Assembly (NCBI GenBank): GCA_021817945.1 | Contig: JAKAFL010000002.1 | Coordinates: 1-64,000, forward strand | Source of the DNA: a bacterium | Lineage (GTDB): Bacteria; Verrucomicrobiota; Verrucomicrobiia; Limisphaerales; UBA11358 | DNA length: 64,000 nucleotides | Reading direction: 5' to 3' | In this document: positions 1 to 64,000 of the stretch, piece by piece | How the letters are laid out: each line of letters starts with the position of its first letter | How positions within the stretch are numbered: the stretch's first letter is position 1 | Translations under genes and position numbers: made by a program | Notes under the pieces: model-generated | Told to the model about the DNA's origin: nothing | Database searches by the model: none | What the model saw: only the letters and a program-made list of their open reading frames with translations

Positions 1-1
1 G

Positions 2-127
2 GCTCTCATTCGAAACGCCCTGCTCACCCTCCTGGCTGAGCAGTTCCAACAAGAATCCCTCCCCGCACTCCGTGAACGATTCCATTCCAATCCCAAACTT
101 TGCCTGTCGGTCCTTACCGCAAAATGA
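2..127 (+). CDS. 3' end of an unidentified gene (partial)
   Basis: An open frame runs from the left edge of the window to a TGA at 125-127 and encodes 41 residues beginning ALIRNALLTLLAEQF and ending LSVLTAK. I do not recognise the family. It may be the C-terminus of a gene entering from the left; this fits with the restriction-subunit fragment on the opposite strand losing its family resemblance just beyond this point. It is short enough to be a chance frame. Confidence 0.25.
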   Translation, partial: ALIRNALLTLLAEQFQQESLPALRERFHSNPKLCLSVLTAK

Positions 128-445
128 AACCCAAAACAAAAGACCCTGGGCCTGAAGGTTGTGGCAATATTGCTTCGCTTGTTCGCGCCCCAACTCGGCG
201 TCTTTCGAGGTTCGTTTGGACTCCACGACCGCCATCGGTTTGCCGATTTTAGCGAGGAGGCCATAATCGCTAAACTCACGGGAGTTATAGGGTGTAGTCG
301 GGTCATGCAGGACGCCGGCTTCTGCTGCCGGCGTCACCGAAATAAAAAGCTCTTGAACAACCTGTGTCGGGTCAGAAACATTCCAGCCCGCCGCTTTGAG
401 GCGACGGTCGATAATTTCTCTCCGTGTTGTTTTTTCGTTTTCCAC
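128..445 (-). pseudogene. hsdR: Type I restriction endonuclease HsdR, N-terminal fragment
   Basis: Reading the minus strand from a GTG at 445 gives a protein starting VENEKTTRREIIDRRLKAAG. It carries the nuclease motif of HsdR N-terminal domains: D60 (SDYGL), then E75-x-K77 (VVESKR), followed by GREQAKQYC near residues 89-96. The DNA-cleaving subunit would normally exceed 700 residues. After about residue 100 the expected helicase-linked sequence (a PFxYTNG-like segment) is absent in all three frames, although the frame itself stays open to the window edge. The gene therefore looks truncated near position 130. It starts 32 bp after the yhcG stop, which indicates a former restriction operon. 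No upstream ATG fits; GTG is the only plausible start. Confidence 0.6.
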
Positions 446-477
446 TATTCCAATTTTTGCTGAATGACGCTTGCGGT

Positions 478-1644
478 TTATTTAGCGCATGATTGATCAA
501 GTTCAGCCTCAATTTCCGCCACGGTCGGCAGGCTGCCTTTCAAATTTTTCGGCAGGGACTCGACCAGTTTGGTCTGCCATTGAGCGACGCCGATGGGCTT
601 TTTCAAATCGCGCAACGCATATTCCACAGTCAGGTGGTCGCGTTCCTTGCACAACAACAGGCCGATGGACGGCTGGTCGTCAACGTGGCGCAACTGGTCG
701 TCCACGGCGGACAGGTAAAAATTCATCTTGCCGGCGAACTCCGGCTTGAACGCTTCCATCTTCAGGTCAATCACGACGTAGCACCGCAGCTTCAGATGAT
801 AAAACAGCAGGTCGAGATAATAATCCTGGCCGCTGATCTCCAGATGATATTGCCGGCCGACAAACGCGAATCCCACGCCGAGTTCGAGCAGAAATTTCTG
901 TATGTGATCCAGCAGTCCTATTTCCAAGTCGCGTTCTTTCGCGTCGCTTTGCAGCGTGAGAAAATCGAAATTATAAGGGTCTTTGAGCGTTTGTTCGGCA
1001 AGGTCGGACTGCGGCGGCGGCAGCGTGCGTTGAAAATTGGTGACGGCCTTGCCCTCACGTTTGTGCAATTGTTTTTCGATGTGGTGCGTCAGCACCGCAC
1101 GCGACCAGCCGTGTTCGATGGACTTGTGGGCATACCAGAGACGGAGAACCGGAGCGGGGATTTTTTCCAACAGCAACACATTGTGTCCCCACGGAATTTC
1201 TGCCACAGGCTGTGGCAGATTCTTCCCGTCCAATTCTGCCACAAGCTGTGGCAGAATCTTCGCATCCAAATTTCCGCCGGATTGCCGGTTCTTGAGGCTT
1301 TCCTCCGTCCACGCAAGATAAAAGGCACGCATCCGCCACACATTGCGCGGAGAAAACCCATCCATTTTAGGGAACGCTTCGTGCAGGTCTTCCGCCAGCC
1401 GTTCCACCACCTGTTTGCCATAGCCTTTAATTTTTTGCGCCTCGACAATGGTTTTGCCAATGTCCCAATAAAGCAGGATCAACTCGCGGTTGACGGAAAC
1501 CACCGCCCGAAGTTGCGCCGCGCGGACACGCATCTTGAGATCGGCGAGCAACCCGGCATAGCCAGCCGGAAGCGAGGCGGATGGTTTGCCATCCTGCCCG
1601 CTGATTTTTGACAAACCTGCGGCTGTCAATTTTCGTTTCGTCAT
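478..1644 (-). CDS. yhcG: YhcG/DUF1016-family PDDEXK nuclease-like protein
   Basis: This 388-residue protein has the two-part DUF1016 architecture. A helical N-terminal region (about residues 27-170) includes VNRELILLYWDIGKTI and FSPRNVWRMRAFYLAW. A C-terminal PDDEXK-like domain (about 225-375) contains GQDYYLDLLFYH and CYVVIDLK, matching the D...D-x-K type active site. Family members are often found inside type I restriction-modification loci. Here the neighbour downstream is an hsdR fragment, so a role in foreign-DNA handling is inferred, not shown. The middle of the protein has an inserted near-duplication (ILPQLVAEL / NLPQPVAEI) made by two DNA palindromes. Length is normal for the family and it appears intact. 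Confidence 0.85.
   Translation of the reverse strand: MTKRKLTAAGLSKISGQDGKPSASLPAGYAGLLADLKMRVRAAQLRAVVSVNRELILLYWDIGKTIVEAQKIKGYGKQVVERLAEDLHEAFPKMDGFSPRNVWRMRAFYLAWTEESLKNRQSGGNLDAKILPQLVAELDGKNLPQPVAEIPWGHNVLLLEKIPAPVLRLWYAHKSIEHGWSRAVLTHHIEKQLHKREGKAVTNFQRTLPPPQSDLAEQTLKDPYNFDFLTLQSDAKERDLEIGLLDHIQKFLLELGVGFAFVGRQYHLEISGQDYYLDLLFYHLKLRCYVVIDLKMEAFKPEFAGKMNFYLSAVDDQLRHVDDQPSIGLLLCKERDHLTVEYALRDLKKPIGVAQWQTKLVESLPKNLKGSLPTVAEIEAELDQSCAK
1199..1257. repeat. Two tandem palindromes inside yhcG
   Basis: Two hairpin-forming units lie in frame within yhcG. The first has 9-bp arms (TCTGCCACA at 1199-1207 and TGTGGCAGA at 1211-1219, 3-nt loop). The second has 11-bp arms (ATTCTGCCACA at 1233-1243 and TGTGGCAGAAT at 1247-1257, 3-nt loop). 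Together they encode a repeated LPQxVAE peptide between the two yhcG domains. They look like a palindromic repeat that has multiplied inside the linker without breaking the frame. Confidence 0.85.
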
Positions 1645-2401
1645 ACAAAGCTATTTCCGCCATTCGGCTCGCAACAATTCACGATGGGTTTTTGAAACGC
1701 AGGCTGATGATGCCGAGTTTTTGCGGGATTGAAAAGATTTTCGCAAACATGATTTTCAAGACACCCGGCTCAGTGGCCATTGTGGTCGCAAGCAACACTC
1801 CCCGCGCCAAATCCTAAACGGCAACTCCCCGGAGCCGGGCGGCGGGTCAACGGTGGAGGCCGAGGGCATACCGAGGCTCGACCTTGACGCGACGACCGGC
1901 GAATGGAAACTGGATTGAAAAGGGGTCAGTTCTTGATATTGTCATATTGTGCCCCTGTTTGGGTCCTGCTTACATCTGCGATACAGCAGATGTTTGAAAT
2001 GTCTTGGCGAACCCATCTGAAGCCGTCCGGCTATCCATTCCACCGTCATCGCCGTCTCCGCCCGCAGCGCAACCCAGCCGCAGTTAATCCCAACCGCGCT
2101 TTGAAACAAACCAACACTCCCGATTCTCTGCCATGCAGCACAATATCCCGGGTTCTGCGAATCGTTGAGGCATAGGTTCAGCATGTGTAAACCCTAATCC
2201 CATCCGCAATTATTCTCCATCTCTTTTTTACACCCTCGCTTTCCCCTTCCCATCTACGTCCATCCGCTTCCATCTGCGGATAAAACTCCGCTGCGCGTCT
2301 TCGCATGAAAAACATTCAAATGCGCACCATGCCATTTTAGCCCCCCAACCAATCCACCATCATGGCCGCACAAAATGAATTGAAACCAACCCTGTCAAAA
2401 A
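1645..2401. other. Non-coding or decayed region
   Basis: No intact gene is visible over about 750 bp. A plus-strand stretch ending at a TGA near 1918 reads IPRLDLDATTGEWKLD in a protein-like way, but it has no start and shifts frame upstream, so it may be the tail of a destroyed gene. A GGGGTCAGTTCTTGATATTG segment near 1920 resembles sequence often seen at the ends of transposase genes. I cannot name any element. Confidence 0.4.
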
Positions 2402-3295
2402 ATGAACACTGCAAACAATCCCGCCCCCAAGCCCGCTTCCAACCCCACCCCGGATAAGTTTCCGGCAGAATGGCTCACCAGTTCCGGCCCCAAGGCCAAG
2501 GCCATCCAGGAATGGCCTAGAACCTTTCTGAAAATAACCATGGGTGCTGCGGCAATGGATTTTGGTTTCAGCCGAGGCGCGAGTGACGCGCATACCCTTC
2601 ATGGGTCTGGATGGAGTGAGTAACGAAGGCTGAAACCAAAAGGCATGCCGCCCGAAGGGTTTTCGCGCAAAAGGCCGCCTGGCTTCGTTGCCCCTCAGTC
2701 GAAGATCCCAGTTGGATATTCTCCTTCTTTGCGTCTCGCCATTCAATCCTTTGACCCAAAAACAACACCCATCGTTATTTTGAGACAGGTTCTTCAATCC
2801 AACAACCCTCCCGACCTCGCCACCCTCATGGACCTCTACAAAGTCCTCGTCTTCCAGTTCATGCGCGATAACGGCGCCGCCGAGGACTGCATCCGCCAGG
2901 TCACCCCCATACTCCGCACCATCGCCAGCTACGAACAACATCTTGTCCGCCAGGACCACCGCGAACGCTCCCTCAAGCTCAAAGAGTCCGAGCATGAGTT
3001 GGAAATGGCCGAAGCCGACCGGAAGGACGCACAGGAACTGGCCGAACAGGAGGCGGCCGAGGAATTCGCCGCCCATCAATCCACCGAAGCCGAAAGCATC
3101 GCCGAGGCGAACAAGAGGTACACCAGGGATGTGGATGTACTCAAGGAACATTACGACGTCATCATGCCCGATGAGAAAAATCCCATCGCGCGCGTTTATG
3201 AAAAGGTCCCGGGCATCAATCCTCTGGGCTTGGCCATCACCCCCCGCGAACTGAATGGCAAAACCAATTCACCTCCAAAAGCGCCCGCTCCGTGA
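2402..3295 (+). pseudogene. Hypothetical protein gene split by a MITE-like insertion
   Basis: Two plus-strand frames, 2402-2623 and 2645-3295, lie in the same reading frame. The first gives a Pro-rich start and then DKFPAEWLTSSGPKAKAIQ. The second, after about 45 residues encoded by the inserted element, continues with ILRQVLQSNNPPDLATLMDL and a highly charged, probably coiled-coil segment rich in E, K and A. It ends NSPPKAPAP. A 251-bp element with terminal inverted repeats separates the halves and supplies the stop codon at 2621-2623. The ancestral protein was probably about 215 residues. I do not recognise its family; the charged helical middle resembles small phage or DNA-packaging proteins only superficially. 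Confidence 0.6.
2531..2781. mobile_element. MITE-like element with 19-bp terminal inverted repeats
   Basis: The left end AAAATAACCATGGGTGCTG (2531-2549) and the reverse complement of the right end (2763-2781, AAAATAACGATGGGTGTTG) match at 17 of 19 positions. A second inverted pair, TTTTGGTTTCAGCC and GGCTGAAACCAAAA, lies inside with about a 55-bp loop. No transposase is encoded, so the element would need mobilisation in trans. It interrupts the surrounding hypothetical gene. I could not define a clear target-site duplication. Confidence 0.7.
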
Positions 3296-3468
3296 AAAAT
3301 CGGCATTCCAAGCCCACGCAGTTTGCGCTTGGATTCTGACCACACCGATGTCTGGTCCAAATTTCGATCCATTGAAAACCGTTTCAAGCTTTCATGGAAA
3401 TTATGAAATCCTTTAATGGTCGGCACAACAGCCCGACTCCGCGCCTGCGATCATTTTCAAACAGGGTT

Positions 3469-4017
3469 TTAAACCCCTCTTGCCGTGGTATCTGGAAAGA
3501 TTTGATTCATATCAAGTTCGACCATGGTTTGACGGCCAAGAAAATCGAGGAGCACAGCCACCCGTTGGCGGGCGGGGACGATGCGAGTGACGACGGCCCT
3601 CAGGCCTTGAAAAGTGCCGGAGGCGATTTCCACCGGGTCCCCGGGATGAAGGTCATGTTGGATGACATGGACTTCCTCGGGGCCCATGAGGGCTTGGATT
3701 TCTTTGATGACATGGTCCGGGAGTGTGGGCCAGTTTGGGCCGAAATGGACCACGCCGGCCACGCCTTGGGAGGCTTGGATGCGGCGCAAGGCGAGGTGAG
3801 GTTGAAAGCGGGCAAAAAGGTAGGAGGTGAACAAAGCCTCGGTCACCCAGGCCAACCCCCGGCGCGTGGACCGCTGGAACCTCACACGTGGCAGAAACAC
3901 CTCGATGTCCTCGTGCTGGCGAAGTCCGGCGGCGGCTATGTGTTCGTGTCGTGGCCGTGTTCGGACGCAAAACCACGCGGAATTGAATCCCGACTCCGGC
4001 AACCTCTGGGCATTCAT
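3469..4017 (-). CDS. NusG/RfaH-like transcription antiterminator
   Basis: The 182-residue protein has an NGN-type domain (residues about 12-110, beginning AWFCVRTRPRHEHIAA and including LFTSYLFARF) and a C-terminal KOW domain (about 125-175, HPGDPVEIASGTFQGLRAVV). NusG paralogues of this size bind RNA polymerase and let it read through long envelope-polysaccharide operons. It is the last of three minus-strand genes with the Wza-like and beta-barrel genes upstream (73 bp gap), which supports such a role here. It is not the housekeeping NusG, which would sit with rplK and secE. The ATG at 4017 fits the usual spacing before the NGN domain. Confidence 0.85.
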   Translation of the reverse strand: MNAQRLPESGFNSAWFCVRTRPRHEHIAAAGLRQHEDIEVFLPRVRFQRSTRRGLAWVTEALFTSYLFARFQPHLALRRIQASQGVAGVVHFGPNWPTLPDHVIKEIQALMGPEEVHVIQHDLHPGDPVEIASGTFQGLRAVVTRIVPARQRVAVLLDFLGRQTMVELDMNQIFPDTTARGV

Positions 4018-4090
4018 GTGTCCTCAAAGTCCCGGAGTGGTGCATGCCCAAACCAGCCGGCATGAGCCACAAACCCGGCGCCCTGCCGGA

Positions 4091-4819
4091 TCAATAGTTG
4101 AAAATTTTCTCAGGCACCCGGACGATGTCAAAAGGTTGGAGATAAAACACCGTGGAATCCTTGCCATCCAAAATGCGCCGGACATTGATGTGATAAACCT
4201 TCTGTTTATTGTCAACCACCCTCAACACGAGCACGTCAGAGAGATTGGCCTCCAAGGGTATGGATCCTCCGGCCTCCATGATGGCTTCCAGCACGGTCAT
4301 GGGATGTTCGAGCACGATTTTGCCGGGCCGATTCACGGTTCCGGTGACATAAACTGCTGAAACGGGGGTGACCACGGTGACCGTGATGGGGTCATCCTTG
4401 GCCAGGGACTGATAGCTGCGGGTGAGTTCGTCCTGAAGCTGGAGCACCGTTTTGTTGACCGCCTTCACTTCCCCGGCTCCCTGAAGGTTTAGCGTGCCAT
4501 CCAGGCTGATTTTTTGGATGGTGTTGAAGTTGGTGGAGTAGCGGAACATGATGCTCACCACATCACCCTGCTGGAGCAGATTGGTGGAATAGCCGTAGCT
4601 GGAGCTGTCGGACACTGCCGGGGCGGTGGCCGAGGCGGCCAGCGCCATGTCAAATGACTGGGAGGCGGACTCACAGCCAGCCAGCAGCGCTGCCAGCCCG
4701 GCGCCCGCCATGGCCAGCAAAAGAACCACTGGAAGACGAGCTGAAGCCGCGGCTTCCGAGGGGGTTGACCTTGACCGGGCGGAAATAAATTCCCCAACGC
4801 AACTGATTAATTTTTTCAT
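4091..4819 (-). CDS. Wza-type polysaccharide export lipoprotein
   Basis: This 242-residue protein has a long basic N-terminus, a hydrophobic segment and a lipobox LLAGC (Cys near residue 49), so it is predicted to be an outer-membrane lipoprotein facing the periplasm. The mature part contains a polysaccharide-export domain (LLQQGDVVSIMFRYS, then ISLDGTLNLQGAGEV, near residues 80-150) and one SLBB-like domain (VYVTGTVNRPGKIVL with MTVLEAIMEAGG). Proteins of this family form the outer-membrane exit channel for exopolysaccharide. It is shorter than E. coli Wza and lacks its C-terminal transmembrane helix. It lies between a beta-barrel gene and an RfaH-like gene on the same strand. Confidence 0.85.
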   Translation of the reverse strand: MKKLISCVGEFISARSRSTPSEAAASARLPVVLLLAMAGAGLAALLAGCESASQSFDMALAASATAPAVSDSSSYGYSTNLLQQGDVVSIMFRYSTNFNTIQKISLDGTLNLQGAGEVKAVNKTVLQLQDELTRSYQSLAKDDPITVTVVTPVSAVYVTGTVNRPGKIVLEHPMTVLEAIMEAGGSIPLEANLSDVLVLRVVDNKQKVYHINVRRILDGKDSTVFYLQPFDIVRVPEKIFNY

Positions 4820-4963
4820 AATTTTAATGATGAATCATTCAACCGCCGGACCCAGGCAGGGTTCTGGCCCATGATCCCGGCACCCACATGGCACCCCAGA
4901 CTAGCAACCCGCTGCCCGGTTGACACCAAGATTCGCATGGCTGCAATCTTCATGCCATACAAC

Positions 4964-6343
4964 CTAAAATTGGTATTGAATTTGCAGCGTCACCATGTCA
5001 TCCGCATATCGGTTGATGGCAATGTTGGAGTCCCGGGTCCAATGAGAAAAAACCAGGCTGGAGTTCAAATGATGGGTCATTTGATAATACACCCCGGGAC
5101 TGAAACCATAGCGGGAGTAATGCTCGGTCACATCCGATGCGGCAATAAAATTGGGGGGAATAAAGACCAACTCCTGAAATGGCTGCTGGCCGGTTTGGTA
5201 ATCCGCGCTGGCAAAAAAATTCAGCCAGGGATTGGGATACCACCTCAGGGTATAACCCAGGTCCAATTCCTCGTCATAAATGGATCCCTGGTTGAATCCC
5301 AAATTCACCGAGCGGGCCACGGTCACTTCCTCGGTCCAGAATTGATTGATTTTATGCACCAAGTCCAGATTGATGTAATAGGCGGTGAGGCTGCTTGCGG
5401 GCTGGCCGCCGTTCGGCGATGCGGCAAATTGGTAATATGTGGGGCCGGCGTGAAGACTCACATTAATGGCCGGGTCCACCTGCCACTGCACATAAGGCCC
5501 CGCGCTGTAACTGGTCGTGTCCGTCTGTGGCGGATGGGTGAAGTGGGTGAAGCTGGCGCTGGCTTCGATTCCCGCCTGCGTGCTGCTCGCAAAACGCCAC
5601 CCCGCCCTGCCGAAATAGTAATCAGCGGCGTTGTTCAGGTAATTATACTGGGAGGATGTGGAAAAATAATTGTCATAGCTGTAGTCGCCCTCGAAAAGCC
5701 AGTGCCCTGGCTCCCATTGCACCCGTATCCCCGCATTGTTTTGGACAATCGGGATGCCGCTGATATTGCTCACGGACGGCACCGCAATGTCATTTCGAGT
5801 GTAATTGAACTGGTCAAAAAAGGTGAAGTACCAATCATCCAAATTCAATGTCCACGTCAAGGCGGAACCGGGTGTGATTTGAAGGTAATCATGGTCCGGG
5901 TGCTGCAAATAAAAGTTGTACCCCACCTGGGAACTGAGTTGCACCACGGATTTTCCCGTTTCCTGCCAGAGCGCCTGCAGGTTCAATCCCGTGCCCAGGA
6001 TGAAGTCGGATTCCGTATTGTTGTTGGCCAGGTTGATGTTGTTGTCTGAAGTGACCGAGGAATAAGCGCCCACGTTCAATCCCAGGGGTCCCCAATGCGG
6101 TGCCAGCGCTGGCAGGTTCACCACCGGATTGGTTTCGGTTTGAGAACTGGTTTGCTGTGCCACCACCGCGTCCAGGGAAAGCGCGCTCTGATAGGCTTGC
6201 TGGGCGCTCGCTGACTTGGGAAAAAGCCAGCATAACAAGCCTGCGGCGCACATCCACCCGCATCTGGAAAAACCCGCCGCCTTCACCCCCCAACCATGAC
6301 CGAGGCCATGTTCACGGGGGGATTGGGAATGAATCCGGCTCAT
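4964..6343 (-). CDS. Outer-membrane beta-barrel protein of the polysaccharide locus
   Basis: From the ATG at 6343 the product has 459 residues. A signal peptide is clear (hydrophobic WMCAAGLLCWLF followed by SASA, cleavage before QQ). The rest consists of alternating aromatic/hydrophobic strands such as YYFGRAGWRFA, NLDLVHKINQFW and LDLGYTLRWYPNPWLNFF, and the protein ends in QIQYQF. A terminal aromatic residue of this kind is the recognition signal of BAM-inserted beta-barrels. Gene context suggests export or secretion of an exopolysaccharide. An in-frame upstream extension to 6490 exists but would bury the signal peptide, so I prefer the internal start. Confidence 0.75.
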   Translation of the reverse strand: MSRIHSQSPREHGLGHGWGVKAAGFSRCGWMCAAGLLCWLFPKSASAQQAYQSALSLDAVVAQQTSSQTETNPVVNLPALAPHWGPLGLNVGAYSSVTSDNNINLANNNTESDFILGTGLNLQALWQETGKSVVQLSSQVGYNFYLQHPDHDYLQITPGSALTWTLNLDDWYFTFFDQFNYTRNDIAVPSVSNISGIPIVQNNAGIRVQWEPGHWLFEGDYSYDNYFSTSSQYNYLNNAADYYFGRAGWRFASSTQAGIEASASFTHFTHPPQTDTTSYSAGPYVQWQVDPAINVSLHAGPTYYQFAASPNGGQPASSLTAYYINLDLVHKINQFWTEEVTVARSVNLGFNQGSIYDEELDLGYTLRWYPNPWLNFFASADYQTGQQPFQELVFIPPNFIAASDVTEHYSRYGFSPGVYYQMTHHLNSSLVFSHWTRDSNIAINRYADDMVTLQIQYQF

Positions 6344-6535
6344 GATGGATGGCAATCCCGGGCCTAAATCAGCCCCAAATCGAAACTGTGAACGTCGCGC
6401 CTTCATGATTTTGCCAGGCGCCTTCATGCACGGAAACAAATCCAAACGCAAGAAAACTCGCGAATTCCAGAGGGAAAAAACATCGCGCACAGGGCAAATC
6501 CCCTTGCGCCAACAGCCCTGGTTCGATGTGGTGAT

Positions 6536-6960
6536 TTAAAATTTATAGCTCAAGTCAACTTGAAGTAGCTGGTACTTGTCAATCGGATTGACTTGGGGAA
6601 TATCCTGGTCGCTGCTTGCAGCACCGAGTTTATTGTTGATCTCGCTTGCATACCCGTGGGAGCATGCGCCGACAAAAAATTGCTCAAATGCATAAGCCAA
6701 AGCAATATACACTCCATGCAAATTGGCTTCGGATTCAAAAAAGCCGGAGTCTTTCAGGTTTCATAGGGACTAATCCCATAGTTCGCCGTGCTGGATTTCA
6801 ATCCGTAATAGCAATAGGTATGGACATTGACACCCGCCTTGGCCGTGGCATTGGTGTGATGCCATACATTTCACCAGCGCTCCCTGCCGCCATGTAAAGG
6901 GCGTTTGAACAGACGAAAACCCATTGGCAGGCGGAAATTGCCAACCCGGTTCAATTCCAT
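6536..6960 (-). pseudogene. Decayed outer-membrane beta-barrel gene, 3' part
   Basis: The minus strand encodes the end of a second barrel protein: TYCYYGLKSSTANYGISPYE, then after a one-base frameshift near 6760 DSGFFESEANLHGVYIALAY and a C-terminus QLLQVDLSYKF. A stop codon also interrupts the upstream frame near 6870. The aromatic C-terminal residue and strand-like pattern match outer-membrane proteins. No intact N-terminus is left. It lies just upstream of the intact barrel gene on the same strand, but I see no close similarity between the two. Confidence 0.6.
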
Positions 6961-6996
6961 TTCTTTAAACCCCGGCGGCATATTATCCTTGGAGGT

Positions 6997-8433
6997 ATGA
7001 AGCAATCTTCCTCCGGGCCGGGTTCACTGTCTCAAGCCCGCATGGGTTGGGCCCTGGCATTCGGCCTGTTTTTAGGATTGTGCCTTTGGAAATTTGGAAA
7101 CCCGGTGATTCTGGATTCCAAAATTTCGGATCCGGCCACGTGGCGGGATTTTTTAACCGAGGCCTGGCCGCCCCGCTGGGCGGGCCTGATGCTTGCTCCG
7201 CTGACCTTGGCCTGGCTGTTGACAAACCGGTTTGGAAAGGCGGATTGGAAAGAGTTGGAATGGTGGGGCCTGGCTCCGCTGTTTTGGCTTGTTTGGAATG
7301 GTGTGGCATCCATCCAGAGCCAGGACACGGCGCTGACCCTGGCCACACTTGTTCAATTCACAGGCTGTGTGGTGTTTTTCTTCATTGGCTGGCTTGGGCT
7401 CAAACCGGATGGCCCGGCGCGATGGATGCTGGCGCTTTTATTACCTTCATTCCTTTATTGCCTGATTCAAGCCTTCCTCCAGCACCAATATATATTCCCA
7501 CAAAGCCATCAAATGCTGGTGGAAGGTGAAAAAACCGGCTGGACCAATTTTCCTGCCGCTTTCATGGAGGAGCTGCGCAGCGACCAAATCCTTATTTCAA
7601 CCAATGGAATGCAGAAGGCCAATCCGGTGTTTCTGGCCAAGTTTGCGGAGGGAAGGGTGAATGGCACGATGGTTTATCCCAATGCCCTGGCGGGTTTGAT
7701 TTTGCTATTGTTTCCGGTTGCATGGGTGTTGACAGCCCAATTTGCCGCGAGGCTGCGTCCGGTTGTCCGGTGGGCGTGCATGGGCACGTTCCTTTTTCTG
7801 GCCGGAACATCTTTTTATTGGACAGGATCCAAATCAGGCTGGTTGATTGCCTTGGGGGTGTGCGGTCTGGCCATGTGGCGCATCAAATGGCCGGGCCGTC
7901 TTAAAAAAAGCATCCTGGCCGTCGTTCTTGTCACGGGCCTCGGATGTTTTGCCCTCCGTTTTCACCACTATTTTTCCCATGGCGCAACGAGCGTGACAGC
8001 TCGATTGGATTACTGGCATGCGGCAGTCCAGATTTGCATGGCTCACCCATGGGTTGGCTCAGGTCCTGGCACCTTTCAACATCCCTATGCGCTCCTAAAG
8101 GCACCTTCATCGGAAATGGCCCGCCTGACACACAATGATTATCTCGAACAGTTCTCGGATTCCGGCGTGCCAGCGGGACTGGCTTACCTCGGATGGGTGG
8201 CTTGGGCCTTGCTCCGATGTGGAAAAAGGGTTTGGAAACAAGGCTCTGTATTTGAATTTGGACTATTTCTGGGCGTGCTGGCCTGGTTCACCCAAGGATT
8301 TTGCGAATTCAGCCTGTATATTCCCGCACTGGCTTGGCTGGCCTTTGCCTTGTTGGGGAGCCTGATGAACCTGCGCCCAAGGCGGGATACCATTCGACAT
8401 TCCAACCCCGCACCGGTACCCTGTAAACCATGA
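6997..8433 (+). CDS. O-antigen ligase/polymerase-like membrane protein (Wzy_C family)
   Basis: The 478-residue protein contains about ten hydrophobic segments. It has the hallmarks of the O-antigen ligase/polymerase family: a large periplasmic region with [16 protein letters not shown] near residues 218-233, then [22 protein letters not shown] and [14 protein letters not shown] near 330-390. Such proteins join or polymerise lipid-linked sugars at the periplasmic side of the inner membrane; the exact substrate is unknown. It is transcribed divergently from the export genes. A GGAGG sits almost directly against the first ATG, which is too close for normal initiation, so the true start may be the ATG at 7042. 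Its stop overlaps the aroQ start. Confidence 0.8.
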
Positions 8434-8876
8434 AAGTGCTCTTTCTGAACGGACCCAACTTAAATCTTCTGGGCACCCGCGAGCCTCATTTATATGGACA
8501 CTCCAAATTGGCTGACATCGAGGCCAAAGTCCGGGCCAAGGCCAAGGAACTCCATATCGAGGTGGATTTCAGGCAGTCCAACCTCGAAGGAGAGTTGGTT
8601 AACTGGATTCAGGAGGCAAAGCCTTTGTTTGATGCGATCGTGCTTAATGCGGCAGCTTACACTCACACCAGCATTGCCCTGCGCGATGCCATAACCGCCG
8701 TGGCTATCCCCACCATAGAAATTCATCTCTCAAATATTCATTCCAGAGAAGAATTCCGCCATAAATCAATAATTGCCCCGGTCTGCCAGGGCCAAATATG
8801 TGGATTTGGAGAAAATTCGTATATTTTAGGCCTTATTGCTTCCGTTTACGTTAAAGAGTCTATAAAAAAGGCTTGA
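8430..8876 (+). CDS. aroQ: 3-dehydroquinate dehydratase, type II
   Basis: This 148-residue cytoplasmic enzyme converts 3-dehydroquinate to 3-dehydroshikimate in the shikimate pathway. It has the full type II signature: [17 protein letters not shown] at residues 7-23 (catalytic Arg and Tyr), [30 protein letters not shown], the catalytic-His segment [14 protein letters not shown], and [12 protein letters not shown]. Length is normal. The start ATG overlaps the stop of the upstream membrane protein gene (ATGA), so the two are probably co-translated. In many bacteria aroQ lies directly before accB-accC, as here. Confidence 0.95.
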
Positions 8877-8901
8877 AATTGATTTTTTAAATTGATTTTT
8901 T
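8876..8901. repeat. 13-bp tandem duplication
   Basis: AAATTGATTTTTT occurs twice head to tail (8876-8888 and 8889-8901) directly after the aroQ stop. It makes an AT-rich tract upstream of the accB promoter candidate. Each copy ends in six Ts, but no GC-rich hairpin precedes it. Confidence 0.7.
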
Positions 8902-8926
8902 GAAATAAATCAAACCGATTTGTCAC

Positions 8927-8955
8927 TTGACTATTTCAATTTGAATCCCTAAAAT
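8927..8955 (+). promoter_or_regulatory. Sigma-70-type promoter candidate for accBC
   Basis: TTGACT (8927-8932) and TAAAAT (8950-8955) are separated by exactly 17 bp in an AT-rich, gene-free stretch. The predicted transcript would start near 8962 and leave a leader of about 100 nt before accB. Confidence 0.55.
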
Positions 8956-9064
8956 TTAACCATAATTTAACTTGAATTGGAAACCTGTTCAAGGATGTGA
9001 TTAAAAGAAGTAAAAAAACGTACGTTTTTGGATTAATTACTGGTTTCTTTAACGAAAAAGCACT

Positions 9065-9526
9065 GTGGACCTCAAAGACATCAAAGCCATCATTGATTTG
9101 ATGAAGAAGAACTCCATAACGGAGTTTGAACTGGAGCAAAAAGACTCGAAGCTACGCCTCAAGCGAGGCGGCGCGATTGGGTTGGCGGGCTCGGGCAACG
9201 ACGAAACCAACATGGTGGCGCCCGCACCCATGGCACCGGCTTTGGTTCCGGCGCCAGTTTCTCCGGCACCTGCAGCAAATACAGGCGAGGTGGAAATCAA
9301 ATCACCAATGATAGGAACTTTTTATCGTTCACCATCTCCTGAATCCGCCCCTTATGTGGACGTTGGAACCGAGGTGAATCCGGACACCGTTGTGGCGATC
9401 ATTGAAGCAATGAAAGTCATGAATGAAATCAAGTCCGAGCTTCGGGGCGTCATCACCCAAATGTTGGTCGAAAACGGCAAGCCTGTTGAGTTTGGTCAAC
9501 CCTTGTTCAAAATCCGCCCCTCCTGA
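9065..9526 (+). CDS. accB: Biotin carboxyl carrier protein of acetyl-CoA carboxylase
   Basis: The 153-residue protein carries biotin and shuttles carboxyl groups between biotin carboxylase and carboxyltransferase in the first step of fatty acid synthesis. An N-terminal helical segment (DLKDIKAIIDLMKKNSITEF) is followed by a Pro/Ala-rich linker (about residues 55-75). The biotinyl domain then holds the attachment motif EAMKVMNEI near residues 117-125. The start is GTG at 9065, with no clear Shine-Dalgarno sequence. accC begins 18 bp downstream, so the pair forms an operon. Confidence 0.95.
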   Translation: MDLKDIKAIIDLMKKNSITEFELEQKDSKLRLKRGGAIGLAGSGNDETNMVAPAPMAPALVPAPVSPAPAANTGEVEIKSPMIGTFYRSPSPESAPYVDVGTEVNPDTVVAIIEAMKVMNEIKSELRGVITQMLVENGKPVEFGQPLFKIRPS

Positions 9527-9544
9527 ACGGCGCACTCCTTCAAC

Positions 9545-10927
9545 ATGTTCGAAAAAGTCCTGGTAGCCAACCGCGGCGAAATAGCCGTACGCATCATTCG
9601 CGCCTGCAAAGAATTGAATATCCGCACCGTGGCGGTTTATTCCGAGGTGGACGCCAATTCCATGCACGTCCAAATGGCGGATGAAGCCATCTGCATCGGC
9701 AAATCCCCATCTTCCGAAAGCTATTTGCGCATAGACCGGATCATCAGTGCGGCTGAGATTGCCGATGTGGATGCGATTCACCCCGGCTATGGATTTTTAT
9801 CCGAGAACGCCCATTTTGCCGAGGTTTGCGAGAGTTGCAACATCCGGTTCATAGGTCCTCAGCCCCGGGCTATGAACGCCCTGTCAGACAAGGCCGTAAG
9901 CCGTGCTCTGGCCAAAAAAGCCGGCGTGGAAACCCCGCCCGGTTCCGAAGGAATCGTTGAGAAGGAGCAGGATGCCCTCATTGTGGCCAAAAGGATCGGG
10001 TACCCCGTCATGATCAAGGCCGTGGCGGGAGGCGGTGGTCGGGGAATGCGTATAGCGCACAACGACATATCATTGGTCAAGGGTTTTCATACCGCTCGCT
10101 CCGAAGCCGAAAAAGCCTTTGGCAACTCGGGCGTTTACATCGAAAAATTCATCGAGAATCCGCATCATATTGAAATCCAAATCCTTGGAGACTCCAAAGG
10201 AAAAATCATCCACCTGGGGGAGCGAGATTGTTCGGTGCAGCGCAGGAACCAGAAATTGATCGAGGAATCACCCTCTCCGCTGCTCGAGAGCCGTTTTAAG
10301 AAATTAAGGGAAAAGATTGGCAAGGCGGCTGTGCGAATTGCCGAGGCAGCCCGTTACACCAATGCGGGTACCGTGGAATTCATCGTGGATGACCATGGCA
10401 ACTATTATTTCCTGGAGGTAAACAAGCGGATTCAAGTAGAGCATCCCGTGACTGAAGAAGTCACCGGAGTGGACTTGGTTCGCGCCCAAATTGAGATTGC
10501 CATGGGTGAACCGTTGAGGATATCGCAGGGCGACATTGAAATAAAAGGTCACGCGATTGAATGCCGGATCAATGCGGAAGACCCATTTGATGATTTTCGC
10601 CCCAGCCCGGGCCGGATTGAGATGTATTACCAGCCTGGAGGCCGTGGCGTGAGGATGGAAACCCATGCTTATGCGGGCTACACCATACCACCCACATACG
10701 ATTCCATGATAGCCAAGCTGATAGTGACCGGAAAAGACCGGAGAGACGCCATTGACCGGATGAATCGCGCCTTGAACGAATATTTGATCACAGGGGTCAA
10801 GACCACCATTTCCTTCCAGCAGGCGATCATGCAGGACCCTAATTTCCGGCGCGGGGTTTACTCAACCAACTTTGTGGAGCAGCTTCTGGGCGGTGCGCGG
10901 CGCGAATTAATTGAGGAAAAAGCCTGA
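9545..10927 (+). CDS. accC: Acetyl-CoA carboxylase, biotin carboxylase subunit
   Basis: This 460-residue ATP-grasp enzyme carboxylates the biotin on AccB. The N-terminal domain ([20 protein letters not shown]) is followed by [11 protein letters not shown], the glycine-rich ATP loop [13 protein letters not shown] near residue 160, and the [15 protein letters not shown] block. The catalytic strand reads [14 protein letters not shown] where most family members have [14 protein letters not shown]. The catalytic Glu, Asn and Arg positions are kept. The C-terminal domain is complete ([17 protein letters not shown]). Length is normal. Confidence 0.95.
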
Positions 10928-11009
10928 ACTGCGGATCGTCCGCGGGACGGAGAGCGGGAAGGCGCGGGTTGGAAGCTCTTATTTGGCAATGGTTTTTTAA
11001 ATTCGTCTC

Positions 11010-11038
11010 TTGACCTTTCATCCGCCTTGGTCTTAACT
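11010..11038 (+). promoter_or_regulatory. Promoter candidate for the mreB operon
   Basis: TTGACC (11010-11015) and TTAACT (11033-11038) are spaced by 17 bp in the 130-bp gap between accC and mreB. Transcription would start near 11045, about 13 nt before the mreB ATG. Confidence 0.4.
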
Positions 11039-11057
11039 GTGCAGGTTAGGCACACTC

Positions 11058-12086
11058 ATGCTTGAGCAATTCAAAAGCTTGTTCTCCAACGATATTGGGA
11101 TAGACCTTGGCACTGCAAATTCCCTTGTCTATGTGCGGGACCGCGGGATAGTCCTGCGGGAACCTTCAGTGGTGGCCATTCAAGCGGGCACAACCAACGT
11201 GATGGCAGTGGGCGAGGAGGCCAAGAGAATGCTTGGCCGCACCCCGGGCAACATTGTGGCGATCCGCCCCATGAAAGACGGCGTGATTGCCGACTTCGAG
11301 ATCACCGAGGCAATGCTTCGCCACTTCATTCAGAAGGTGCATCACCGGAAGTTGATTGCCCCGAGAGTGGTGGTGGCCGTGCCATCCGGCATTACCGAAG
11401 TGGAGAAACGGGCAGTCAAGGATTCCGCGTCCCATGCCGGGGCGCGCGAGGTCTATCTGATTGAGCAACCCATGGCCTCCGCCATTGGGGTTGGCCTGCC
11501 CGTGCATGAACCGGCTGGAAACATGATTGTGGATATTGGCGGGGGCACCTGCGAGATCGCAATCATTTCACTGGCCGGAATCGTCTTCAGCCGCAGCCTG
11601 AGGGTTGGCGGAGACGAATTGGACACTACTATTATTGCCCACATGAAGCGTGCCTACAACATGATGATAGGTGAGCGCACCGCAGAAGAGATCAAAATTA
11701 GAATTGGCTCCGCATTTCCTTTGGAACAGGAACTGACCATGGATGTCAAGGGCCGGGACCTCAGCACAGGCCTGCCCAAGACATTGACCATCCGGTCCGA
11801 GGAAATCCGGGAAGCCTTGCAGGAACCGCTTTCGAGCATTCTGGAATCCATCCGGATCACCTTGGAACGCTGCCCTCCAGAACTGGCCTCCGATCTGGTG
11901 GATCGGGGTTTGGTGATGGCCGGCGGCGGGTCATTGATCAGGGGAATAGACCGTTTGGTGGCTGGCGAGACCGGCCTGCCGGTTCATTTGGCAGAGGACC
12001 CGATGAGTGCAGTGGCGGAGGGGACGGGACGCGTGTTGCAGGAAATTGAATTCCTCAAGCGCGTCGCAACCAACGCCAAGTATTGA
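11058..12086 (+). CDS. mreB: Rod shape-determining actin homologue MreB
   Basis: The 342-residue protein is a cytoplasmic actin-like ATPase that forms membrane-attached filaments and guides lateral cell-wall synthesis. Actin-fold motifs are visible: phosphate 1 DIGIDLGTANSLVYV (residues 12-26), connect 1 and phosphate 2 MIVDIGGGTCEIAII near 156-170, and the adenosine loop GLVMAGGGSLIRGID near 285-299. It has a short amphipathic N-terminus (LEQFKSLFS). It is the first gene of a complete elongasome operon. The predicted cell shape is a rod. Confidence 0.97.
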   Translation: MLEQFKSLFSNDIGIDLGTANSLVYVRDRGIVLREPSVVAIQAGTTNVMAVGEEAKRMLGRTPGNIVAIRPMKDGVIADFEITEAMLRHFIQKVHHRKLIAPRVVVAVPSGITEVEKRAVKDSASHAGAREVYLIEQPMASAIGVGLPVHEPAGNMIVDIGGGTCEIAIISLAGIVFSRSLRVGGDELDTTIIAHMKRAYNMMIGERTAEEIKIRIGSAFPLEQELTMDVKGRDLSTGLPKTLTIRSEEIREALQEPLSSILESIRITLERCPPELASDLVDRGLVMAGGGSLIRGIDRLVAGETGLPVHLAEDPMSAVAEGTGRVLQEIEFLKRVATNAKY

Positions 12087-12133
12087 TTTCCTCCAGCGTT
12101 CACCTGCGCGCGGCTGGAAGGCCGCAGGGCAGG

Positions 12134-12937
12134 ATGTTCAAACAAAAAAATTATTTTGTGCCGGGTTTGGCGGTTTTGGTGGCAGTCTTATTATTAAGCC
12201 TGCCATCGGGTTCCGCCATGCGCATTCGGTGGGTGGTGGGAAGCTGGTTTCTGCCCCTCTTTGGATTCGCCTCCGCCTCGCAACATATCCCCGCAGACCT
12301 GGCGGATATCGCCCTGCCCCGTCGTGAGCTTCTCCGCGAGATTCACTCCCTCCGCCAGCAAAACGACCAGTTGAAGATACGAGCATTCCAAGCTGATGCC
12401 TTGGAGCAGGAAAATGGACAGCTAAGAGCCCTTTTGCACTGGCAAAGCCAGGCCCCATGGCATCTCAAGGCAGCCACGGTAGTCATGAGGGACCCGGCAA
12501 ACTGGTGGCGAACGGTGCAAATTGACCTGGGCAGCAGGGACGGCTTGCGCGAAAATCTTCCGGTCCTGACCCCGGATGGTTTGGCCGGTCGGATAAGTTG
12601 GGTCGGCATGAACAGTTCCCAAGTGCTTTTGCTGGGGGACCCCAATTGCCGCGTTTCAGCCCAGGTGATGGACCCACCCGGGGATGTGGGAATTCTGGGT
12701 GTCGGGGGCCCGTTGGACTCGTCGCTGCTGGATTTGAATTATTTGCCCGGAGACGCCGGCCTTAAACCGGGACAGAACGTGGTGACCAGCGGTTTGGGAG
12801 GCGTTTTTCCCCGGGGCATTCCCATTGGCAAAATTGCCGACTCACAAACCTTGGAATATGGGCTCACAACACAGGCACGCGTCAAGCTCAACGTGGACCT
12901 GGGCGCCCTGGATCATGTTTTTGTTCTCTTTCCCTGA
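12134..12937 (+). CDS. mreC: Rod shape-determining protein MreC
   Basis: The 267-residue bitopic protein links MreB to the periplasmic elongasome and activates PBP2. It has one N-terminal transmembrane helix (GLAVLVAVLLLSLPSG), a coiled coil (about residues 60-95, LLREIHSLRQQNDQLKIRAF) and two periplasmic beta domains containing LPVLTPDGLAGRISWVG and KPGQNVVTSGLGGVFPRGIP, both family hallmarks. I chose the ATG at 12134 because GGGCAGG lies directly upstream; an in-frame ATG at 12083 would overlap mreB and add 17 unconserved residues. Confidence 0.93.
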   Translation: MFKQKNYFVPGLAVLVAVLLLSLPSGSAMRIRWVVGSWFLPLFGFASASQHIPADLADIALPRRELLREIHSLRQQNDQLKIRAFQADALEQENGQLRALLHWQSQAPWHLKAATVVMRDPANWWRTVQIDLGSRDGLRENLPVLTPDGLAGRISWVGMNSSQVLLLGDPNCRVSAQVMDPPGDVGILGVGGPLDSSLLDLNYLPGDAGLKPGQNVVTSGLGGVFPRGIPIGKIADSQTLEYGLTTQARVKLNVDLGALDHVFVLFP

Positions 12938-12941
12938 CGCC

Positions 12942-13496
12942 ATGAACCTGACCCAAACCACCATTCTGCTGGCATTTGCCTTTCTGGCCGTTTTTGCGGA
13001 ATCGGCCTTGTCGGGGTTCAGGACATTCCTGGGCGCCCAGCCGGATTTATTACCGGCTTTGATGGTTTACGCCGCCTTGTGCCTGGATATATGGACAGTG
13101 ACAGCGCTGGCGGTGCTCGGCGGGGTGGGTTTTGACACGCTATCGGCCAATCCGTTGGGGGCAAGCATTCTGCCCCTGTTGCTGGTGGGAATCCTTATTT
13201 TTGCGCGCCGGGACCTTATCCTGCGCAGCCTGCCATTTGCTCAATGCGTGCTGGGCGGCGCAGCCAGCGCCATCGTCCCGGTCCTGACTTTGGTTTTACT
13301 TTTGAATGAGGGCAGCCAACCCCTTCTGGGTTGGGGATCCCTTTGGCAGTGGCTGGTAATGATCGTGGTCGGCGCGGCGGTCACGCCGGGTTTGTTTGTG
13401 TTTTTTGAGTGGTGCAACCAGGCCCTGGGTTACCCGCCCGCCAAGGAATTCAGTTTCCGGCCTGACAGGGAAATACTTCGGGACCGGAACAAATGA
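12942..13496 (+). CDS. mreD: Rod shape-determining protein MreD
   Basis: The 184-residue product is almost entirely hydrophobic, with five or six predicted inner-membrane helices (for example ILLAFAFLAVFAESAL, LLPALMVYAALCLD and LVMIVVGAAVTPGLFVFFEW). MreD proteins are poorly conserved and are identified by size, topology and position between mreC and the PBP2 gene, all of which match. It starts 4 bp after the mreC stop, so translation is probably coupled. The open frame extends upstream into mreC, but the ATG at 12942 gives the standard membrane start. Confidence 0.85.
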   Translation: MNLTQTTILLAFAFLAVFAESALSGFRTFLGAQPDLLPALMVYAALCLDIWTVTALAVLGGVGFDTLSANPLGASILPLLLVGILIFARRDLILRSLPFAQCVLGGAASAIVPVLTLVLLLNEGSQPLLGWGSLWQWLVMIVVGAAVTPGLFVFFEWCNQALGYPPAKEFSFRPDREILRDRNK

Positions 13497-13552
13497 GCGC
13501 GCTAAAGCCATTGCCACCCTGCGCCTTGTTATTGAACAAAGCTCAATGAGCC

Positions 13553-15595
13553 ATGTTGATTTTTGACGAATTAAAAAAGAATGACCCGCAACTAAGGCTG
13601 GTGGCCCTGGTTTTGGTCGCAGGCTTCCTGACACTGCTCACCGGGCTTTGGTGGGTCCAGGTGGTCACGTCGCGCAAATACCAAACCCACCAGGAAACCC
13701 AGGCCTACCGAACCATCCGGATCCCTGCCATTCGCGGGAAAATCCTGGACAGGGAAGGCCGTGTTTTGGCTGAAAACCGTCCGCGCTACAACCTGTGTGT
13801 TTACTTTGATGACTTGGGCGGCGCCTTTCAACAGGAATACGACCGGCTGCGGCCCCAGCAGGTGGCGACATCCGGAGGCATAGGCTGGAAATTCTGGCGC
13901 CGCTCCTCTTCCAGCCATCTCAACCGGGTGCGATTAAGCCGGGCGCAAATGGATGCCCTGACCTGGCAGGCGCGATTCAATGTGGTGGATGAAATCTGTC
14001 GGCGGGTGGGCGCCCAGTTGGGCGTTTCGCTGCCCCTGGACCCCAAGCGTTTTGTGCGCAGTTACGAGGAGGAGCGGGCCATGCCGTTTGTCATCATGCC
14101 CAACCTTAACGACGCCCAGATGGCGCGTTTTGAGGAGAACCAGCAGGACGACCATGGCGTGAACCTTCAGTTGCTGGCTGTCCGCTATTATCCCTATCAC
14201 ACCACGGCCGCCCACGTTTTAGGGGAAATGCAGCAGGACAACCAGTCCGCCGCAGGCGAAGATTCCTTTTTCAATTATCGTCTGCCTGATTATCGGGGTG
14301 TGACCGGCGTGGAGGCGATTTACGACGACCAGTTGCATGGCCACGCCGGAATGGATTCAGTCCTGGTGAACAGCCAGGGCCTTCGCCAGTCCGAGGTGGT
14401 GGTAAGCCAGCCTGAGGCCGGGGAAAACCTGGTGTTGACCCTGGACCTGGATATCCAGCAGGCTGCTGAATCAGCCATACTAAAGTACCAGGGACCCAAT
14501 GCCTCCGCCTCCGCCGTGGTCATGGAGGTGCATAGCGGCGACGTCCTGGCACTGGCCTCGTCCCCCACCTTTGATCCAAATGATTTTGCCCAGGGCATCA
14601 CTGCCGCGAAATACAAGGAAATCCAGCAGCTTACCGCTGAAAAAAACCGGGCCACCATTGAGAATTACGCGCCGGGATCCATCTTCAAAACTGTCGTTGC
14701 GCTGGCAGCCCTGGAGCACGGGTTGAATCCTCATGCGATTTATGATGTTCAGGAAAACCCGGAACGGCCGGGGCGCGGCTGCATTTACATTGGCCGCCGT
14801 AAAATCGAGGACACGGCGCCGCCGGGCCCGTATGATTTTGAAAAAGCCTTCATGCATTCCAGCAACGCTTATTTCATCACAAACGGCCTGTGGGCGGGCG
14901 TGGAAAACATCATACGGATGGGCGACCGCTTTCACCTGGGCGAACGGACCGGGTTGCTGCCCCACCAGGAAACCGCCGGTGAATTTCCAACCCTGGCCCA
15001 CGTCACTGCGCCCGATTGGCGCGCAGGCGACACGGCCAACCTGTGCATCGGCCAGGGAGAAATTGCCGTCACCCCGATTCAAATGGCCGTGCTCATCTCC
15101 GCTATTGCAAACGGCGGGGCTGTGTTGTGGCCGCAACTGGTGGACCATTTTGAATCCATGGACACGCCCCTGGCTCCCAATCCATCCCGGTTCTCCGCCG
15201 GCCTGGTCCGGGATGATTTAAACGTCAGCGCCAGGAACCTCGAGGTGGTTCGCCATGCCATGCTGGCAGACGTTCAGTCACCAGGAGGTTCCGGAACCCG
15301 GGCCGCCGTGCCCGGATTCGAAATCTGCGGCAAAACCGGCACCGCCCAAATCCAGGATGTCCACAACCGGACAGTGGGCCATAATTATTGGTTCGCCTCT
15401 TTTGCCCCCTACGAAAACCCCAAATACGCCGTCGTGGTGATGGTGCAATCCTATGTGGAGGGCGGATCAGGCGGTTTGGTCTGCGGACCGATTGCCCATG
15501 ATATTTACGAGGAAATCATCCAGAAAACCGGCGCCTCACACAGTCTGGCCAATCGCAATGTAAAACCAAACATCCTCCAATCTCCGCCCCTATGA
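13553..15595 (+). CDS. mrdA: Penicillin-binding protein 2, elongasome transpeptidase
   Basis: This 680-residue class B PBP cross-links peptidoglycan during lateral growth with RodA. It has an N-terminal transmembrane anchor (VALVLVAGFLTLLTGLWWVQV), a dimerisation/pedestal domain starting near residue 60 (IPAIRGKILDREGRVLAENR), and a transpeptidase domain. All three catalytic motifs are present: SxxK as APGSIFKTVVAL (Ser near 375), SxN as HSSNAYF, and KTG as CGKTGTAQ near residue 590. Length is slightly above E. coli PBP2. It sits directly before rodA. Confidence 0.95.
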   Translation: MLIFDELKKNDPQLRLVALVLVAGFLTLLTGLWWVQVVTSRKYQTHQETQAYRTIRIPAIRGKILDREGRVLAENRPRYNLCVYFDDLGGAFQQEYDRLRPQQVATSGGIGWKFWRRSSSSHLNRVRLSRAQMDALTWQARFNVVDEICRRVGAQLGVSLPLDPKRFVRSYEEERAMPFVIMPNLNDAQMARFEENQQDDHGVNLQLLAVRYYPYHTTAAHVLGEMQQDNQSAAGEDSFFNYRLPDYRGVTGVEAIYDDQLHGHAGMDSVLVNSQGLRQSEVVVSQPEAGENLVLTLDLDIQQAAESAILKYQGPNASASAVVMEVHSGDVLALASSPTFDPNDFAQGITAAKYKEIQQLTAEKNRATIENYAPGSIFKTVVALAALEHGLNPHAIYDVQENPERPGRGCIYIGRRKIEDTAPPGPYDFEKAFMHSSNAYFITNGLWAGVENIIRMGDRFHLGERTGLLPHQETAGEFPTLAHVTAPDWRAGDTANLCIGQGEIAVTPIQMAVLISAIANGGAVLWPQLVDHFESMDTPLAPNPSRFSAGLVRDDLNVSARNLEVVRHAMLADVQSPGGSGTRAAVPGFEICGKTGTAQIQDVHNRTVGHNYWFASFAPYENPKYAVVVMVQSYVEGGSGGLVCGPIAHDIYEEIIQKTGASHSLANRNVKPNILQSPPL

Positions 15596-15682
15596 ACATC
15601 CGCTCTCCAAACCCAGGCCCCAAAGGCCCATCCAACGCCGCTCTTGCCATGGAATAAAACCGGAAGACTGCACACCCAAACC

Positions 15683-16891
15683 ATGTACGAAATGCACCTC
15701 AATGACCACCCCGCCCGGGTTGACCGCCTTCTATTGGCGGCCTTGGGCGGCCTTTTGGTCATGGGGACCTTGTTCGTGTACAGCGCCACTCTGGCTGGCG
15801 GAAGCGCCGCCATTCCTTGGTACGATGACATCTGGGTGCGACAGGTTTTTTGGTACCTCATCGGACTGGGTTCAGCCGCGATGATCTGTATTGTGGATTA
15901 TCATGTCCTGGCCCGATGGTCATTGGTCGCCTACGGCTTGATGATACTGTGCCTGGTGGCCGTTCTGATTCCGCATATCGGACAAACCCATGGCTGGGGA
16001 GCCAGGCGATGGATAGACCTGCCCTTTTTCCAGTTTCAACCAAGTGAATTTGCCAAGCTGGGATTCATTCTTGCCGCAGCCCATTTTCTTAGCCGTCCCG
16101 CCGATGAGCTATCCCAGCCCTGGGTTTTCTGGAAAGGGATCGCCCTCATGCTGCTGCCCTTTGGTTTGATTCTCAAGGAGCCGGACCTTGGGTCGGCCCT
16201 CGTCCTGATTCCCACGGGCGTGGTGATGATGCTGGTGGCTGGCACTCCCAAAAGATACCTGATCAAGCTGGGGCTCATTGTCGGCCTGCTGGGCATCCTG
16301 GTGCTTGCCGACGTCTTGTTTGCTCCGCGCGGCTTGCAGATTAAAATGCAGGATTACCAGCGCCAGAGGCTGCTGGTTTATTTTGGAATTGATTTTGCCA
16401 ACAAGAACGCAACCCCCGAGGAGCGAGCCAAAGCCCAGCGACTGCGCGCGGATAAATCGTACCAGGTCACGCAGGCGTTGATTTCGGTTGGATCCGGCGG
16501 CTTGTTTGGCAAAGGCTGGTGCAAAGGAAACCAAACGGCCCTGGGCTACCTGCCCGCGGGAGCCGCCCATAATGATTTCATTTTCTCCGTGATTGCCGAG
16601 GAGGAAGGATTCGTCGGCAGCCTTGTGGTGCTGACGCTGTATGCTGTGATTCTATTTTCCGGACTGAGAATTGCAGGCCAGGCGCGCGATCGCCTGGGCA
16701 AACTCGTGGCCGTGGGGGTGGTAACCCTCATTTTCAGCCACGTTTTCGTGAATATCGGCATGAACATTCGCATCGTCCCGGTTACTGGCATACCCCTGCC
16801 GCTGTTGAGTTATGGCGGATCCTCAGTGTTATGCTCGTTGATCGCACTGGGCCTGATGCAAAACGTATATATCCATCGAAGAGGTTATTAA
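15683..16891 (+). CDS. rodA: Peptidoglycan polymerase RodA (SEDS family)
   Basis: The protein (402 residues from the ATG at 15683) is an integral membrane glycosyltransferase that polymerises glycan strands with PBP2. SEDS signatures are clear: GARRWIDLPFFQFQPSEFAK near residue 100, LKEPDLGSALVLIPTG near 160, and the C-terminal GIPLPLLSYGGSSVL near 370. About ten transmembrane helices are predicted. An in-frame ATG at 15644 would add 13 residues without homology support; neither start has a good Shine-Dalgarno sequence. Only 3 bp separate it from rng. Confidence 0.95.
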   Translation: MYEMHLNDHPARVDRLLLAALGGLLVMGTLFVYSATLAGGSAAIPWYDDIWVRQVFWYLIGLGSAAMICIVDYHVLARWSLVAYGLMILCLVAVLIPHIGQTHGWGARRWIDLPFFQFQPSEFAKLGFILAAAHFLSRPADELSQPWVFWKGIALMLLPFGLILKEPDLGSALVLIPTGVVMMLVAGTPKRYLIKLGLIVGLLGILVLADVLFAPRGLQIKMQDYQRQRLLVYFGIDFANKNATPEERAKAQRLRADKSYQVTQALISVGSGGLFGKGWCKGNQTALGYLPAGAAHNDFIFSVIAEEEGFVGSLVVLTLYAVILFSGLRIAGQARDRLGKLVAVGVVTLIFSHVFVNIGMNIRIVPVTGIPLPLLSYGGSSVLCSLIALGLMQNVYIHRRGY

Positions 16892-16894
16892 CCT

Positions 16895-18838
16895 ATGAAC
16901 AACAACTCATTTTCCCCCCGGCGCCGCGGCATGCGTTTCAAGCCCAAGGGCGGGCTGAGTCCAAACCCGCAAAAGCCCGATCGCGAAGCCACCCAGGCCC
17001 GGGCCGAAGTGGTCTCTGAACAGGGTGGCGCTGAACGGGTGTTTGAAAAACGGCACCAGCACGAAATTGAAAGGTCTGAAAACCTGGCAGCCGGGCTGCC
17101 CCCTGAAACCAGTCCCGAACCCCAGGCCGGTTCCGAAACAAGGCGCCCGGATAACCAGGCCAAGCCAGCTCCAGAGGAAACCTTCACCCCGGTCAAACTG
17201 GCCACCCCCCCCATGGGCCTTATTGACACCATCAAGTCTGCCGCCTCAAACCTCGTCAAAAAGGTGCAGCGGCTCATCCGGCCCGAAAAAAAATCCCACA
17301 AGGAGGTGGTCATCAATGCCGAAACCCTCGAGACACGCGTGGCGGTGATCGAAGACGGGCGGTTGGAGGAGTTCAACATCGAGCGTACCACCGAGGAGCG
17401 CCTGGTGGGCAGCATCTTCAAGGGAAGGGTTCGCAACCTCGAGGACGGCCTGAAGGCCGCCTTTGTGGACATTGGATTCGAGAAAAATGCCTTCCTCCAT
17501 TATTGGGACATCGTCCCCAACCCCTTCGACAGCGGCGTGGAAATCGTGGAGCGCGAGGGCCGAAAAAAAGACAAACCCAAAATCACCCAGAAAGACATCC
17601 CGCGCCTCTATCCTCCCGGCACCGACATCATCGTGCAGGTCACCAAGGGTCCCATCGGCACCAAAGGCCCGCGGGTCACAACCAATATCGTCCTGCCGGG
17701 CCGTTTCCTGGTGCTCCTGCCCAATTCGGATCAATCCGGCATTTCCAGGAAAATTGAAAATCCCGAGGAACGCAAGCGCCTGAAGAAAGTCCTCCGCGAG
17801 CTTCACATCCCCGAGGGCATGGGCGTGATCATGCGCACTGCCGGCGAGGGCCAGCAGTTGCGATACTTTGTGCGGGACCTGGCCCTGCTCCTGGATGAAT
17901 GGAAATCCGTGCAGGATAAAATCAAGAAACAACCCATGGCCACCTGCGTCTTCCAGGAACCGGATTTGATCGAGCGCACCGTGCGTGATTTTCTCACCGA
18001 GGATGTGGAACGCATCGTGGTGGACAGCCAGCGCGCCCACGACCGCATGCGTGAAATGATCACGCGCATCTCCACGCGGTCGGCCAAAAAAATCCAGCTC
18101 TACACGGAGGCCCAACCCGTCTTTGACCGCTTCAACATCAGCAAGCAGTTGGAAAACACCTTTTCGAGGCAGGTCCACCTCAAAAGCGGCGGCTACATCG
18201 TCATTGATGAAACCGAGGCCCTGGTGGCCATTGACGTCAATACGGGACGCCATAAGGGCGGCAAGGACCAGGAGGCTCTCATCCTCAAGGTGAATATTGA
18301 GGCGGCGGACGAGATTTGCCGCCAACTGCGCCTCAGGAACATGGGAGGCCTCATTGTCCTCGATTTCATTGACATGAAATCCGGACGCGACCGGCAACAG
18401 GTTCACAACCGCATGCGCGAAGGCCTGCGCCGGGACAAGGCCAAAACCCATATCCTGCCCATCTCCCAACTGGGCTTGATGGAAATGACACGCCAACGGC
18501 ACAGCGAAAGCGTGCGGTCCGCCGTTTACGACGACTGCCCCTATTGCAAAGGGCGCGGCAAGGTGAAAAGCGCCATCACCATGAGCGTGGAAATCCAGCG
18601 CAAACTCCAGGAAATCCTCAAGCGCCGCACCCGCGACGAGTCCGATTTCCAACTCCGCATCGTCGTGAACCCCACCATCCTTGAACGGCTGCGCACCGAG
18701 GACGAAAAGCACCTGATCGAAATGGAAAAACGCTATTTCGGAAAACTCTCATTCCGGGCTGACACCGGCATGCACGCGGAGCAGTTTAAAATTGTCAATG
18801 TCACAACCGGTGAGGAATTGGCCAGCGTTGGATGCTGA
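16895..18838 (+). CDS. rng: Ribonuclease G/E family endoribonuclease
   Basis: The 647-residue enzyme processes rRNA and mRNA. After a basic, disordered N-terminal extension (about 110 residues) comes the S1 domain (GSIFKGRVRNLEDGLKAAFV and FVDIGFEKNAFLH). The catalytic DNase I-like domain has the Mg-binding aspartates in AIDVNTGRH and LIVLDFIDM. The zinc-link CPYCKGRG near residue 550 holds the dimer together. The long degradosome-binding tail of RNase E is absent, so the domain size is closer to RNase G with an added N-terminal tail. Location at the end of the mre/rod operon is common for this gene. Confidence 0.93.
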   Translation: MNNNSFSPRRRGMRFKPKGGLSPNPQKPDREATQARAEVVSEQGGAERVFEKRHQHEIERSENLAAGLPPETSPEPQAGSETRRPDNQAKPAPEETFTPVKLATPPMGLIDTIKSAASNLVKKVQRLIRPEKKSHKEVVINAETLETRVAVIEDGRLEEFNIERTTEERLVGSIFKGRVRNLEDGLKAAFVDIGFEKNAFLHYWDIVPNPFDSGVEIVEREGRKKDKPKITQKDIPRLYPPGTDIIVQVTKGPIGTKGPRVTTNIVLPGRFLVLLPNSDQSGISRKIENPEERKRLKKVLRELHIPEGMGVIMRTAGEGQQLRYFVRDLALLLDEWKSVQDKIKKQPMATCVFQEPDLIERTVRDFLTEDVERIVVDSQRAHDRMREMITRISTRSAKKIQLYTEAQPVFDRFNISKQLENTFSRQVHLKSGGYIVIDETEALVAIDVNTGRHKGGKDQEALILKVNIEAADEICRQLRLRNMGGLIVLDFIDMKSGRDRQQVHNRMREGLRRDKAKTHILPISQLGLMEMTRQRHSESVRSAVYDDCPYCKGRGKVKSAITMSVEIQRKLQEILKRRTRDESDFQLRIVVNPTILERLRTEDEKHLIEMEKRYFGKLSFRADTGMHAEQFKIVNVTTGEELASVGC

Positions 18839-18884
18839 CCTGGCGCCAAGAACTCCCCGTCAGTAAACCCCTTCACCCCTGACC

Positions 18885-18915
18885 AGCCCGCCCGGTCCAC
18901 ATGGCCGGGTGGGCT
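18885..18915. terminator. Strong stem-loop between convergent rng and the GreA-like gene
   Basis: AGCCCGCCCGG (18885-18895) pairs perfectly with CCGGGTGGGCT (18905-18915) if one central G-T/C-G mismatch column is allowed, with a 9-nt loop. It lies 47 bp after the rng stop and before the 3' end of the opposing gene, the expected place for a shared terminator. No T-tract follows on either strand, so a classic intrinsic terminator is not certain. Confidence 0.55.
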
Positions 18916-18942
18916 GTCTCGGGAAGGGTCCTCCCGCTGAAC

Positions 18943-19422
18943 CTACTGGACCTGCAGAACGCGGGCCGTCCTGGATTCACGCCCTTCCCCCAGTGTCACG
19001 TGGCTGCCCACGCAGTTTCCGCACAGCTTGGAGCCCAGGGGTGACTGGGGCGTAATCACGAGAATCTCCTTGCGGTCATGGAGGATTTCCGTGCCGCCCG
19101 CACGCGGTCCCAGGAAATACCAGGAGCACTCCCCGGCGGCATCCACCTGCACGAGAGATCCCAAGCCAATTACCGGACTGTCCGGCAATGGCTTGGCCAG
19201 GAGCGCCTGGAATTCACGGATGGAAAGAGCCAGTTCATGAGCCTGCTTGGATTGGCCGCTGGCCAGATAGGAAGCCTCCAGGCCGCGGGTGTCATATTTG
19301 TTCTCCGCCTTGTTCTGCTCGTGCGTGGCCTCGGCCCGGGCAAACTGGGCCGCCCTCAGGCAGGTATCCAACTCACCGGAAAGCTTGTCCACGATCTTGG
19401 AAACTATGGCGCGCTTGTTCAC
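18943..19422 (-). CDS. GreA/GreB-like RNA polymerase-binding protein
   Basis: The 159-residue protein has an N-terminal helical part with the conserved string EATHEQNKAENKYDTRGLEA (residues about 30-49) and a C-terminal domain like that of GreA/GreB (VIGLGSLVQVDAAGECSWYF; ITPQSPLGSKLCGNCVGSHV). Members act through the secondary channel of RNA polymerase, but the coiled-coil tip acidic pair of true GreA is not evident. A transcription-factor role is therefore inferred from the family. Monocistronic, convergent with rng. Confidence 0.75.
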   Translation of the reverse strand: MNKRAIVSKIVDKLSGELDTCLRAAQFARAEATHEQNKAENKYDTRGLEASYLASGQSKQAHELALSIREFQALLAKPLPDSPVIGLGSLVQVDAAGECSWYFLGPRAGGTEILHDRKEILVITPQSPLGSKLCGNCVGSHVTLGEGRESRTARVLQVQ

Positions 19423-19513
19423 GTGCCCCCCAACCTAAAAAATAAGCCACACAGCGCAAACCTTTTTTCATCAACCCCCTTTCAAAGCGCAAACGGTAAA
19501 GGGACTGCCTTCG

Positions 19514-19789
19514 GTGTTGCGGCGGGAGGGGTGTCGCGTGAGCGAGAAACGCGTTGGGCGGCTGTGGCGGAGCGCCAAGTATGAAAACATCTGTTTGCAA
19601 GATTACGGAGATGGGTTGGAGACTGAACGAGGGTTGGCGAAATGGTTTAAGCGCTACAACACCACGCGCCCGCATCAAGCATTGAATGATGCGATGCCTT
19701 CGGCCTTGTATTGGGAACCCGTATCCCACGCCACCAAGCCAACGACCTTGGAAGCAATGAAACCCCGAGGGACCCTTCGCCTCAGATAG
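19514..19789 (+). pseudogene. IS3-family transposase remnant (internal deletion)
   Basis: The frame begins with LRREGCRVSEKRVGRLWR, which matches the N-terminal HTH region of IS3 OrfB. It passes directly into SAKYENICLQDYGDGLETER and WFKRYNTTRPHQALNDAMPS, the C-terminal end of the same protein. The whole DDE catalytic core (about 170 residues) is missing, so the element is dead. Junction lies near 19570. It abuts a second, unrelated transposase tail. Confidence 0.75.
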
Positions 19790-19875
19790 CGCTGAAGAAA
19801 ACCACTGAAGACAAACTCCGAAAGTTATTCACTCTCCTTGGCAACCTCAATCGCGAGGTAACGAAGCTCCAATGA
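19780..19875 (+). pseudogene. C-terminal tail of an IS481-like integrase-type transposase
   Basis: A 31-residue frame reads IALKKTTEDKLRKLFTLLGN and ends NREVTKLQ with a TGA at 19873-19875. It matches the tail of the transposase remnant at 34645-34905 (SLKKNIQDK; LGNLNREETKLE). Nothing upstream belongs to this element; it was cut where it meets the IS3 remnant. Confidence 0.6.
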
Positions 19876-19914
19876 CTCCATCCGCCGGTAACATTTTGCC
19901 GTGAGTCAACACGC
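19790..19914 (+). repeat. 125-bp IS-end repeat, copy 1
   Basis: This stretch (CGCTGAAGAAAA ... GTCAACACGC) matches the reverse complement of 34606-34730 over the same 125-bp length, including a shared run AACCTCAATCGCGAGG and GCCGGTAACATTTTGCC. It represents the right end of one IS family, covering the transposase 3' end and the terminal sequence. Confidence 0.8.
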
Positions 19915-19966
19915 AGGGTTGAAAAGATGCTTCCAGCGTAGGGAGGGCTTGCTAATCATTGTGTAG

Positions 19967-20533
19967 TCAGTCCGTGCTGCCGAGTTCGACCAGTTCGTTT
20001 AGAAATTCCACCAACTTGTGAACACTGGTGGACGGATTTTGCCGTTCGGGAAACTTTTCACCCATATCCCGCCAGTGGCGCTCCAATTTGCGCGCAAATT
20101 TCAAGGCGGTTGCTTGAAAAGGCTTCACTTGGTCGTAGATGGTTTTATCCGCCTTGTCGTATTCAAGATTGGGTTTCAGTTTCGCTTTGTATTGTTTTCG
20201 GCTGATGCCGGCATCGTGATAATTAAAGTGGAGCAGATACCAGAGTTCAAACGCCTCGTTCGCCCACGCCACCTTGATGCCGTTGGCCCGCGCCAGTTCA
20301 AACTCGCGGATATAATTTCCCAGCGGAAAGCTGTCGCGGTCGAATACGCACCAGACTTCGTTATAGGGCTGGCACGCCTTTACCGCGATGCCTTTGAACT
20401 TGATTGCCTCTTCCACCAGACCGTCGGTATTCATCCCCATTCCAACCGGAAATACTTCGGCACGCTTCGAGTCAATTTTAAACAATTTGAAGTAATCGCA
20501 CGCGCTCTTACTATCCTCGCACACAATTAACAC
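19967..20533 (-). CDS. RloB-like protein (partner of the upstream ATPase)
   Basis: The protein (188 residues from the GTG at 20533) starts VLIVCEDSKSACDYFKLF and contains WCVFDRDSF, NEAFELWYLLHFNY and a C-terminal NPSTSVHKLVEFLNEL. These are features of the RloB family, a Toprim-like predicted nuclease found with an AAA ATPase (RloA) in phage-defence and restriction loci. The E in VCED and the D-x-D of VFDRDSF are probable metal ligands. The reading frame continues upstream with a basic, RloB-like stretch (TPGRRPADTRERRR) up to the rloA stop but offers no start codon, so the true N-terminus is unclear or frameshifted. Confidence 0.7.
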   Translation of the reverse strand: MLIVCEDSKSACDYFKLFKIDSKRAEVFPVGMGMNTDGLVEEAIKFKGIAVKACQPYNEVWCVFDRDSFPLGNYIREFELARANGIKVAWANEAFELWYLLHFNYHDAGISRKQYKAKLKPNLEYDKADKTIYDQVKPFQATALKFARKLERHWRDMGEKFPERQNPSTSVHKLVEFLNELVELGSTD

Positions 20534-20577
20534 CCGCCGACGCTCCCTTGTATCGGCGGGGCGGCGTCCGGGCGTTT

Positions 20578-21873
20578 TTAATTCCCAAGGCTTATTCCCC
20601 CGGCATGATCCAAAACTCCTTGCAGGTCGCCCACATGGGGAATGCCGCCAAACTGGCCGAGCAGGTATTCCTTGGCAAACTTAGCCTCTTTCCGGACGCC
20701 CTTGATTTCGTCCAAGCAGAAAAGCCGCGAGGCGCCAAAGCCATTTTTCTCCACAAACCACACCTGGTCGCGCCGGATGCGTTGCGGATCGAGCAAGCCT
20801 TCATCGTGCGTGGCAAAAATCAGTTGGGCATTTTTTTGGTTCGCGGAGCTGTTGAACAATCCCACCAGTGCCTTGGTGAGTAACGGATGCAGCCGCGCTT
20901 CCAGTTCGTCCACGAATAAGACCGCACCTTCGCGTAGCGTGTGCAAAAACGGTCCCGTCATCGCCACAAATTTTTGCGTCCCGGCGGATTCTTCCGCCTT
21001 GAGGTCAAATTGAACCATGCCTACCGGTTGGTCTTTGGCGTCAAAACGCTGATGAAAGGTTTTCACCGTAAATGCCCCCGCCGCGCTTCGCAAAACGAGT
21101 TCACGCACTGCTTGAGGCATATCTTTTGGGATCATGTCCGGTATTTTGTCAGTCGCAATGTCTTGCCGCTCCAATTTCTCGATGCCGATGTCCACCTGTC
21201 TCACCAGTTCGCGGATCAAGGGGCCATATTCGGCATCGTTCAGGAGGTTAGCCGTGAAATTCATGTAACCTGCGTCATCCAGCCCTGAAATGTTGCGAAA
21301 CTGGTTCATCCATTTCATCACCTCGCCGGCAATCTCCCCATTGAATTGCGCCGCCACGGAAAGGAACAAGGCATTGGCGCGGGTCCGCTTTTCCAACCCT
21401 TTGCCTTCTTTGAAAGCGTCGGTTGGGTTAATCACGTCTTTTTCCCGCGTGAACAATGTCGTTTCGCGGATGGAATCGGCTTGGCTGAATAGCCACTCCG
21501 TTACGATGGCTTGCGGGGTGGCTTCAAAACCGTAGCGATAACGCGTCCCGTTTTGCAGGAAGATTGCTTCAAAAAAACTCGGCTCCTTTTCCGTCGCGCT
21601 ATTCAGGCGAAACGGCGTCACCGCGATGGGTTCACCTGTTTGGGAATCTTTTGAGGATTCTTGCACCATGTCGCGAAATTTCATCATCGCTTTCAAAAAG
21701 TTGGATTTCCCCCCTGCGTTCGGCCCGTAGATGGCAGCCGCTTTCACCAACCGGATGTGGGGCGGTTTGGCGACGTTGTCATCATCTCGCCAGTCGTCGT
21801 GAGTGGCCTCCAAGGAAAGTGTTGCTTTGTCCTTGAAAGACTTAAAATTGCCGACTGTAAATTGAATAATCAT
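20578..21873 (-). CDS. RloA-like AAA/ABC-type ATPase
   Basis: The 431-residue ATPase begins MIIQFTVGNFKSF, with Walker A GPNAGGKSN near residue 55. It has an ABC-like signature ESAGTQKF near 315, Walker B AVLFVDELEARLHP near 340 and the switch histidine ATHDEGLL near 372. Family members (AAA_15/21, RloA/AbiL-like) pair with RloB or other nucleases in anti-phage systems. Here rloB follows directly, with its coding-like sequence touching the rloA stop. Surrounding transposase debris suggests a defence-type island. The target and mechanism are not known from sequence. Confidence 0.8.
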   Translation of the reverse strand: MIIQFTVGNFKSFKDKATLSLEATHDDWRDDDNVAKPPHIRLVKAAAIYGPNAGGKSNFLKAMMKFRDMVQESSKDSQTGEPIAVTPFRLNSATEKEPSFFEAIFLQNGTRYRYGFEATPQAIVTEWLFSQADSIRETTLFTREKDVINPTDAFKEGKGLEKRTRANALFLSVAAQFNGEIAGEVMKWMNQFRNISGLDDAGYMNFTANLLNDAEYGPLIRELVRQVDIGIEKLERQDIATDKIPDMIPKDMPQAVRELVLRSAAGAFTVKTFHQRFDAKDQPVGMVQFDLKAEESAGTQKFVAMTGPFLHTLREGAVLFVDELEARLHPLLTKALVGLFNSSANQKNAQLIFATHDEGLLDPQRIRRDQVWFVEKNGFGASRLFCLDEIKGVRKEAKFAKEYLLGQFGGIPHVGDLQGVLDHAGGISLGN

Positions 21874-22424
21874 ATCAACTGTGTTAACTTAAACCACAAA
21901 ACAGCCTATTGAAAAGCCTGTCTTTGAATTTATTTTTCGAATTACGCATTTTAAGCTTTAATGAGATTCCTGCCAAATGAATTATCCATCGAAGACTTGG
22001 ATGATTACCGAGACGATTGGGTTTTCAACATGACAAAGAATCAAGGTTTACCATGCGCGCTATTGCGCCAAAAAACTCAGTCTGCGAATTGCGCTGCGTC
22101 GCGCCATTGTGCCACGTCCTCGACTTTTTGCGGTGGTAAACCTGGTGTATCCTTTCCTATGAAAGGTTGACCAACCGCATGGTCCCCTCGCATGGGACAA
22201 CGGAGTGGCGAGGACGGTTGGGACAACGGCGCTTCCCAGTCGCTGGAAATCAAGCGGCCCAAGTGCAGTTTCGCCACCCAATTCCCGCAGCCCGTTTGAC
22301 TCGCAGTTACTCTCAAACCGTTCTGAGGATGATTAAAAAGCTGGCCTTTTGAAAGGGGTCGCCTAGAGTTTGGGCATCTGTTTTAACAAGGTTTTAATAT
22401 TTTAAAAATTGGGAGAATTGAGAT
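21874..22424. other. Gene-poor region upstream of transketolase
   Basis: About 550 bp without a convincing gene. A plus-strand frame at 21961 opens MRFLPNELSIEDLDDYRDDW, which looks protein-like, but it loses that character after about 28 residues where an inverted-repeat element begins (22044). A minus-strand frame (about 22080-22316) ending QKVEDVAQWRDAAQFAD is possible but unsupported. GGGAG at about 22411 serves the transketolase start. Confidence 0.4.
22044..22143. repeat. 100-bp segment with 10-bp terminal inverted repeats
   Basis: AGGTTTACCA (22044-22053) and TGGTAAACCT (22134-22143) are perfect inverted repeats bounding about 80 bp. It interrupts a protein-like frame and could be a small non-autonomous element. 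No target duplication was recognised. Confidence 0.4.
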
Positions 22425-24500
22425 ATGGCTGCTGATAATTCCGTGGTTCAAACTGTGCAGGCCCCGCCCCTGGCTCCATTGGCGTTGAAATCCAGGCTGG
22501 CTTCCACCCCAGCGCGCGCGCCCCGGTTTTCCATCCGGGTCAAAAATGCGAGCGGCGCCGAGGTTGTGGCAGGCGATCCCCGGGCAACGCGAGCCTTGGT
22601 GGCGCTCATGGACGTCCATGCCGTGTTGGGAGGTGCCGCCTGCCACTGGGGCGGACCAGCCGCTTTTGCCGAAATCAACGCCGCCATCCACGCCATCATG
22701 TTTGCCACCAAGGGCCGTGAATGGCATGAGGCCTACAACTTTGTGAACGACGCCGGCCATGCCGAAAACGGCATCTACGCCCTGCGCGCCAACTACGGCT
22801 TTGACGGCCTCACGCTGGAGGATTTGAAGGGATTCCGGGGCATCGCCAGCAAGCTGACCGGGCACGGAGAATCCCATTTGAATCCCCAAGGGGTTTTGCT
22901 GAGCAACGGCCCATTGGGATCCGCCCTGCCCCAGGCCCAAGGCCTGGCCATAGGGGACAAAGTGGCGGGCCGCGACCGGGTCACTCTCTGTACTGTCAGC
23001 GATGGTGCCAGCATGGAAGGCGAAGCCAAGGAAGCGTTTGCTGCCATCCCGGGGTTGGCCGGAAAAGGACGTCTCAACCCGTTTGTCCTGGTGATTTCAG
23101 ACAACGACACCAAGCTTTCCGGGCGAATTACCAAGGATTCCTTCAGCATGCAGCCCACTTTTGCAGCCATGGCAGATTTGGGGTGGAATGTGATTCATGT
23201 TCCGCACGGCAATCAACTCCAGGATGTGTATCTGGCGGTGGAAAAAGCCGTGGCCCAGGCGCGTGCCAACCCTTTGCAGCCCGTCTGCCTGCTCTGTAAA
23301 ACGGTCAAAGGCTATGGCATCAAAGCCACGGAGGAAAATTCCACAGGCGGCCACGGCTTCCCACTCGCCAATGGCGAAAACATCCTGCAATGGATGACGG
23401 AACTTTTCAAAAACGACGTGGTCCCTGCAGAGTTGATGGCCTGGGCCCAAGGCTTGCGCGCCGATTGGGAAAAAGCGGATGCCGCGAAAAAGGCCAAGGC
23501 CGCTTCCCCGGCCCCCGCCGCCCCCAAGCCAAAAACCGACAAGGTCCAAGCCGGACTGGCCCGCGCCGCTGTGCGCGCCGCCACGGAGGGATTGCCCGTC
23601 TTCAGTGTTTCCGCAGATGTCCAGGGTTCCACCGGCATCAGTCTTTTCCAGAAAAGTCTCCCAGATCGCTTTATCGAGGTGGGTATTGCTGAATCCAACA
23701 TGATCAGCGTGGCTGCGGGGTTGGCCAAAACCGGGTTCATTCCCATTGTGGACACCTTCGGGCAGTTTGGCGTCACCAAGGGCAATCTGCCTCTCACGAT
23801 GGCTGCCCTCTCCCAGGCTCCGGTCATTGCCATTTTCTCCCATGTGGGTTTTCAGGACGCCGCCGATGGCGCCTCCCATCAGGCCACAACTTACTTTGCC
23901 GCCACCAGTGCCATTCCGCACACGGTGGTGATCGCACCGAGTTGCGCGGATGAGGCGGAATCCCTCATGCTGCAAGCCATTCGCAAGGTTGCCGCCGACC
24001 GCGCCGCTGGCCGCGATGGGGACAGTTACCTCTTCTTCGTCGGTCGCGAGAATTATCCCCTGACCTGGATTGAAGGCGCCTCCTTTCCCTGGGGCAAAGC
24101 CCAGGTTCTATCCAATGGAGATGATGTGGTCCTGATCGGCTGCGGCGTGCTGGTGAACAAAGCCATTGAGGCCGGTCGGATGCTGGCCAGCAAGGGCGTT
24201 CACGCCACGGTCATCAATAATCCTTTCGTCAACCGCGTGGATATGGAATCCATCGGGCCTGCTGTGAAACGCTGCGGCGGGCGGGTGGTGACCATCGAAG
24301 ACCATCAGGTGATCGGAGGCATGGGTGCCCAAGTGGCCCACGCCTTGTCCAATGCCGGCATTCCCCACTCCATGAAATCCCTCGGCATCCACAATGAATT
24401 TGGACAAAGCGCCTACCTGGCCGAGGAATTGTACGTGAAACACGGCCTCACCTCCGCCAAGATGGTGGATGCCGCCCTGGCTCTTCTTCAAAAATCCTGA
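22425..24500 (+). CDS. tkt: Transketolase
   Basis: The 691-residue enzyme transfers two-carbon units in the pentose phosphate pathway. The N-terminal thiamine-diphosphate domain contains GHGESHLNPQGV, then VSDGASMEGEAKEAF (a variant of the GDG metal-binding motif) near residue 190 and SDNDTKLSGR. A Lys/Ala/Pro-rich linker lies around 355-375. The central domain has VFSVSADVQGSTG and the catalytic glutamate in EVGIAESNMISVAAGLA near 422. The C-terminal domain ends VKHGLTSAKMVDAALALL. GGGAG nine bases before the ATG supports the start. It is monocistronic and convergent with hipA. Confidence 0.93.
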   Translation: MAADNSVVQTVQAPPLAPLALKSRLASTPARAPRFSIRVKNASGAEVVAGDPRATRALVALMDVHAVLGGAACHWGGPAAFAEINAAIHAIMFATKGREWHEAYNFVNDAGHAENGIYALRANYGFDGLTLEDLKGFRGIASKLTGHGESHLNPQGVLLSNGPLGSALPQAQGLAIGDKVAGRDRVTLCTVSDGASMEGEAKEAFAAIPGLAGKGRLNPFVLVISDNDTKLSGRITKDSFSMQPTFAAMADLGWNVIHVPHGNQLQDVYLAVEKAVAQARANPLQPVCLLCKTVKGYGIKATEENSTGGHGFPLANGENILQWMTELFKNDVVPAELMAWAQGLRADWEKADAAKKAKAASPAPAAPKPKTDKVQAGLARAAVRAATEGLPVFSVSADVQGSTGISLFQKSLPDRFIEVGIAESNMISVAAGLAKTGFIPIVDTFGQFGVTKGNLPLTMAALSQAPVIAIFSHVGFQDAADGASHQATTYFAATSAIPHTVVIAPSCADEAESLMLQAIRKVAADRAAGRDGDSYLFFVGRENYPLTWIEGASFPWGKAQVLSNGDDVVLIGCGVLVNKAIEAGRMLASKGVHATVINNPFVNRVDMESIGPAVKRCGGRVVTIEDHQVIGGMGAQVAHALSNAGIPHSMKSLGIHNEFGQSAYLAEELYVKHGLTSAKMVDAALALLQKS

Positions 24501-24620
24501 GCGGGTTCCCCAGGCGGGTTCGAAAGTGTTTCCGCTTTGAGTTTAGGCCTTGCCAAAGGACAGGTCCGTCCATGTGCCCGCCCTGAACATGGCCTCGACA
24601 ATGTCGGCAAACACCAGTCT

Positions 24621-25925
24621 TCATGCATGCGACATCTGTCGGAAATTTTTCTGGATCTGCCTGCCCCAGGGGCCCGGCACTTTCGCCCGGTCCGCGTAGT
24701 CCATCCACTTGGATAAAGCCGATTGAACCTCGGCAATAATGGCCTCGGCCCGTCCGCGCTTCATCATTGCATTTTGGGCGCATGCGCGAAAATCCGCCAA
24801 TACGAAATCATCCCGTTTGCCATTCATCGTCATTTGATGCGTTGCCGTCCAGTTGCCGTTTGGATTGAAGGCATAGGTCACGTCAAACGCCGGCGCCAGC
24901 GCCCATTGCCCGGCCTTGTCCATCAGGAATGCGATGTTTTTGACATGGTCATCCTGGTTGCGTGCCATGATGTTGAATGCCATCCGCCGAAATTGTTCCT
25001 CCACCGCCGCCATGGGCAGGTCAAGTTGCCGGATGATCATCAGCGCCTGTTCGTAGGAATAGGCCCCCGCCGCATTGAAATCAAAATGCGCCATCGCGCA
25101 GAGCGATTGCATGTGCAGCTTTTGGCCCCCAGGCAGCCGGTCAAATCGGCGCGTCATGAAATGCCGGCGTCCGCCCTCCTCCAGCAGCCGGCATTCACTC
25201 ATGGTGATGCCAGCCTCCCGGGCCATGAGGTAATAGGCGTATTCAATCGCCCCAAACCCCTTGGGATCCTCCAATTCCTTGTCCTTGTTGCCGGTGACGC
25301 CATCAAATTTCAGCAGCCAATAGTCGAACCCTTTTCCAGCCTCGACCTGTCCCGATCGCACTTCATTCGTTTCCCGGTTCCATGCAATGACAGCCTTGGC
25401 GCGGGCGCCTCCGGCGGAGGTGCCAACCCGCAAAATGTCATTCAATGCATTTTTGCGCTTTTCACCGGCGAAGGTGGTTTTGAGGCTTTTGCGGTTCATC
25501 AACACCTCCGAGGCCAGTTTCACCAGCGCATCCATTTCAATTTTTCTGGCCGGCTGCGGCTTTGGCCCAATCGCCGGGGCAAATTCAAGCGCGCCCATTC
25601 CGCGCGTGCCGGTGTAACAGAGGCGCTCCACCGCGTTGAAACTCTCCGGCGTCCGGCCCAGCGTGGCCAGCCAGACATCTATCAACGCATTACCAAACCG
25701 ATCAGGCAGCGAATCAGCCAGCAAACCCGGCAAACCATGAAATGTCCGGTCAGCCAGTTGGGGAAAAACATAAACCCGGTCGCTCAAAGGCATGGTGATG
25801 GGCGAAATGGCTATGCCGCTCCGTGAAAAGGCCGGATCGTACTGGAAGGCCGCGGCACGGGCGCCCTCTTCCAGCGAGACCGCGCCAATGGTTCGGCCCC
25901 AAAGTTTGACTTCCGCCAGAGTCAT
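24621..25925 (-). CDS. hipA: HipA-family serine/threonine kinase toxin
   Basis: The product (434 residues from the ATG at 25925) has an N-terminal subdomain (AEVKLWGRTIGAVSLEEGAR) and a kinase domain. Visible motifs are the P-loop-like VGTSAGGARAKAVIAW, YWLLKFDGV, the catalytic loop NIMARNQDDHVKNIAF (Asp-Asp-His near residue 330) and the metal-binding PAFDVTYAF. HipA toxins phosphorylate glutamyl-tRNA synthetase or other targets and cause growth arrest. The ATG overlaps the hipB stop (ATGA), so I chose it over an in-frame ATG at 25946. All key kinase residues are present. Confidence 0.88.
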   Translation of the reverse strand: MTLAEVKLWGRTIGAVSLEEGARAAAFQYDPAFSRSGIAISPITMPLSDRVYVFPQLADRTFHGLPGLLADSLPDRFGNALIDVWLATLGRTPESFNAVERLCYTGTRGMGALEFAPAIGPKPQPARKIEMDALVKLASEVLMNRKSLKTTFAGEKRKNALNDILRVGTSAGGARAKAVIAWNRETNEVRSGQVEAGKGFDYWLLKFDGVTGNKDKELEDPKGFGAIEYAYYLMAREAGITMSECRLLEEGGRRHFMTRRFDRLPGGQKLHMQSLCAMAHFDFNAAGAYSYEQALMIIRQLDLPMAAVEEQFRRMAFNIMARNQDDHVKNIAFLMDKAGQWALAPAFDVTYAFNPNGNWTATHQMTMNGKRDDFVLADFRACAQNAMMKRGRAEAIIAEVQSALSKWMDYADRAKVPGPWGRQIQKNFRQMSHA

Positions 25926-26275
25926 GAGTTTTCTCCCCACTGCCATTTCTTGGCGGACTCCCTCAGAACGAGGGCTTTTGTGGCACGTTGGCGGCGCTGG
26001 CCTGCACGCTTCAATTGTTCCACAGGGCTGGCCATCGGCTCCGGCACAAGCAGGTCAAACCGCTCCATCAAGTCCAACACACGGCAAACACGGATGAAGC
26101 CATCCAACCGGGGCGACACACCCCCGGATTCCAGGCGCTGCACCGTGCTTTTAGAAACCCCGGCCTGTTCAGCAAGGTGAACCTGGCTGAGGTTCTTTTC
26201 CAGCCGCACCAAGGCAAGACGACGCCCGATCTCCCCCAGCACCGCCGCATCAGTGGCTTGTTTTGAAAAATTCAT
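25922..26275 (-). CDS. hipB: HipB-family antitoxin/repressor
   Basis: The 117-residue protein has an XRE helix-turn-helix (residues about 17-70; LALVRLEKNLSQVHLAEQAG then VSKSTVQRLESGG) followed by a basic C-terminal tail (GQRRQRATKALVLRES). HipB binds its own promoter and neutralises HipA. It is the first gene of the pair, transcribed from a well-formed promoter with an inverted repeat between -35 and -10. Confidence 0.85.
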   Translation of the reverse strand: MNFSKQATDAAVLGEIGRRLALVRLEKNLSQVHLAEQAGVSKSTVQRLESGGVSPRLDGFIRVCRVLDLMERFDLLVPEPMASPVEQLKRAGQRRQRATKALVLRESAKKWQWGENS

Positions 26276-26282
26276 AACGCAT

Positions 26283-26313
26283 CAAATATGAGTTATTAAC
26301 CAATATTTGTCAA
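26283..26313 (-). promoter_or_regulatory. hipBA promoter with operator-like inverted repeat
   Basis: On the minus strand TTGACA (26308-26313) and CATATT (26285-26290) are separated by 17 bp, giving a near-consensus sigma-70 promoter just upstream of hipB. A perfect 7-bp inverted repeat, CAAATAT (26283-26289) and ATATTTG (26303-26309), spans the spacer and is a good candidate for HipB autoregulation. Confidence 0.65.
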
Positions 26314-26469
26314 TCAATGATTCTTTTATGATGCTTTATAAAAATGGCATTCAGGCTTCATGGAAGGCTTTGCCCCATTACCGACGGGAGATTTTGCAGC
26401 CAGCGAGGTATTCCCCCAGCCACAATCCCTTTCAACAGGCACCCAAGGCTGGGTGATGGACCTTGCCTC

Positions 26470-27054
26470 CTACTTTTGAAGGACATTGACCCTGGCAGGG
26501 GGCAAATTGAGCCAGACAATCTTGGAGGCCCTGAGTTTGAATGTGGATGAACCCCGGGACCGGCGTTTGTGTATCTGGTAGGAATATTGGACCCAGGTGC
26601 CTTGAGGCTCAAGGATGGAGCGGATTTTTTGCGCCAGGGCTTCGGCCTGCTCGTGCTTGAAATTCACCAGTGGAAGGCTTGAAATGATGGCACCCACGGA
26701 ACAGACCGGGAAGGGCAATTCAGCCAGCAAAACATCCATGGACCATGCGTCACCGGCAATGATTTGGGCCTTGGGAAAACGTTTTCGCAGCAAATTGGCC
26801 AGGGTGGGATTGTGCTCGATGGCCACCAAACGGTCCTCGCGAAGGCCCTGTTTAAGCAGGGCTTCCGTTACGGCGCCAGTGCCTGGACCCAATTCCAAAA
26901 CATAACTATCGGGATCGCGAGGGAGCCAGCGAGCCATGGTCATGGCCAGGCGCGGGGAGCTGGGAGCCACCGCGCCGGTACGCTGCGGGTTGACGAGCCA
27001 TTCGCGCAAAAAAAGCGTGGAATCGCTCAAGGCCGCCATCCATTTATTAGCCAT
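26470..27054 (-). CDS. SAM-dependent methyltransferase, phospholipid N-methyltransferase-like
   Basis: The protein (194 residues from the ATG at 27054) starts with FLREWLVNPQRTGAVAPSSP, followed by the SAM-binding motif I VLELGPGTGAVTEALL and the acidic loop AIEHNP. Further motifs are IIAGDAW and SSLPLVNF. This arrangement resembles PmtA-type phosphatidylethanolamine N-methyltransferases and the related KsgA fold. The substrate cannot be fixed from sequence. Starts at 27105 and 27039 are possible alternatives. Confidence 0.7.
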   Translation of the reverse strand: MANKWMAALSDSTLFLREWLVNPQRTGAVAPSSPRLAMTMARWLPRDPDSYVLELGPGTGAVTEALLKQGLREDRLVAIEHNPTLANLLRKRFPKAQIIAGDAWSMDVLLAELPFPVCSVGAIISSLPLVNFKHEQAEALAQKIRSILEPQGTWVQYSYQIHKRRSRGSSTFKLRASKIVWLNLPPARVNVLQK

Positions 27055-27175
27055 GGTCAAAATGATCCAAACCCCAAATACCCCCAAAATGCGCCAAGTG
27101 CGCAAGCAAAAGGGGCACGGCGTGAAATTGTCAAGGGGGACATTAACAAATCAGGGTTTTGGGTGCCACACAAAT

Positions 27176-28057
27176 CTACGTCACAAAAACAGGCCAGGAA
27201 GGGCATATGGGGGGCTTTCGGCACAAAAACCAATCACAGAAAAAAACCGGCACTCGAAACGAGGATGCGCCGGGGTTATCGTTCTCGTGGGATTGGGTTT
27301 CTAGAATTTTGGCCAGTGCCGCTTTTCTGGCCGTCCAGTCGTCCCAACTTGCGGACCATTTCACTCCCTGGAAGCGAGCTTGGGCTTGGCTCCATTCTTG
27401 AGACAGGATTTGGCAAACCTTCCTGGCATTGGATATTTCCCCATATTTGACGAGGTTCTCGGCCAGGTTGATTTGATTTTCCGGGTATTGGGGAGCCAGT
27501 TGGCGGGCTTTCTCCAAAAAAACACGGGCCTTGTGCCGGTTGCCAACGCTGGTGATTCGAGGGGCGGTTTGATAGAGCAAACCCAGGTTCCGTTCAGGCC
27601 CGGCATAATCCATGAGGGGATCCAAAACGCTGGCCGCCTTGAATTCGCGCTCCATTTCCTTGACCATGAACAGGGCGGACCAGACTTCGACCCTGGCGAG
27701 CTGCCCCAAGTCCATGCCGAGGTAATAGTGGGCGGGGGCGTACTGGGGATTTATTTTCAAGGCTTTCCGACAGGCCTCCACACCTTCACGCGCCAAGCTG
27801 GCCCGTTCCTGTTTGTTGGTGGCCATATCCGCTGCGTCATAGCAGGCGCAAGCCAAAATTGCGGCGTTGGTGGGATTGAATGAACCTTGGCGGCACATTT
27901 GACGGGCATTTTGAAGCTGGGCCAAAACGTAGTTTTTGTAATCCTGCCGGGGAGCGGCCCAAGCGGAGACGTGGAGGAAGACCCAGCAAAACACTGTCAA
28001 GGCCCAGCCCTGCCAGAATCCCTTGTTCCAGGGACGGTATTTAAAAGTTGCCTTCAT
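27176..28057 (-). CDS. Exported TPR-repeat protein
   Basis: The 293-residue product has a signal peptide (WALTVFCWVFLHVSAWA, cleavage after AWA) and then helical repeats of TPR type, for example EGVEACRKALKINPQYAPAH and KARVFLEKARQLAPQYPENQ. Such proteins mediate protein contacts, here in the periplasm or anchored to a membrane. The last 30 residues are Pro/Cys/Phe-rich and look like read-through sequence, so the ancestral end may have been earlier. Function unknown. Confidence 0.65.
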   Translation of the reverse strand: MKATFKYRPWNKGFWQGWALTVFCWVFLHVSAWAAPRQDYKNYVLAQLQNARQMCRQGSFNPTNAAILACACYDAADMATNKQERASLAREGVEACRKALKINPQYAPAHYYLGMDLGQLARVEVWSALFMVKEMEREFKAASVLDPLMDYAGPERNLGLLYQTAPRITSVGNRHKARVFLEKARQLAPQYPENQINLAENLVKYGEISNARKVCQILSQEWSQAQARFQGVKWSASWDDWTARKAALAKILETQSHENDNPGASSFRVPVFFCDWFLCRKPPICPSWPVFVT

Positions 28058-28075
28058 CGAGCGCTGAATTATAAT

Positions 28076-28303
28076 ATGCTGGTGAGATTAAATTGGAATT
28101 GGATCAGGGTGGCAATGTTTGTTGCGCTGGCTTTTGAAATAAGCGGGTGCGGCGGAATTAATTCCTCCCAATCCGTGTCCCCTTTGAATTTTTTGATGCC
28201 AGGCATCCTTGATAATCGTCCAGCCGTTCATGGCCCGACGGGAGTTCCGCCCTTGGAACCGGCTTCCGCACCAACCGGTTCGCTTTTGGCCTCCACACAT
28301 TGA
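28076..28303 (+). CDS. Small lipoprotein
   Basis: A 75-residue frame starting at ATG 28076 has a basic N-terminus, a hydrophobic stretch (VAMFVALAFEI) and a lipobox ending ISGCGG. The mature part begins GGINSSQSVSPLNFLMPGIL and is otherwise Pro/Ser-rich. The CGG...SPLxFLxPG pattern resembles small lipoproteins known from Verrucomicrobiota, though I recall this only as a pattern. It is divergent from the TPR gene and lies upstream of hpnH. Confidence 0.55.
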   Translation: MLVRLNWNWIRVAMFVALAFEISGCGGINSSQSVSPLNFLMPGILDNRPAVHGPTGVPPLEPASAPTGSLLASTH

Positions 28304-28335
28304 AACCAGCGTGACAACCGCAAGACAAGCTGGTT
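28304..28335 (+). terminator. Inverted repeat after the small lipoprotein gene
   Basis: AACCAGC (28304-28310) pairs perfectly with GCTGGTT (28329-28335) over an 18-nt loop, immediately after the lipoprotein stop and before an AT-rich stretch upstream of hpnH. It may be a weak terminator or mRNA stabiliser. Confidence 0.3.
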
Positions 28336-28387
28336 GCCAGCAAAACAATTCTTTAATAAAAAGTTCATTAACTAGTTCTTTATCGTT

Positions 28388-29806
28388 ATGCGATTCCCTT
28401 TTGCGCTGACCCGCAAGATAGCCGGCCACATCATCAGGCATAAAATCCGTAAGACCCCCAAATTTGCCATGGTGCTGCAATTGGAGCCTTTGCACACCTG
28501 CAACCTGACCTGCACCGGCTGCGGTCGAATCCGCGAGTATTCAACCTCGCTCAAGGACATGGTGCCGTTGGAGAAATGCCTCCAAGCAGCCTTGGAATGT
28601 GATGCGCCCATGGTTTCCATTTGCGGCGGCGAACCCTTGATCTATCCCAAGATAGAAGAGCTTATCCAGGGTTTGCTGGACCAGGGCAGGGTGATTTACG
28701 TCTGCACCAACGGGATGTTCATGCGCAAAAAAATGCGGGATTATCTCGCTGCCATTTACACCCCGGCCATGGAGCCCACACTGGCGCGTCTGCTGGAAAA
28801 CCAATTAATTTCGCCCAAGGAAGCCGAAACCATCCGCAATGCAGACGCTGCCGCACGGTCCAAAACAGTAATCCGCCCAACCCAATGGATGTACTGGAAT
28901 GTGCATGTGGACGGATTGGAATATACGCACGACCTGATCGTGGAACGGGAAGGCGTGTTTGCGGAGTGCGTTCAGGCCATCAAGATGGCAAAAATCTGCG
29001 GCTACCAGGTGGCCACCAACACGACCGTTTACAGGGAAACCCAGGTGACGGAACTGGAAGACATGTTCCGGTTTTTAAGCTCACTCCAGGTGGATGGCCA
29101 CACCATTTCACCAGGGTACGATTACGACGCCGCCAAAAAGGACATGGTCAAGCGCCTGGGCAAGGACCCCCAGGAATTTTTCCTGACCAGGCAGATGACC
29201 AGGCAGAAATTTGCCCGGATCGAGGAATGGGGCCGGGCGTTCACCATCTTTGGAACGCCGGTTTACCAGGAATTCCTGGCTGGCAAACGTGAGCTCACCT
29301 GCACCGCCTGGGCCATTCCCACCTACAACGTCAAGGGCTGGAAAGCCCCGTGCTACCTGATGACCGATGGTCATTATGATGGTTACCAGGAGATGCTGGC
29401 CAAGGTGCAGTGGGACAAATACGGCGTGGTGCAGGGTGTGGCCCGGGATCCGCGCTGCGAACACTGCATGGTTCATTGCGGCTACGACCCCAGCGGCGCC
29501 TTGGGCACGAACTACCAGAGCGGGGATAACTGGAAGAATTTCAAATATAATTTTGGAACCAAACCCAAGCCCCATCCGGCTTCCCGCGAGCTCACCCAGC
29601 GGGCATTCAATGGATTCACCGTGGGCAAAGGACATTTGGCCGAGGCTAAAGCCGCCATCAACCCTTCCCTTTCGGGCGCGCGCAGCGCCTATGCCAATCA
29701 ATCCACCCCAGCCAAAACCGAGGGGCATGAAGCTCATGTGGGAACTCATTGCGGCACACCTGAAGTCACCGGCAATGAAACGAGCGCAGCCAAAACCGAA
29801 AATTAG
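28388..29806 (+). CDS. hpnH: Adenosyl-hopene transferase HpnH (radical SAM)
   Basis: The 472-residue enzyme attaches a 5'-deoxyadenosyl group to hopene, the first step toward C35 extended hopanoids. The radical-SAM cluster motif is CNLTCTGC (residues about 38-45). The preceding FAMVLQLEPLHTCNL and the following VSICGGEPLIYP and RVIYVCTNGM are typical of HpnH. Further conserved blocks are ISPGYDYDAAKKD and WKAPCYLMTDGHY. The C-terminus (after about 400) is an extra low-complexity tail not needed for the fold. It is larger than typical HpnH (about 340-380). hpnJ follows, which supports a hopanoid role. Confidence 0.88.
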   Translation: MRFPFALTRKIAGHIIRHKIRKTPKFAMVLQLEPLHTCNLTCTGCGRIREYSTSLKDMVPLEKCLQAALECDAPMVSICGGEPLIYPKIEELIQGLLDQGRVIYVCTNGMFMRKKMRDYLAAIYTPAMEPTLARLLENQLISPKEAETIRNADAAARSKTVIRPTQWMYWNVHVDGLEYTHDLIVEREGVFAECVQAIKMAKICGYQVATNTTVYRETQVTELEDMFRFLSSLQVDGHTISPGYDYDAAKKDMVKRLGKDPQEFFLTRQMTRQKFARIEEWGRAFTIFGTPVYQEFLAGKRELTCTAWAIPTYNVKGWKAPCYLMTDGHYDGYQEMLAKVQWDKYGVVQGVARDPRCEHCMVHCGYDPSGALGTNYQSGDNWKNFKYNFGTKPKPHPASRELTQRAFNGFTVGKGHLAEAKAAINPSLSGARSAYANQSTPAKTEGHEAHVGTHCGTPEVTGNETSAAKTEN

Positions 29807-29929
29807 ACCGACCGGCAACCAGTAAAGCAGGACCGCAGCCGACTCCCAGCCATTTAGACGGCTCGGCTCCAAAGTCCTGAAAAACGCGGGCCGCAATTAA
29901 TAATAAAAAAACAGCATTGATTCGAGATC

Positions 29930-31387
29930 ATGAGCAAAACACTTTATCTTTCCCCTCCCAGTTTTGATGGATTTGACGGGGGAGCCGGGGCCCGGTATCA
30001 GGCACGCCGGGAGGTCACCAGTTATTGGTACCCCACATGGCTGGCCCAGCCTGCGGCGCTCACCCCGGGATCCCGCCTCTTGGATTGTCCCCCGCACCAT
30101 ATCGGCATGGATGAAACCTTGCGAATCGCCAGGGATTACCAGCATGTCATCATCAACACTTCCACCCCCTCCCTCAAAAACGATTGCAAGGTGGCGGAAG
30201 CCATCAAGGCCCAAAAACCGGATACAAAAATAGGATTTGTTGGCGCGCACACCATGGTTTTGCCCACGGAAACCCTGAAAGCTTCCCAAGCCATTGACTG
30301 GGTTGGACGCAAGGAATTTGATTTCACCTGCAAGGAAGTGGCCGAGGACCGTGACTTGGCAAGCATTGCTGGCCTTTCCTACCGGGACAAAGACGGGAAA
30401 ATCCGGCACAATCCTGAAAGGGAGATGATTCAGGACATGGACAGCCTTCCTTGGGTTGCCGATGTTTACAAGAGGGACCTCGAAATCGAAAAATATTTCA
30501 TCGGCTACCTGCTGCATCCTTATGTCTCCATGTACACGGGACGTGGATGCCCGGCACAATGCACTTTTTGCCTGTGGCCACAGACAATCGGCGGCCATAA
30601 ATACCGGGTGCGATCACCCCAGAACGTGGCAGACGAGATGGCGTACATGAAGCGGATATTTCCGCAGGTCCGTGAATTCTTTTTTGACGATGACACCTTC
30701 ACGGCCAACCTGCCGCGAGCGCGGGAAATAGCGCGAAAGCTGGCTCCGCTGGGAGTGCACTGGAGCTGCAACAGCCGCGCGAACCTGGATTACGACACAA
30801 TCAAATCCTTCAAAGACAATGGCTTGAGATTGTTCCTAGTCGGTTACGAAAGCGGGAATGACGACATTCTGACACGCATTAAAAAGGGTGTGACCATGGC
30901 GGAGATGAGGCGGTTCACCAAGGATTGCCATCGGGCAGGAGTCGTGATTCATGGAACATTCATTTTGGGACTGCCGGTGGAGACGCCACAAACCATTGAA
31001 AATACCATCCATTTCGCAAAAGAGCTGGACGTATTCAGTCTCCAAGTATCCCTGGCAGCGCCCTACCCCGGCACGGAGCTTTTTGAAATGGCCCGTCAAA
31101 ACAGTTGGTTTGTGAAAAAAGACAAGACCGACTTGGTGGAAAACGACGGCTTGCAGCAAAGCACCTTGGAATACCCGGGATTGAGCAAGGAAAAGATTTT
31201 TGAGGAAGTGGACCGCTTTTACCGCACCTATTACCTCCGCCCCAAACCCATTCTGCGCATCATTAAAACGATGCTGGAGGACAAGGACATTCTGGTGCGG
31301 CGCTGTCGCGAGGGCTACGAATTTTTCAGGAGCCTGAGTGAGCGCAAGGCGGATCTTGCTGCGGCCAAAGCAGGCGTTTCGGCCTGA
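29930..31387 (+). CDS. hpnJ: Hopanoid biosynthesis radical SAM protein HpnJ
   Basis: The 485-residue protein combines an N-terminal B12-binding-like domain (residues 1-140) with a radical-SAM domain. The cluster motif is GRGCPAQCTFC (near residue 203), followed by REFFFDDDTFTANL and LVGYESGNDDIL. HpnJ acts in side-chain modification (cyclitol ether) of bacteriohopanetetrol. The opening TLYLSPPSFDGFDGGAGARY is characteristic of HpnJ proteins. It lies 123 bp after hpnH on the same strand. Confidence 0.88.
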   Translation: MSKTLYLSPPSFDGFDGGAGARYQARREVTSYWYPTWLAQPAALTPGSRLLDCPPHHIGMDETLRIARDYQHVIINTSTPSLKNDCKVAEAIKAQKPDTKIGFVGAHTMVLPTETLKASQAIDWVGRKEFDFTCKEVAEDRDLASIAGLSYRDKDGKIRHNPEREMIQDMDSLPWVADVYKRDLEIEKYFIGYLLHPYVSMYTGRGCPAQCTFCLWPQTIGGHKYRVRSPQNVADEMAYMKRIFPQVREFFFDDDTFTANLPRAREIARKLAPLGVHWSCNSRANLDYDTIKSFKDNGLRLFLVGYESGNDDILTRIKKGVTMAEMRRFTKDCHRAGVVIHGTFILGLPVETPQTIENTIHFAKELDVFSLQVSLAAPYPGTELFEMARQNSWFVKKDKTDLVENDGLQQSTLEYPGLSKEKIFEEVDRFYRTYYLRPKPILRIIKTMLEDKDILVRRCREGYEFFRSLSERKADLAAAKAGVSA

Positions 31388-31565
31388 CACCACATCTGCC
31401 CCGCACTCCGCTGAGGCTGACCCCGTAACGGTTGCCTGTTGAGATATAAACCGGGAAATCAAACCAGCTCCCCTTTCCGGGCGTGTGGGACAGATAAATA
31501 TCCCGCGTTTCCTTGGTCTTGGAAAATTGCTTTTGGAGCGCCTGTTAATGCCCTAATTTGAAGGC

Positions 31566-32933
31566 GTGGCAAATGAACCCCGCCCAACAACCGTCCCCAC
31601 CCGGCGCATCTTGGTGGTGGATGACGATCCCGGGCAGCGCAGCCTGCTAAATTCCTTCCTGGTTGGGCAGGGCTTTGACATTGTGTTGGCGGATTCCGGT
31701 GAGGCGGCGCTCCAGCAATTGGGTGCCCACCGGTTTGACATGATGATTTCCGACGTCCGGATGCCGGGAAAATCGGGCCTGGAAACACTTCGTCAAGTCC
31801 GGCAGGAATGGACCAGCCTGCCTGTTTTGTTGGTGACAGCGTATGCGGACATCCGCGAGGCGGTGGTGGCCATGCGGGATGGAGCCTTGAATTACCTGGC
31901 CAAGCCCATTGACCTGGAGGAGTTGCTCACCTGTGTGCGGCAGGCCACTGGTTTGACCCGGGACCAAGCTCCCCTGCAAACCTCCAGTCGCAGCCTTCCC
32001 GATCACTTGGTGGCCCGCAGTCCGCTCATGTTGTCACTCTTTGACCAAGCGGCACTGATCGCCCCGGCTGAAACCCGGGTGTTTATTGCCGGCGAAAGCG
32101 GCACGGGCAAGGAGGTGGTTGCCGATGTTCTCCATGCCTGGAGCCATCGCGCCTCCGGGCCTTTTGTGAAGGTCAACTGCGCGGCCATCCCGGAAAACCT
32201 CCTGGAGAGCGAATTATTCGGCCATGAACGCGGTGCCTTCACCGGCGCCTCCTCCCAAAGGATCGGACGTTTTGAGGAGGCCAGCAAGGGCACCATATTC
32301 CTGGATGAAATCGCAGAAATGGCCCCCTCGCTTCAGGCCAAAATTTTGCGGGTGACCCAGGATGGGCGCTTTCAAAGAATCGGCTCCAATCGCGAGATTC
32401 AGACCCATGCGCGCATTCTGTCCGCCAGCAACCGGATCCTGGAGGAGGAGGTGAAGGCCGGGCGATTCCGGGAAGATTTGTTTTACCGTCTCAACGTGGT
32501 GGAATTGGCGGTGCCACCGCTGCGCGAGCGTCGCGAGGATATTCTGCCGCTGGCCCAGAAATTTCTCTTGGAATTTGCCCGGTACGGCGCCCGGCTGACC
32601 GGGGCTGCCGAGGATTGCCTGATGAATTATTCCTGGCCTGGGAACGTGCGTGAATTAAGGAACTTCATTGAACGCGCTGTTTTATTATCACGCGGCGAAC
32701 TTATTTTGCCGGAGCACTTGCCAGCCCGCCTGCGGGATTCTTTGGCCCCATCCGCGCGGCAAGTCGTTCAGGAGGGCCAGCCCCTTGATGAAATTGAGCG
32801 CAACGCCATTTTGCTCGCCCTCCGCCAGCACAAGCACAATCGGACGGAAACGGCCAAGGCTCTGGGCATCAGCCGCAGGGCGCTGCTTTACAAAATCCAA
32901 AGGCTGAGATTACAGGGTTTTCTGGTGGAATAA
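31566..32933 (+). CDS. Sigma-54-dependent response regulator (NtrC family)
   Basis: The 455-residue regulator starts at GTG 31566. It has a receiver domain (residues 14-125, DDD near 19-21, phospho-acceptor Asp in MMISDVRMPG, Lys in YLAKPID). The AAA+ domain (about 145-370) has Walker A GESGTGKE, the sigma-54 contact loop GAFTGA and Walker B GTIFLDEIAEM. A Fis-type HTH follows at the C-terminus (RTETAKALGISRRALLYKIQ). It activates sigma-54 RNA polymerase after phosphorylation. No histidine kinase is adjacent. The three flagellar operons in this window carry sigma-54 promoters, so it is a candidate flagellar activator; no binding sites were identified. Confidence 0.9.
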   Translation: MANEPRPTTVPTRRILVVDDDPGQRSLLNSFLVGQGFDIVLADSGEAALQQLGAHRFDMMISDVRMPGKSGLETLRQVRQEWTSLPVLLVTAYADIREAVVAMRDGALNYLAKPIDLEELLTCVRQATGLTRDQAPLQTSSRSLPDHLVARSPLMLSLFDQAALIAPAETRVFIAGESGTGKEVVADVLHAWSHRASGPFVKVNCAAIPENLLESELFGHERGAFTGASSQRIGRFEEASKGTIFLDEIAEMAPSLQAKILRVTQDGRFQRIGSNREIQTHARILSASNRILEEEVKAGRFREDLFYRLNVVELAVPPLRERREDILPLAQKFLLEFARYGARLTGAAEDCLMNYSWPGNVRELRNFIERAVLLSRGELILPEHLPARLRDSLAPSARQVVQEGQPLDEIERNAILLALRQHKHNRTETAKALGISRRALLYKIQRLRLQGFLVE

Positions 32934-32954
32934 ACCCGGGCTGGGAACACTCCC

Positions 32955-34556
32955 TCAAGCTGATGCATCGCCAGAGGATGACAGCCGGACTGGCCGGTAG
33001 CCTCCCTTGGCCCGGAAATACGCAAACATGCAGACATAGGCCACAAAAAGCGACAGGGGAAACAACGCTATTTGTTGCAAAGCTGCAAACTGTCCGCTTG
33101 TGTTGGCCGCAGCAACCTGCGCCTGCAAGCTGGCATCGGTCAACGCACCGGCTTTGACCGGATCAATGGCCTTGTAAGCTCCCAGCAAATAGTGCTTGCC
33201 CGCTGTCACCGATTCGCAAAGCGCGGGGTTCACGGCTGCCAACTGGCGCGTGGCCGAACTTTCCTGCAAATACCCAATAAATGGCGCTCCCAAGATGCCC
33301 ACCGCCAGCATCCCAATGCCGCCCACCGCATTAAGCGTCAACGTGCCGCCACGCGGGCATTGTTCCGTGGTGAGACCCAGCAGCGTGGGCCAGAAAAAAG
33401 TTTTGCCCACGGCATAAAGCGTGGCTGCGGCAAAGATCGCCGTCATGCCCAGGCCCGCCGTGTGCGCCAAAGCCCACAAACCCACGGACGCCAGGGCAGA
33501 GCATCCCGCCAGCAAACCCACCGGCGAAAATTTATGAATCAGCGGCCCCGCTCCAAACCGCAGCAACATCATGATGGCAGACGTATAAACCAGCACCCAC
33601 GCGGGATTGTGCCCGGCCTCCTGCATCGGGACCTGCATAAGCGATGTAATCCAGCCATCGGTTCCCAGCTCGGTGATGGCCTGGGGCATCATGATGAGAA
33701 TCAGGCAGGCCAGCAAAACCCGGCCAAAAGATCGTGTCACCACCGCAAATCCGGCCACCACCAGCGCGGTGAGAGACCAGGTCACGCCCGGACTCCACAA
33801 AAAAACCTGCCCCATCTGCGCCAGCACCAGCCCAAAACCAATCAATCCGCCAAAAGCCCCCAATTCCTTCAGCATTTCAATGTATTTCACACCAGCCTGT
33901 TCACGTTCACTCCGGGGAAAAGTGCGCCCAGCCAAAATCACAAAAAAGACGAGGGCCGGAATCAGGATCAGCCCCAGTATCCACCGCCAATCAGCCAGAT
34001 TGGCCAGCATGATGGTGCAGACACCGCCCAGCACCAATCCCCCGGGCCAGCCGGCATGAAGCCGGTTCAGCCAGCGGGTTTTGTCCGCCTGAAACAATGT
34101 CGCCACAACCGGGTTGGCAAAGGCCTCCACACTCCCATTCCCCAACCCCAGAATAATGCTGCCCCAATACAATAGTTGATATCCGCGATGGCGGCCCTCC
34201 TCCAAGGCGCTGCCGGACAAACCATGTACGCAACCATAAGCAGCGATGGCCATGGCGAAGTAAACCAAATAGGAAACAAATGAAAAAAACATTGCCGCCT
34301 TGAATCCCGTCCGGTCCAGTACCAGGCTGAAAATGATGATACTCACCCCAAATGGCCAGATGCCCGCCCCCTGCAACTCCCCGACAGAAACCTTGTCCAA
34401 ACCAAAATCCGATGCAAATGCCCCGCTGCAAAGAATCATCCGGCTGATAAAGGCATAGGAAGTGGTGATAATGGCTGCAAAACAACCCCAGAAAAGTAGC
34501 TGATCCTGTTTGTGGTTCATTTTAAAAGCGACGGGCAGGTCATGGAATGGCTCCAT
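32955..34556 (-). CDS. Major facilitator superfamily transporter
   Basis: The protein (533 residues from the ATG at 34556) has about 12 to 14 transmembrane segments. The first half includes FSLVLDRTGFKAAMFFSF, which resembles the MFS motif A loop, and the second half LRFGAGPLIHKFSPVGLLAG. The large C-terminal insertion (NPALCESVTAGKHYLLGAY onward) precedes a last helix. The substrate is unknown; relatives in Planctomycetota/Verrucomicrobiota are annotated as sugar or nucleoside transporters. A GGAGGG nine bases upstream supports the start at 34556 over 34565. It is convergent with the response regulator. Confidence 0.8.
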   Translation of the reverse strand: MEPFHDLPVAFKMNHKQDQLLFWGCFAAIITTSYAFISRMILCSGAFASDFGLDKVSVGELQGAGIWPFGVSIIIFSLVLDRTGFKAAMFFSFVSYLVYFAMAIAAYGCVHGLSGSALEEGRHRGYQLLYWGSIILGLGNGSVEAFANPVVATLFQADKTRWLNRLHAGWPGGLVLGGVCTIMLANLADWRWILGLILIPALVFFVILAGRTFPRSEREQAGVKYIEMLKELGAFGGLIGFGLVLAQMGQVFLWSPGVTWSLTALVVAGFAVVTRSFGRVLLACLILIMMPQAITELGTDGWITSLMQVPMQEAGHNPAWVLVYTSAIMMLLRFGAGPLIHKFSPVGLLAGCSALASVGLWALAHTAGLGMTAIFAAATLYAVGKTFFWPTLLGLTTEQCPRGGTLTLNAVGGIGMLAVGILGAPFIGYLQESSATRQLAAVNPALCESVTAGKHYLLGAYKAIDPVKAGALTDASLQAQVAAANTSGQFAALQQIALFPLSLFVAYVCMFAYFRAKGGYRPVRLSSSGDASA

Positions 34557-34605
34557 ACTCCTCATCCCTCCACGGGTGTCAATGACAAATCACCAATCAA
34601 GACAG

Positions 34606-34730
34606 GCGTTTTGACCTATGGCAAAATGTTACCGGCGGCTGGGATCATTCGAGCTTTGTTTCCTCGCGATTGAGGTTACCCAGGACAGTGGAAAAATTTC
34701 AGGGTTTGTCTTGAATGTTTTTCTTCAGCG
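34606..34730 (-). repeat. 125-bp IS-end repeat, copy 2 (inverted)
   Basis: This segment matches the reverse complement of 19790-19914 over 125 bp. The core AACCTCAATCGCGAGG and GCCGGTAACATTTTGCC blocks are identical. Position 34606 (GCGTTTTGAC) is probably near the IS end. Confidence 0.8.
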
Positions 34731-34905
34731 ATAATGGATAGAGCCGGGCATGTTGGTCGCGCAGCTCATGTTTTCCGGCCTCAGGGATGTCTGGGCTTGC
34801 CAGCAGCCGTTGATACGGCGTTTGGCGGGGCGTTTCATGGACGCGCTGGGTCCGGCCAGCTTGCTTCTCCCGTTGCAATAGTTTGAAGAATTGTCACAAA
34901 AACCG
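34645..34905 (-). pseudogene. IS481-like integrase-type transposase remnant
   Basis: The minus strand encodes FFKLLQREKQAGRTQRVHET, then PYQRLLASPDIPEAGKHELR and LYPLSLKKNIQDK. This matches the C-terminal end of integrase-core transposases (VYDTPxTPYQRLLAS...). The frame breaks at a TGA after IQDKP; a second frame then gives LGNLNREETKLE, ending with the TGA at 34645-34647. The catalytic core is missing. It is the sister of the tail at 19780-19875. Confidence 0.7.
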
Positions 34906-35213
34906 CATAGTTTAAATGACCCTGACAAATTAATTTGAACCTCAATTCTCAATTGGTTCGAACTCTCTGGCTTCGGTCTGCGGTCGCGGGCGGTGAAGCC
35001 CGATCAGAGGGGTAGAGGCCTCCGGCGTGGATTGCGGTTATCGAAGCAAAATCGAGCCTCCACCATCCGATGAGAAATAAAAACTTGCAGCTTGCCAAAA
35101 ATGCCATGCGCGCCGCGCCATTGACAAATGGCTAAAAATGCATATATTTGCTGCTAATCTGATGATCATTGACGGGGGATGTAACCCTTGCCTGATGATG
35201 TAAAACCTGCGGA
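34906..35213. other. Intergenic region upstream of the secreted protein gene
   Basis: No gene is visible. A GGGC...GCCC hairpin lies around 35007-35020 in a GC-rich patch, and the end is AT-rich with a promoter candidate. I recognise no tRNA or riboswitch. Confidence 0.45.
35121..35148 (+). promoter_or_regulatory. Promoter candidate for the large secreted protein
   Basis: TTGACA (35121-35126) and TATATT (35143-35148) are separated by 16 bp. Predicted transcription start is near 35155, about 60 nt before the ATG. Confidence 0.55.
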
Positions 35214-37337
35214 ATGTCTCTCATGAAATCCTACAAAACCCACATCTCCCTCCTGCTGTTTACGTTCAGTTTCCTAGCCGGCCTGGCAGTTTTAAACGGA
35301 TCTGCCATCACCCTTTCCATCACGCCTTCATCTATCAGCAACACTTATAGCGGCAAGATCACGCTGGTAGTGGGCGGACTGCCCAGCGGCGGATCGGCGG
35401 TGGTGCAAAAGTACCTTGATCACAATGCCAACGGCGTGGTGGACGCTGGCGACATGCTTTTTCAACAGTTCACCGTGACAGATGGACAGTGGGGAATGGT
35501 CATCGGCGGCGTGACCAACATCAACGTGCCGGGCGACTCGGACACCACGGCGGGTCAAATAACGTGCAAGCTGCATTTTCCGAATGGGGATTTTTCCCAG
35601 TCCATTTCGGGCAATTACCTTTTTGTGGTCTCCAGTCCCACCGGCGCGTTTTCGCCCGTGACGAATTCCTTTTCTGTCACGAATTTTCCATTCCCACAAA
35701 AACTGACCGGCAAGGTTCTTAAAAATGGCGTGGGGGTTCCGGGTGCCATCGTGGTGGTCTTTCCTCCGCCCTCAGCCAACGGCCACGGGCCAGGCCAGCC
35801 CGTGGAGGCGGCGGCGGCCGATAATTCCGGCAATTATACCGTTCCACTGCCGGTGGGCACCTACATGCCGCTGGCCGTTGGCAGCAATTTAATAGCCGAT
35901 GCCATGGCCTCGCCAATCATTTCACTGGCTGCCAGCCAGACCATTTCCACCAACCTGGTGGTCTCCAATGCCACCACCACCATCACCGGCCAGTTGGTGG
36001 ATTACAACAATTCCGGAATCCCGCTGCCAGGCCTCTTTCTGCCCGCCGAGACGAAAACGTATTTGATCGCCGCAACCTCCACCGACAGCAAGGGAAACTT
36101 TACCATGGGGGTGGTTCCTGGAACCTGGAATTTTAATGGCGAGCCGTCCGGTTTGACGCTTCTCGGCTATGTGGGCTATCAAGGCGGCACCAATGTGCTC
36201 TCCGGTTCCAGTCTGACTGGGGCCTTTCCGAAGGCCACCGCTCTTTTCTATGGTCAGGTTGTGGATTCGTTTGGAAATGCATTATCCAACATTGATGTCA
36301 ATGCCAGCGACAACAACGGTGTATTCCAGACGGATAGTTACACCGATAACAAGGGAAACTATTGCGCGGCCGCGCTGGGCGGTTTGCCGGGCGATACCTG
36401 GAACCTGTCTGTAAGCACCGGCGGGGGCAGCAGCAACCCCGCCAATTATATCTTTACCCAGCCGCAATTTGATCAGAACGGTGGAACCAATATTACTGCT
36501 GGCCAGGCTGTGCAGGTCAATTTCACCGGAATCCTTGCCACCAACACCATCTCTGGAAACGTCCAATACTACGGCACCAACATCGTTGGAGTTGGGGTTT
36601 TCGCTGGCGCAACCATCAATGGACAAAATTTCAATGCGTACGTGGATACCGACGCCAATGGGAACTACTCCTTCAACGTTTCCAGCGGCTTGTGGAGCGT
36701 GGGGCTCAACCAAAACGGCGGCAATGACAGTCTCGATAACATCATTGGCGCAGGGAATTACTCCCCGCCCAGCAACCTGAATATTGACATTGTCAATGAC
36801 AATGGGATTGCGAACTTCACGATCCAGCCGCCCGGCAGCGGAGGCGGTCCGCTGCAAATCAACACCACCTCTCTGCCAAATGGAAATGAGGGCGCTTCCT
36901 ATTACACCCAGCTTCAGGCCAGCGGAGGCCTTTCGCCTTACACCTGGTCGCTGGCCAACGGCTCGTTGCCGCTGCCAAATGGCTTGACCCTGGGCAGCGA
37001 TGGAGTCATTTCCGGCGTACCCACAACGAACAACCTGTTCAACTTCTTCGTCCAGGTTACGGATTCCAACGGCACCACCATTCTACAATCACTCGGGCTT
37101 ATCATCAATCCAAAGCCAAGCTTTCGCGGTTCGGCGAGATTATCCAATGGCCAGTTTCAGGTGCTGCTTTCTGGCGCGCCCAACCAGAATTATTCGCTCC
37201 AGATGACCACAAACCTCAGCGCCGGCGGCTGGGTCACGCTCTATGTGACCAACAATCCGTTGACCAATACATTCCCGCTCATTGATTCCAATGCCACCAA
37301 CCGGCAGCGGTTTTATCGGGTTTTGGTCGGCCCCTAA
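35214..37337 (+). CDS. Secreted multidomain protein with carboxypeptidase-regulatory and Ig-like repeats
   Basis: The 707-residue protein has a signal peptide (SLLLFTFSFLAGLAVLNGSA). It has an N-terminal beta domain with KYLDHNANGVVDAGD, a short Ca-binding-like segment. Several carboxypeptidase-regulatory/CNA-B-like repeats follow (for example KLTGKVLKNGVGVPGAIVVV, ITGQLVDYNNSGIPLPGLFL, FYGQVVDSFGNALSNIDVNA). A putative Ig domain is near 580-670 (EGASYYTQLQASGGLSPYTW). The last 60 residues (NYSLQMTTNLS...RQRFYRVLV) match a C-terminal module common in Verrucomicrobiota exported proteins. No catalytic motif is seen. It is probably a cell-surface or extracellular protein. Confidence 0.75.
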   Translation: MSLMKSYKTHISLLLFTFSFLAGLAVLNGSAITLSITPSSISNTYSGKITLVVGGLPSGGSAVVQKYLDHNANGVVDAGDMLFQQFTVTDGQWGMVIGGVTNINVPGDSDTTAGQITCKLHFPNGDFSQSISGNYLFVVSSPTGAFSPVTNSFSVTNFPFPQKLTGKVLKNGVGVPGAIVVVFPPPSANGHGPGQPVEAAAADNSGNYTVPLPVGTYMPLAVGSNLIADAMASPIISLAASQTISTNLVVSNATTTITGQLVDYNNSGIPLPGLFLPAETKTYLIAATSTDSKGNFTMGVVPGTWNFNGEPSGLTLLGYVGYQGGTNVLSGSSLTGAFPKATALFYGQVVDSFGNALSNIDVNASDNNGVFQTDSYTDNKGNYCAAALGGLPGDTWNLSVSTGGGSSNPANYIFTQPQFDQNGGTNITAGQAVQVNFTGILATNTISGNVQYYGTNIVGVGVFAGATINGQNFNAYVDTDANGNYSFNVSSGLWSVGLNQNGGNDSLDNIIGAGNYSPPSNLNIDIVNDNGIANFTIQPPGSGGGPLQINTTSLPNGNEGASYYTQLQASGGLSPYTWSLANGSLPLPNGLTLGSDGVISGVPTTNNLFNFFVQVTDSNGTTILQSLGLIINPKPSFRGSARLSNGQFQVLLSGAPNQNYSLQMTTNLSAGGWVTLYVTNNPLTNTFPLIDSNATNRQRFYRVLVGP

Positions 37338-37485
37338 AGTCGTGCCTGATGTTCACAGGGAGTAGGAGCGGTTGCTTTGCCAGTCTGCCTGTCGGCATTC
37401 AACCGGAACCATGCCCGGCGATCCACTCCCCAGACAGGTTTTCTGATACGGATCCGGTCGGACTTGAATTTGCGGATTTGTTTGA

Positions 37486-37860
37486 ATGCTGTCCTGCCAA
37501 GGCTTGGGGGAAAACCCCAACCTGCAATGCCTGCTCACCAACCGGCCCACCGGGCAGTTGTCCCCCTCTCAGTGGCTGCAAGCCCATCGCGCCTATTGAG
37601 GTGTGGAGACCGGTTTGCACCAGCGTTTGGACTTGAGCGCGGAAGAAGATCGAAGCCCAATGCGCAGTCACGACGTCTGCTGGGCCTTGTGTATGTTTCG
37701 CCGCATCGGCATCAGCCTCTTCATGCATTGGCACAAATACCAGCCCAAGAGGGTCAAGGTCACTCTGCCTGATTTTTACGAGAAAATGTCGCTCGAAAAT
37801 CAACGCCGCGCTTCTGCGTTAGTCAACTTCAAGCAATCGGCAGCCTTGGAAAATTCATGA
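37486..37860 (+). pseudogene. ISAs1/IS4-like transposase remnant
   Basis: One frame reads NLQCLLTNRPTGQLSPSQWL QAHRAY, then a TGA near 37598, then GVETGLHQRLDLSAEEDRSP and ALCMFRRIGISLFMHWHKYQ, ending with ALENS at 37860. The block matches the C-terminus of ISAs1-type transposases (H-x-W/Y-x-I/V-E-N/T-x-LH...D...EDxS). The upstream part and the DDE core are gone. It lies between the secreted-protein gene and the flagellar cluster. Confidence 0.65.
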
Positions 37861-38071
37861 GCCAATCGGGTTCCAAAGGAATCAGGTTTCAAACACTATG
37901 CCGGGTCTTCCCATTCCATCATACGGAGGAAGGTGGTTAAGCTTTGCCCACCCAGGACGACAACCCGGCATTTTTTACCCATTCAACCGTTTAAAACGGT
38001 GAAAACAGTTGATTTTATGGGGGTTTTGCAGCGTGGCATCATCGTTGCTAAGCACTTGTGGCATTCTATAC
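37861..38071. other. Leader region of the flagellar cluster
   Basis: This gene-free stretch of 211 bp holds the sigma-54 promoter at 38034-38049. TTTAAAACGG and short A/T-rich tracts upstream (37985-38025) could form part of an activator or IHF region, but no binding site can be named. Confidence 0.5.
38034..38049 (+). promoter_or_regulatory. Sigma-54 promoter of the flgB operon
   Basis: TGGCAT-CATCG-TTGCT matches the -24/-12 consensus TGGCAC-N5-TTGCW, with the GG and GC doublets exactly 12 bp apart. The predicted start is near 38060, only about 12 nt before the flgB ATG. Confidence 0.8.
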
Positions 38072-38455
38072 ATGATCGAAGCGATATTCAATCAGCCGGG
38101 GTTTTTGGCGGCCAGCAAGGCCTTGGACGCAGTGGAACTGCGCGGGCAGGCCATTTCCAACAACCTGGCCAACCTGGAAACGCCGGGTTATCGGCGGGTG
38201 GATTTGGCACCCGGTTTCGAGGCCGCCATGAACAAGGCAATCCTCTCGCAGAACCCGCAACAGATAGCGTCGCTGAATCCCACATTGGCTGCGGATCCGA
38301 ATGCGACGGCGGTAAGCCCGGATGGCAACACGGTTCGGCTGCAGGATGAATTGACCCAGTTGAATCAGAATGGCGCGGCGCACTCATTGGAAACACAGTT
38401 AGTGGTGAGCATGTTCCAGAAACTGCAAATGGCCATCACGGGCAAGAATGCATAA
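38072..38455 (+). CDS. flgB: Flagellar basal-body rod protein FlgB
   Basis: The 127-residue protein forms the proximal rod. The conserved N-terminal rod motif is LRGQAISNNLANLETPGYRR (residues about 24-43), and the C-terminal helix is LETQLVVSMFQKLQMAIT. The start is fixed by the rod motif and the sigma-54 promoter. It is the first gene of the cluster. Confidence 0.95.
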   Translation: MIEAIFNQPGFLAASKALDAVELRGQAISNNLANLETPGYRRVDLAPGFEAAMNKAILSQNPQQIASLNPTLAADPNATAVSPDGNTVRLQDELTQLNQNGAAHSLETQLVVSMFQKLQMAITGKNA

Positions 38456-38459
38456 AGCC

Positions 38460-38888
38460 ATGATTTCGATCATACCAGGAATACAAAACACGTCTGCAGC
38501 GCTGGATGCGGAGCAGACGCGCTTGAATGTGATTGCGAAAAACATTGCCAACGCCAACACGGCTCATGGCCCCGATGGCAAGCCTTACCAGCGGCAGGTG
38601 GTGGTGTTTGACACGGCCCTGCAACAGGCCATGGGTCCCGATGGAGGGGTGCAGTTGGCACCGGTGCAGGTGGCTAAAATCGAGTCTGACAATCGCCCGG
38701 CGTTGCAGGTGTTTGACCCTGGCAACCCGGATGCGGATGCCAAAGGCATGGTTTCCATGCCCAACATTAATGTGAACGAGGAAATGGCGGATCTGATTTC
38801 CGCATCCCGATCCTACGAGGCGAACCTGGCTGCGGCCAAAAATGCGCACACGATGGCCATGGAAACCCTTTCGATAGGCAAGGCATGA
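38460..38888 (+). CDS. flgC: Flagellar basal-body rod protein FlgC
   Basis: The 142-residue rod protein has the N-terminal motif LDAEQTRLNVIAKNIANANT and the C-terminal motif INVNEEMADLISASRSYEAN. Length matches FlgC. I chose the ATG at 38460 because an in-frame ATG at 38448 would overlap flgB and add four unconserved residues. It forms the rod with FlgB, FlgF and FlgG. Confidence 0.95.
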   Translation: MISIIPGIQNTSAALDAEQTRLNVIAKNIANANTAHGPDGKPYQRQVVVFDTALQQAMGPDGGVQLAPVQVAKIESDNRPALQVFDPGNPDADAKGMVSMPNINVNEEMADLISASRSYEANLAAAKNAHTMAMETLSIGKA

Positions 38889-38932
38889 GCGTGCGACAGG
38901 ATAAAAACCCTTGGAAACCCCACTAAACCGGC

Positions 38933-39310
38933 ATGGTTCCGATCACCGCCCTGCAACCCAGCCTGCCCGGCCTTTGGTCCACCGGCAGCGGACCGCTTAC
39001 GGCGGCATCCCAAGCCGCCGGGCCGACGGCGCTTGGAGGCATTCAAATGCCTGCGGATCTGGCACAGGCAGGCGGAGTTGCCCCGGCGGGAAGCTCTTTC
39101 TCCTCGATGCTGGGCCAGTTTGTCTCGGAGGTGAACCAGCAACAGTTGGCCGCCACGCAGACCGTGAACGCCGTGCAGAGCGGCCAGAACATCCCTTTGA
39201 ATCACGCCATGATTGCCATGGAGGAGGCCAATGTGTCCTTCCAGTTGATGGTGGAAGTGCGCAATCGGCTGCTGGATTCCTACCAGGAAATCATGCGGAT
39301 GCAAGTATGA
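38933..39310 (+). CDS. fliE: Flagellar hook-basal body protein FliE
   Basis: The 125-residue protein joins the MS ring to the rod. The C-terminal half is diagnostic: FSSMLGQFVSEVNQQQLAAT, then SGQNIPLNHAMIAMEEANVS and FQLMVEVRNRLLDSYQEIMR. The first 50 residues are an Ala/Pro/Gly-rich extension longer than in E. coli FliE. Follows flgC in the usual flgB-flgC-fliE order. Confidence 0.92.
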   Translation: MVPITALQPSLPGLWSTGSGPLTAASQAAGPTALGGIQMPADLAQAGGVAPAGSSFSSMLGQFVSEVNQQQLAATQTVNAVQSGQNIPLNHAMIAMEEANVSFQLMVEVRNRLLDSYQEIMRMQV

Positions 39311-39326
39311 GAGGCTTTAATCTGGA

Positions 39327-40991
39327 ATGAACCAAAACCTGACCAAACTATTGGGGCAACTACGGGATATATGGCTGCACCTGGGCCCGACCCAGCGTTT
39401 GAACGTGGCCGCAGCCACACTGGTGGTGGTGGGAGGACTGGTGACATTGGCGCTGTGGTCCTCGCGGGTGGATTACAGCCTGCTCTATGGCGGGCTGCCG
39501 GATGGCGAGGCTGCCAAGGTGATCGCCGCGCTGGACGACGCCAAAATCCCGTACAAGACAGGCGGCAGCGGCGGATCCATCCTGGTGCCGTCAGACAAAG
39601 TGTATTCCACGCGCATGCAACTGGCTGGCCGGGGAATTCCCAATGGAGAAGGGGTGGGGTTTGAAATTTTTGACAAGGCCAACTTCGGAATTTCCGACTT
39701 TGTGCAGCGGGCCAACTACACCCGCGCAGTGGAGGGCGAGCTGGCCCGGACGATCAGCCAGATAGACGAGGTGGAATCGGCGCGGGTCATGATTGTGATG
39801 CCAGAGAACCGGCTGTTGCTGGACAAGGACACTTATCCGACCGCCTCGGTCTTTGTGCGCGTGCGCGGAAACTCGCCGCTGCAGACCCAATCCATCAATT
39901 CCATCCGTTTCCTGGTGGCCAATTCCGTGGAGGGATTGAAGCCCAACCATGTGAGCGTGGTGGACAACCTGGGCAATGTTCTCTCGGAGAACACTGATGA
40001 CGATTCCCTTACGGGGCTGACCAGCACACAACTGGCATCCCGCCGGAATCTGGAACAATACCTGGCACGCAAGGCGCAGGACATGATGGACAAGGTGGTG
40101 GGGCCGGGACAAGCCATCGTGCGCGTGGCTGCGGAAATCAACTACGACACCCTGACGCGTTCGGATGAAAAATACGATCCGGACGGGCAGGTGATCAGGA
40201 CCCAGACCAAGGACGACCAGGTGACGGATTCCTCCACCACCGCCAACTCCACGCCGACGGGCATCACGGCGAACACGCAAGTGAACACCAACGGCAGCGG
40301 TGCCGCCTCCGGACCGGTGAACACGACCCAAAACCACAACACCACCTCGACGGTGGAGTATGACGTGGGGAAGACCACGAGCAATCTTGTGGAGACGGCG
40401 GGCGGCATCAAGCGCCTGTCGGTATCCGTGAGCGTGGCGGAATTGGAGCAGGGCACTGGTGATGCGCGCAAGATGGTCCCGCGCACACCGCAGCAACTGG
40501 ACCAACTGCGAAGCATTGTTGCCGGGGCAGTGGGCATAGACACCACCCGTGGCGACACAATTGCCCTGGAGGAGCTGCCGTTCAACACGGATTTTGCGGA
40601 CGAGGTGACGCAAGACCTGAACCAGGAGCAAAAGCGTGATTTTTGGTGGGACCTGGCCCGAAATGCGGTGTATCCGCTCATGGCGGCGGGTGTCTTTTTG
40701 ATATTGCTTCGGCTCTTCAGCCGCACACCGGTGCAGGATATTCCGCTGGGAGTGCCGGTGGGGCGGTTGCTGGCCTCGCACCAGGGCAATGGCCATGCCA
40801 ACGGCAACGGCCACAGCGCGGGCAATGGCAATGGCATGGGCGGGCGGCTGTCGGATTCCATTGAAACACCGCCGGGCGTGGTGACCGTGGAGGTTTTGAA
40901 CCGGTTGATCAAGGAAAACCCAACCAACATGACACAAGCCATCCGCGACTGGATGAGCAAGGGCAGGACAGGCGAACAGAGTCAAAACTAA
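39327..40991 (+). CDS. fliF: Flagellar MS-ring protein FliF
   Basis: The 554-residue protein forms the inner-membrane MS ring. It has transmembrane helices at about residues 25-45 and 445-465 and ring-building motifs in between (ALDDAKIPYKTGGSGGSIL; NFGISDFVQRANYTRAVEGE; AEINYDTLTRSDEKYDPDGQ). The C-terminal tail (VEVLNRLIKENPTNMTQAIR) is the FliG-binding segment. A His/Asn/Gly-rich linker (GNGHANGNGHSAG) precedes it. Length is normal. Confidence 0.95.
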   Translation: MNQNLTKLLGQLRDIWLHLGPTQRLNVAAATLVVVGGLVTLALWSSRVDYSLLYGGLPDGEAAKVIAALDDAKIPYKTGGSGGSILVPSDKVYSTRMQLAGRGIPNGEGVGFEIFDKANFGISDFVQRANYTRAVEGELARTISQIDEVESARVMIVMPENRLLLDKDTYPTASVFVRVRGNSPLQTQSINSIRFLVANSVEGLKPNHVSVVDNLGNVLSENTDDDSLTGLTSTQLASRRNLEQYLARKAQDMMDKVVGPGQAIVRVAAEINYDTLTRSDEKYDPDGQVIRTQTKDDQVTDSSTTANSTPTGITANTQVNTNGSGAASGPVNTTQNHNTTSTVEYDVGKTTSNLVETAGGIKRLSVSVSVAELEQGTGDARKMVPRTPQQLDQLRSIVAGAVGIDTTRGDTIALEELPFNTDFADEVTQDLNQEQKRDFWWDLARNAVYPLMAAGVFLILLRLFSRTPVQDIPLGVPVGRLLASHQGNGHANGNGHSAGNGNGMGGRLSDSIETPPGVVTVEVLNRLIKENPTNMTQAIRDWMSKGRTGEQSQN

Positions 40992-41010
40992 CCCTCAACC
41001 CCTCAAAAAC

Positions 41011-42060
41011 ATGGCAACGGAAACACTGGAAGGAAGCGGCGTGGAATTGGGTCCGCTGACCAAGACACAGAAGCTGGCAGCCCTGCTGGTGATGCTGGGG
41101 CCGGAAAGCGCGGCGGTTATCCTGCAACAATTCCAGCCGCGCGAGGTGGAATCCATCTCCCGTGAGATGGCGCGGTTCAACCTGATCACGCGGGATCAGC
41201 AGCACCAGATTCTGGATGAATTTTCGGATGTGGCCGTGGCAGCGAGCACCTCGGTATCCGCAGGCATCGAGGCCACGCGGAACACGCTGGAACGCGCCTT
41301 TGGCAGCTTCAAGGCCAGCGACGTGCTGAGCCGTGTCACCACCACCCGCGCCCCGCTTGGAGCCATGCAATCCGTGGCGGACATGGATCCCCGCCAGCTA
41401 TTCAACCTTTTGAGAGAGGAGCATGTGCATGTCATCACGTTCATCATCAGTTATTTATCTGCGGAAAAAGCGGCGCAGGTGCTGAATCTGTTACGGAGCG
41501 AGCAGCGGGACCTGGTCTTGCAACGCCTGGCCATACTGGCGCCCACGCCAGTGGAGGTGGGGGAACGCGTGGTGGAGGTTTTGAACGCCAAGATGGGGGT
41601 GAAACAAACCCGGGCGCTGACCCAGACAGGCGGGATCACAAGCGTGGCAGACTTGTTGAACGCCATGGAAAAGAACACCAGCCGCGGATTGCTGACGCAC
41701 ATCGAGGAAAAGAATCCTGAACTCTTCCAGGCCATTCGCAAGAAGATGTTCACCTTTGAGGACCTGCTGCTGCTCGAGGCGCCGCACATTCAGCGGATCA
41801 TGAGGGAAATAGACATGAGAGACCTCACAGTGGCCCTGAAAAAATGCAGCGAACCCCTCAAGAAGACACTTTTGGCGAATATTTCCAGACGCGCTGCGGA
41901 AACGGTGCAGGAAGAAATGGCCTATCTGGGACAGGTCAAGATGCGGGACATCGAGGCGGCGCAATTCCGCATTATTGACATTGTGCGCAAGCTGGAAGCG
42001 GAGGGGGAGATAGAGCTGGAGACCAGCTCGGTATCGGATTCGGAATATGAAATGGTCTAA
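41011..42060 (+). CDS. fliG: Flagellar motor switch protein FliG
   Basis: The 349-residue C-ring protein receives torque from the stator. N-terminal domain: LTKTQKLAALLVMLGPESAA, with MARFNLI. Middle and C-terminal armadillo parts: HPQ-like ISYLSAEKAAQVLNLL, FTFEDLLLLEAPHIQRIMRE and KKTLLANISRRAAETVQEEM. The charged C-terminal helix that contacts MotA is present. Its final 14 bp overlap fliH. Confidence 0.95.
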   Translation: MATETLEGSGVELGPLTKTQKLAALLVMLGPESAAVILQQFQPREVESISREMARFNLITRDQQHQILDEFSDVAVAASTSVSAGIEATRNTLERAFGSFKASDVLSRVTTTRAPLGAMQSVADMDPRQLFNLLREEHVHVITFIISYLSAEKAAQVLNLLRSEQRDLVLQRLAILAPTPVEVGERVVEVLNAKMGVKQTRALTQTGGITSVADLLNAMEKNTSRGLLTHIEEKNPELFQAIRKKMFTFEDLLLLEAPHIQRIMREIDMRDLTVALKKCSEPLKKTLLANISRRAAETVQEEMAYLGQVKMRDIEAAQFRIIDIVRKLEAEGEIELETSSVSDSEYEMV

Positions 42061-42640
42061 GCCGCTTCTGATGCATTCCGGGTTGCGCGACGTGCGCCTG
42101 CTCACGCAGGTTCCGGCGCGGGAATGGACCGCGCACGTACGCGAGCGGGAGGATGAAGCCTACCGGCGGGGACGCCTAGAAGGGGATACGGCCTGCGGGC
42201 TAAAGCTGGAGCAGCAGCGGCAGGAGCTGGATGCGCTGCAAAACGGGGTGATGAAGAATCTGCAATCCATCCTGCCGCAAGTTCTCAAGGAAGCCGAGCC
42301 GGCGCTGATACAACTGGCGCTGGAGGCTGCACGCAAGCTGGTGGCCGGCATGCCAGTGGACGCGGCCATGGTGGAGGCAGTTGTGCGGGAGGCTCTGGCG
42401 CAGGTGGAAGATTCGGGAGAAATCACGATTCAACTCCATCCCGATGACCTGGCCCTGCTGCACAAGCACGCCTCGCCTCTGCTGGAGGCCCACGCAGGAC
42501 GAGGATCATCAGGAGCAGTCAAATTCAGCAGCTCACGGGAGGCCCAGCGCGGGGACTGCCTGGCGCTGACCCGATTTGGCACCCTGGACGCCCGGCGGGA
42601 AACCAAGCTGGAACAAATTCAAACCAGCCTCAACCTGTGA
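42047..42640 (+). CDS. fliH: Flagellar export apparatus protein FliH
   Basis: The 197-residue protein regulates the FliI ATPase. It has an N-terminal basic region, a coiled coil (about residues 40-75, DEAYRRGRLEGDTACGLKLE) and the C-terminal FliH/SctL domain (ALEAARKLVAGMPVDAAMVE, GEITIQLHPDDLALL). The start overlaps the end of fliG by 14 bp and its stop overlaps the GTG of fliI. Confidence 0.88.
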   Translation: MKWSKPLLMHSGLRDVRLLTQVPAREWTAHVREREDEAYRRGRLEGDTACGLKLEQQRQELDALQNGVMKNLQSILPQVLKEAEPALIQLALEAARKLVAGMPVDAAMVEAVVREALAQVEDSGEITIQLHPDDLALLHKHASPLLEAHAGRGSSGAVKFSSSREAQRGDCLALTRFGTLDARRETKLEQIQTSLNL

Positions 42641-44001
42641 ACCCCCAAATTCCATGCACACTTGACCGCCTGCAAAAGGCCGCCCGCCGGGTTCGGGACG
42701 CCCGGATGACGGAATCTTTCGGGAGAGTGGTGCAACTGATTGGGTTGGTGATTGAATCCGAGGGTCCGGCTGCAGCGATGGGCGAGGTTTGCCGGATTGA
42801 ATCCAACCGTCATGACGGAGTGACGCTGGCTGAGGTGGTGGGATTTCGCAACGAACATCTGCTTTTAATGCCACTGGGGGACCTGCACGGGATTCATCCA
42901 GGCAGCGTGGTGACCGCCACGGGTCATCCGCTGAGAGTGGGGGTGGGTGACGCCTTGCTGGGGCGGGTGCTGGATGGACTTGGCCAGCCAATGGACGGAC
43001 GGGGACCGACCTTCACAGACCATGAGGCGGGGTTGAACATGCCTCCACCTCATCCACTAAAAAGGCTGCGAATCCAACAAACCTTCCGCACGGGAATCAA
43101 AGCTCTGGACACCTTCACCCCCTGCGGACGGGGACAACGCATGGGCATCTTCGCGGGGAGCGGGGTTGGCAAGTCCACATTGCTGGGGATGATGGCGGCC
43201 AAATCCGAGGCGGACGTGAATGTGATTGCCCTGATTGGGGAACGGGGCCGGGAGGTGCGGGAGTTTCTGGACCACGATCTGGACGAGGAGGGACGGCGCA
43301 AATCCGTGGTGGTGGTGGCAACCTCCAATGAACCCGCGCTAAAGCGGGTCAAAGGCGCGTTCCTGGCCATGGCCATAGCGGAGCATTTTCGCGACGCCGG
43401 GCGCAACGTGCTTTTAATGATGGACTCCGTGACGCGGTTTGCGATGGCACAGAGGGAAATAGGTTTGGCAACAGGCGAACCTCCCACCACGCGTGGATAT
43501 ACCCCATCGGTTTTTTCCCTTCTGCCGCAGCTTTTGGAGCGAGCCGGAGCCGGGGAAACGGGCACCATCACGGGACTTTTCACCGTTCTGGTGGAGGCGG
43601 ACGACATGAACGACCCCATAGCCGATGCGGTGCGGTCCATCCTGGACGGCCACATCATCATGAACCGGGAGCTGGCCACCCAGAACCATTACCCGGCAGT
43701 GGACGTGCTGGAAAGCGTCAGCCGGCTCAACCGTGACCTCCTGACTGCGGACCAGTTGAAACTGACCGGGAGCGCGCGGGAACACATGGCCGTTTACCGC
43801 CGGAACCAGGACCTGATCAACATTGGGGCCTATCCAACTGGGACCAATGCCGCCATAGACCAGGCGATTCATCTGCGCGAGCCATTGGTGCGGTTTTTGC
43901 GGCAAAAAGTGGATGAAGGCTTTTCGTTGTCCGAGAGCTGGTCGCTGCTGGCAGGGACTTTGAGCACACCCATGCCCACGCGAGGCAAGGCCGCGCCATG
44001 A
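42637..44001 (+). CDS. fliI: Flagellum-specific ATPase FliI
   Basis: This 454-residue hexameric ATPase energises type III flagellar export. It starts at GTG 42637, overlapping the fliH stop. Walker A is GIFAGSGVGKSTLLGM near residue 170, followed by IGERGREVREF, and the Walker B region contains VLLMMDSVTRFAMAQREIGL. The C-terminal export domain is complete and ends with LAGTLSTPMPTRGKAAP. Length is normal. Confidence 0.95.
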   Translation: MNPQIPCTLDRLQKAARRVRDARMTESFGRVVQLIGLVIESEGPAAAMGEVCRIESNRHDGVTLAEVVGFRNEHLLLMPLGDLHGIHPGSVVTATGHPLRVGVGDALLGRVLDGLGQPMDGRGPTFTDHEAGLNMPPPHPLKRLRIQQTFRTGIKALDTFTPCGRGQRMGIFAGSGVGKSTLLGMMAAKSEADVNVIALIGERGREVREFLDHDLDEEGRRKSVVVVATSNEPALKRVKGAFLAMAIAEHFRDAGRNVLLMMDSVTRFAMAQREIGLATGEPPTTRGYTPSVFSLLPQLLERAGAGETGTITGLFTVLVEADDMNDPIADAVRSILDGHIIMNRELATQNHYPAVDVLESVSRLNRDLLTADQLKLTGSAREHMAVYRRNQDLINIGAYPTGTNAAIDQAIHLREPLVRFLRQKVDEGFSLSESWSLLAGTLSTPMPTRGKAAP

Positions 44002-44489
44002 AAGCCCACCGTTTTTCATTGGAATCCGTCCGGACACTGCGCCAGCAGCGAGAGCAGCAGGCCCGGCAACGCTACGCGCGGTCGCTGGAAGCGATCCGCA
44101 AAGCGGAGGCGCGGACGCGCGCGTCGGAGCTGGAGTGGGAAAACGCATTAAAAAACCTGGAGCAATCCGCTGCAGATGGCATGGCTGCGGGGCCCTATGC
44201 CCAGGCACGCACAGGATGCCTGGTTCTGGAGATCCGATGGCGCGACCAAAGGGCCTCATTGATGGAATCTCGCAGGGTGGCAGGGTTGTTATTGCAGGAA
44301 CTCACGCTTGCAACCCAGCAGCGCGAGAGCCTGGACCAATTGGAACGCCGGGCACGCAGACAGCACGCGTTCATGGTCCGAAGAGAGGAACAAAACCAAT
44401 TGGATGAACTGGCCACCCAACGCAATGCCGGCCAGCCTGGATTGACCGGCTGGCCGAGGCGCCTTTCATCCCAACCCACGCCATCATGA
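43998..44489 (+). CDS. fliJ: Flagellar export chaperone-escort FliJ
   Basis: The 163-residue protein is almost all alpha-helical coiled coil (SLESVRTLRQQREQQARQRY; LLLQELTLATQQRESLDQLE), as in FliJ, which links FliI to the FlhA gate. Identification rests on this and on position between fliI and a MotE-like gene; FliJ sequences are poorly conserved. ATGA overlaps with both neighbours. Confidence 0.82.
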   Translation: MKAHRFSLESVRTLRQQREQQARQRYARSLEAIRKAEARTRASELEWENALKNLEQSAADGMAAGPYAQARTGCLVLEIRWRDQRASLMESRRVAGLLLQELTLATQQRESLDQLERRARRQHAFMVRREEQNQLDELATQRNAGQPGLTGWPRRLSSQPTPS

Positions 44490-45085
44490 TGCGTTTTATT
44501 CAATCTCCTGGTTTTGCCGCCCTGCTCGGGGGCATCCTTTATCTGGCCACCACGGCCGCCATCCTGAATCCGTCTCATTTTGCCGGAATCAAGCCGCCTC
44601 CGCCGGACTATTCGGCAGATGACGATCCCTCCTGGAAATTTCGAAACCCGGAGCTGGACCAATGGCTGAGCCAGATCAAGAGCCAGCGGGAACAACTGGA
44701 CCTGCGCCAGCAACAATTGGATGAATGGCAGACGCGTTTGAACGAGCAAATGATGGAAATATCCGCCGCCACGCAGGCGGTAAGCCAATTACAAGCCACC
44801 TTCAACCAAAATGTGGTGCGCCTGAGCGCGGATGAAGCCGTCAACCTCAAACGCCAGACCAAGATGCTGTCAGACATGTCGCCGGAAGGCGCGGTTGCCA
44901 TCCTGAGCCAGATGCAGGATGACGAGGTGGTGCGCCTGATTTTCACCATGAAGGATGACGTGGCCAGCCAGATTTTGGATGCGTGGAGCAAGCAGGGGGA
45001 AGCCCAAGCCAAACGGGTGGCGGACATTACTGAGCGCCTTCGCGTGGTCACTGCGGCTGCGGCGCCGAAACCCCAAACACCCTAA
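44486..45085 (+). CDS. motE: MotE-like flagellar protein (MgtE N-domain fold)
   Basis: The 199-residue protein has one N-terminal transmembrane helix (GFAALLGGILYLATTAA), a coiled coil (about residues 60-110, KSQREQLDLRQQQLDEWQTR) and a C-terminal MgtE-N-like domain (MLSDMSPEGAVAILSQMQDD, then VVRLIFTMKDDVASQILDAW). This matches MotE, a chaperone for the periplasmic stator protein MotC in alphaproteobacteria and common elsewhere between fliJ and fliK. Here no MotC is seen, so its partner is unknown. Confidence 0.75.
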   Translation: MMRFIQSPGFAALLGGILYLATTAAILNPSHFAGIKPPPPDYSADDDPSWKFRNPELDQWLSQIKSQREQLDLRQQQLDEWQTRLNEQMMEISAATQAVSQLQATFNQNVVRLSADEAVNLKRQTKMLSDMSPEGAVAILSQMQDDEVVRLIFTMKDDVASQILDAWSKQGEAQAKRVADITERLRVVTAAAAPKPQTP

Positions 45086-45097
45086 CCCGGCCCACCC

Positions 45098-46918
45098 ATG
45101 CCCACCCTACCTCAACTCATTCCCAACGCCATTGCGGTCGCAATACCAGGAGCGGCCAGCCAAGCGACCGAACCAAATGCAAGCCCCCAAGCGGAACTGC
45201 CAATCTCCGAGAATGGCAAACAGTTTGATAACTTCATGAACCAGGCCCTGGCATCTCCCCGGCCTGGCCCCACGCCAATCACTCCGGCGAATTCCACGCC
45301 GAAAAATGAGCAAGGCCAGCCTGCATCGCAGGCTTCTCAAACGGGTCAAACCCAAGGTTCCATCCCAGTTGACAAGGTTTCGACCAATTTGGCTGTGACC
45401 CATCCCGTCCCAAGCACGGCACCGATCGCATGCCCCCTAAAGACCTCCGACCCTGTTGATTCGCAGGCTAATAATATGAATGCTCCTGCGGAGCCGGGCC
45501 CAACCGCCCTGCCCACGCGGCTCATTCCATCTGGGACCAGCTTGAAAGGGCTTCCCAACACGCAAGCATCGCCCACAAGCAATAAAAAGCCTCAACCCGC
45601 TCATTCCACTTCCACAAACACGACCGCAAACTCCGCCGCCCTTACGGCGAATATCCCGGCCCCCGCCATCCCGGATTTGACCGGCATGCTGCCATTCATT
45701 CAACCCGTCCCGGGATCTTTGCCAGCGGGGTTCAAAACTTCCGTTCCTGTCGTGCAAGGCCGAATTCAATCGGCTGGCCGGAGCACATCGTCTTTGTCCC
45801 CCGTTTCATTGGGTTCAAAAGCAGTCCCATTCGCCGACACGTCCATTGCGGAAACCATCAGCAAACAGGCGGCGGTAAAATCACTTGCAGCTCCTGCGGA
45901 GGCCGCAACGGCGACTGCGCACTTGGACCCAACGCAAACCGCAACACAGAAAATTTCAACCGCTCAGGGCACGCCAACCACAACGACCATGGCAACCATG
46001 GCGGATTCTTCAGTCCAACCCACGAAAATGAATCCAGCTCCGACGGAGCAATCGGTTAACAGTTCTGGCAATGAAATCCAGATCAAGGCAATTCAAGATT
46101 CTTCCAAAGCCCAGGCCCAAGTCACCACCTCACAAACAGTGACCCAAGGGATTGAAAAAATGAATGGCGCAATGTCATCCGGCACTTTCGCCAGCCAGTC
46201 GGGGGTGCAGGCTTCATCGGGACAAGCCCCGTTATCAAACCATGGCACACCTAGTGCTTTAACAGGTGCAACGATGTTTTTAGCCGAGAAACCAACCAAA
46301 ACTGCCGAGCTGGCCGGGAAATTTTTGCCGACCACAGGAATTCAGTCGGCTGGCAAAAACACATCGTCGCTTTCGCAAACTGAGTTAGGCATGAATGGGC
46401 AAACTGGCTGGGCTGCCACGAGCGGATTGAGCCAACCGGTTCAGATCGAAACTGCGGCAACGTCAACCTCCATCAACCACTCAGGATCGGCAAATGGGAG
46501 TATTGAGAAAACCTATGACATGGTGGCCACCAATGCGCTGCAGCTGGCATCCTCGGGACATGACTCCATGACAATCGTCATCAAACCTGCTGCGGACATT
46601 CAAATCTCATTGCAACTGCGGCAGGATGCGGGCGGAATAGCGGCTCAGGCATCATTGCAGCAAGGGGATTATCATCATTTGAGCCAGAGCTGGCCGGATT
46701 TGCAGGAACGACTGGAACAGCGCGGGATACAAATGGCGCCCTTGGCAGACCAGGCTGGGGGATTCATGTCGGGCGGGGGCGGGCAGCCCCGACAATCGCC
46801 GGAAGGTGAAATGGCATCACTGAGACAAACCGTGACTGCAGGTGCCGCGCCAGCGGTTCGAGGTGTGGCTCAACCCGCTGCCGCAAAAACGGGAACAGGA
46901 TGGGAGTTTTGGGCCTAA
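45098..46918 (+). CDS. fliK: Flagellar hook-length control protein FliK
   Basis: The 606-residue protein is mostly low-complexity, rich in Ser, Thr, Pro and Ala (about residues 1-470), as expected for the FliK ruler. The globular C-terminal domain (about 475-570) contains DSMTIVIKPAADIQISLQLR and SWPDLQERLEQRGIQMAPLA, which switches export specificity through FlhB. Two similar pieces, RIQSAGRSTSSLS (near 225) and GIQSAGKNTSSLS (near 415), indicate an internal duplication. Confidence 0.85.
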   Translation: MPTLPQLIPNAIAVAIPGAASQATEPNASPQAELPISENGKQFDNFMNQALASPRPGPTPITPANSTPKNEQGQPASQASQTGQTQGSIPVDKVSTNLAVTHPVPSTAPIACPLKTSDPVDSQANNMNAPAEPGPTALPTRLIPSGTSLKGLPNTQASPTSNKKPQPAHSTSTNTTANSAALTANIPAPAIPDLTGMLPFIQPVPGSLPAGFKTSVPVVQGRIQSAGRSTSSLSPVSLGSKAVPFADTSIAETISKQAAVKSLAAPAEAATATAHLDPTQTATQKISTAQGTPTTTTMATMADSSVQPTKMNPAPTEQSVNSSGNEIQIKAIQDSSKAQAQVTTSQTVTQGIEKMNGAMSSGTFASQSGVQASSGQAPLSNHGTPSALTGATMFLAEKPTKTAELAGKFLPTTGIQSAGKNTSSLSQTELGMNGQTGWAATSGLSQPVQIETAATSTSINHSGSANGSIEKTYDMVATNALQLASSGHDSMTIVIKPAADIQISLQLRQDAGGIAAQASLQQGDYHHLSQSWPDLQERLEQRGIQMAPLADQAGGFMSGGGGQPRQSPEGEMASLRQTVTAGAAPAVRGVAQPAAAKTGTGWEFWA

Positions 46919-46937
46919 ACCAGCAAGAGAACACAAT

Positions 46938-47471
46938 ATGGCAACCACCACATCAATTTCGAACACATACGGACTGAATAGCGGGGGAACCTCGCCTGAC
47001 ACCATCAACAACGGGGCGCAACAGACGCTGACCCAGCAAAACTTTTTGCAATTGCTCGTGGCACAAATGGAGAACCAGGATCCCACCAACCCGCAATCGG
47101 ACACCCAAATGGCCTCGCAGATGGCGCAATTCACGTCGTTGACCCAAACGACGGCGATGTCTGCATCGCTATCCATGATGCAGGCGAACAGTCTCATAGG
47201 CAGTACGGTGACGGTTCAGACAGATTCCATGGGCGACACCACAAGCGGGGTGGTGCAATCTGTGGCCATGGCTTCGGCCTCCTCTGGCGGCCAGCCGCAA
47301 ATAAAGATCAACGGCACCCCCTATAACCTGAGCCAGGTGGTGAGCGTGGCGCCGACCCCAGTCACAACCCCGGCCAGCACATCGTCAACCGGGTCAACAA
47401 GCACCGCTCCGACAAGCGGCACAACACCCACAACCAGCAGCACGGGGACGACCACCACGACAGCCCCATAA
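46938..47471 (+). CDS. flgD: Flagellar hook assembly scaffold FlgD
   Basis: The 177-residue protein caps the growing hook. The N-terminal signature QNFLQLLVAQMENQDPTNPQ (residues about 36-55) and FTSLTQTTAM are diagnostic. A Tudor-like core follows (SLIGSTVTVQTDS; INGTPYNLSQVVSV). The last 40 residues are a Thr/Ser/Pro-rich tail, and the FnIII-like domain of longer FlgD proteins is missing. I chose the ATG at 46938 because the 32 residues further upstream overlap fliK and are not conserved. Confidence 0.9.
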   Translation: MATTTSISNTYGLNSGGTSPDTINNGAQQTLTQQNFLQLLVAQMENQDPTNPQSDTQMASQMAQFTSLTQTTAMSASLSMMQANSLIGSTVTVQTDSMGDTTSGVVQSVAMASASSGGQPQIKINGTPYNLSQVVSVAPTPVTTPASTSSTGSTSTAPTSGTTPTTSSTGTTTTTAP

Positions 47472-47516
47472 ACGTCTTCTACAACATCCATTCAATAAAC
47501 CAACAATCATAAAACT

Positions 47517-48338
47517 ATGCTCCTATCCGTAGATTCAGGCGTCAGCGCGCTGGACGAATTCCAACAAGAAATGAACGTGATTGGCAACAATATTGCCAAT
47601 GTGAACACTGTGGGCTTCAAATCCGCGAATGTGGAATTTGCCAACGCCCTGAGCCAGACCATTGGCACAAACGCAGCCGGAACCGAGCAGGTTGGTGAAG
47701 GGGTTGTCACCAGTTCCATCACCAATCAGTTCACCCAAGGGTCCATCACCAACACCGGGGTTCAAAGCAACCTGGCCATCAATGGCAACGGATTTTTTGT
47801 GGTGAAAGACCCGACCAGCGGCCAGACCTACGTGACGCGCGATGGGAATTTCACCCTTGATTCCAATGGTTACCTTTTGACGGCCACTGGCATGCGGGTG
47901 CAGGGATACACCAATTCCGCTGGAACAGCCATTGGCGACATTCAGGTGACCAATGCCAATTCGCCTGGCGGCGACACTTCCGCAGTGGTGAGCAGCAGCT
48001 TTAGCTCAAACGGCAAGATCACCGTCACCCTGGCCGACGGAACGGAATACGTGGGAGGACAGGTGTTGCTGCAAAACTTCACAGCCCCCACCCAGTTGGC
48101 AAGCGTGGGTAACAACCTTTACACCGGGATGGCGGGAGCTGGACCGCTCACGGCTCCCGTGGCTCCGGGGTCCAATCAATTGGGAAGCCTGCAGACCGGC
48201 GCGCTCGAAATGTCCAACGTGGACCTGGCGAGTCAGTTGACTGCCCTTATCGTCACCCAGCGCGGTTACGAGGCCAACACCAAGGTGATTTCAACGGGCG
48301 ACCAGATTCTGCAAGATTTGGTGAACCTGGTCCATTAA
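47517..48338 (+). CDS. flgE: Flagellar hook protein FlgE, unusually short
   Basis: The 273-residue protein has the rod/hook N-terminal motif LDEFQQEMNVIGNNIANVNT, the middle SNLAINGNGFFVVKDPTSGQ with YVTRDGNFTLDSNGYLLTAT, and the C-terminal motif EMSNVDLASQLTALIVTQRG. By order (fliK-flgD-flgE-fliL) it is the hook subunit. Typical FlgE proteins exceed 400 residues; this one is about as long as FlgG and appears to lack the outer D2 domain. Confidence 0.82.
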   Translation: MLLSVDSGVSALDEFQQEMNVIGNNIANVNTVGFKSANVEFANALSQTIGTNAAGTEQVGEGVVTSSITNQFTQGSITNTGVQSNLAINGNGFFVVKDPTSGQTYVTRDGNFTLDSNGYLLTATGMRVQGYTNSAGTAIGDIQVTNANSPGGDTSAVVSSSFSSNGKITVTLADGTEYVGGQVLLQNFTAPTQLASVGNNLYTGMAGAGPLTAPVAPGSNQLGSLQTGALEMSNVDLASQLTALIVTQRGYEANTKVISTGDQILQDLVNLVH

Positions 48339-48346
48339 CGCGAGCC

Positions 48347-48877
48347 ATGGCTGAAGACACCAAGGAAAACGCGGCGACGGAACCGGCGGCCAAGGCCGGC
48401 AGTGGCGGATTGTCCGCGTGGCTGCCGCTACTGATCACCATCCTGGTCATGCCGGCACTGGCGTATGCTGTGGCGGAATTTGTGATTCTTCCCCAGCTTC
48501 AAAAAGGCCTGGGTATCAAGGTGGTCCAGGCGGATGCATCCGGAGCAGCCAAGAAATCGTCCAGCGCGGATGCCAAGCAGGAATCAGTGCTCATGACCAA
48601 GCTGCTGGTGAACGTGGCGGACACAATGGGTGCCCGGTATCTTTTGGTCAGCCTGTCGGTGGAGGGAAGCGGGTCGGATTTCAAGCAGAAGATGACGGAC
48701 CATGACGCCCAGTTGCGGGACATGGCGTGCGGAGACCTGGCCACGAAAACCCTTTCAGACCTGGAAAAACCCGGCGAGCGAAACGTCATACGGAATGAAC
48801 TGATCACGGGGTTCAACAACATCCTGGGAGATTCCACGGTGGACCAGATTTATCTCACGGAATTTGCCATTCAATAG
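48347..48877 (+). CDS. fliL: Flagellar basal-body-associated protein FliL
   Basis: The 176-residue protein has a single transmembrane helix (LSAWLPLLITILVMPALAYA, residues about 23-42) and a periplasmic FliL domain (VLMTKLLVNVADTMGARYLL, FKQKMTDHDAQLRDMACGDL, VDQIYLTEFAIQ). FliL rings support stator function. Starts 8 bp after flgE. Confidence 0.9.
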   Translation: MAEDTKENAATEPAAKAGSGGLSAWLPLLITILVMPALAYAVAEFVILPQLQKGLGIKVVQADASGAAKKSSSADAKQESVLMTKLLVNVADTMGARYLLVSLSVEGSGSDFKQKMTDHDAQLRDMACGDLATKTLSDLEKPGERNVIRNELITGFNNILGDSTVDQIYLTEFAIQ

Positions 48878-48881
48878 ACCC

Positions 48882-49853
48882 ATGAGTGAAACACCCTCCC
48901 AGCCTGCGCCTGAGACCGGGGAAGTGCCCGTGCTGACGGCTCGCGGCGTGCGGGAGAACCACAAATCCAGCAGCATCCGGGGCCATGATTTTCGCCAGTC
49001 CGGCTTTTTGACCCCGAGCGAGCTGAGGCGAATCCGCCAGCGGCACGAGCAAATTGTGCGGGCGCTGGCTGCAAGGCTGGCCGTGTATTTGCGGCTGGAA
49101 TTTTCCCTTCAACTTTCAAAAGTGCAGATCGTGGGCTACCAAAAATTCACGGAAAGCCTGCCAAATCCCACGCACATATCCCTGTTCAAGACGGAACCCC
49201 TGAAGGGAGTGGGGTTGCTGGTGATGCCGTTGCGAATGGCATTGATGTTTGTGGACCGCATGCTGGGCGGGCCCGGGCAGATGCCTGAGGAAAGCCGCGA
49301 ACTGACTGAAATCGAAGTGGTGCTAACCAATCAGGTGTCCCAATTGATCATCAATGAATGGTGCAACCACTGGCCGGAACTGCGGGAACTCAAGCCGTCA
49401 CTTCTGGGCCATGAAAACAACAGCCGCTTTCTCCAGACCGCCACTCCGGACACAGCCATTTTGATACTGAGCCTGGTTGGCGGCATAGGAGAACAGACGG
49501 AGACCATTCAACTAAGTTTTCCCTACGCCACATTGGAGCCTTTGATGCGCCTTCTGGTGCCTGCCCATCCCGCGGAGGAAGACACTCCGTTGCAGGTTTC
49601 GCCGCCCACTTGGAACCCTGTTCTCAACGAAATCAAGGTGCCGGTGCTGGTGGAATGGGAGGGACTGAAACTTTCGGCCTCCGATATCACCCGCCTGAAG
49701 CCGGGTGATTTACTGTTGTTGGACCAGAATTCCGCCACCGAGGTACAGGTGCTCTTAAATCGCATCCCCAAATTCACCGGTCGTCCGGGCACCACCGGCG
49801 GCAAATGGGCGGTGCAACTCACCGCCCCCATTCAAAATCCCCAAACCGCATGA
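48882..49853 (+). CDS. fliM: Flagellar motor switch protein FliM
   Basis: The 323-residue C-ring protein has the FliM middle domain (RQRHEQIVRALAARLAVYLR, MPLRMALMFVDRMLGGPGQM, LTEIEVVLTNQVSQLIINEW) and a C-terminal SpoA domain (LNEIKVPVLVEWEGLKLSAS; KPGDLLLLD). The usual N-terminal CheY-P-binding helix (EIDALL-like) is not visible; the first 40 residues read SETPSQPAPETGEVPVLTAR and then RENHKSSSIRGHDF. The ATG at 48882, after the fliL stop, is preferred to 48864. Confidence 0.9.
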   Translation: MSETPSQPAPETGEVPVLTARGVRENHKSSSIRGHDFRQSGFLTPSELRRIRQRHEQIVRALAARLAVYLRLEFSLQLSKVQIVGYQKFTESLPNPTHISLFKTEPLKGVGLLVMPLRMALMFVDRMLGGPGQMPEESRELTEIEVVLTNQVSQLIINEWCNHWPELRELKPSLLGHENNSRFLQTATPDTAILILSLVGGIGEQTETIQLSFPYATLEPLMRLLVPAHPAEEDTPLQVSPPTWNPVLNEIKVPVLVEWEGLKLSASDITRLKPGDLLLLDQNSATEVQVLLNRIPKFTGRPGTTGGKWAVQLTAPIQNPQTA

Positions 49854-50116
49854 ACACCACCGCCGACCAAAACGCCAACCTTAACCTGGTCATGGATGTG
49901 CCGGTGAGCCTGACCATTGAGCTGGGCGGATGCCAGTTGCCCATGAGGGAAGTGCTGCAATTGACCCTTGGCTCGGTCATCCAACTGGACAAAGCTGCGG
50001 ATGCGCCTGTGGAAATAAGCATCAATGGGAAACTGATTGCCCGCGGTGAGGTGGTGGTGATAGAAGACCGGTTTGGGGTGAAGATAACCGAGGTGCTTGG
50101 GCGCGAAACACTTTGA
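49850..50116 (+). CDS. fliN: Flagellar motor switch protein FliN
   Basis: The 88-residue protein is a single SpoA domain: MDVPVSLTIELGGCQLPMRE, LTLGSVIQLDKAADAPVEIS and INGKLIARGEVVVIEDRFGV, which are all diagnostic. It completes the C-ring with FliM. Its ATG overlaps the fliM stop (ATGA). Confidence 0.95.
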   Translation: MNTTADQNANLNLVMDVPVSLTIELGGCQLPMREVLQLTLGSVIQLDKAADAPVEISINGKLIARGEVVVIEDRFGVKITEVLGRETL

Positions 50117-50142
50117 TCCGCCCCCATCCCCGGTATTTGCCC

Positions 50143-50604
50143 ATGCCAAAAAACCCCCTCTACCTAATGATGGCAGGAGTGTTGGCCGGAAGCCTGACTT
50201 CCAGCGTGGCCCAGGCCACCAATCCAGGCGCGCTTTCCGGCGCGGCTTTGACAGCCCCTGCCCTGCCTGATGCCAGCATCTCGCTGGTGAGGGTGATTGG
50301 GGCGTTGCTGCTGGTGATCGGGATTTTTCTGGGTGGGACATGGCTGGTGCGTAATTGGCAGAGAGTCGTCAATAAAGGGCGTCCCGCCGCCCGGTTGAAG
50401 ATACTGGAAAGCCGGTCCTTGGGCGGACGACACTGGGTGCATGTGGTGGGCTATGACCGGGAGCGGATGCTGGTGGCAACCTCGCCATCCGGGGTGAATC
50501 TGCTTAGCCACCTGCCGGCAGGCACGGATGAAGCCACTACGGATGGCCCGCCCGCGCCCCCGTCATTCAGCCAGGCTTTAAACCAGGTTCTCAAAGGGAA
50601 ATGA
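50143..50604 (+). CDS. fliO: Flagellar biosynthesis protein FliO
   Basis: The protein (153 residues from ATG 50143) has a signal-like N-terminus, one strong transmembrane helix (VRVIGALLLVIGIFLGGTWL) and a small cytoplasmic domain (LKILESRSLGGRHWVHVVGY; RMLVATSPSGVNLL). FliO assists FliP assembly and is poorly conserved; the pattern and position fit. It ends on the fliP start. Confidence 0.85.
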   Translation: MPKNPLYLMMAGVLAGSLTSSVAQATNPGALSGAALTAPALPDASISLVRVIGALLLVIGIFLGGTWLVRNWQRVVNKGRPAARLKILESRSLGGRHWVHVVGYDRERMLVATSPSGVNLLSHLPAGTDEATTDGPPAPPSFSQALNQVLKGK

Positions 50605-51374
50605 AGCTGCGTGCGATTTTTCATCCAGCCTTGCTGGTTTGCGTTCTTCTTTGGTTGGTGACCTGCACCCCCACCGGGGCGCAAACCAACGCCCCAGCCT
50701 CCTTCGGCCCGGTTTCCATCACTCTGGGTGGGAACAACGGCGTTCAAAACGTGGACATGGGAATTAAAATCCTGTTTTCGCTCACCCTGCTGTCTTTGGC
50801 GCCGTCCATACTTTTGCTCATGACCTGTTTCACCCGGGTGGTGATCGTTCTTTCCTTTGTGCGCAGCGCCCTGCAACTGCAGGGCGCCCCGGCCAGCCAG
50901 ATCATTATCGGCCTGGCCCTTTTCATCACTTATTTTGTGATGGCCCCGGTTTGGGATCATATTCAGCAGGATGCGATCACCCCTTATGAAGCCCACCAGA
51001 TCAGCGACCAGGAAGCGCTGGACCGCGCCTCATTTCATATACGGACTTTCATGCTGAAGCAGACCCGGCCCAAGGATGTGGAGCTATTCGTGTCCATGGC
51101 GAAGCTGCCGGCCATGGCGCCTCAACAATTGCCGTTACGCGTGGTTATTCCAGCCTTCATCATCAGCGAGCTGCGCACGGCTTTTCAAATGGGGTTTCTC
51201 ATCTATGTGCCGTTCATCCTGATTGACATCGTCGTGGCCACAGTGCTCATGAGCATGGGCATGATGATGATGCCGCCCATGACCATTTCCCTGCCCCTGA
51301 AACTGCTCTTATTTGTGTTGGTGGACGGATGGTCCCTGGTGATCCAGTCCCTTGTCCAAAGTTTTGGAACCTGA
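50601..51374 (+). CDS. fliP: Flagellar export gate protein FliP
   Basis: The 257-residue protein has a signal peptide and the FliP core: LFSLTLLSLAPSILLLMTCF TRVVIVLSF, SASQ-type LGAPASQIIIGLALF, and the C-terminal FLIYVPFILIDIVVATVLMS MGMMMMPP. FliP with FliQ and FliR makes the export gate in the MS ring. Length and order are standard; ATGA overlap with fliO. Confidence 0.96.
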   Translation: MKLRAIFHPALLVCVLLWLVTCTPTGAQTNAPASFGPVSITLGGNNGVQNVDMGIKILFSLTLLSLAPSILLLMTCFTRVVIVLSFVRSALQLQGAPASQIIIGLALFITYFVMAPVWDHIQQDAITPYEAHQISDQEALDRASFHIRTFMLKQTRPKDVELFVSMAKLPAMAPQQLPLRVVIPAFIISELRTAFQMGFLIYVPFILIDIVVATVLMSMGMMMMPPMTISLPLKLLLFVLVDGWSLVIQSLVQSFGT

Positions 51375-51388
51375 ACCTGAAACATGCC

Positions 51389-51658
51389 ATGAACAGTGAA
51401 TTCGCGATTGAGATTCTTAAAACCATGATTTACCAGTCGCTGGCCATTGCCGCGCCCATATTGCTGACAGCCATGGTGATTGGCCTGGCCATCAGCCTGT
51501 TTCAGGCCGTCACCACCATCCATGAACAGACTCTGGCCTTTGTGCCAAAGGCGCTGGCGGTGGTGGGAATCATCCTCCTGCTGATGCCGTGGATTGTCCG
51601 GTCACTGGTTGAATTCACCATCGGCATCATCCAGAAAATGCCACAGATGGCTCAATGA
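51389..51658 (+). CDS. fliQ: Flagellar export gate protein FliQ
   Basis: The 89-residue protein has two transmembrane helices and the family motif GLAISLFQAVTTIHEQTLAF. The ATG at 51389 gives the standard length; the longer frame from 51329 overlaps fliP. Confidence 0.95.
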   Translation: MNSEFAIEILKTMIYQSLAIAAPILLTAMVIGLAISLFQAVTTIHEQTLAFVPKALAVVGIILLLMPWIVRSLVEFTIGIIQKMPQMAQ

Positions 51659-51667
51659 CATGGATTC

Positions 51668-52432
51668 ATGGAAGCCGATTTTGACACATGGATGCTGGTT
51701 TTCTTGAGGGTGGGAGCCTTCCTGCTGGTGTTGCCGTTTTTCTCGATGAATGAAATGCCCGTCCTGCTGCGGGTATCCCTGGCTGCCCTCATTTCGCTAC
51801 TTCTCACTCCCGTGGTGGCACCCCATCCCTTGGGCCAACTGGATTACGCCGCCACCCTGGGATTGATGATGCAGGAGGTGGGGATTGGCTTGCTGCTTGG
51901 GTTTCTATCCCGCCTGATTTTTTTTGCGGCAGAACTGGCTGGCTCCATCATCGCCTTTGAAATGGGCTTGAACCTGGCCTCCGTGTTTGACCCCATGACG
52001 CAGCAGGCCTCGCCCATAGCGGGCACTCTTTTGATGTACTTGAGCATGCTGGTCATGCTGAGCTTGAACCTGCACGACTGGATGCTGCTGGGTTTTGCCC
52101 GCACCTATGATTTGCTGCCCATAGGCGGCGGCCATTTCAACCGCCAGCTCCTGGCCGAAGTGGTGCCCCAGACATCCAGGGTTTTCATGACCGCCCTGCA
52201 AATCTCCACGCCGGTGATTGCCGCGTCCTTTGTCATCACCATGATCTTTGCCGTCCTGAGCCGGGCAGTGCCGCAAATGAATGTTTTCACGGAAATGTAC
52301 GGGTTCAAAATCGTGGGGTCACTGGTGGTTCTGGGATTCTCGCTGCAACTGGCGGCGCAATACGTGGCGCAATTTTTTAATGCATTGCCGGAGGACCTGC
52401 TGGTGGTGGCCAAAATGATTGGAGGAGGCTGA
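51668..52432 (+). CDS. fliR: Flagellar export gate protein FliR
   Basis: The 254-residue membrane protein has six to seven hydrophobic segments. Conserved parts include FLRVGAFLLVLPFFSMNEMP, GIGLLLGFLSRLIFFAAELA and the FDPMTQQASP loop. It forms the gate with FliP and FliQ and contacts FlhB, whose gene follows after 3 bp. Confidence 0.94.
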   Translation: MEADFDTWMLVFLRVGAFLLVLPFFSMNEMPVLLRVSLAALISLLLTPVVAPHPLGQLDYAATLGLMMQEVGIGLLLGFLSRLIFFAAELAGSIIAFEMGLNLASVFDPMTQQASPIAGTLLMYLSMLVMLSLNLHDWMLLGFARTYDLLPIGGGHFNRQLLAEVVPQTSRVFMTALQISTPVIAASFVITMIFAVLSRAVPQMNVFTEMYGFKIVGSLVVLGFSLQLAAQYVAQFFNALPEDLLVVAKMIGGG

Positions 52433-52435
52433 CCC

Positions 52436-53518
52436 ATGGCTGAATCCACAGGCGAAAAGACAGAGGCACCGACACAGCGCAAGCTGGAGGATGCCATCAG
52501 CAAGGGCCAGATTCCGCACAGCGATGAAGTGCAAACCGTGTTTGTCCTGATGGGGGCATTTGCGGCGATGACCTTTGCAGGGCGGGAAATCTGGCAGCAA
52601 CTGGTGGTCTCCACCACTTTTTCCCTGGGGCACCTGCACGATACTCCCATTAATTCCGATTCCCTGCAGGCGTACAGCATCACCGGGCTTATGGTGGTGA
52701 TGAAAATAACCGCGCCGTTTGTGGTGGCCACTGCGCTTTCGGGCCTCCTGGCGGGGGCCATCCAGAACCGGTTCAACACGGCCCCGGAAGTCCTGGCACC
52801 GGATTGGAACCGCATCAATCCGGTGGAAGGTTTTGGCCGGCTCTTCTCCGGGCGCATGGTGGTGCCCACCCTGGTGGGTTTGGTGAAGTTTGCCTTCGTC
52901 CTGGCTATCACCGCCTCGGAAATCCAGCGCCTGCTCAATGATCCCATCTTCACCTCCGCAGTGAGCGGCGCCCGGTTGGCGGAATTCCTGGGAGAAACCA
53001 CGTTGCGTGTGCTCCTGCGCATCAGCCTCGGGCTGATTCTGATCGCCGCTGCGGATTACGCCTATCAATTCTGGCGCAACCAACGCGACTTGATGATGAC
53101 CAAGCAGGAGTTGAAGGATGAGATGAAAAATTCGGAGGGCAGCCAATTGATCAAAAACGCCCGCCGCCGCCGCCGTGCCGTGAGCAAGGCCAAGGCCCTG
53201 GCTGAGGTTCCCAAGGCGGATGTCATCGTCACCAATCCCACGCGCATTGCCATTGCCCTGCGTTACGACCGAAAAGCCATGCGGGCACCTAAAATTGTGG
53301 CCAAAGGAATACGGCTCAACGCCAAAAAAATCAGGGAGATTGCCGAGCAGCACCAGATTCCCATTGTGGAAAATAAACCCCTGGCCCAAATGCTTTTCAA
53401 ACATGGGCGAGTGGGTGGCGAGATTCCTGCTGAATTCTACGCGGCAGTGGCGGAAATTTTGGCCTGGGTGTACCGGGTGAACCGGTACCGCTATTTCTCG
53501 GAACAAAATCAGGTGTGA
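52436..53518 (+). CDS. flhB: Flagellar export switch protein FlhB (NPTR variant)
   Basis: The 360-residue protein has an N-terminal SGEKTEAPTQRKLEDAISKG, four transmembrane helices and a cytoplasmic domain. The autocleavage motif, NPTH in most FlhB proteins, reads NPTR (VIVTNPTRIAIALRYD, near residue 265). The Asn-Pro cleavage bond is kept. The rest of the domain (APKIVAKGIRLNAKKIREIA; VENKPLAQMLF) is normal. Works with FliK in the rod/hook-to-filament switch. Confidence 0.95.
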   Translation: MAESTGEKTEAPTQRKLEDAISKGQIPHSDEVQTVFVLMGAFAAMTFAGREIWQQLVVSTTFSLGHLHDTPINSDSLQAYSITGLMVVMKITAPFVVATALSGLLAGAIQNRFNTAPEVLAPDWNRINPVEGFGRLFSGRMVVPTLVGLVKFAFVLAITASEIQRLLNDPIFTSAVSGARLAEFLGETTLRVLLRISLGLILIAAADYAYQFWRNQRDLMMTKQELKDEMKNSEGSQLIKNARRRRRAVSKAKALAEVPKADVIVTNPTRIAIALRYDRKAMRAPKIVAKGIRLNAKKIREIAEQHQIPIVENKPLAQMLFKHGRVGGEIPAEFYAAVAEILAWVYRVNRYRYFSEQNQV

Positions 53519-53525
53519 AAAGATC

Positions 53526-55643
53526 ATGGGATTTTTAAGCGACAAACTTCGCAACTTGTTGCGCCACGGAGACTTGTGGCTTATTGCAGCATTGTTTGGC
53601 ACTATTCTGCTGTTGGTATTACCCGTGCCCCCGCTCTTGCTGGACCTGCTTCTGGCATCAAGCATCAGCATTTCCCTGCTCACCTTGTTGGTCATCCTTT
53701 ACCTCCGCACTCCGGCAGAATTTACCGGGTTCCCCACACTGTTATTGTTTATCACCTTGTACCGTTTGTCGCTGAACGTGGCCTCCACCCGGCTGATCTT
53801 ATTAAACGGGTACGCGGGCCATATCATCCAGTCCTTTGGTAATTTTGTGGTGCAGGGGAATTACGTGGTGGGGATGGTGATATTCCTGATTTTGGTGTTG
53901 ATCAACTTCATAGTGATCACCAAGGGTGCCGGGCGCATCGCAGAAGTGGCGGCGCGGTTCACCCTGGATGCCTTGCCTGGCAAGCAAATGGCGATTGATG
54001 CGGAACTGAATGCGGGGTTGATCAAGGAGGGCGAGGCGCGAAGTCGGCGGCGGTCCTTGGAAGATGAGGCTGATTTTTATGGGTCCATGGATGGTGCCAG
54101 CAAATTTGTGCGCGGGGATGCCATTGCGGCGGTGCTGATCACCCTGATCAACGTGATTGGTGGATTTGCGATTGGGATTGCGCAAAAGGGGATGACCGTG
54201 ACAGAGGCTTTGCAACATTACACCATCTTGTCCATAGGGGACGGACTGGTATCCCAGGTGCCGGCGCTGATTACCTCCACCGCTGCGGGCATCTTGATCA
54301 CCCGGGCGACCGCTAAAAACGACTTGGGGCGGGAATTGGGTCGGCAGCTTTTATTTTATCCCAAGGCTCTCACCATTCTGTCCCTGATGCTGGGGGTGAT
54401 GGCATTGGTGCCGGGTTTGCCCACGCTGCCCTTTTTAATCCTGGCTGTGCTTACGGGTCTTTTATCCTATTCCATTCACCGCCATGGCACGCCTGAATTG
54501 AACCAGACCCCTGCCACGGCGGGGGCGTCTGCCCGGAATGCGGATGGCAAGGCGTCGGCGGCAGGGTCTGCCCCGGAGCCGAAGCCTCCTGAGAAAATAG
54601 AAAACCTGCTTACACTGGACACGTTGCAAATTGAGTTGGGACATGGCCTGGTGCCTCTGGCCGACACGCGCAAGGGGGGTGATTTGCTGGAGCGGGTCAC
54701 AGGAGTGCGAAAAAATTTTGCCACGGAAATGGGGGTGTTGATTCCGCCCATTCGGCTGCGCGACAACCTGCAATTGGGGCCTAATGAGTATCGTTTTCTG
54801 CTCAAGGGAAATCCCCTGGCCCAGGGCCAGTTGATGCCCAACCATTGGCTGGCCATGAATGCCACCCACAGCAAGTCCACCTTGAAAGGCATGCCGACCA
54901 TTGAACCGGTTTTTCAATTGCCCGCCACATGGATTGCCGCCATGGAACGAAAAAACGCCGAGGTGGCGGGTTACACGGTGGTGGATGCGCCCTCGGTGCT
55001 GGTGACCCACCTGTCTGAGATGGTCAAACGGCATTGTCACGAGATACTGACGCGCCAGGATGTCCAAGCCCTGCTGGATCATCTCAAGCAAACGCATCCT
55101 GCCGTGGTGAATGAATTGGTGCCAAACCTTCTCAGCATGGGACAAATCCAGCGCATCCTGCAAAACCTGCTTGCAGAGGGTATTTCCATACGGAATCTGG
55201 CCGGCATCCTGGAAAAGGTGGGAGACCAGGCTGCCTTCACCAAAAATCCGGATGAACTCTCAGAGCACGCCCGTCGAGCCTTGGGTTCACAACTGACCAA
55301 GCCCTTTCAGACTGACAATGGCGGAATCCGCGTCATCACCATAGATCCCAAGCTGGAACAGCAATTGACCCAGAGCGTGCGCCAGTCTCCCACGGAGATG
55401 GCGCTGGTGATTGAACCCAAGCTGGCACGACATGTGATCGAGGCCCTGACGCGGCTGGTGCAACAAATGCTGGCTGCAGGGCTGCAGCCCGTGGTTTTGT
55501 GTTCGCCCCAGTTGCGGCTGGCCTTCCGCCGGTTTTTTGAACATTCCTTCAACAACCTCGCGGTTTTATCGTACGCCGAAATCCCCTCGCGGATTCAGAT
55601 CCAAAATGCGGCAGTCATTCCAAACCTGGTTGAAAGCGCGTGA
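53526..55643 (+). CDS. flhA: Flagellar export gate protein FlhA
   Basis: The 705-residue protein has eight N-terminal transmembrane helices with the FHIPEP signature region (LLLFITLYRLSLNVASTRLI; GRIAEVAARFTLDALPGKQM AID; GEARSRRRSLEDEADFYGSM DGASKFVRGD). The C-terminal cytoplasmic nonamer domain starts near residue 340 and ends normally (VLSYAEIPSRIQIQNAAVIP). Its stop overlaps the flhF GTG. Confidence 0.96.
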   Translation: MGFLSDKLRNLLRHGDLWLIAALFGTILLLVLPVPPLLLDLLLASSISISLLTLLVILYLRTPAEFTGFPTLLLFITLYRLSLNVASTRLILLNGYAGHIIQSFGNFVVQGNYVVGMVIFLILVLINFIVITKGAGRIAEVAARFTLDALPGKQMAIDAELNAGLIKEGEARSRRRSLEDEADFYGSMDGASKFVRGDAIAAVLITLINVIGGFAIGIAQKGMTVTEALQHYTILSIGDGLVSQVPALITSTAAGILITRATAKNDLGRELGRQLLFYPKALTILSLMLGVMALVPGLPTLPFLILAVLTGLLSYSIHRHGTPELNQTPATAGASARNADGKASAAGSAPEPKPPEKIENLLTLDTLQIELGHGLVPLADTRKGGDLLERVTGVRKNFATEMGVLIPPIRLRDNLQLGPNEYRFLLKGNPLAQGQLMPNHWLAMNATHSKSTLKGMPTIEPVFQLPATWIAAMERKNAEVAGYTVVDAPSVLVTHLSEMVKRHCHEILTRQDVQALLDHLKQTHPAVVNELVPNLLSMGQIQRILQNLLAEGISIRNLAGILEKVGDQAAFTKNPDELSEHARRALGSQLTKPFQTDNGGIRVITIDPKLEQQLTQSVRQSPTEMALVIEPKLARHVIEALTRLVQQMLAAGLQPVVLCSPQLRLAFRRFFEHSFNNLAVLSYAEIPSRIQIQNAAVIPNLVESA

Positions 55644-56632
55644 AGTTACTGGCATTTGAAGCAACCGACGCCGCCACCGCACTCACCCGTGTCCACGCCG
55701 AGCTGGGCCCGGAAGCGGTGGTGGTCAATGTGCGCAGACTGCCTCCCTCGGGCCTTGAACGGCTTTGGAAACGGCATGGAAATATCGAGGTGACGGCCTG
55801 TGTGCCGGACCAGGCGGAACCCCCGGCGCAGGAATCCGCGCCGAGGCCCCTCACCCCAAGCGATGAAAACGATCCGCCACCCAAAGGACGATGGCGGTCC
55901 ATACAATGGCTGGAAAGCAAGGGATTGCTGGCGGAATTTGCCAGCCAACTGGATGAAAAAGTCCGCATTTTGCATGGTGATAGACCGCCGGAAACCCTTG
56001 AAAAGGAATGGAACTGCGTCACGGACCTTGTGGTTTGCCATTGGCGAACACCGCCAAAATGGTCCATGCCCGATCCACGCCCCCACGTCTTGGTGGGGCC
56101 ACCCGGGGCAGGAAAAAGCACAGCCCTTTGCAAATGGATGGTCCAAAGCATACTCGTTCAAGAAAAGACCGTTCAAATCTGGCGACTGGATGGTGCCACG
56201 GCGAACGCCTCGGAAATCCTCCAGTTGCACTGTGAATCCCTGGGGGTGCCCACGTTCCGGTTCTGGCACACTCCTGATCTGCAGGCCGACTTGTTGATGG
56301 TGGACCTGCCGGGGGTGGAAATTCATGACACACGGTCGTTGGCTGCTTTGCAGAAACAATTGCAGGCTTTGCCCAATCCGCACATTCATTTGGTGCTCAA
56401 CGCCGCCTTGGAGACTTCCATCCTGCAGGATCAGTATCGTTTTTTCAAGCAACTCAACCCTGAAGACATGGTATTCACCCATCTTGATGAAGAGCGGCAG
56501 CGTGTGAAGCTATGGAATTTTGTATTGGGAACCGAATGCCCCATCCGCTTTCTGGGAACCGGGCAAAAAATTCCGGGTGACCTGCAGGTCGCTGAGCCAT
56601 TTCTCCTTTTTCCACAGCCTCCTCGCTGTTAA
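55640..56632 (+). CDS. flhF: FlhF-like SRP-type GTPase
   Basis: The 330-residue protein starts at GTG 55640. It has a short N-terminal B-type domain (KLLAFEATDAATALTRVHAE, where FlhF proteins have a similar 'YxAxxxxEAL' opening) and an NG-type GTPase domain: G1 HVLVGPPGAGKSTALCKWM (near residue 150) and G3-like LLMVDLPGVE (typical FlhF/Ffh: DTAG). G4-like FTHLDEERQ stands in place of TKLD. FlhF sets flagellar site and number. The altered G3 and G4 motifs suggest changed nucleotide handling. Position directly after flhA supports FlhF. Confidence 0.75.
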   Translation: MKLLAFEATDAATALTRVHAELGPEAVVVNVRRLPPSGLERLWKRHGNIEVTACVPDQAEPPAQESAPRPLTPSDENDPPPKGRWRSIQWLESKGLLAEFASQLDEKVRILHGDRPPETLEKEWNCVTDLVVCHWRTPPKWSMPDPRPHVLVGPPGAGKSTALCKWMVQSILVQEKTVQIWRLDGATANASEILQLHCESLGVPTFRFWHTPDLQADLLMVDLPGVEIHDTRSLAALQKQLQALPNPHIHLVLNAALETSILQDQYRFFKQLNPEDMVFTHLDEERQRVKLWNFVLGTECPIRFLGTGQKIPGDLQVAEPFLLFPQPPRC

Positions 56633-56670
56633 TTCAAGAATTTTGGCAAATTTAGCGGAAACTGAAATAA

Positions 56671-56686
56671 TGGCAAATTTTTTGCT
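56671..56686 (+). promoter_or_regulatory. Sigma-54 promoter of the orf80-fliA-motAB operon
   Basis: TGGCAA-ATTTT-TTGCT keeps the GG/GC doublets 12 bp apart. The start is predicted near 56697, 7 nt before the ATG of the 80-residue membrane protein gene. Confidence 0.75.
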
Positions 56687-56703
56687 ATCATAGGTTTATT
56701 TTA

Positions 56704-56946
56704 ATGAAGTCTCACATGATTTTAGGGGCCGTTCTTGGATTTTTGGTAGGAGCCGGATTTAGTCTGTCCCAGGAATGCTCATGGGCCACGGCGTTATGTC
56801 GAGGATGCGTGGCAGCCTTGGTGGCGGCCCTTTTGGCTCGCTGGTGGAGCAGGGTTTGGATTCAAAGCCTTGGCGAGGCCATCCGCCAGAAACGTCAGGC
56901 CCCGTCAAACGTCGGAGTCAAAAACAAAGCCTTGATTAAGACATGA
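56704..56946 (+). CDS. Small membrane protein of unknown function (orf80)
   Basis: The 80-residue protein has two hydrophobic segments, ILGAVLGFLVGAGFSLS (residues 6-22) and ATALCRGCVAALVAALLARW (28-47), followed by a basic, probably cytoplasmic tail ending NKALIKT. I recognise no family. It is the first gene of the sigma-54 operon and overlaps fliA by ATGA. It occupies the place where flhG is usually found after flhF. A role in motor or flagellar number control is possible but purely contextual. Confidence 0.7.
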   Translation: MKSHMILGAVLGFLVGAGFSLSQECSWATALCRGCVAALVAALLARWWSRVWIQSLGEAIRQKRQAPSNVGVKNKALIKT

Positions 56947-57794
56947 CCAAACGCGCAGGCGACCTGAAAGAACCCGCCTCGGTTGTGACCGTGCCAACTC
57001 CCAATGCCCAGGAGTTGTGGCAGCGTTATCACCACCAAGTGGATGACCACGCGGAGAACGAGCTGGTGATCCAGTATTTGCCGCTGGTGGCCTCGACGCT
57101 GGCCCGGCTGTCCATCACGCTGCCGGAGCATGTGGACCGGGATGATTTAAACAGTGCCGGGCTTATGGGATTGCTGCAGGCGCTGAGGAATTTTGATCCT
57201 TCCAGCGGCAGTCCCTTTGAGGCTTATGCAAGGCTGAGGGTGCGCGGAGCCATGCTGGATGAACTGCGGCGCATGGACTGGATGCCAAGGTCCGTCCATG
57301 AGAAAGCCCGAAAGGTTCAGCAGGCGATGGCGCAAGTGGAACAAGTCCAGGGAAAACTGGCTGAGGACGACCAGGTGGCATTCGAACTGGGAATTTCTGT
57401 GGTCGCATACCACAGGCTGTTGGATGAAATACGACCTGCGGCCTTTCTTTGCCTGGACGCGGTCAATGCCACGGAGGACGGCGAGGGAGGCAACCTCCAT
57501 GAAGTGGTGGCAAACACTGCGGCCGCCAACCCGGTGGACCAGGCATCCGACCAGGAACTTTCCAGAATCATCCTGGACCATCTCAAAAAAATGCCTGAAA
57601 CGCAACGCAAGGTGCTGGCTTTTTATTATCTCGAGGACATGAACCTGCGAGAAATCGCGGAAGTCATGCACCTGACCGAATCGCGGGTTTGCCAGATTCA
57701 CGCCCAGGCCATCCTATCCATGCAGGCCCACGTCAGGCGGCTTGAACAGGGCTCCTTCAGACAGTCCAGCCTGAGTCTTCACGCCCAGCCATGA
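56943..57794 (+). CDS. fliA: Flagellar sigma factor FliA (sigma-28)
   Basis: The 283-residue sigma factor has region 2 (LPLVASTLARLSITLPEHVD; LNSAGLMGLLQALRNFDPSS; YARLRVRGAMLDELRRMDWM PRSV), region 3 and region 4 with the helix-turn-helix MNLREIAEVMHLTESRVCQI. This matches sigma-28 of late flagellar genes. It is transcribed from a sigma-54 promoter, giving a two-tier hierarchy. Its stop overlaps motA. Confidence 0.95.
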   Translation: MTKRAGDLKEPASVVTVPTPNAQELWQRYHHQVDDHAENELVIQYLPLVASTLARLSITLPEHVDRDDLNSAGLMGLLQALRNFDPSSGSPFEAYARLRVRGAMLDELRRMDWMPRSVHEKARKVQQAMAQVEQVQGKLAEDDQVAFELGISVVAYHRLLDEIRPAAFLCLDAVNATEDGEGGNLHEVVANTAAANPVDQASDQELSRIILDHLKKMPETQRKVLAFYYLEDMNLREIAEVMHLTESRVCQIHAQAILSMQAHVRRLEQGSFRQSSLSLHAQP

Positions 57795-58648
57795 TTACCA
57801 TCATTGGAGCCTTGGTGGTGGTGTTTTGCGTTTTTGGCGGGTTCGTCTTTGGCGGGGGCCACCTGAAAGTGCTGGTGCACCCCAACGAACTGTTAATCAT
57901 TGGCGGCGGAGCCTTGGGCGCATTGATCATCATGTCTCCCTTCAAGGTTCTAAAGGAGATCGTTTCGGGGGTGATTTTGTGCCTGAAAGGCGCTCCTTAC
58001 AACCGTTCCTCCTACGAGGAACTCCTCAAAGTGATGTATGAACTTTTCATGCTGGGCAGGCGCAGCGGGATGATTGCACTGGAGGAACACGTTCTGGACC
58101 CGCAGAAAAGCTCGATTTTCAAAAAATACCCTTCATTCATGGCGAATCATCACGCGGTGGAATTCCTTTGCGGCGGTTTGCGCCCAATCATTGATGGAAA
58201 AATAAAACCCGACCAATTGCGGCTTCTTTTGGATGCGGAAATGGACCAGTTGGAGGTGGAGCATCATGCGCCCGTGGATGTGCTGACGCGCACAGCGGAC
58301 GCCATGCCGGGGTTTGGCATCGTGGCGGCGGTCCTGGGGATCATCATCACCATGGCATCCATCTCCGGTCCCGTGGAGGAGATCGGGGTGGAGGTGGCGG
58401 CGGCGTTGGTGGGAACTTTTCTGGGCATCCTGCTGGCCTATGGTTTTTTGAGTCCCCTGGCACTAAACCTGCAATTCGTGAAGTCCGCCGAGATGGATTA
58501 CACCAAATGCATCGCTGCATGTGTCACGGGATTTGCCGGCGGCATGGCGCCGATCACTGCCGTGGAGCTGGGCCGCCGCGGCCTGAGCAGCGAGCTGCGT
58601 CCCAGCGCCGACGAAATGGAAGCCCTTCTTAAATCCATCAAAAACTAG
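57791..58648 (+). CDS. motA: Flagellar motor stator protein MotA
   Basis: The 285-residue protein has four transmembrane helices (IIGALVVVFCVFGGFVFGGG; FGIVAAVLGIIITMASI; VAAALVGTFLGILLAYGFLS). The conserved segment DAMPGFGIVAAVLGIIITMA and the cytoplasmic charged loop (YEELLKVMYELFMLGRRSGM) interact with FliG. It is the proton-channel stator subunit; ATGA overlap with fliA. Confidence 0.94.
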   Translation: MITIIGALVVVFCVFGGFVFGGGHLKVLVHPNELLIIGGGALGALIIMSPFKVLKEIVSGVILCLKGAPYNRSSYEELLKVMYELFMLGRRSGMIALEEHVLDPQKSSIFKKYPSFMANHHAVEFLCGGLRPIIDGKIKPDQLRLLLDAEMDQLEVEHHAPVDVLTRTADAMPGFGIVAAVLGIIITMASISGPVEEIGVEVAAALVGTFLGILLAYGFLSPLALNLQFVKSAEMDYTKCIAACVTGFAGGMAPITAVELGRRGLSSELRPSADEMEALLKSIKN

Positions 58649-58657
58649 CGCTTTCGA

Positions 58658-59446
58658 TTGAAAAAAGGCAATAAACACGCGCATCATGGCGGTTCCTGGA
58701 AAGTGGCCTATGCCGACTTTGTCACGGCCATGATGGCGTTGTTTCTCTGCCTCTGGCTGGCTTCGCAGGATGTTAAAATCAAGGAAGCGGTCGAACGCGC
58801 CTTTCGCAATCCGTTCTCCAGCGTCACCAAGGAATCCGTGGGTCTCATCCCCAACAAGGACATGTCCGCCACTTTCCAGCAACAGGGCCATTTTCAGTCC
58901 GTTTCCGCAGTGGAAATGGAAACGATGCGACACCTGAGCGAGGACCTCAGCAAATTGCTCCGCCAAAACGAGGATGTCACCACCATTCGCATTGCCCTCA
59001 CTCCAGAGGGTTTGAACATTGACATATTCGACAAGGCGCAGAAACCCATTTTCCAACCGGGCACTCCCACGTTCACGGACTACGGTTCCTGGGTGTTCAG
59101 CACATTGGCTTGGGAAATTTCGCGTTACCCCACGTTTCATGTGGAGATTGAGGGTCACACAGAATCCAAAACCGACCCGGGAACGCAGGAGCACGACAAA
59201 TGGGACCTCTCCACCGAGCGGGCCAATGCCGCCCGCCGCATCCTCACTGACAGCGGGGTGGCCGACCGACAGGTTTTCAAGGTGTCCGGCTTTGCAGACA
59301 CCGCCCCCATGGCCGGCTACCCCCCGGATGCTGAAATCAACCGCCGGGTTACAGTCCTGTTAAAGTTAAAGGAATCGGTGGATGCCCTGTCGGACCAAAA
59401 CGAGGCCGCCAATTCATCCCCAAACGCCACAACAACCCCTCAATGA
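58658..59446 (+). CDS. motB: Flagellar motor stator protein MotB
   Basis: The 262-residue protein starts at TTG 58658. It has the short cytoplasmic basic N-terminus, a single transmembrane helix with the proton-carrying aspartate (VAYADFVTAMMALFLCLWLA, Asp at residue 20) and a periplasmic OmpA-like domain (VEIEGHTESKT...LSTERANAARRILTDSGV, near 165-205) that binds peptidoglycan. The Asp and the flanking residues indicate a proton-type stator. Confidence 0.93.
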   Translation: MKKGNKHAHHGGSWKVAYADFVTAMMALFLCLWLASQDVKIKEAVERAFRNPFSSVTKESVGLIPNKDMSATFQQQGHFQSVSAVEMETMRHLSEDLSKLLRQNEDVTTIRIALTPEGLNIDIFDKAQKPIFQPGTPTFTDYGSWVFSTLAWEISRYPTFHVEIEGHTESKTDPGTQEHDKWDLSTERANAARRILTDSGVADRQVFKVSGFADTAPMAGYPPDAEINRRVTVLLKLKESVDALSDQNEAANSSPNATTTPQ

Positions 59447-59736
59447 GCTTTTCAAAAACTGAGTCCTTTGTCCCGCTGGTATCAGGCCTGGCAGGCGGGA
59501 AAAACCGTGAATTCAAGGTAACGGTGGTCCCCCAGTCCGCCGATACCAAATCATTTAACCCCATTTCTGCGACTGCAGAAAAAGCAGTCTCAAACTTCGG
59601 CACCCCGGGCAGATGCGAACCCAAGGTAATTCTGGAACGGGATGGAGACCGGATCAGCAGCATTCGGGTGCAGTGCAGTTGCGGGCAGGTATTGGACCTG
59701 GCCTGCATTTATGATGATTTGCCCAAGCCAAAATAA
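59443..59736 (+). CDS. Small protein with a CxC motif, function unknown (orf97)
   Basis: The 97-residue product starts SFSKTESFVPLVSGLAGGKN, has a Ser/Thr-rich middle and ends with a short beta-like domain: ILERDGDRISSIRVQCSCGQ, then VLDLACIYDDLPKPK. The cysteines (C-S-C plus a later C) might bind a metal, but nothing else supports that. No transmembrane segment or signal is visible. ATGA overlap with motB shows tight coupling to the stator genes. I recognise no family. Confidence 0.7.
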   Translation: MSFSKTESFVPLVSGLAGGKNREFKVTVVPQSADTKSFNPISATAEKAVSNFGTPGRCEPKVILERDGDRISSIRVQCSCGQVLDLACIYDDLPKPK

Positions 59737-59841
59737 AGCGACGACTCACACCCGGCCATTTCTTCCACGCAAACCGGCATCTTTTGCCCTGCCATTGTGA
59801 AATTGAGGAGGTTTTGGGCTGAAATTGCTTTAAATTCAGCA

Positions 59842-59857
59842 TGGCACACACGTTGCT
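59842..59857 (+). promoter_or_regulatory. Sigma-54 promoter of the flgF operon
   Basis: TGGCAC-ACACG-TTGCT is a perfect -24/-12 match. The start is predicted near 59868, five nucleotides before the flgF ATG, giving an almost leaderless mRNA. Confidence 0.85.
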
Positions 59858-59872
59858 AGGCAATGTGGATTT

Positions 59873-60607
59873 ATGGAAGTAAGCCTCTATCAGGCTGCGG
59901 CAGCCATGGATGCTACCGCTCAATGGCAGGATATCATTGCTGAAAACCTGTCAGCTTCCAGTGTGCCCGGATCCAGAAAGCAAGAGGTCACCTTCTCCGA
60001 TGTGCAAGCTGGAGCCGATTCGAATCAACCTGGAGGCATCACACTACCCACGGCACAAAAGGTGACAAATTTTCAACCTGGAGAGTTGCATGCCAGCGGG
60101 AATAGCATGGATTTTGCCTTGGAGGGGCCGGGGTTTTTCCCCGTTAAAACCTCCACTGGCCAGACGGCTTATACTCGTGATGGCGAATTTCAACTGAATG
60201 CCAAAAGCCAGATCACCACCAAGCAGGGGGATTTGGTGATGGCAAATGGAGCACCCATTCAACTGGACATCAACAACCCCGGAACACTGACCGTTTCGGC
60301 CAATGGGAACATTGCCCAAGGCGATGTGGTCCTGGGCAAAATCCAGACTTTTGAATTTAAAAATCCGCAGCAACTGGTCATGACCGGATCGGGTCTCTAT
60401 TCGCCACCAGATTCAACGGTGGCTCCGACGGTTTCGACCAACACCAAAATCCGGCAGGGATTTCTGGAAGCGCCCAACGCCTCGCCCACCACACAAATGG
60501 CCAGCCTGATCACTGCGATGCGTTTGTTTGAAGCGAACCAAAAAGTCATGCAATTACAAGGGGACCGGATGAGCCGGACCATCACCGACCTCACCTCCAA
60601 CGCCTGA
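59873..60607 (+). CDS. flgF: Flagellar basal-body rod protein FlgF
   Basis: The 244-residue protein starts MEVSLYQAAAAMDATAQWQD, aligned with the FlgF N-terminus. Its asparagine-rich rod motif is degenerate (IIAENLSASSVPGSRKQ). The central region GNSMDFALEGPGFFPVKTST with AYTRDGEFQLNAKSQITTKQ is conserved, as is the C-terminal MASLITAMRLFEANQKVMQL. Order flgF-flgG fixes the identity. Confidence 0.88.
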   Translation: MEVSLYQAAAAMDATAQWQDIIAENLSASSVPGSRKQEVTFSDVQAGADSNQPGGITLPTAQKVTNFQPGELHASGNSMDFALEGPGFFPVKTSTGQTAYTRDGEFQLNAKSQITTKQGDLVMANGAPIQLDINNPGTLTVSANGNIAQGDVVLGKIQTFEFKNPQQLVMTGSGLYSPPDSTVAPTVSTNTKIRQGFLEAPNASPTTQMASLITAMRLFEANQKVMQLQGDRMSRTITDLTSNA

Positions 60608-60614
60608 ACCCCAC

Positions 60615-61397
60615 ATGTTACGCGCCTTATATTCTGCTGCCGCCGGGATGGAATCCCAGCAGATGAATCTCGACGTGATTTCAAACAACCTTGCGAACGT
60701 CAACACCACGGGGTACAAGGAGAGCAAACTTCAGTTTCAGGATTTGCTTTACCAGACCACGCGGGCGGCAGGGTCCCAGCAAGGCGGCGGGAATGAACTG
60801 CCGGGGAGCCTTCAAATTGGGCAGGGGTCCATTCCTGTCGCGACCGAGCGTATTTTCACCCAGGGCGATCTTTCCCAAACGGGTGGCAACTTGGACATTG
60901 CCATTCAAGGTCAGGGGTTTTTTCAGGTTCAGATGCCGGATGGAACCCTGGCCTACACACGCGATGGCAGTTTTAAAACCAATTCCCAAGGACAGATTGT
61001 AACCAGCGATGGGTATCCTGTGCAGGGAGGCTTCCAGCCCGTGCCCACGGGAACCACAAATATAACCATTTCGGCCACCGGGGCGATCACCTATACCACT
61101 CCAAGCGGAATCACCAGTTCTCAAATCCAACTGTCCAATTTTAACAACCCCGGGGGATTACAAGCCATCGGACAAAACCTTTACACAGAAACCCAGGCCT
61201 CAGGCACACCGCTGCTGGGGCAACCCACACAGAACGGGCTGGGAGAATTGCAACAAGGATATCTGGAGCTCTCAAACGTCAGTGTCGTCCAGGAAATGGT
61301 CAACCTTATCCTGGCCCAGCGGGCCTACGAGGTGAACTCGAAGGCGGTTCAAGCCGCGGACCAGATGATGCAGGACAGCAACAACCTGCAGCGTTAA
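60615..61397 (+). CDS. flgG: Flagellar distal rod protein FlgG
   Basis: The 260-residue protein has all FlgG features: SAAAGMESQQMNLDVISNNL ANVNTTGYK, YTRDGSFKTNSQGQIVTSDG and the C-terminal LSNVSVVQEMVNLILAQRAY. Length is canonical. Confidence 0.96.
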   Translation: MLRALYSAAAGMESQQMNLDVISNNLANVNTTGYKESKLQFQDLLYQTTRAAGSQQGGGNELPGSLQIGQGSIPVATERIFTQGDLSQTGGNLDIAIQGQGFFQVQMPDGTLAYTRDGSFKTNSQGQIVTSDGYPVQGGFQPVPTGTTNITISATGAITYTTPSGITSSQIQLSNFNNPGGLQAIGQNLYTETQASGTPLLGQPTQNGLGELQQGYLELSNVSVVQEMVNLILAQRAYEVNSKAVQAADQMMQDSNNLQR

Positions 61398-61402
61398 ACA
61401 CC

Positions 61403-62398
61403 ATGCAACCCCATTTTCATTCTTTTCCAAAAATGGAATTGGCGCAAACGCTCAAGGCAGCGGCCTTTTGCATCTTCATGGCATGCGCCTCTCACACGCA
61501 GGGGTCCAACCTGACCGCACAAGGCATTTCATTGGATTTGGTGCCTGCCGCAGCGGTCAACGGCAACGGAGTTTTTCTCCCTCAAATATGCGGCAATCCA
61601 ACAAACCTGCCGGATTTGCGCCTGACGGATGCCCCATCTTTTGACCAGACCGAGACCCTGACTCGCGAAGACCTTCAAAACCTTCTTGCCTCAGCCAGTC
61701 CACCAGTGACAGTGACCCAGTGGACCGGGGCACAGTCCATAACCCTGTCCCGTCGCCACCATGTTCTCAATGAAACCATGACCTTGAGCCTGCTGCAGCA
61801 GGCTTTGCAGGTTCAATCCGTAAAAAACAGAGGCGATTTAGAGCTGATTTTCACCGAACCGTGGGATGCGCCATCTGTTCCGGATGAGCCTTTGACGATT
61901 AAAATCCTGGAAATGCCATTATCCGGCGTGGCTCCCAACTTCATTGTTCGCTTCGAACTATGGACACCGGAAGAATGTGTTGGCACCTATCAGGCATCCT
62001 TAAGAGCCCATGTCTGGCGAAACGTCTGGGTGGCTCATTCCAACTTGGAACGAGGGGAATTGCTCAGCGATGCGGATGTGGGCCAGGAGCGGCGGGACGT
62101 ATTGACCGAGCACGAAGCGCTGGCGCAGGTCAACCTTTCAGATAACGACATGGAATTGGCCAACTATGTCGAAGCGGAAAACATGTTGCTTGCGCGCGAC
62201 CTCAAACCCAGGGCCGTTGTCCACCGGGGACAGATGGCGGATGCCATTCTCCAAGACGGAGCCCTCAACATCCAAATGAAGGTGGAAGTGCTGGAAGATG
62301 GCGCGCCAGGCCAAATTGTGCAAGTGCGTAATCTCTCCTCACTCAAAAACCTGAACGGAAAAGTGGTGAACGACCAAACCATAGCAATCTTCCTATGA
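61403..62398 (+). CDS. flgA: P-ring assembly chaperone FlgA
   Basis: The 331-residue protein has a signal peptide (AAFCIFMACASHTQG) and the C-terminal SAF/FlgA domain (VAHSNLERGELLSDADVGQE; DLKPRAVVHRGQMADAILQD; VLEDGAPGQIVQVRNLSSLK). The N-terminal 200 residues are an extension larger than in E. coli FlgA (219). It assists FlgI assembly in the periplasm. ATGA overlap with flgH. Confidence 0.88.
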   Translation: MQPHFHSFPKMELAQTLKAAAFCIFMACASHTQGSNLTAQGISLDLVPAAAVNGNGVFLPQICGNPTNLPDLRLTDAPSFDQTETLTREDLQNLLASASPPVTVTQWTGAQSITLSRRHHVLNETMTLSLLQQALQVQSVKNRGDLELIFTEPWDAPSVPDEPLTIKILEMPLSGVAPNFIVRFELWTPEECVGTYQASLRAHVWRNVWVAHSNLERGELLSDADVGQERRDVLTEHEALAQVNLSDNDMELANYVEAENMLLARDLKPRAVVHRGQMADAILQDGALNIQMKVEVLEDGAPGQIVQVRNLSSLKNLNGKVVNDQTIAIFL

Positions 62399-63036
62399 AT
62401 CCCATTAAAAACCCCGCTTGGGCAAGCGTATCCAAGGCCTTTATCCTGGCGCTGTTCGCATTGCTGCCGAATGCCACCCGGGCCGATTCCCTATGGAATG
62501 ACGATATTTCCCGCCCCATGTATGTGGACAAGCGCGGGATTCACGTGGGGGACATCCTCACTATCGTAGTCCAGGAAAACTCTTCTGCGGACAAAAACAA
62601 TGCCACCACCACGGAACGTCAATCCAGCTTGAGCGCCGCCATCACGTCGTTATTTTACAGCCCCGCCTCCAGCGGATTGCTGACAAAGGGCGGCCAGCTT
62701 CCCGCAATGGCCTACAACTCCGACCACAAGCATGCGGGTGACGGTGTGATCAAAAACTCGGAGTCCATTGTGGCTGAAATGGCCGTGAGGATTGTGGATG
62801 TGCTGCCCAATGGAAACCTGGTTATTGAGGGGCAACGGGACACATCCTTCAGCGGCGAGCACCAAACAATCATTATTCGAGGCGTGGTACGGTGTGACGA
62901 CGTGGCCAGCAATAACACCGTGATGAGTTACAACGTGGCCGATGCCACAGTCCAGATCATTGGCAGAGGCACGGTTTCCGATAGTCAGAACAAGGGTTGG
63001 TTCAACCGTCTGTGGGATAAGATCAATCCATTTTGA
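62395..63036 (+). CDS. flgH: Flagellar L-ring protein FlgH, without lipobox
   Basis: The 213-residue protein has a signal peptide (FILALFALLPNATRA) and the FlgH core (GIHVGDILTIVVQENSSADK; RIVDVLPNGNLVIEGQRDTS; IRGVVRCDDVASNNTVMSYN). The usual lipobox cysteine is missing: cleavage would occur after ATRA with no Cys near. It forms the outer-membrane L ring, so a diderm envelope is implied. Confidence 0.92.
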   Translation: MNPIKNPAWASVSKAFILALFALLPNATRADSLWNDDISRPMYVDKRGIHVGDILTIVVQENSSADKNNATTTERQSSLSAAITSLFYSPASSGLLTKGGQLPAMAYNSDHKHAGDGVIKNSESIVAEMAVRIVDVLPNGNLVIEGQRDTSFSGEHQTIIIRGVVRCDDVASNNTVMSYNVADATVQIIGRGTVSDSQNKGWFNRLWDKINPF

Positions 63037-63052
63037 TTTTTACAGCGCCGGC

Positions 63053-64000
63053 ATGAAAGAATGCATTCTGCGAAAATTGACGCGCAAGCAGCCCGGACCA
63101 CGAGTCTGGGCTGGCGCCTTGGGAGGCAGGCTGAGAAAAGCATCCCTATTGACCTTTGGGTGGGTTGTTTTATTTATGTCCCTGTCGTTGCGCGGGGATG
63201 ATGGGGTGCGCTTGCGGGACCTTGCCATGATTGCAGGAGCGCGGGACAATCAATTGGTCGGATTCGGGCTGGTGGCAGGCCTGGCCGGAGATGGGGACAA
63301 AGATCCCATTTATACCCAGCAAACCATTGCCAACATGCTGCAACGATACGGCATCAACATCCAGCCCTTGATGACGCAGATTTCTGCCAAGAATGTGGCG
63401 GTGGTGATGGTGACGGCGGATATTCCGGCTTTCATCAAACCCGGCGCCCGGATTGATGTGCAGGTATCCTCGATGGGCGACGCCAAATCGCTGCAAGGCG
63501 GGGTTCTGTTGCAAACGCCGCTGCTTGGCGCGGACAACAAGGTTTACGCGGTGGCGCAGGGGCCGCTGGCTGTGGGGGGATACACCCTGGGCCAGGGCGG
63601 AGCGGGTGGGGCCACCGTCACCAAAAACCAGCCCACAGTGGCCACCATCAGCGACGGGGCGATTGTGGAACGGGAAATTCCGGCGCAAATCATCCGGGAC
63701 AACACCTTGGAACTCCTGCTACGCCAGCCCAGCTTTACCGCTGCAGCCATGGCTGCGGATGCCATCAACCGGGTTTTCCCCACCACCGCCCGTGCGATTG
63801 ACTCAACCACGATTGTAGTGCGGATGCCGGAGGAAGTGCGCAGCAACCCGATGGATTTTATCGCGGCTTTGCAGGCCATCGAAATCACCCCGGACATCCC
63901 GGCGCGAGTCATCATCAATGAGCGGACAGGCACAATCGTGGCCACGGCGAACGTGAAGATATCCAGTTGCGCGGTGGCCAGCGGCAACATCACCATAAGC
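63053..64000 (+). CDS. flgI: Flagellar P-ring protein FlgI (5' part)
   Basis: The frame is open from ATG 63053 to the window end (316 codons). A basic N-terminus and hydrophobic segment (LLTFGWVVLFMSLSLRG) form a signal peptide. Then come VRLRDLAMIAGARDNQLVGF GLVAGLAGDGD, IKPGARIDVQVSSMGDAKSL, and a long conserved run to NERTGTIVATANVKI. FlgI forms the periplasmic P ring. About 50 further residues are expected beyond the window. Confidence 0.95.
   Translation, partial: MKECILRKLTRKQPGPRVWAGALGGRLRKASLLTFGWVVLFMSLSLRGDDGVRLRDLAMIAGARDNQLVGFGLVAGLAGDGDKDPIYTQQTIANMLQRYGINIQPLMTQISAKNVAVVMVTADIPAFIKPGARIDVQVSSMGDAKSLQGGVLLQTPLLGADNKVYAVAQGPLAVGGYTLGQGGAGGATVTKNQPTVATISDGAIVEREIPAQIIRDNTLELLLRQPSFTAAAMAADAINRVFPTTARAIDSTTIVVRMPEEVRSNPMDFIAALQAIEITPDIPARVIINERTGTIVATANVKISSCAVASGNITIS

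What the first reader, a model, noticed from the sequence alone, without database searches (positions are those of the whole stretch)
38034..59857. Three sigma-54 promoters head the three flagellar operons
TGGCAT-N5-TTGCT (38034), TGGCAA-N5-TTGCT (56671) and TGGCAC-N5-TTGCT (59842) all keep the 12-bp GG-to-GC spacing and lie exactly at the only operon boundaries of a 26-kb flagellar cluster. This indicates that almost the whole hook-basal body, export, stator and fliA set is under RpoN control, with FliA as a lower tier. The three-for-three match of site and operon start makes chance unlikely.
Basis: partly seen in the sequence, partly recalled or inferred. Interest (0 to 1): 0.75.

Follow-up and report, generated by a model that had tools for sequence, protein, structure and literature searches.

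The report
Flagellar promoters fused to start codons

Summary
The three -24/-12 boxes are real, and relatives show they are not chance: flgB 45 of 45 loci, orf80-fliA 26 of 31, flgF 48 of 49 once paralogues were sorted out. I add five things. (1) The boxes lie close to the start codon (flgF 13-19 nt in 45 of 48), so predicted leaders are very short. (2) A fourth box, at 46243 inside fliK, ranks second in the window by an out-of-sample matrix; in 28 of 33 loci an in-frame ATG follows exactly 17 nt after the -12 C, under DNA-level selection, and would yield the FliK export-switch domain alone. (3) An unbiased search finds one enhancer dyad, GGCAA-N3-TTGCC, at flgB and flgF; before fliA it lies inside flhF codons. 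(4) One NtrC-type activator on another contig tracks flagella (47 of 50 FliF+, 8 of 66 FliF- genomes); the activator in the window does not. (5) Flagellin has a sigma-28-like box. Transcription starts, RpoN dependence and the short FliK are predicted, not measured.

The parts
38034..38049 (+). sigma-54 -24/-12 box before flgB; -12 C 24 nt before ATG 38072, predicted leader 12 nt
   Evidence: box in 45 of 45 loci in view
37967..37979 (.). enhancer dyad GGCATTTTTTACC upstream of flgB
   Evidence: 13.8 bits (95% null 7.34), centre 61 nt before the box
56671..56686 (+). sigma-54 box before the 80-aa ORF and fliA, purine type (TGGCAA); predicted leader 7 nt
   Evidence: box in 26 of 31 loci
56562..56574 (.). 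enhancer dyad GGCAAAAAATTCC inside the 3' end of flhF
   Evidence: 16.3 bits; codon choice selected in relatives
59842..59857 (+). sigma-54 box before flgF; predicted leader 5 nt
   Evidence: box in 48 of 49 loci
59776..59788 (.). enhancer dyad GGCATCTTTTGCC upstream of flgF
   Evidence: 16.3 bits
59754..59766 (.). second, weaker dyad GGCCATTTCTTCC upstream of flgF
   Evidence: 12.8 bits
46243..46258 (+). fourth sigma-54 box, inside the fliK coding sequence
   Evidence: (rank 2); 28 of 33 loci with in-frame ATG at 17 nt
46274..46918 (+). predicted separate product FliK-C, 214 aa, in frame with fliK; holds the export-switch fold
   Evidence: translation not shown
45098..46918 (+). fliK, 606 aa (named by place and by the fold of its C-terminal part)
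38072..56632 (+). operon 1, flgB to flhF
56704..59736 (+). operon 2: 80-aa ORF, fliA, motA, motB, 97-aa ORF
59873..64000 (+). operon 3 from flgF, running past the window to csrA

Best explanation
The flagellar genes of this verrucomicrobium form an RpoN regulon driven by one NtrC-type activator (484 aa, genome place C75:13090-14541, outside the window). The activator binds the dyad GGCAA-N3-TTGCC, often two copies about 33 bp apart, roughly 60-105 nt upstream of a -24/-12 box and opens sigma-54 polymerase. Transcription starts a few to about 27 nt before the AUG, so the mRNAs are leaderless or nearly so and are translated without a Shine-Dalgarno sequence. Besides the three operon promoters a fourth inside fliK has its own in-frame ATG at a fixed distance; it makes a transcript for the FliK export-switch domain, flgD, flgE and the genes behind. 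FliA, made from the second promoter, then drives flagellin. Shown by sequence: boxes, distances, conservation, codon-level selection, dyad, co-occurrence of the activator. Inferred: RpoN dependence, transcription starts (the rule +1 = -12 C plus 12 nt is recalled), binding of this activator to this dyad, translation and role of the short FliK.
For: Boxes: flgB 45 of 45, orf80 26 of 31, flgF 48 of 49; out-of-sample ranks 1, 3, 4; no box near fliP (0 of 49), fliM (0 of 38), fliL (0 of 31). Dyad: top of all dyads at flgB (24 of 43) and at flgF (23 of 42), best shuffle 7; above the 95% null in 23 of 24 orf80 regions that were not used for training. Inside flhF: Gly codon GGG in 25 of 25 boxed loci with the motif; CAA or AAT 40 of 44, 14.4 expected. 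fliK: 28 of 33 loci; codon GCT 28 of 28, 5.0 expected; T before GG 23 of 28, 4.9 expected; 0.549 per kb against 0.0034 elsewhere. Activator: 8 of 9 flagellates and 0 of 2 same-genus genomes without flagella, the ninth cut by a contig end; 47 of 50 FliF+ against 8 of 66 FliF-, p 2e-20; within 3 kb upstream of fliF in 9 genomes (places).
Against: No transcription or protein data. Eight FliF- genomes carry the activator and none of them has FlhA; G078 and G087 have FliF without it. Two other activator groups of this genome (L100, L106) also occur only in flagellates of the sample, but in 3 and 2 of 9. The fliK box of the window has no dyad within 250 nt (best 3.0 bits). In the orf80 regions, which are coding, the unbiased search did not put this dyad on top. 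In L165, L169 and L173 the flgF box lies 46-47 nt from the start. flgB distances reach 34 and orf80 39 nt, so 'leaderless' in the strict sense fits flgF and fliK better than these. Counts and Fisher values ignore shared ancestry, and the training of the dyad matrix used flgB and flgF themselves.
Confidence: 0.8

Rival explanations
1. The fliK box is a real promoter but only for flgD, flgE and the genes behind; no separate FliK-C protein is made or matters.
For: In L091 the box lies about 100 nt upstream of the flgD match instead of in fliK; the genes behind include hook genes. No protein data.
Against: If only transcription mattered no start codon need follow at a fixed distance, yet ATG is at 17 nt in 28 of the 30 loci with a fliK box in view and an in-frame GTG at 14 nt in the other two, while the residues between are not conserved.
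Confidence: 0.3
2. The dyad is bound by another regulator, and the co-occurring activator acts through other DNA or through none.
For: Binding is inferred from co-occurrence only; the fliK box of the window lacks the dyad; some activators work without a DNA site (FlgR of Helicobacter, passage in PMC3930126).
Against: Dyad and activator share the same distribution over flagellates of two orders, the dyad sits at a distance typical of enhancers (recalled), and the activator gene is beside the cluster in nine genomes.
Confidence: 0.2
3. The boxes are functional but transcription starts elsewhere or mostly reads through from upstream, so leaders are ordinary and the distance to ATG means little.
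For: No starts are mapped; three flgF genes outside the class have the box at 46-47 nt, and two of these have a Shine-Dalgarno-like motif.
Against: flgF distances stay at 13-19 nt in 45 of 48 boxed loci and fliK at 17 nt; Shine-Dalgarno-like motifs are near chance level at boxed genes (4 of 45, 4 of 26, 7 of 42).
Confidence: 0.12
4. The conserved stretch in fliK is a protein motif (G-T/I-x-x-A-x5-M) and no promoter.
For: It is in frame in all 28 loci.
Against: Ala is GCT in 28 of 28 (5.0 expected) and the base before GG is T in 23 of 28 (4.9 expected); neighbouring residues vary freely.
Confidence: 0.03
5. The response-regulator activator inside the window (31566-32933) drives the three operons.
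For: It lies about 5 kb upstream of flgB.
Against: Orthologues in 34 of 50 FliF+ and 28 of 66 FliF- genomes; absent in G011 and G098, whose flgB genes are boxed (L126, L128).
Confidence: 0.03

Closest known systems
RpoN-dependent flagellar hierarchies (Vibrio FlrC, Pseudomonas FleQ/FleR, Caulobacter FlbD-ftr, Helicobacter and Campylobacter FlgR)
   Same: RpoN with an NtrC-family activator for rod and hook genes and FliA for late genes in several of them; FlbD acts at ftr DNA elements (passages of PMC3930126; PMC7064773; PMC3096577).
   Different: Here export, switch, stator genes and fliA itself lie behind sigma-54 boxes, the boxes abut the start codons, and one is inside fliK. The activator scores far below the FlbD and FlgR cut-offs. 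I saw no ftr sequence in the passages, so the dyads could not be compared.
Computed sigma-54 regulons including Opitutia (PMC12316311)
   Different: flgB has 0 occurrences in its main text and the passages shown (12 of 36 places) mention no dyad, activator, leader or fliK-internal promoter.
Leaderless mRNAs
   Same: Leader under 8 nt and no Shine-Dalgarno sequence (passages of PMC10783764, which also list some Verrucomicrobia as SD-scarce).
   Different: Here tied to a sigma-54 box at near-fixed distance from the start codon in one regulon; predicted only.
FliK/SctP export-switch domain (Salmonella FliK-C, Pseudomonas PscP)
   Same: Best structural matches of the FliK-C model are 2RRL (FliK C-terminal domain) and 5CUK (PscP domain, TM-score 0.70 by target).
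   Different: A second start inside fliK would give the switch domain without the ruler. In Salmonella an export-deficient FliK lacking residues 2-99 can still switch export when over-expressed (passage of PMC6972891).

Membership tests
sigma-54 promoter | GG at -24 and GC at -12 with fixed spacing | tested here: met
sigma-54 promoter | rpoN in the genome | tested here: met
   one match, E 1.3e-59
sigma-54 promoter | activator site upstream | tested here: inconclusive
   dyad found at flgB, orf80 and flgF but not at the fliK box of the window; binding not shown
sigma-54 promoter | expression lost without RpoN | not testable with these tools
   no expression data
leaderless mRNA | 5' leader under 8 nt | tested here: inconclusive
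   predicted 12, 7, 5 and 5 nt in the window for flgB, orf80, flgF, fliK-C (distances); starts not mapped
leaderless mRNA | no Shine-Dalgarno sequence | tested here: met
   SD-like 4-mers in 4 of 45 flgB, 4 of 26 orf80, 7 of 42 flgF with box
FliK/SctP switch domain | Flg_hook profile | tested here: inconclusive
   20 of 27 members at E up to 0.1, best 2.1e-8; window member 15.8 bits, cut-off 29.8
FliK/SctP switch domain | fold of the FliK C-terminal core | tested here: met
   top two matches 2RRL (E 1.9e-3) and 5CUK (E 4.6e-3); none at E 0.001 or better
FlbD and FlgR (named families) | score above the curated cut-off | tested here: not met
   FlbD 400.5 of 750, FlgR 313.3 of 750
NtrC-type response-regulator activator | receiver, AAA+ domain with GAFTGA, Fis-type HTH | tested here: met

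The most novel reading that the evidence does not exclude
In Verrucomicrobia fliK is two genes in one frame: a sigma-54 promoter inside the coding sequence, with its own near-leaderless ATG, makes the export-switch domain without the ruler. Its timed synthesis would set or sharpen the hook-to-filament switch from the cytoplasm, so that switching depends on transcription as well as on a ruler. The same promoter-on-start-codon module heads the other flagellar operons, making the sigma-54 flagellar regulon a leaderless regulon open to control through the ribosome.
Probability: 0.4. Interest if true: 0.85.

Novelty: new variant of a known kind. Interest (0 to 1): 0.75.

Why it matters
Sigma-54 control of flagella is well known. 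A promoter with its own start codon inside fliK, kept by selection over several orders, would change the view of the hook-to-filament switch: the switch domain could be made apart from the ruler. The near-fixed distance from box to ATG gives a natural test of leaderless translation under a strictly activator-dependent sigma factor. The flhF case suggests that an enhancer inside coding DNA can be detected through codon choice; a Desulfovibrio regulon study held that conservation of coding regions precluded predicting such sites (passage of PMC4641369). It also names a likely flagellar activator for a phylum with, as far as I recall, little genetics.

Tried and rejected
Counting the pattern in the window: not informative. 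Exact pattern over the genome: 17 matches against 6 for the reversed control; apart from flgB and flgF no upstream dyad scored above 7.4 bits. A strict dyad-plus-box pattern finds only flgF in the genome; the flgB and orf80 dyads deviate from it. Activator in the window: rejected. Activators beside flhA in the fetched loci: four in relatives, of two groups. FlgM was not searched for. Ten paper searches showed in their listings no report of a sigma-54 promoter inside fliK; only listings were seen for most papers, and only open-access papers are held.

Six of these seven rows (L165, L169, L171, L172, L173, L174) were flgG paralogues. At the true flgF start the box is 13-14 nt away in L171, L172 and L174, 46-47 nt in L165, L169 and L173, and absent in L164. 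That contrast and its p value are withdrawn; the conservation of the flgF box became stronger (48 of 49).

Rows dropped before counts. flgB: hits under 60 bits, among them L118 and L142, and two loci with too little sequence upstream (one of them, L141, shows the box); L136 gave no hit. flgF: hits under 75 bits, and L022 and L036, which by place and low identity are flgE. Logos and dyad search used sets thinned at 75% and 70% identity. fliK: loci with less than 600 nt upstream of the flgD match; of the 33 kept, 28 have ATG at 17 nt, L070 and L073 GTG at 14 nt, L069 and L091 no such site, L062 has too short a contig. flhF codon test: 25 of the 26 boxed loci, L038 lacking the motif. Not tested over the order: six of the eight activators of this genome.
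Full report
What the window holds. It is contig C68:1-64000 of a 3.76-Mb assembly. The nearest named relatives by FlhA are Verrucomicrobia, several titled Limisphaerales or subdivision 3; the order is my inference from these titles. Pfam gives operon 1 as flgB, flgC, fliE, fliF, fliG, fliH, fliI, fliJ, a MgtE_N protein, fliK (no Pfam hit as a whole), flgD, flgE, fliL, fliM, fliN, fliO, fliP, fliQ, fliR, flhB, flhA, flhF; operon 2 as an 80-aa ORF, fliA, motA, motB and a 97-aa ORF; operon 3 as flgF, flgG, flgA, flgH and, past the window, flgI, a rod-binding protein, flgN, flgK, flgL, fliW, csrA. fliS, fliD and flagellin follow on the other strand.

Check of the observation. By consensus count they are unremarkable. 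Relatives decide it. The flgB box is in 45 of 45 loci whose start is in view and the orf80 box in 26 of 31. Of the five without it, L019 has a box 95 nt upstream and L083, L087, L091 and L094 have none within 45 nt. For flgF the first count was 42 of 51; two of the nine misses are flgE and six are flgG paralogues, and at the true flgF of those six the box is present, at 13-14 nt in three and 46-47 nt in three. So the box is before 48 of 49 flgF genes, at 13-19 nt in 45. The DNA around the boxes is poorly conserved. A matrix without the window and L116 ranks the sites 1, 3 and 4 of 127,970 positions; with subsets of boxes as training the ranks of the other promoter type fall to 11, 21 and 44. 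Control genes lack boxes: fliP 0 of 49, fliM 0 of 38, fliL 0 of 31.

A difference between promoters. The sixth base of the -24 element is a purine in 26 of 26 orf80 boxes and a pyrimidine in 87 of 87 flgB and flgF boxes (Fisher 4e-26, ancestry ignored). A weaker or later fliA promoter is a possible reading, untested.

Distance to the start codon. From the -12 C to the A of the start codon: flgB 13-34, orf80 17-39, flgF 13-19 with 18 of 42 at 16. With +1 about 12 nt after the -12 C (recalled) this means leaders of 1-22, 5-27 and 1-7 nt, in the window 12, 7 and 5 nt. The start codons are supported by protein alignments from the first residue. Shine-Dalgarno-like 4-mers stand before 4 of 45, 4 of 26 and 7 of 42 boxed genes. 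Among the four flgF genes without a close box, L164, L165 and L169 show GGAG before the start and L173 shows GGAA (strings); four cases are too few for a test. Some Verrucomicrobia are reported as SD-scarce (passages of PMC10783764). Flagellin differs: its sigma-28-like site begins 163 nt before the ATG.

The fourth promoter. Rank 2 of the scan is 46243, inside fliK. Of 33 loci with at least 600 nt upstream of flgD, 28 (window included) have GGCA-N7-TGC-N16-ATG in the fliK frame; L070 and L073 have the box with an in-frame GTG at 14 nt; L069 and L091 lack it there; L062 is too short. Three of the 28 (L061, L066, L067) have a weaker box beginning CGGCAC. The search fixed GGCA, TGC and ATG; bases left free are selected all the same: Ala is GCT in 28 of 28 (5.0 expected from each fliK's own usage) and the base before GG is T in 23 of 28 (4.9 expected). 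Residues between box and ATG are not conserved. The pattern occurs at 0.549 per kb in these frames and 0.0034 per kb elsewhere on both strands (9 in 2.65 Mb, one of them the window's flgF site). The ORF from that ATG has 192-270 aa in 27 of the 28 and 550 in L094. Its model has a core of helix, three strands, helix and a short strand with pLDDT about 90 and disordered flanks; the best structural matches are the FliK C-terminal domain 2RRL and PscP 5CUK; Flg_hook is seen in 20 of 27 members at E up to 0.1. In Salmonella an export-deficient FliK lacking residues 2-99 still switches export when over-expressed (passage of PMC6972891), so a separately made switch domain could act. That it does so here is inference.

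The enhancer. A count of 5-bp dyads with gaps 0-13 in 200 nt upstream puts GGCAA-N3-TTGCC on top at flgB (24 of 43) and, separately, at flgF (23 of 42); the largest count of any dyad in 20 shuffles was 7. At orf80, where the upstream DNA is coding, other dyads came first. A matrix built from flgB and flgF finds sites above the 95% null in 39 of 43 and 39 of 42 of these and in 23 of 24 orf80 regions, which were not used for training. At flgB the site is mostly centred 59-65 nt before the box, often with a second one 32-34 bp further; at orf80 mostly about 104 nt, with a weaker one near 138. The orf80 sites lie in the end of flhF. There the Gly codon is GGG in all 25 boxed loci with the motif, and the Q and N codons are CAA or AAT in 40 of 44, 14.4 expected from own usage; of seven loci that the script held as unboxed five have GGC or GGA, and the two with GGG (L019, L057) do have a box further off. 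So the DNA and not only the protein is conserved. In several other lineages the fliK site has the dyad near 105-120 nt upstream; the window's fliK site has none.

The activator. The genome has eight full-length NtrC-type activators. The one in the window has orthologues in 34 of 50 FliF+ and 28 of 66 FliF- genomes (p 0.008) and is missing in boxed flagellates. In the activator repertoires of this genome and ten others, several with only three or four, one group (L099 here) is in eight of nine flagellates and neither of two same-genus genomes without FliF; the ninth has it cut off at a contig end. Over 116 genomes of the order it is in 47 of 50 FliF+ and 8 of 66 FliF- genomes; none of those eight has FlhA, so they are true exceptions. 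In nine genomes the gene lies within 3 kb upstream of fliF on the same strand (places). In the class, 18 genomes with flgF have it at E 4.1e-122 or better, and 17 that I chose among those without a flgF match have only matches of 1.7e-106 or weaker. Outside the class the seven genomes with a close flgF box score 6e-104 to 4e-121 and the four others 2.5e-101 to 2e-92: a trend without a clear gap. That this activator binds the dyad is inferred.

Verdict. The more surprising part is the geometry and the promoter inside fliK.

Noticed in passing
44486-45085: The protein between fliJ and fliK matches MgtE_N in Pfam and, below its cut-off (55.4 of 110 bits), the flagellar collar protein FlbB in NCBIfam.
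   Followed up: no
56704-56946 and 59443-59736: Two small ORFs (80 and 97 aa) without a Pfam or NCBIfam match are found beside fliA, motA and motB in many relatives.
   Followed up: no
L019-L098: Other lineages have further sigma-54 boxes, before fliO (14 of 34), flhB (7 of 59) and flhA (7 of 72), several with a close in-frame start and the dyad, so promoters come and go within the cluster.
   Followed up: partly
L044, L048, L052, L055, L058, L065: No window flagellar gene other than flhA was matched on these stretches.
   Followed up: no
L106 and L005 (genome contig C29): An activator with GAFTDA in place of GAFTGA lies shortly before an exact sigma-54 box.
   Followed up: no
L110:9375-15551: A 2058-aa protein with methyltransferase and several glycosyltransferase domains lies behind csrA and an epimerase gene; flagellin glycosylation is a guess.
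   Followed up: no
L290:5823-7708 and L291:3048-5479: A TPR protein and a small ORF (146 and 142 aa) stand upstream of the activator gene in this genome and in G060; no histidine kinase was among the neighbours scanned.
   Followed up: partly
L032, L038, L040, L044, L056, L071: Record titles call these contigs with flhA Akkermansia muciniphila, a non-motile species (recalled); the titles look doubtful.
   Followed up: no
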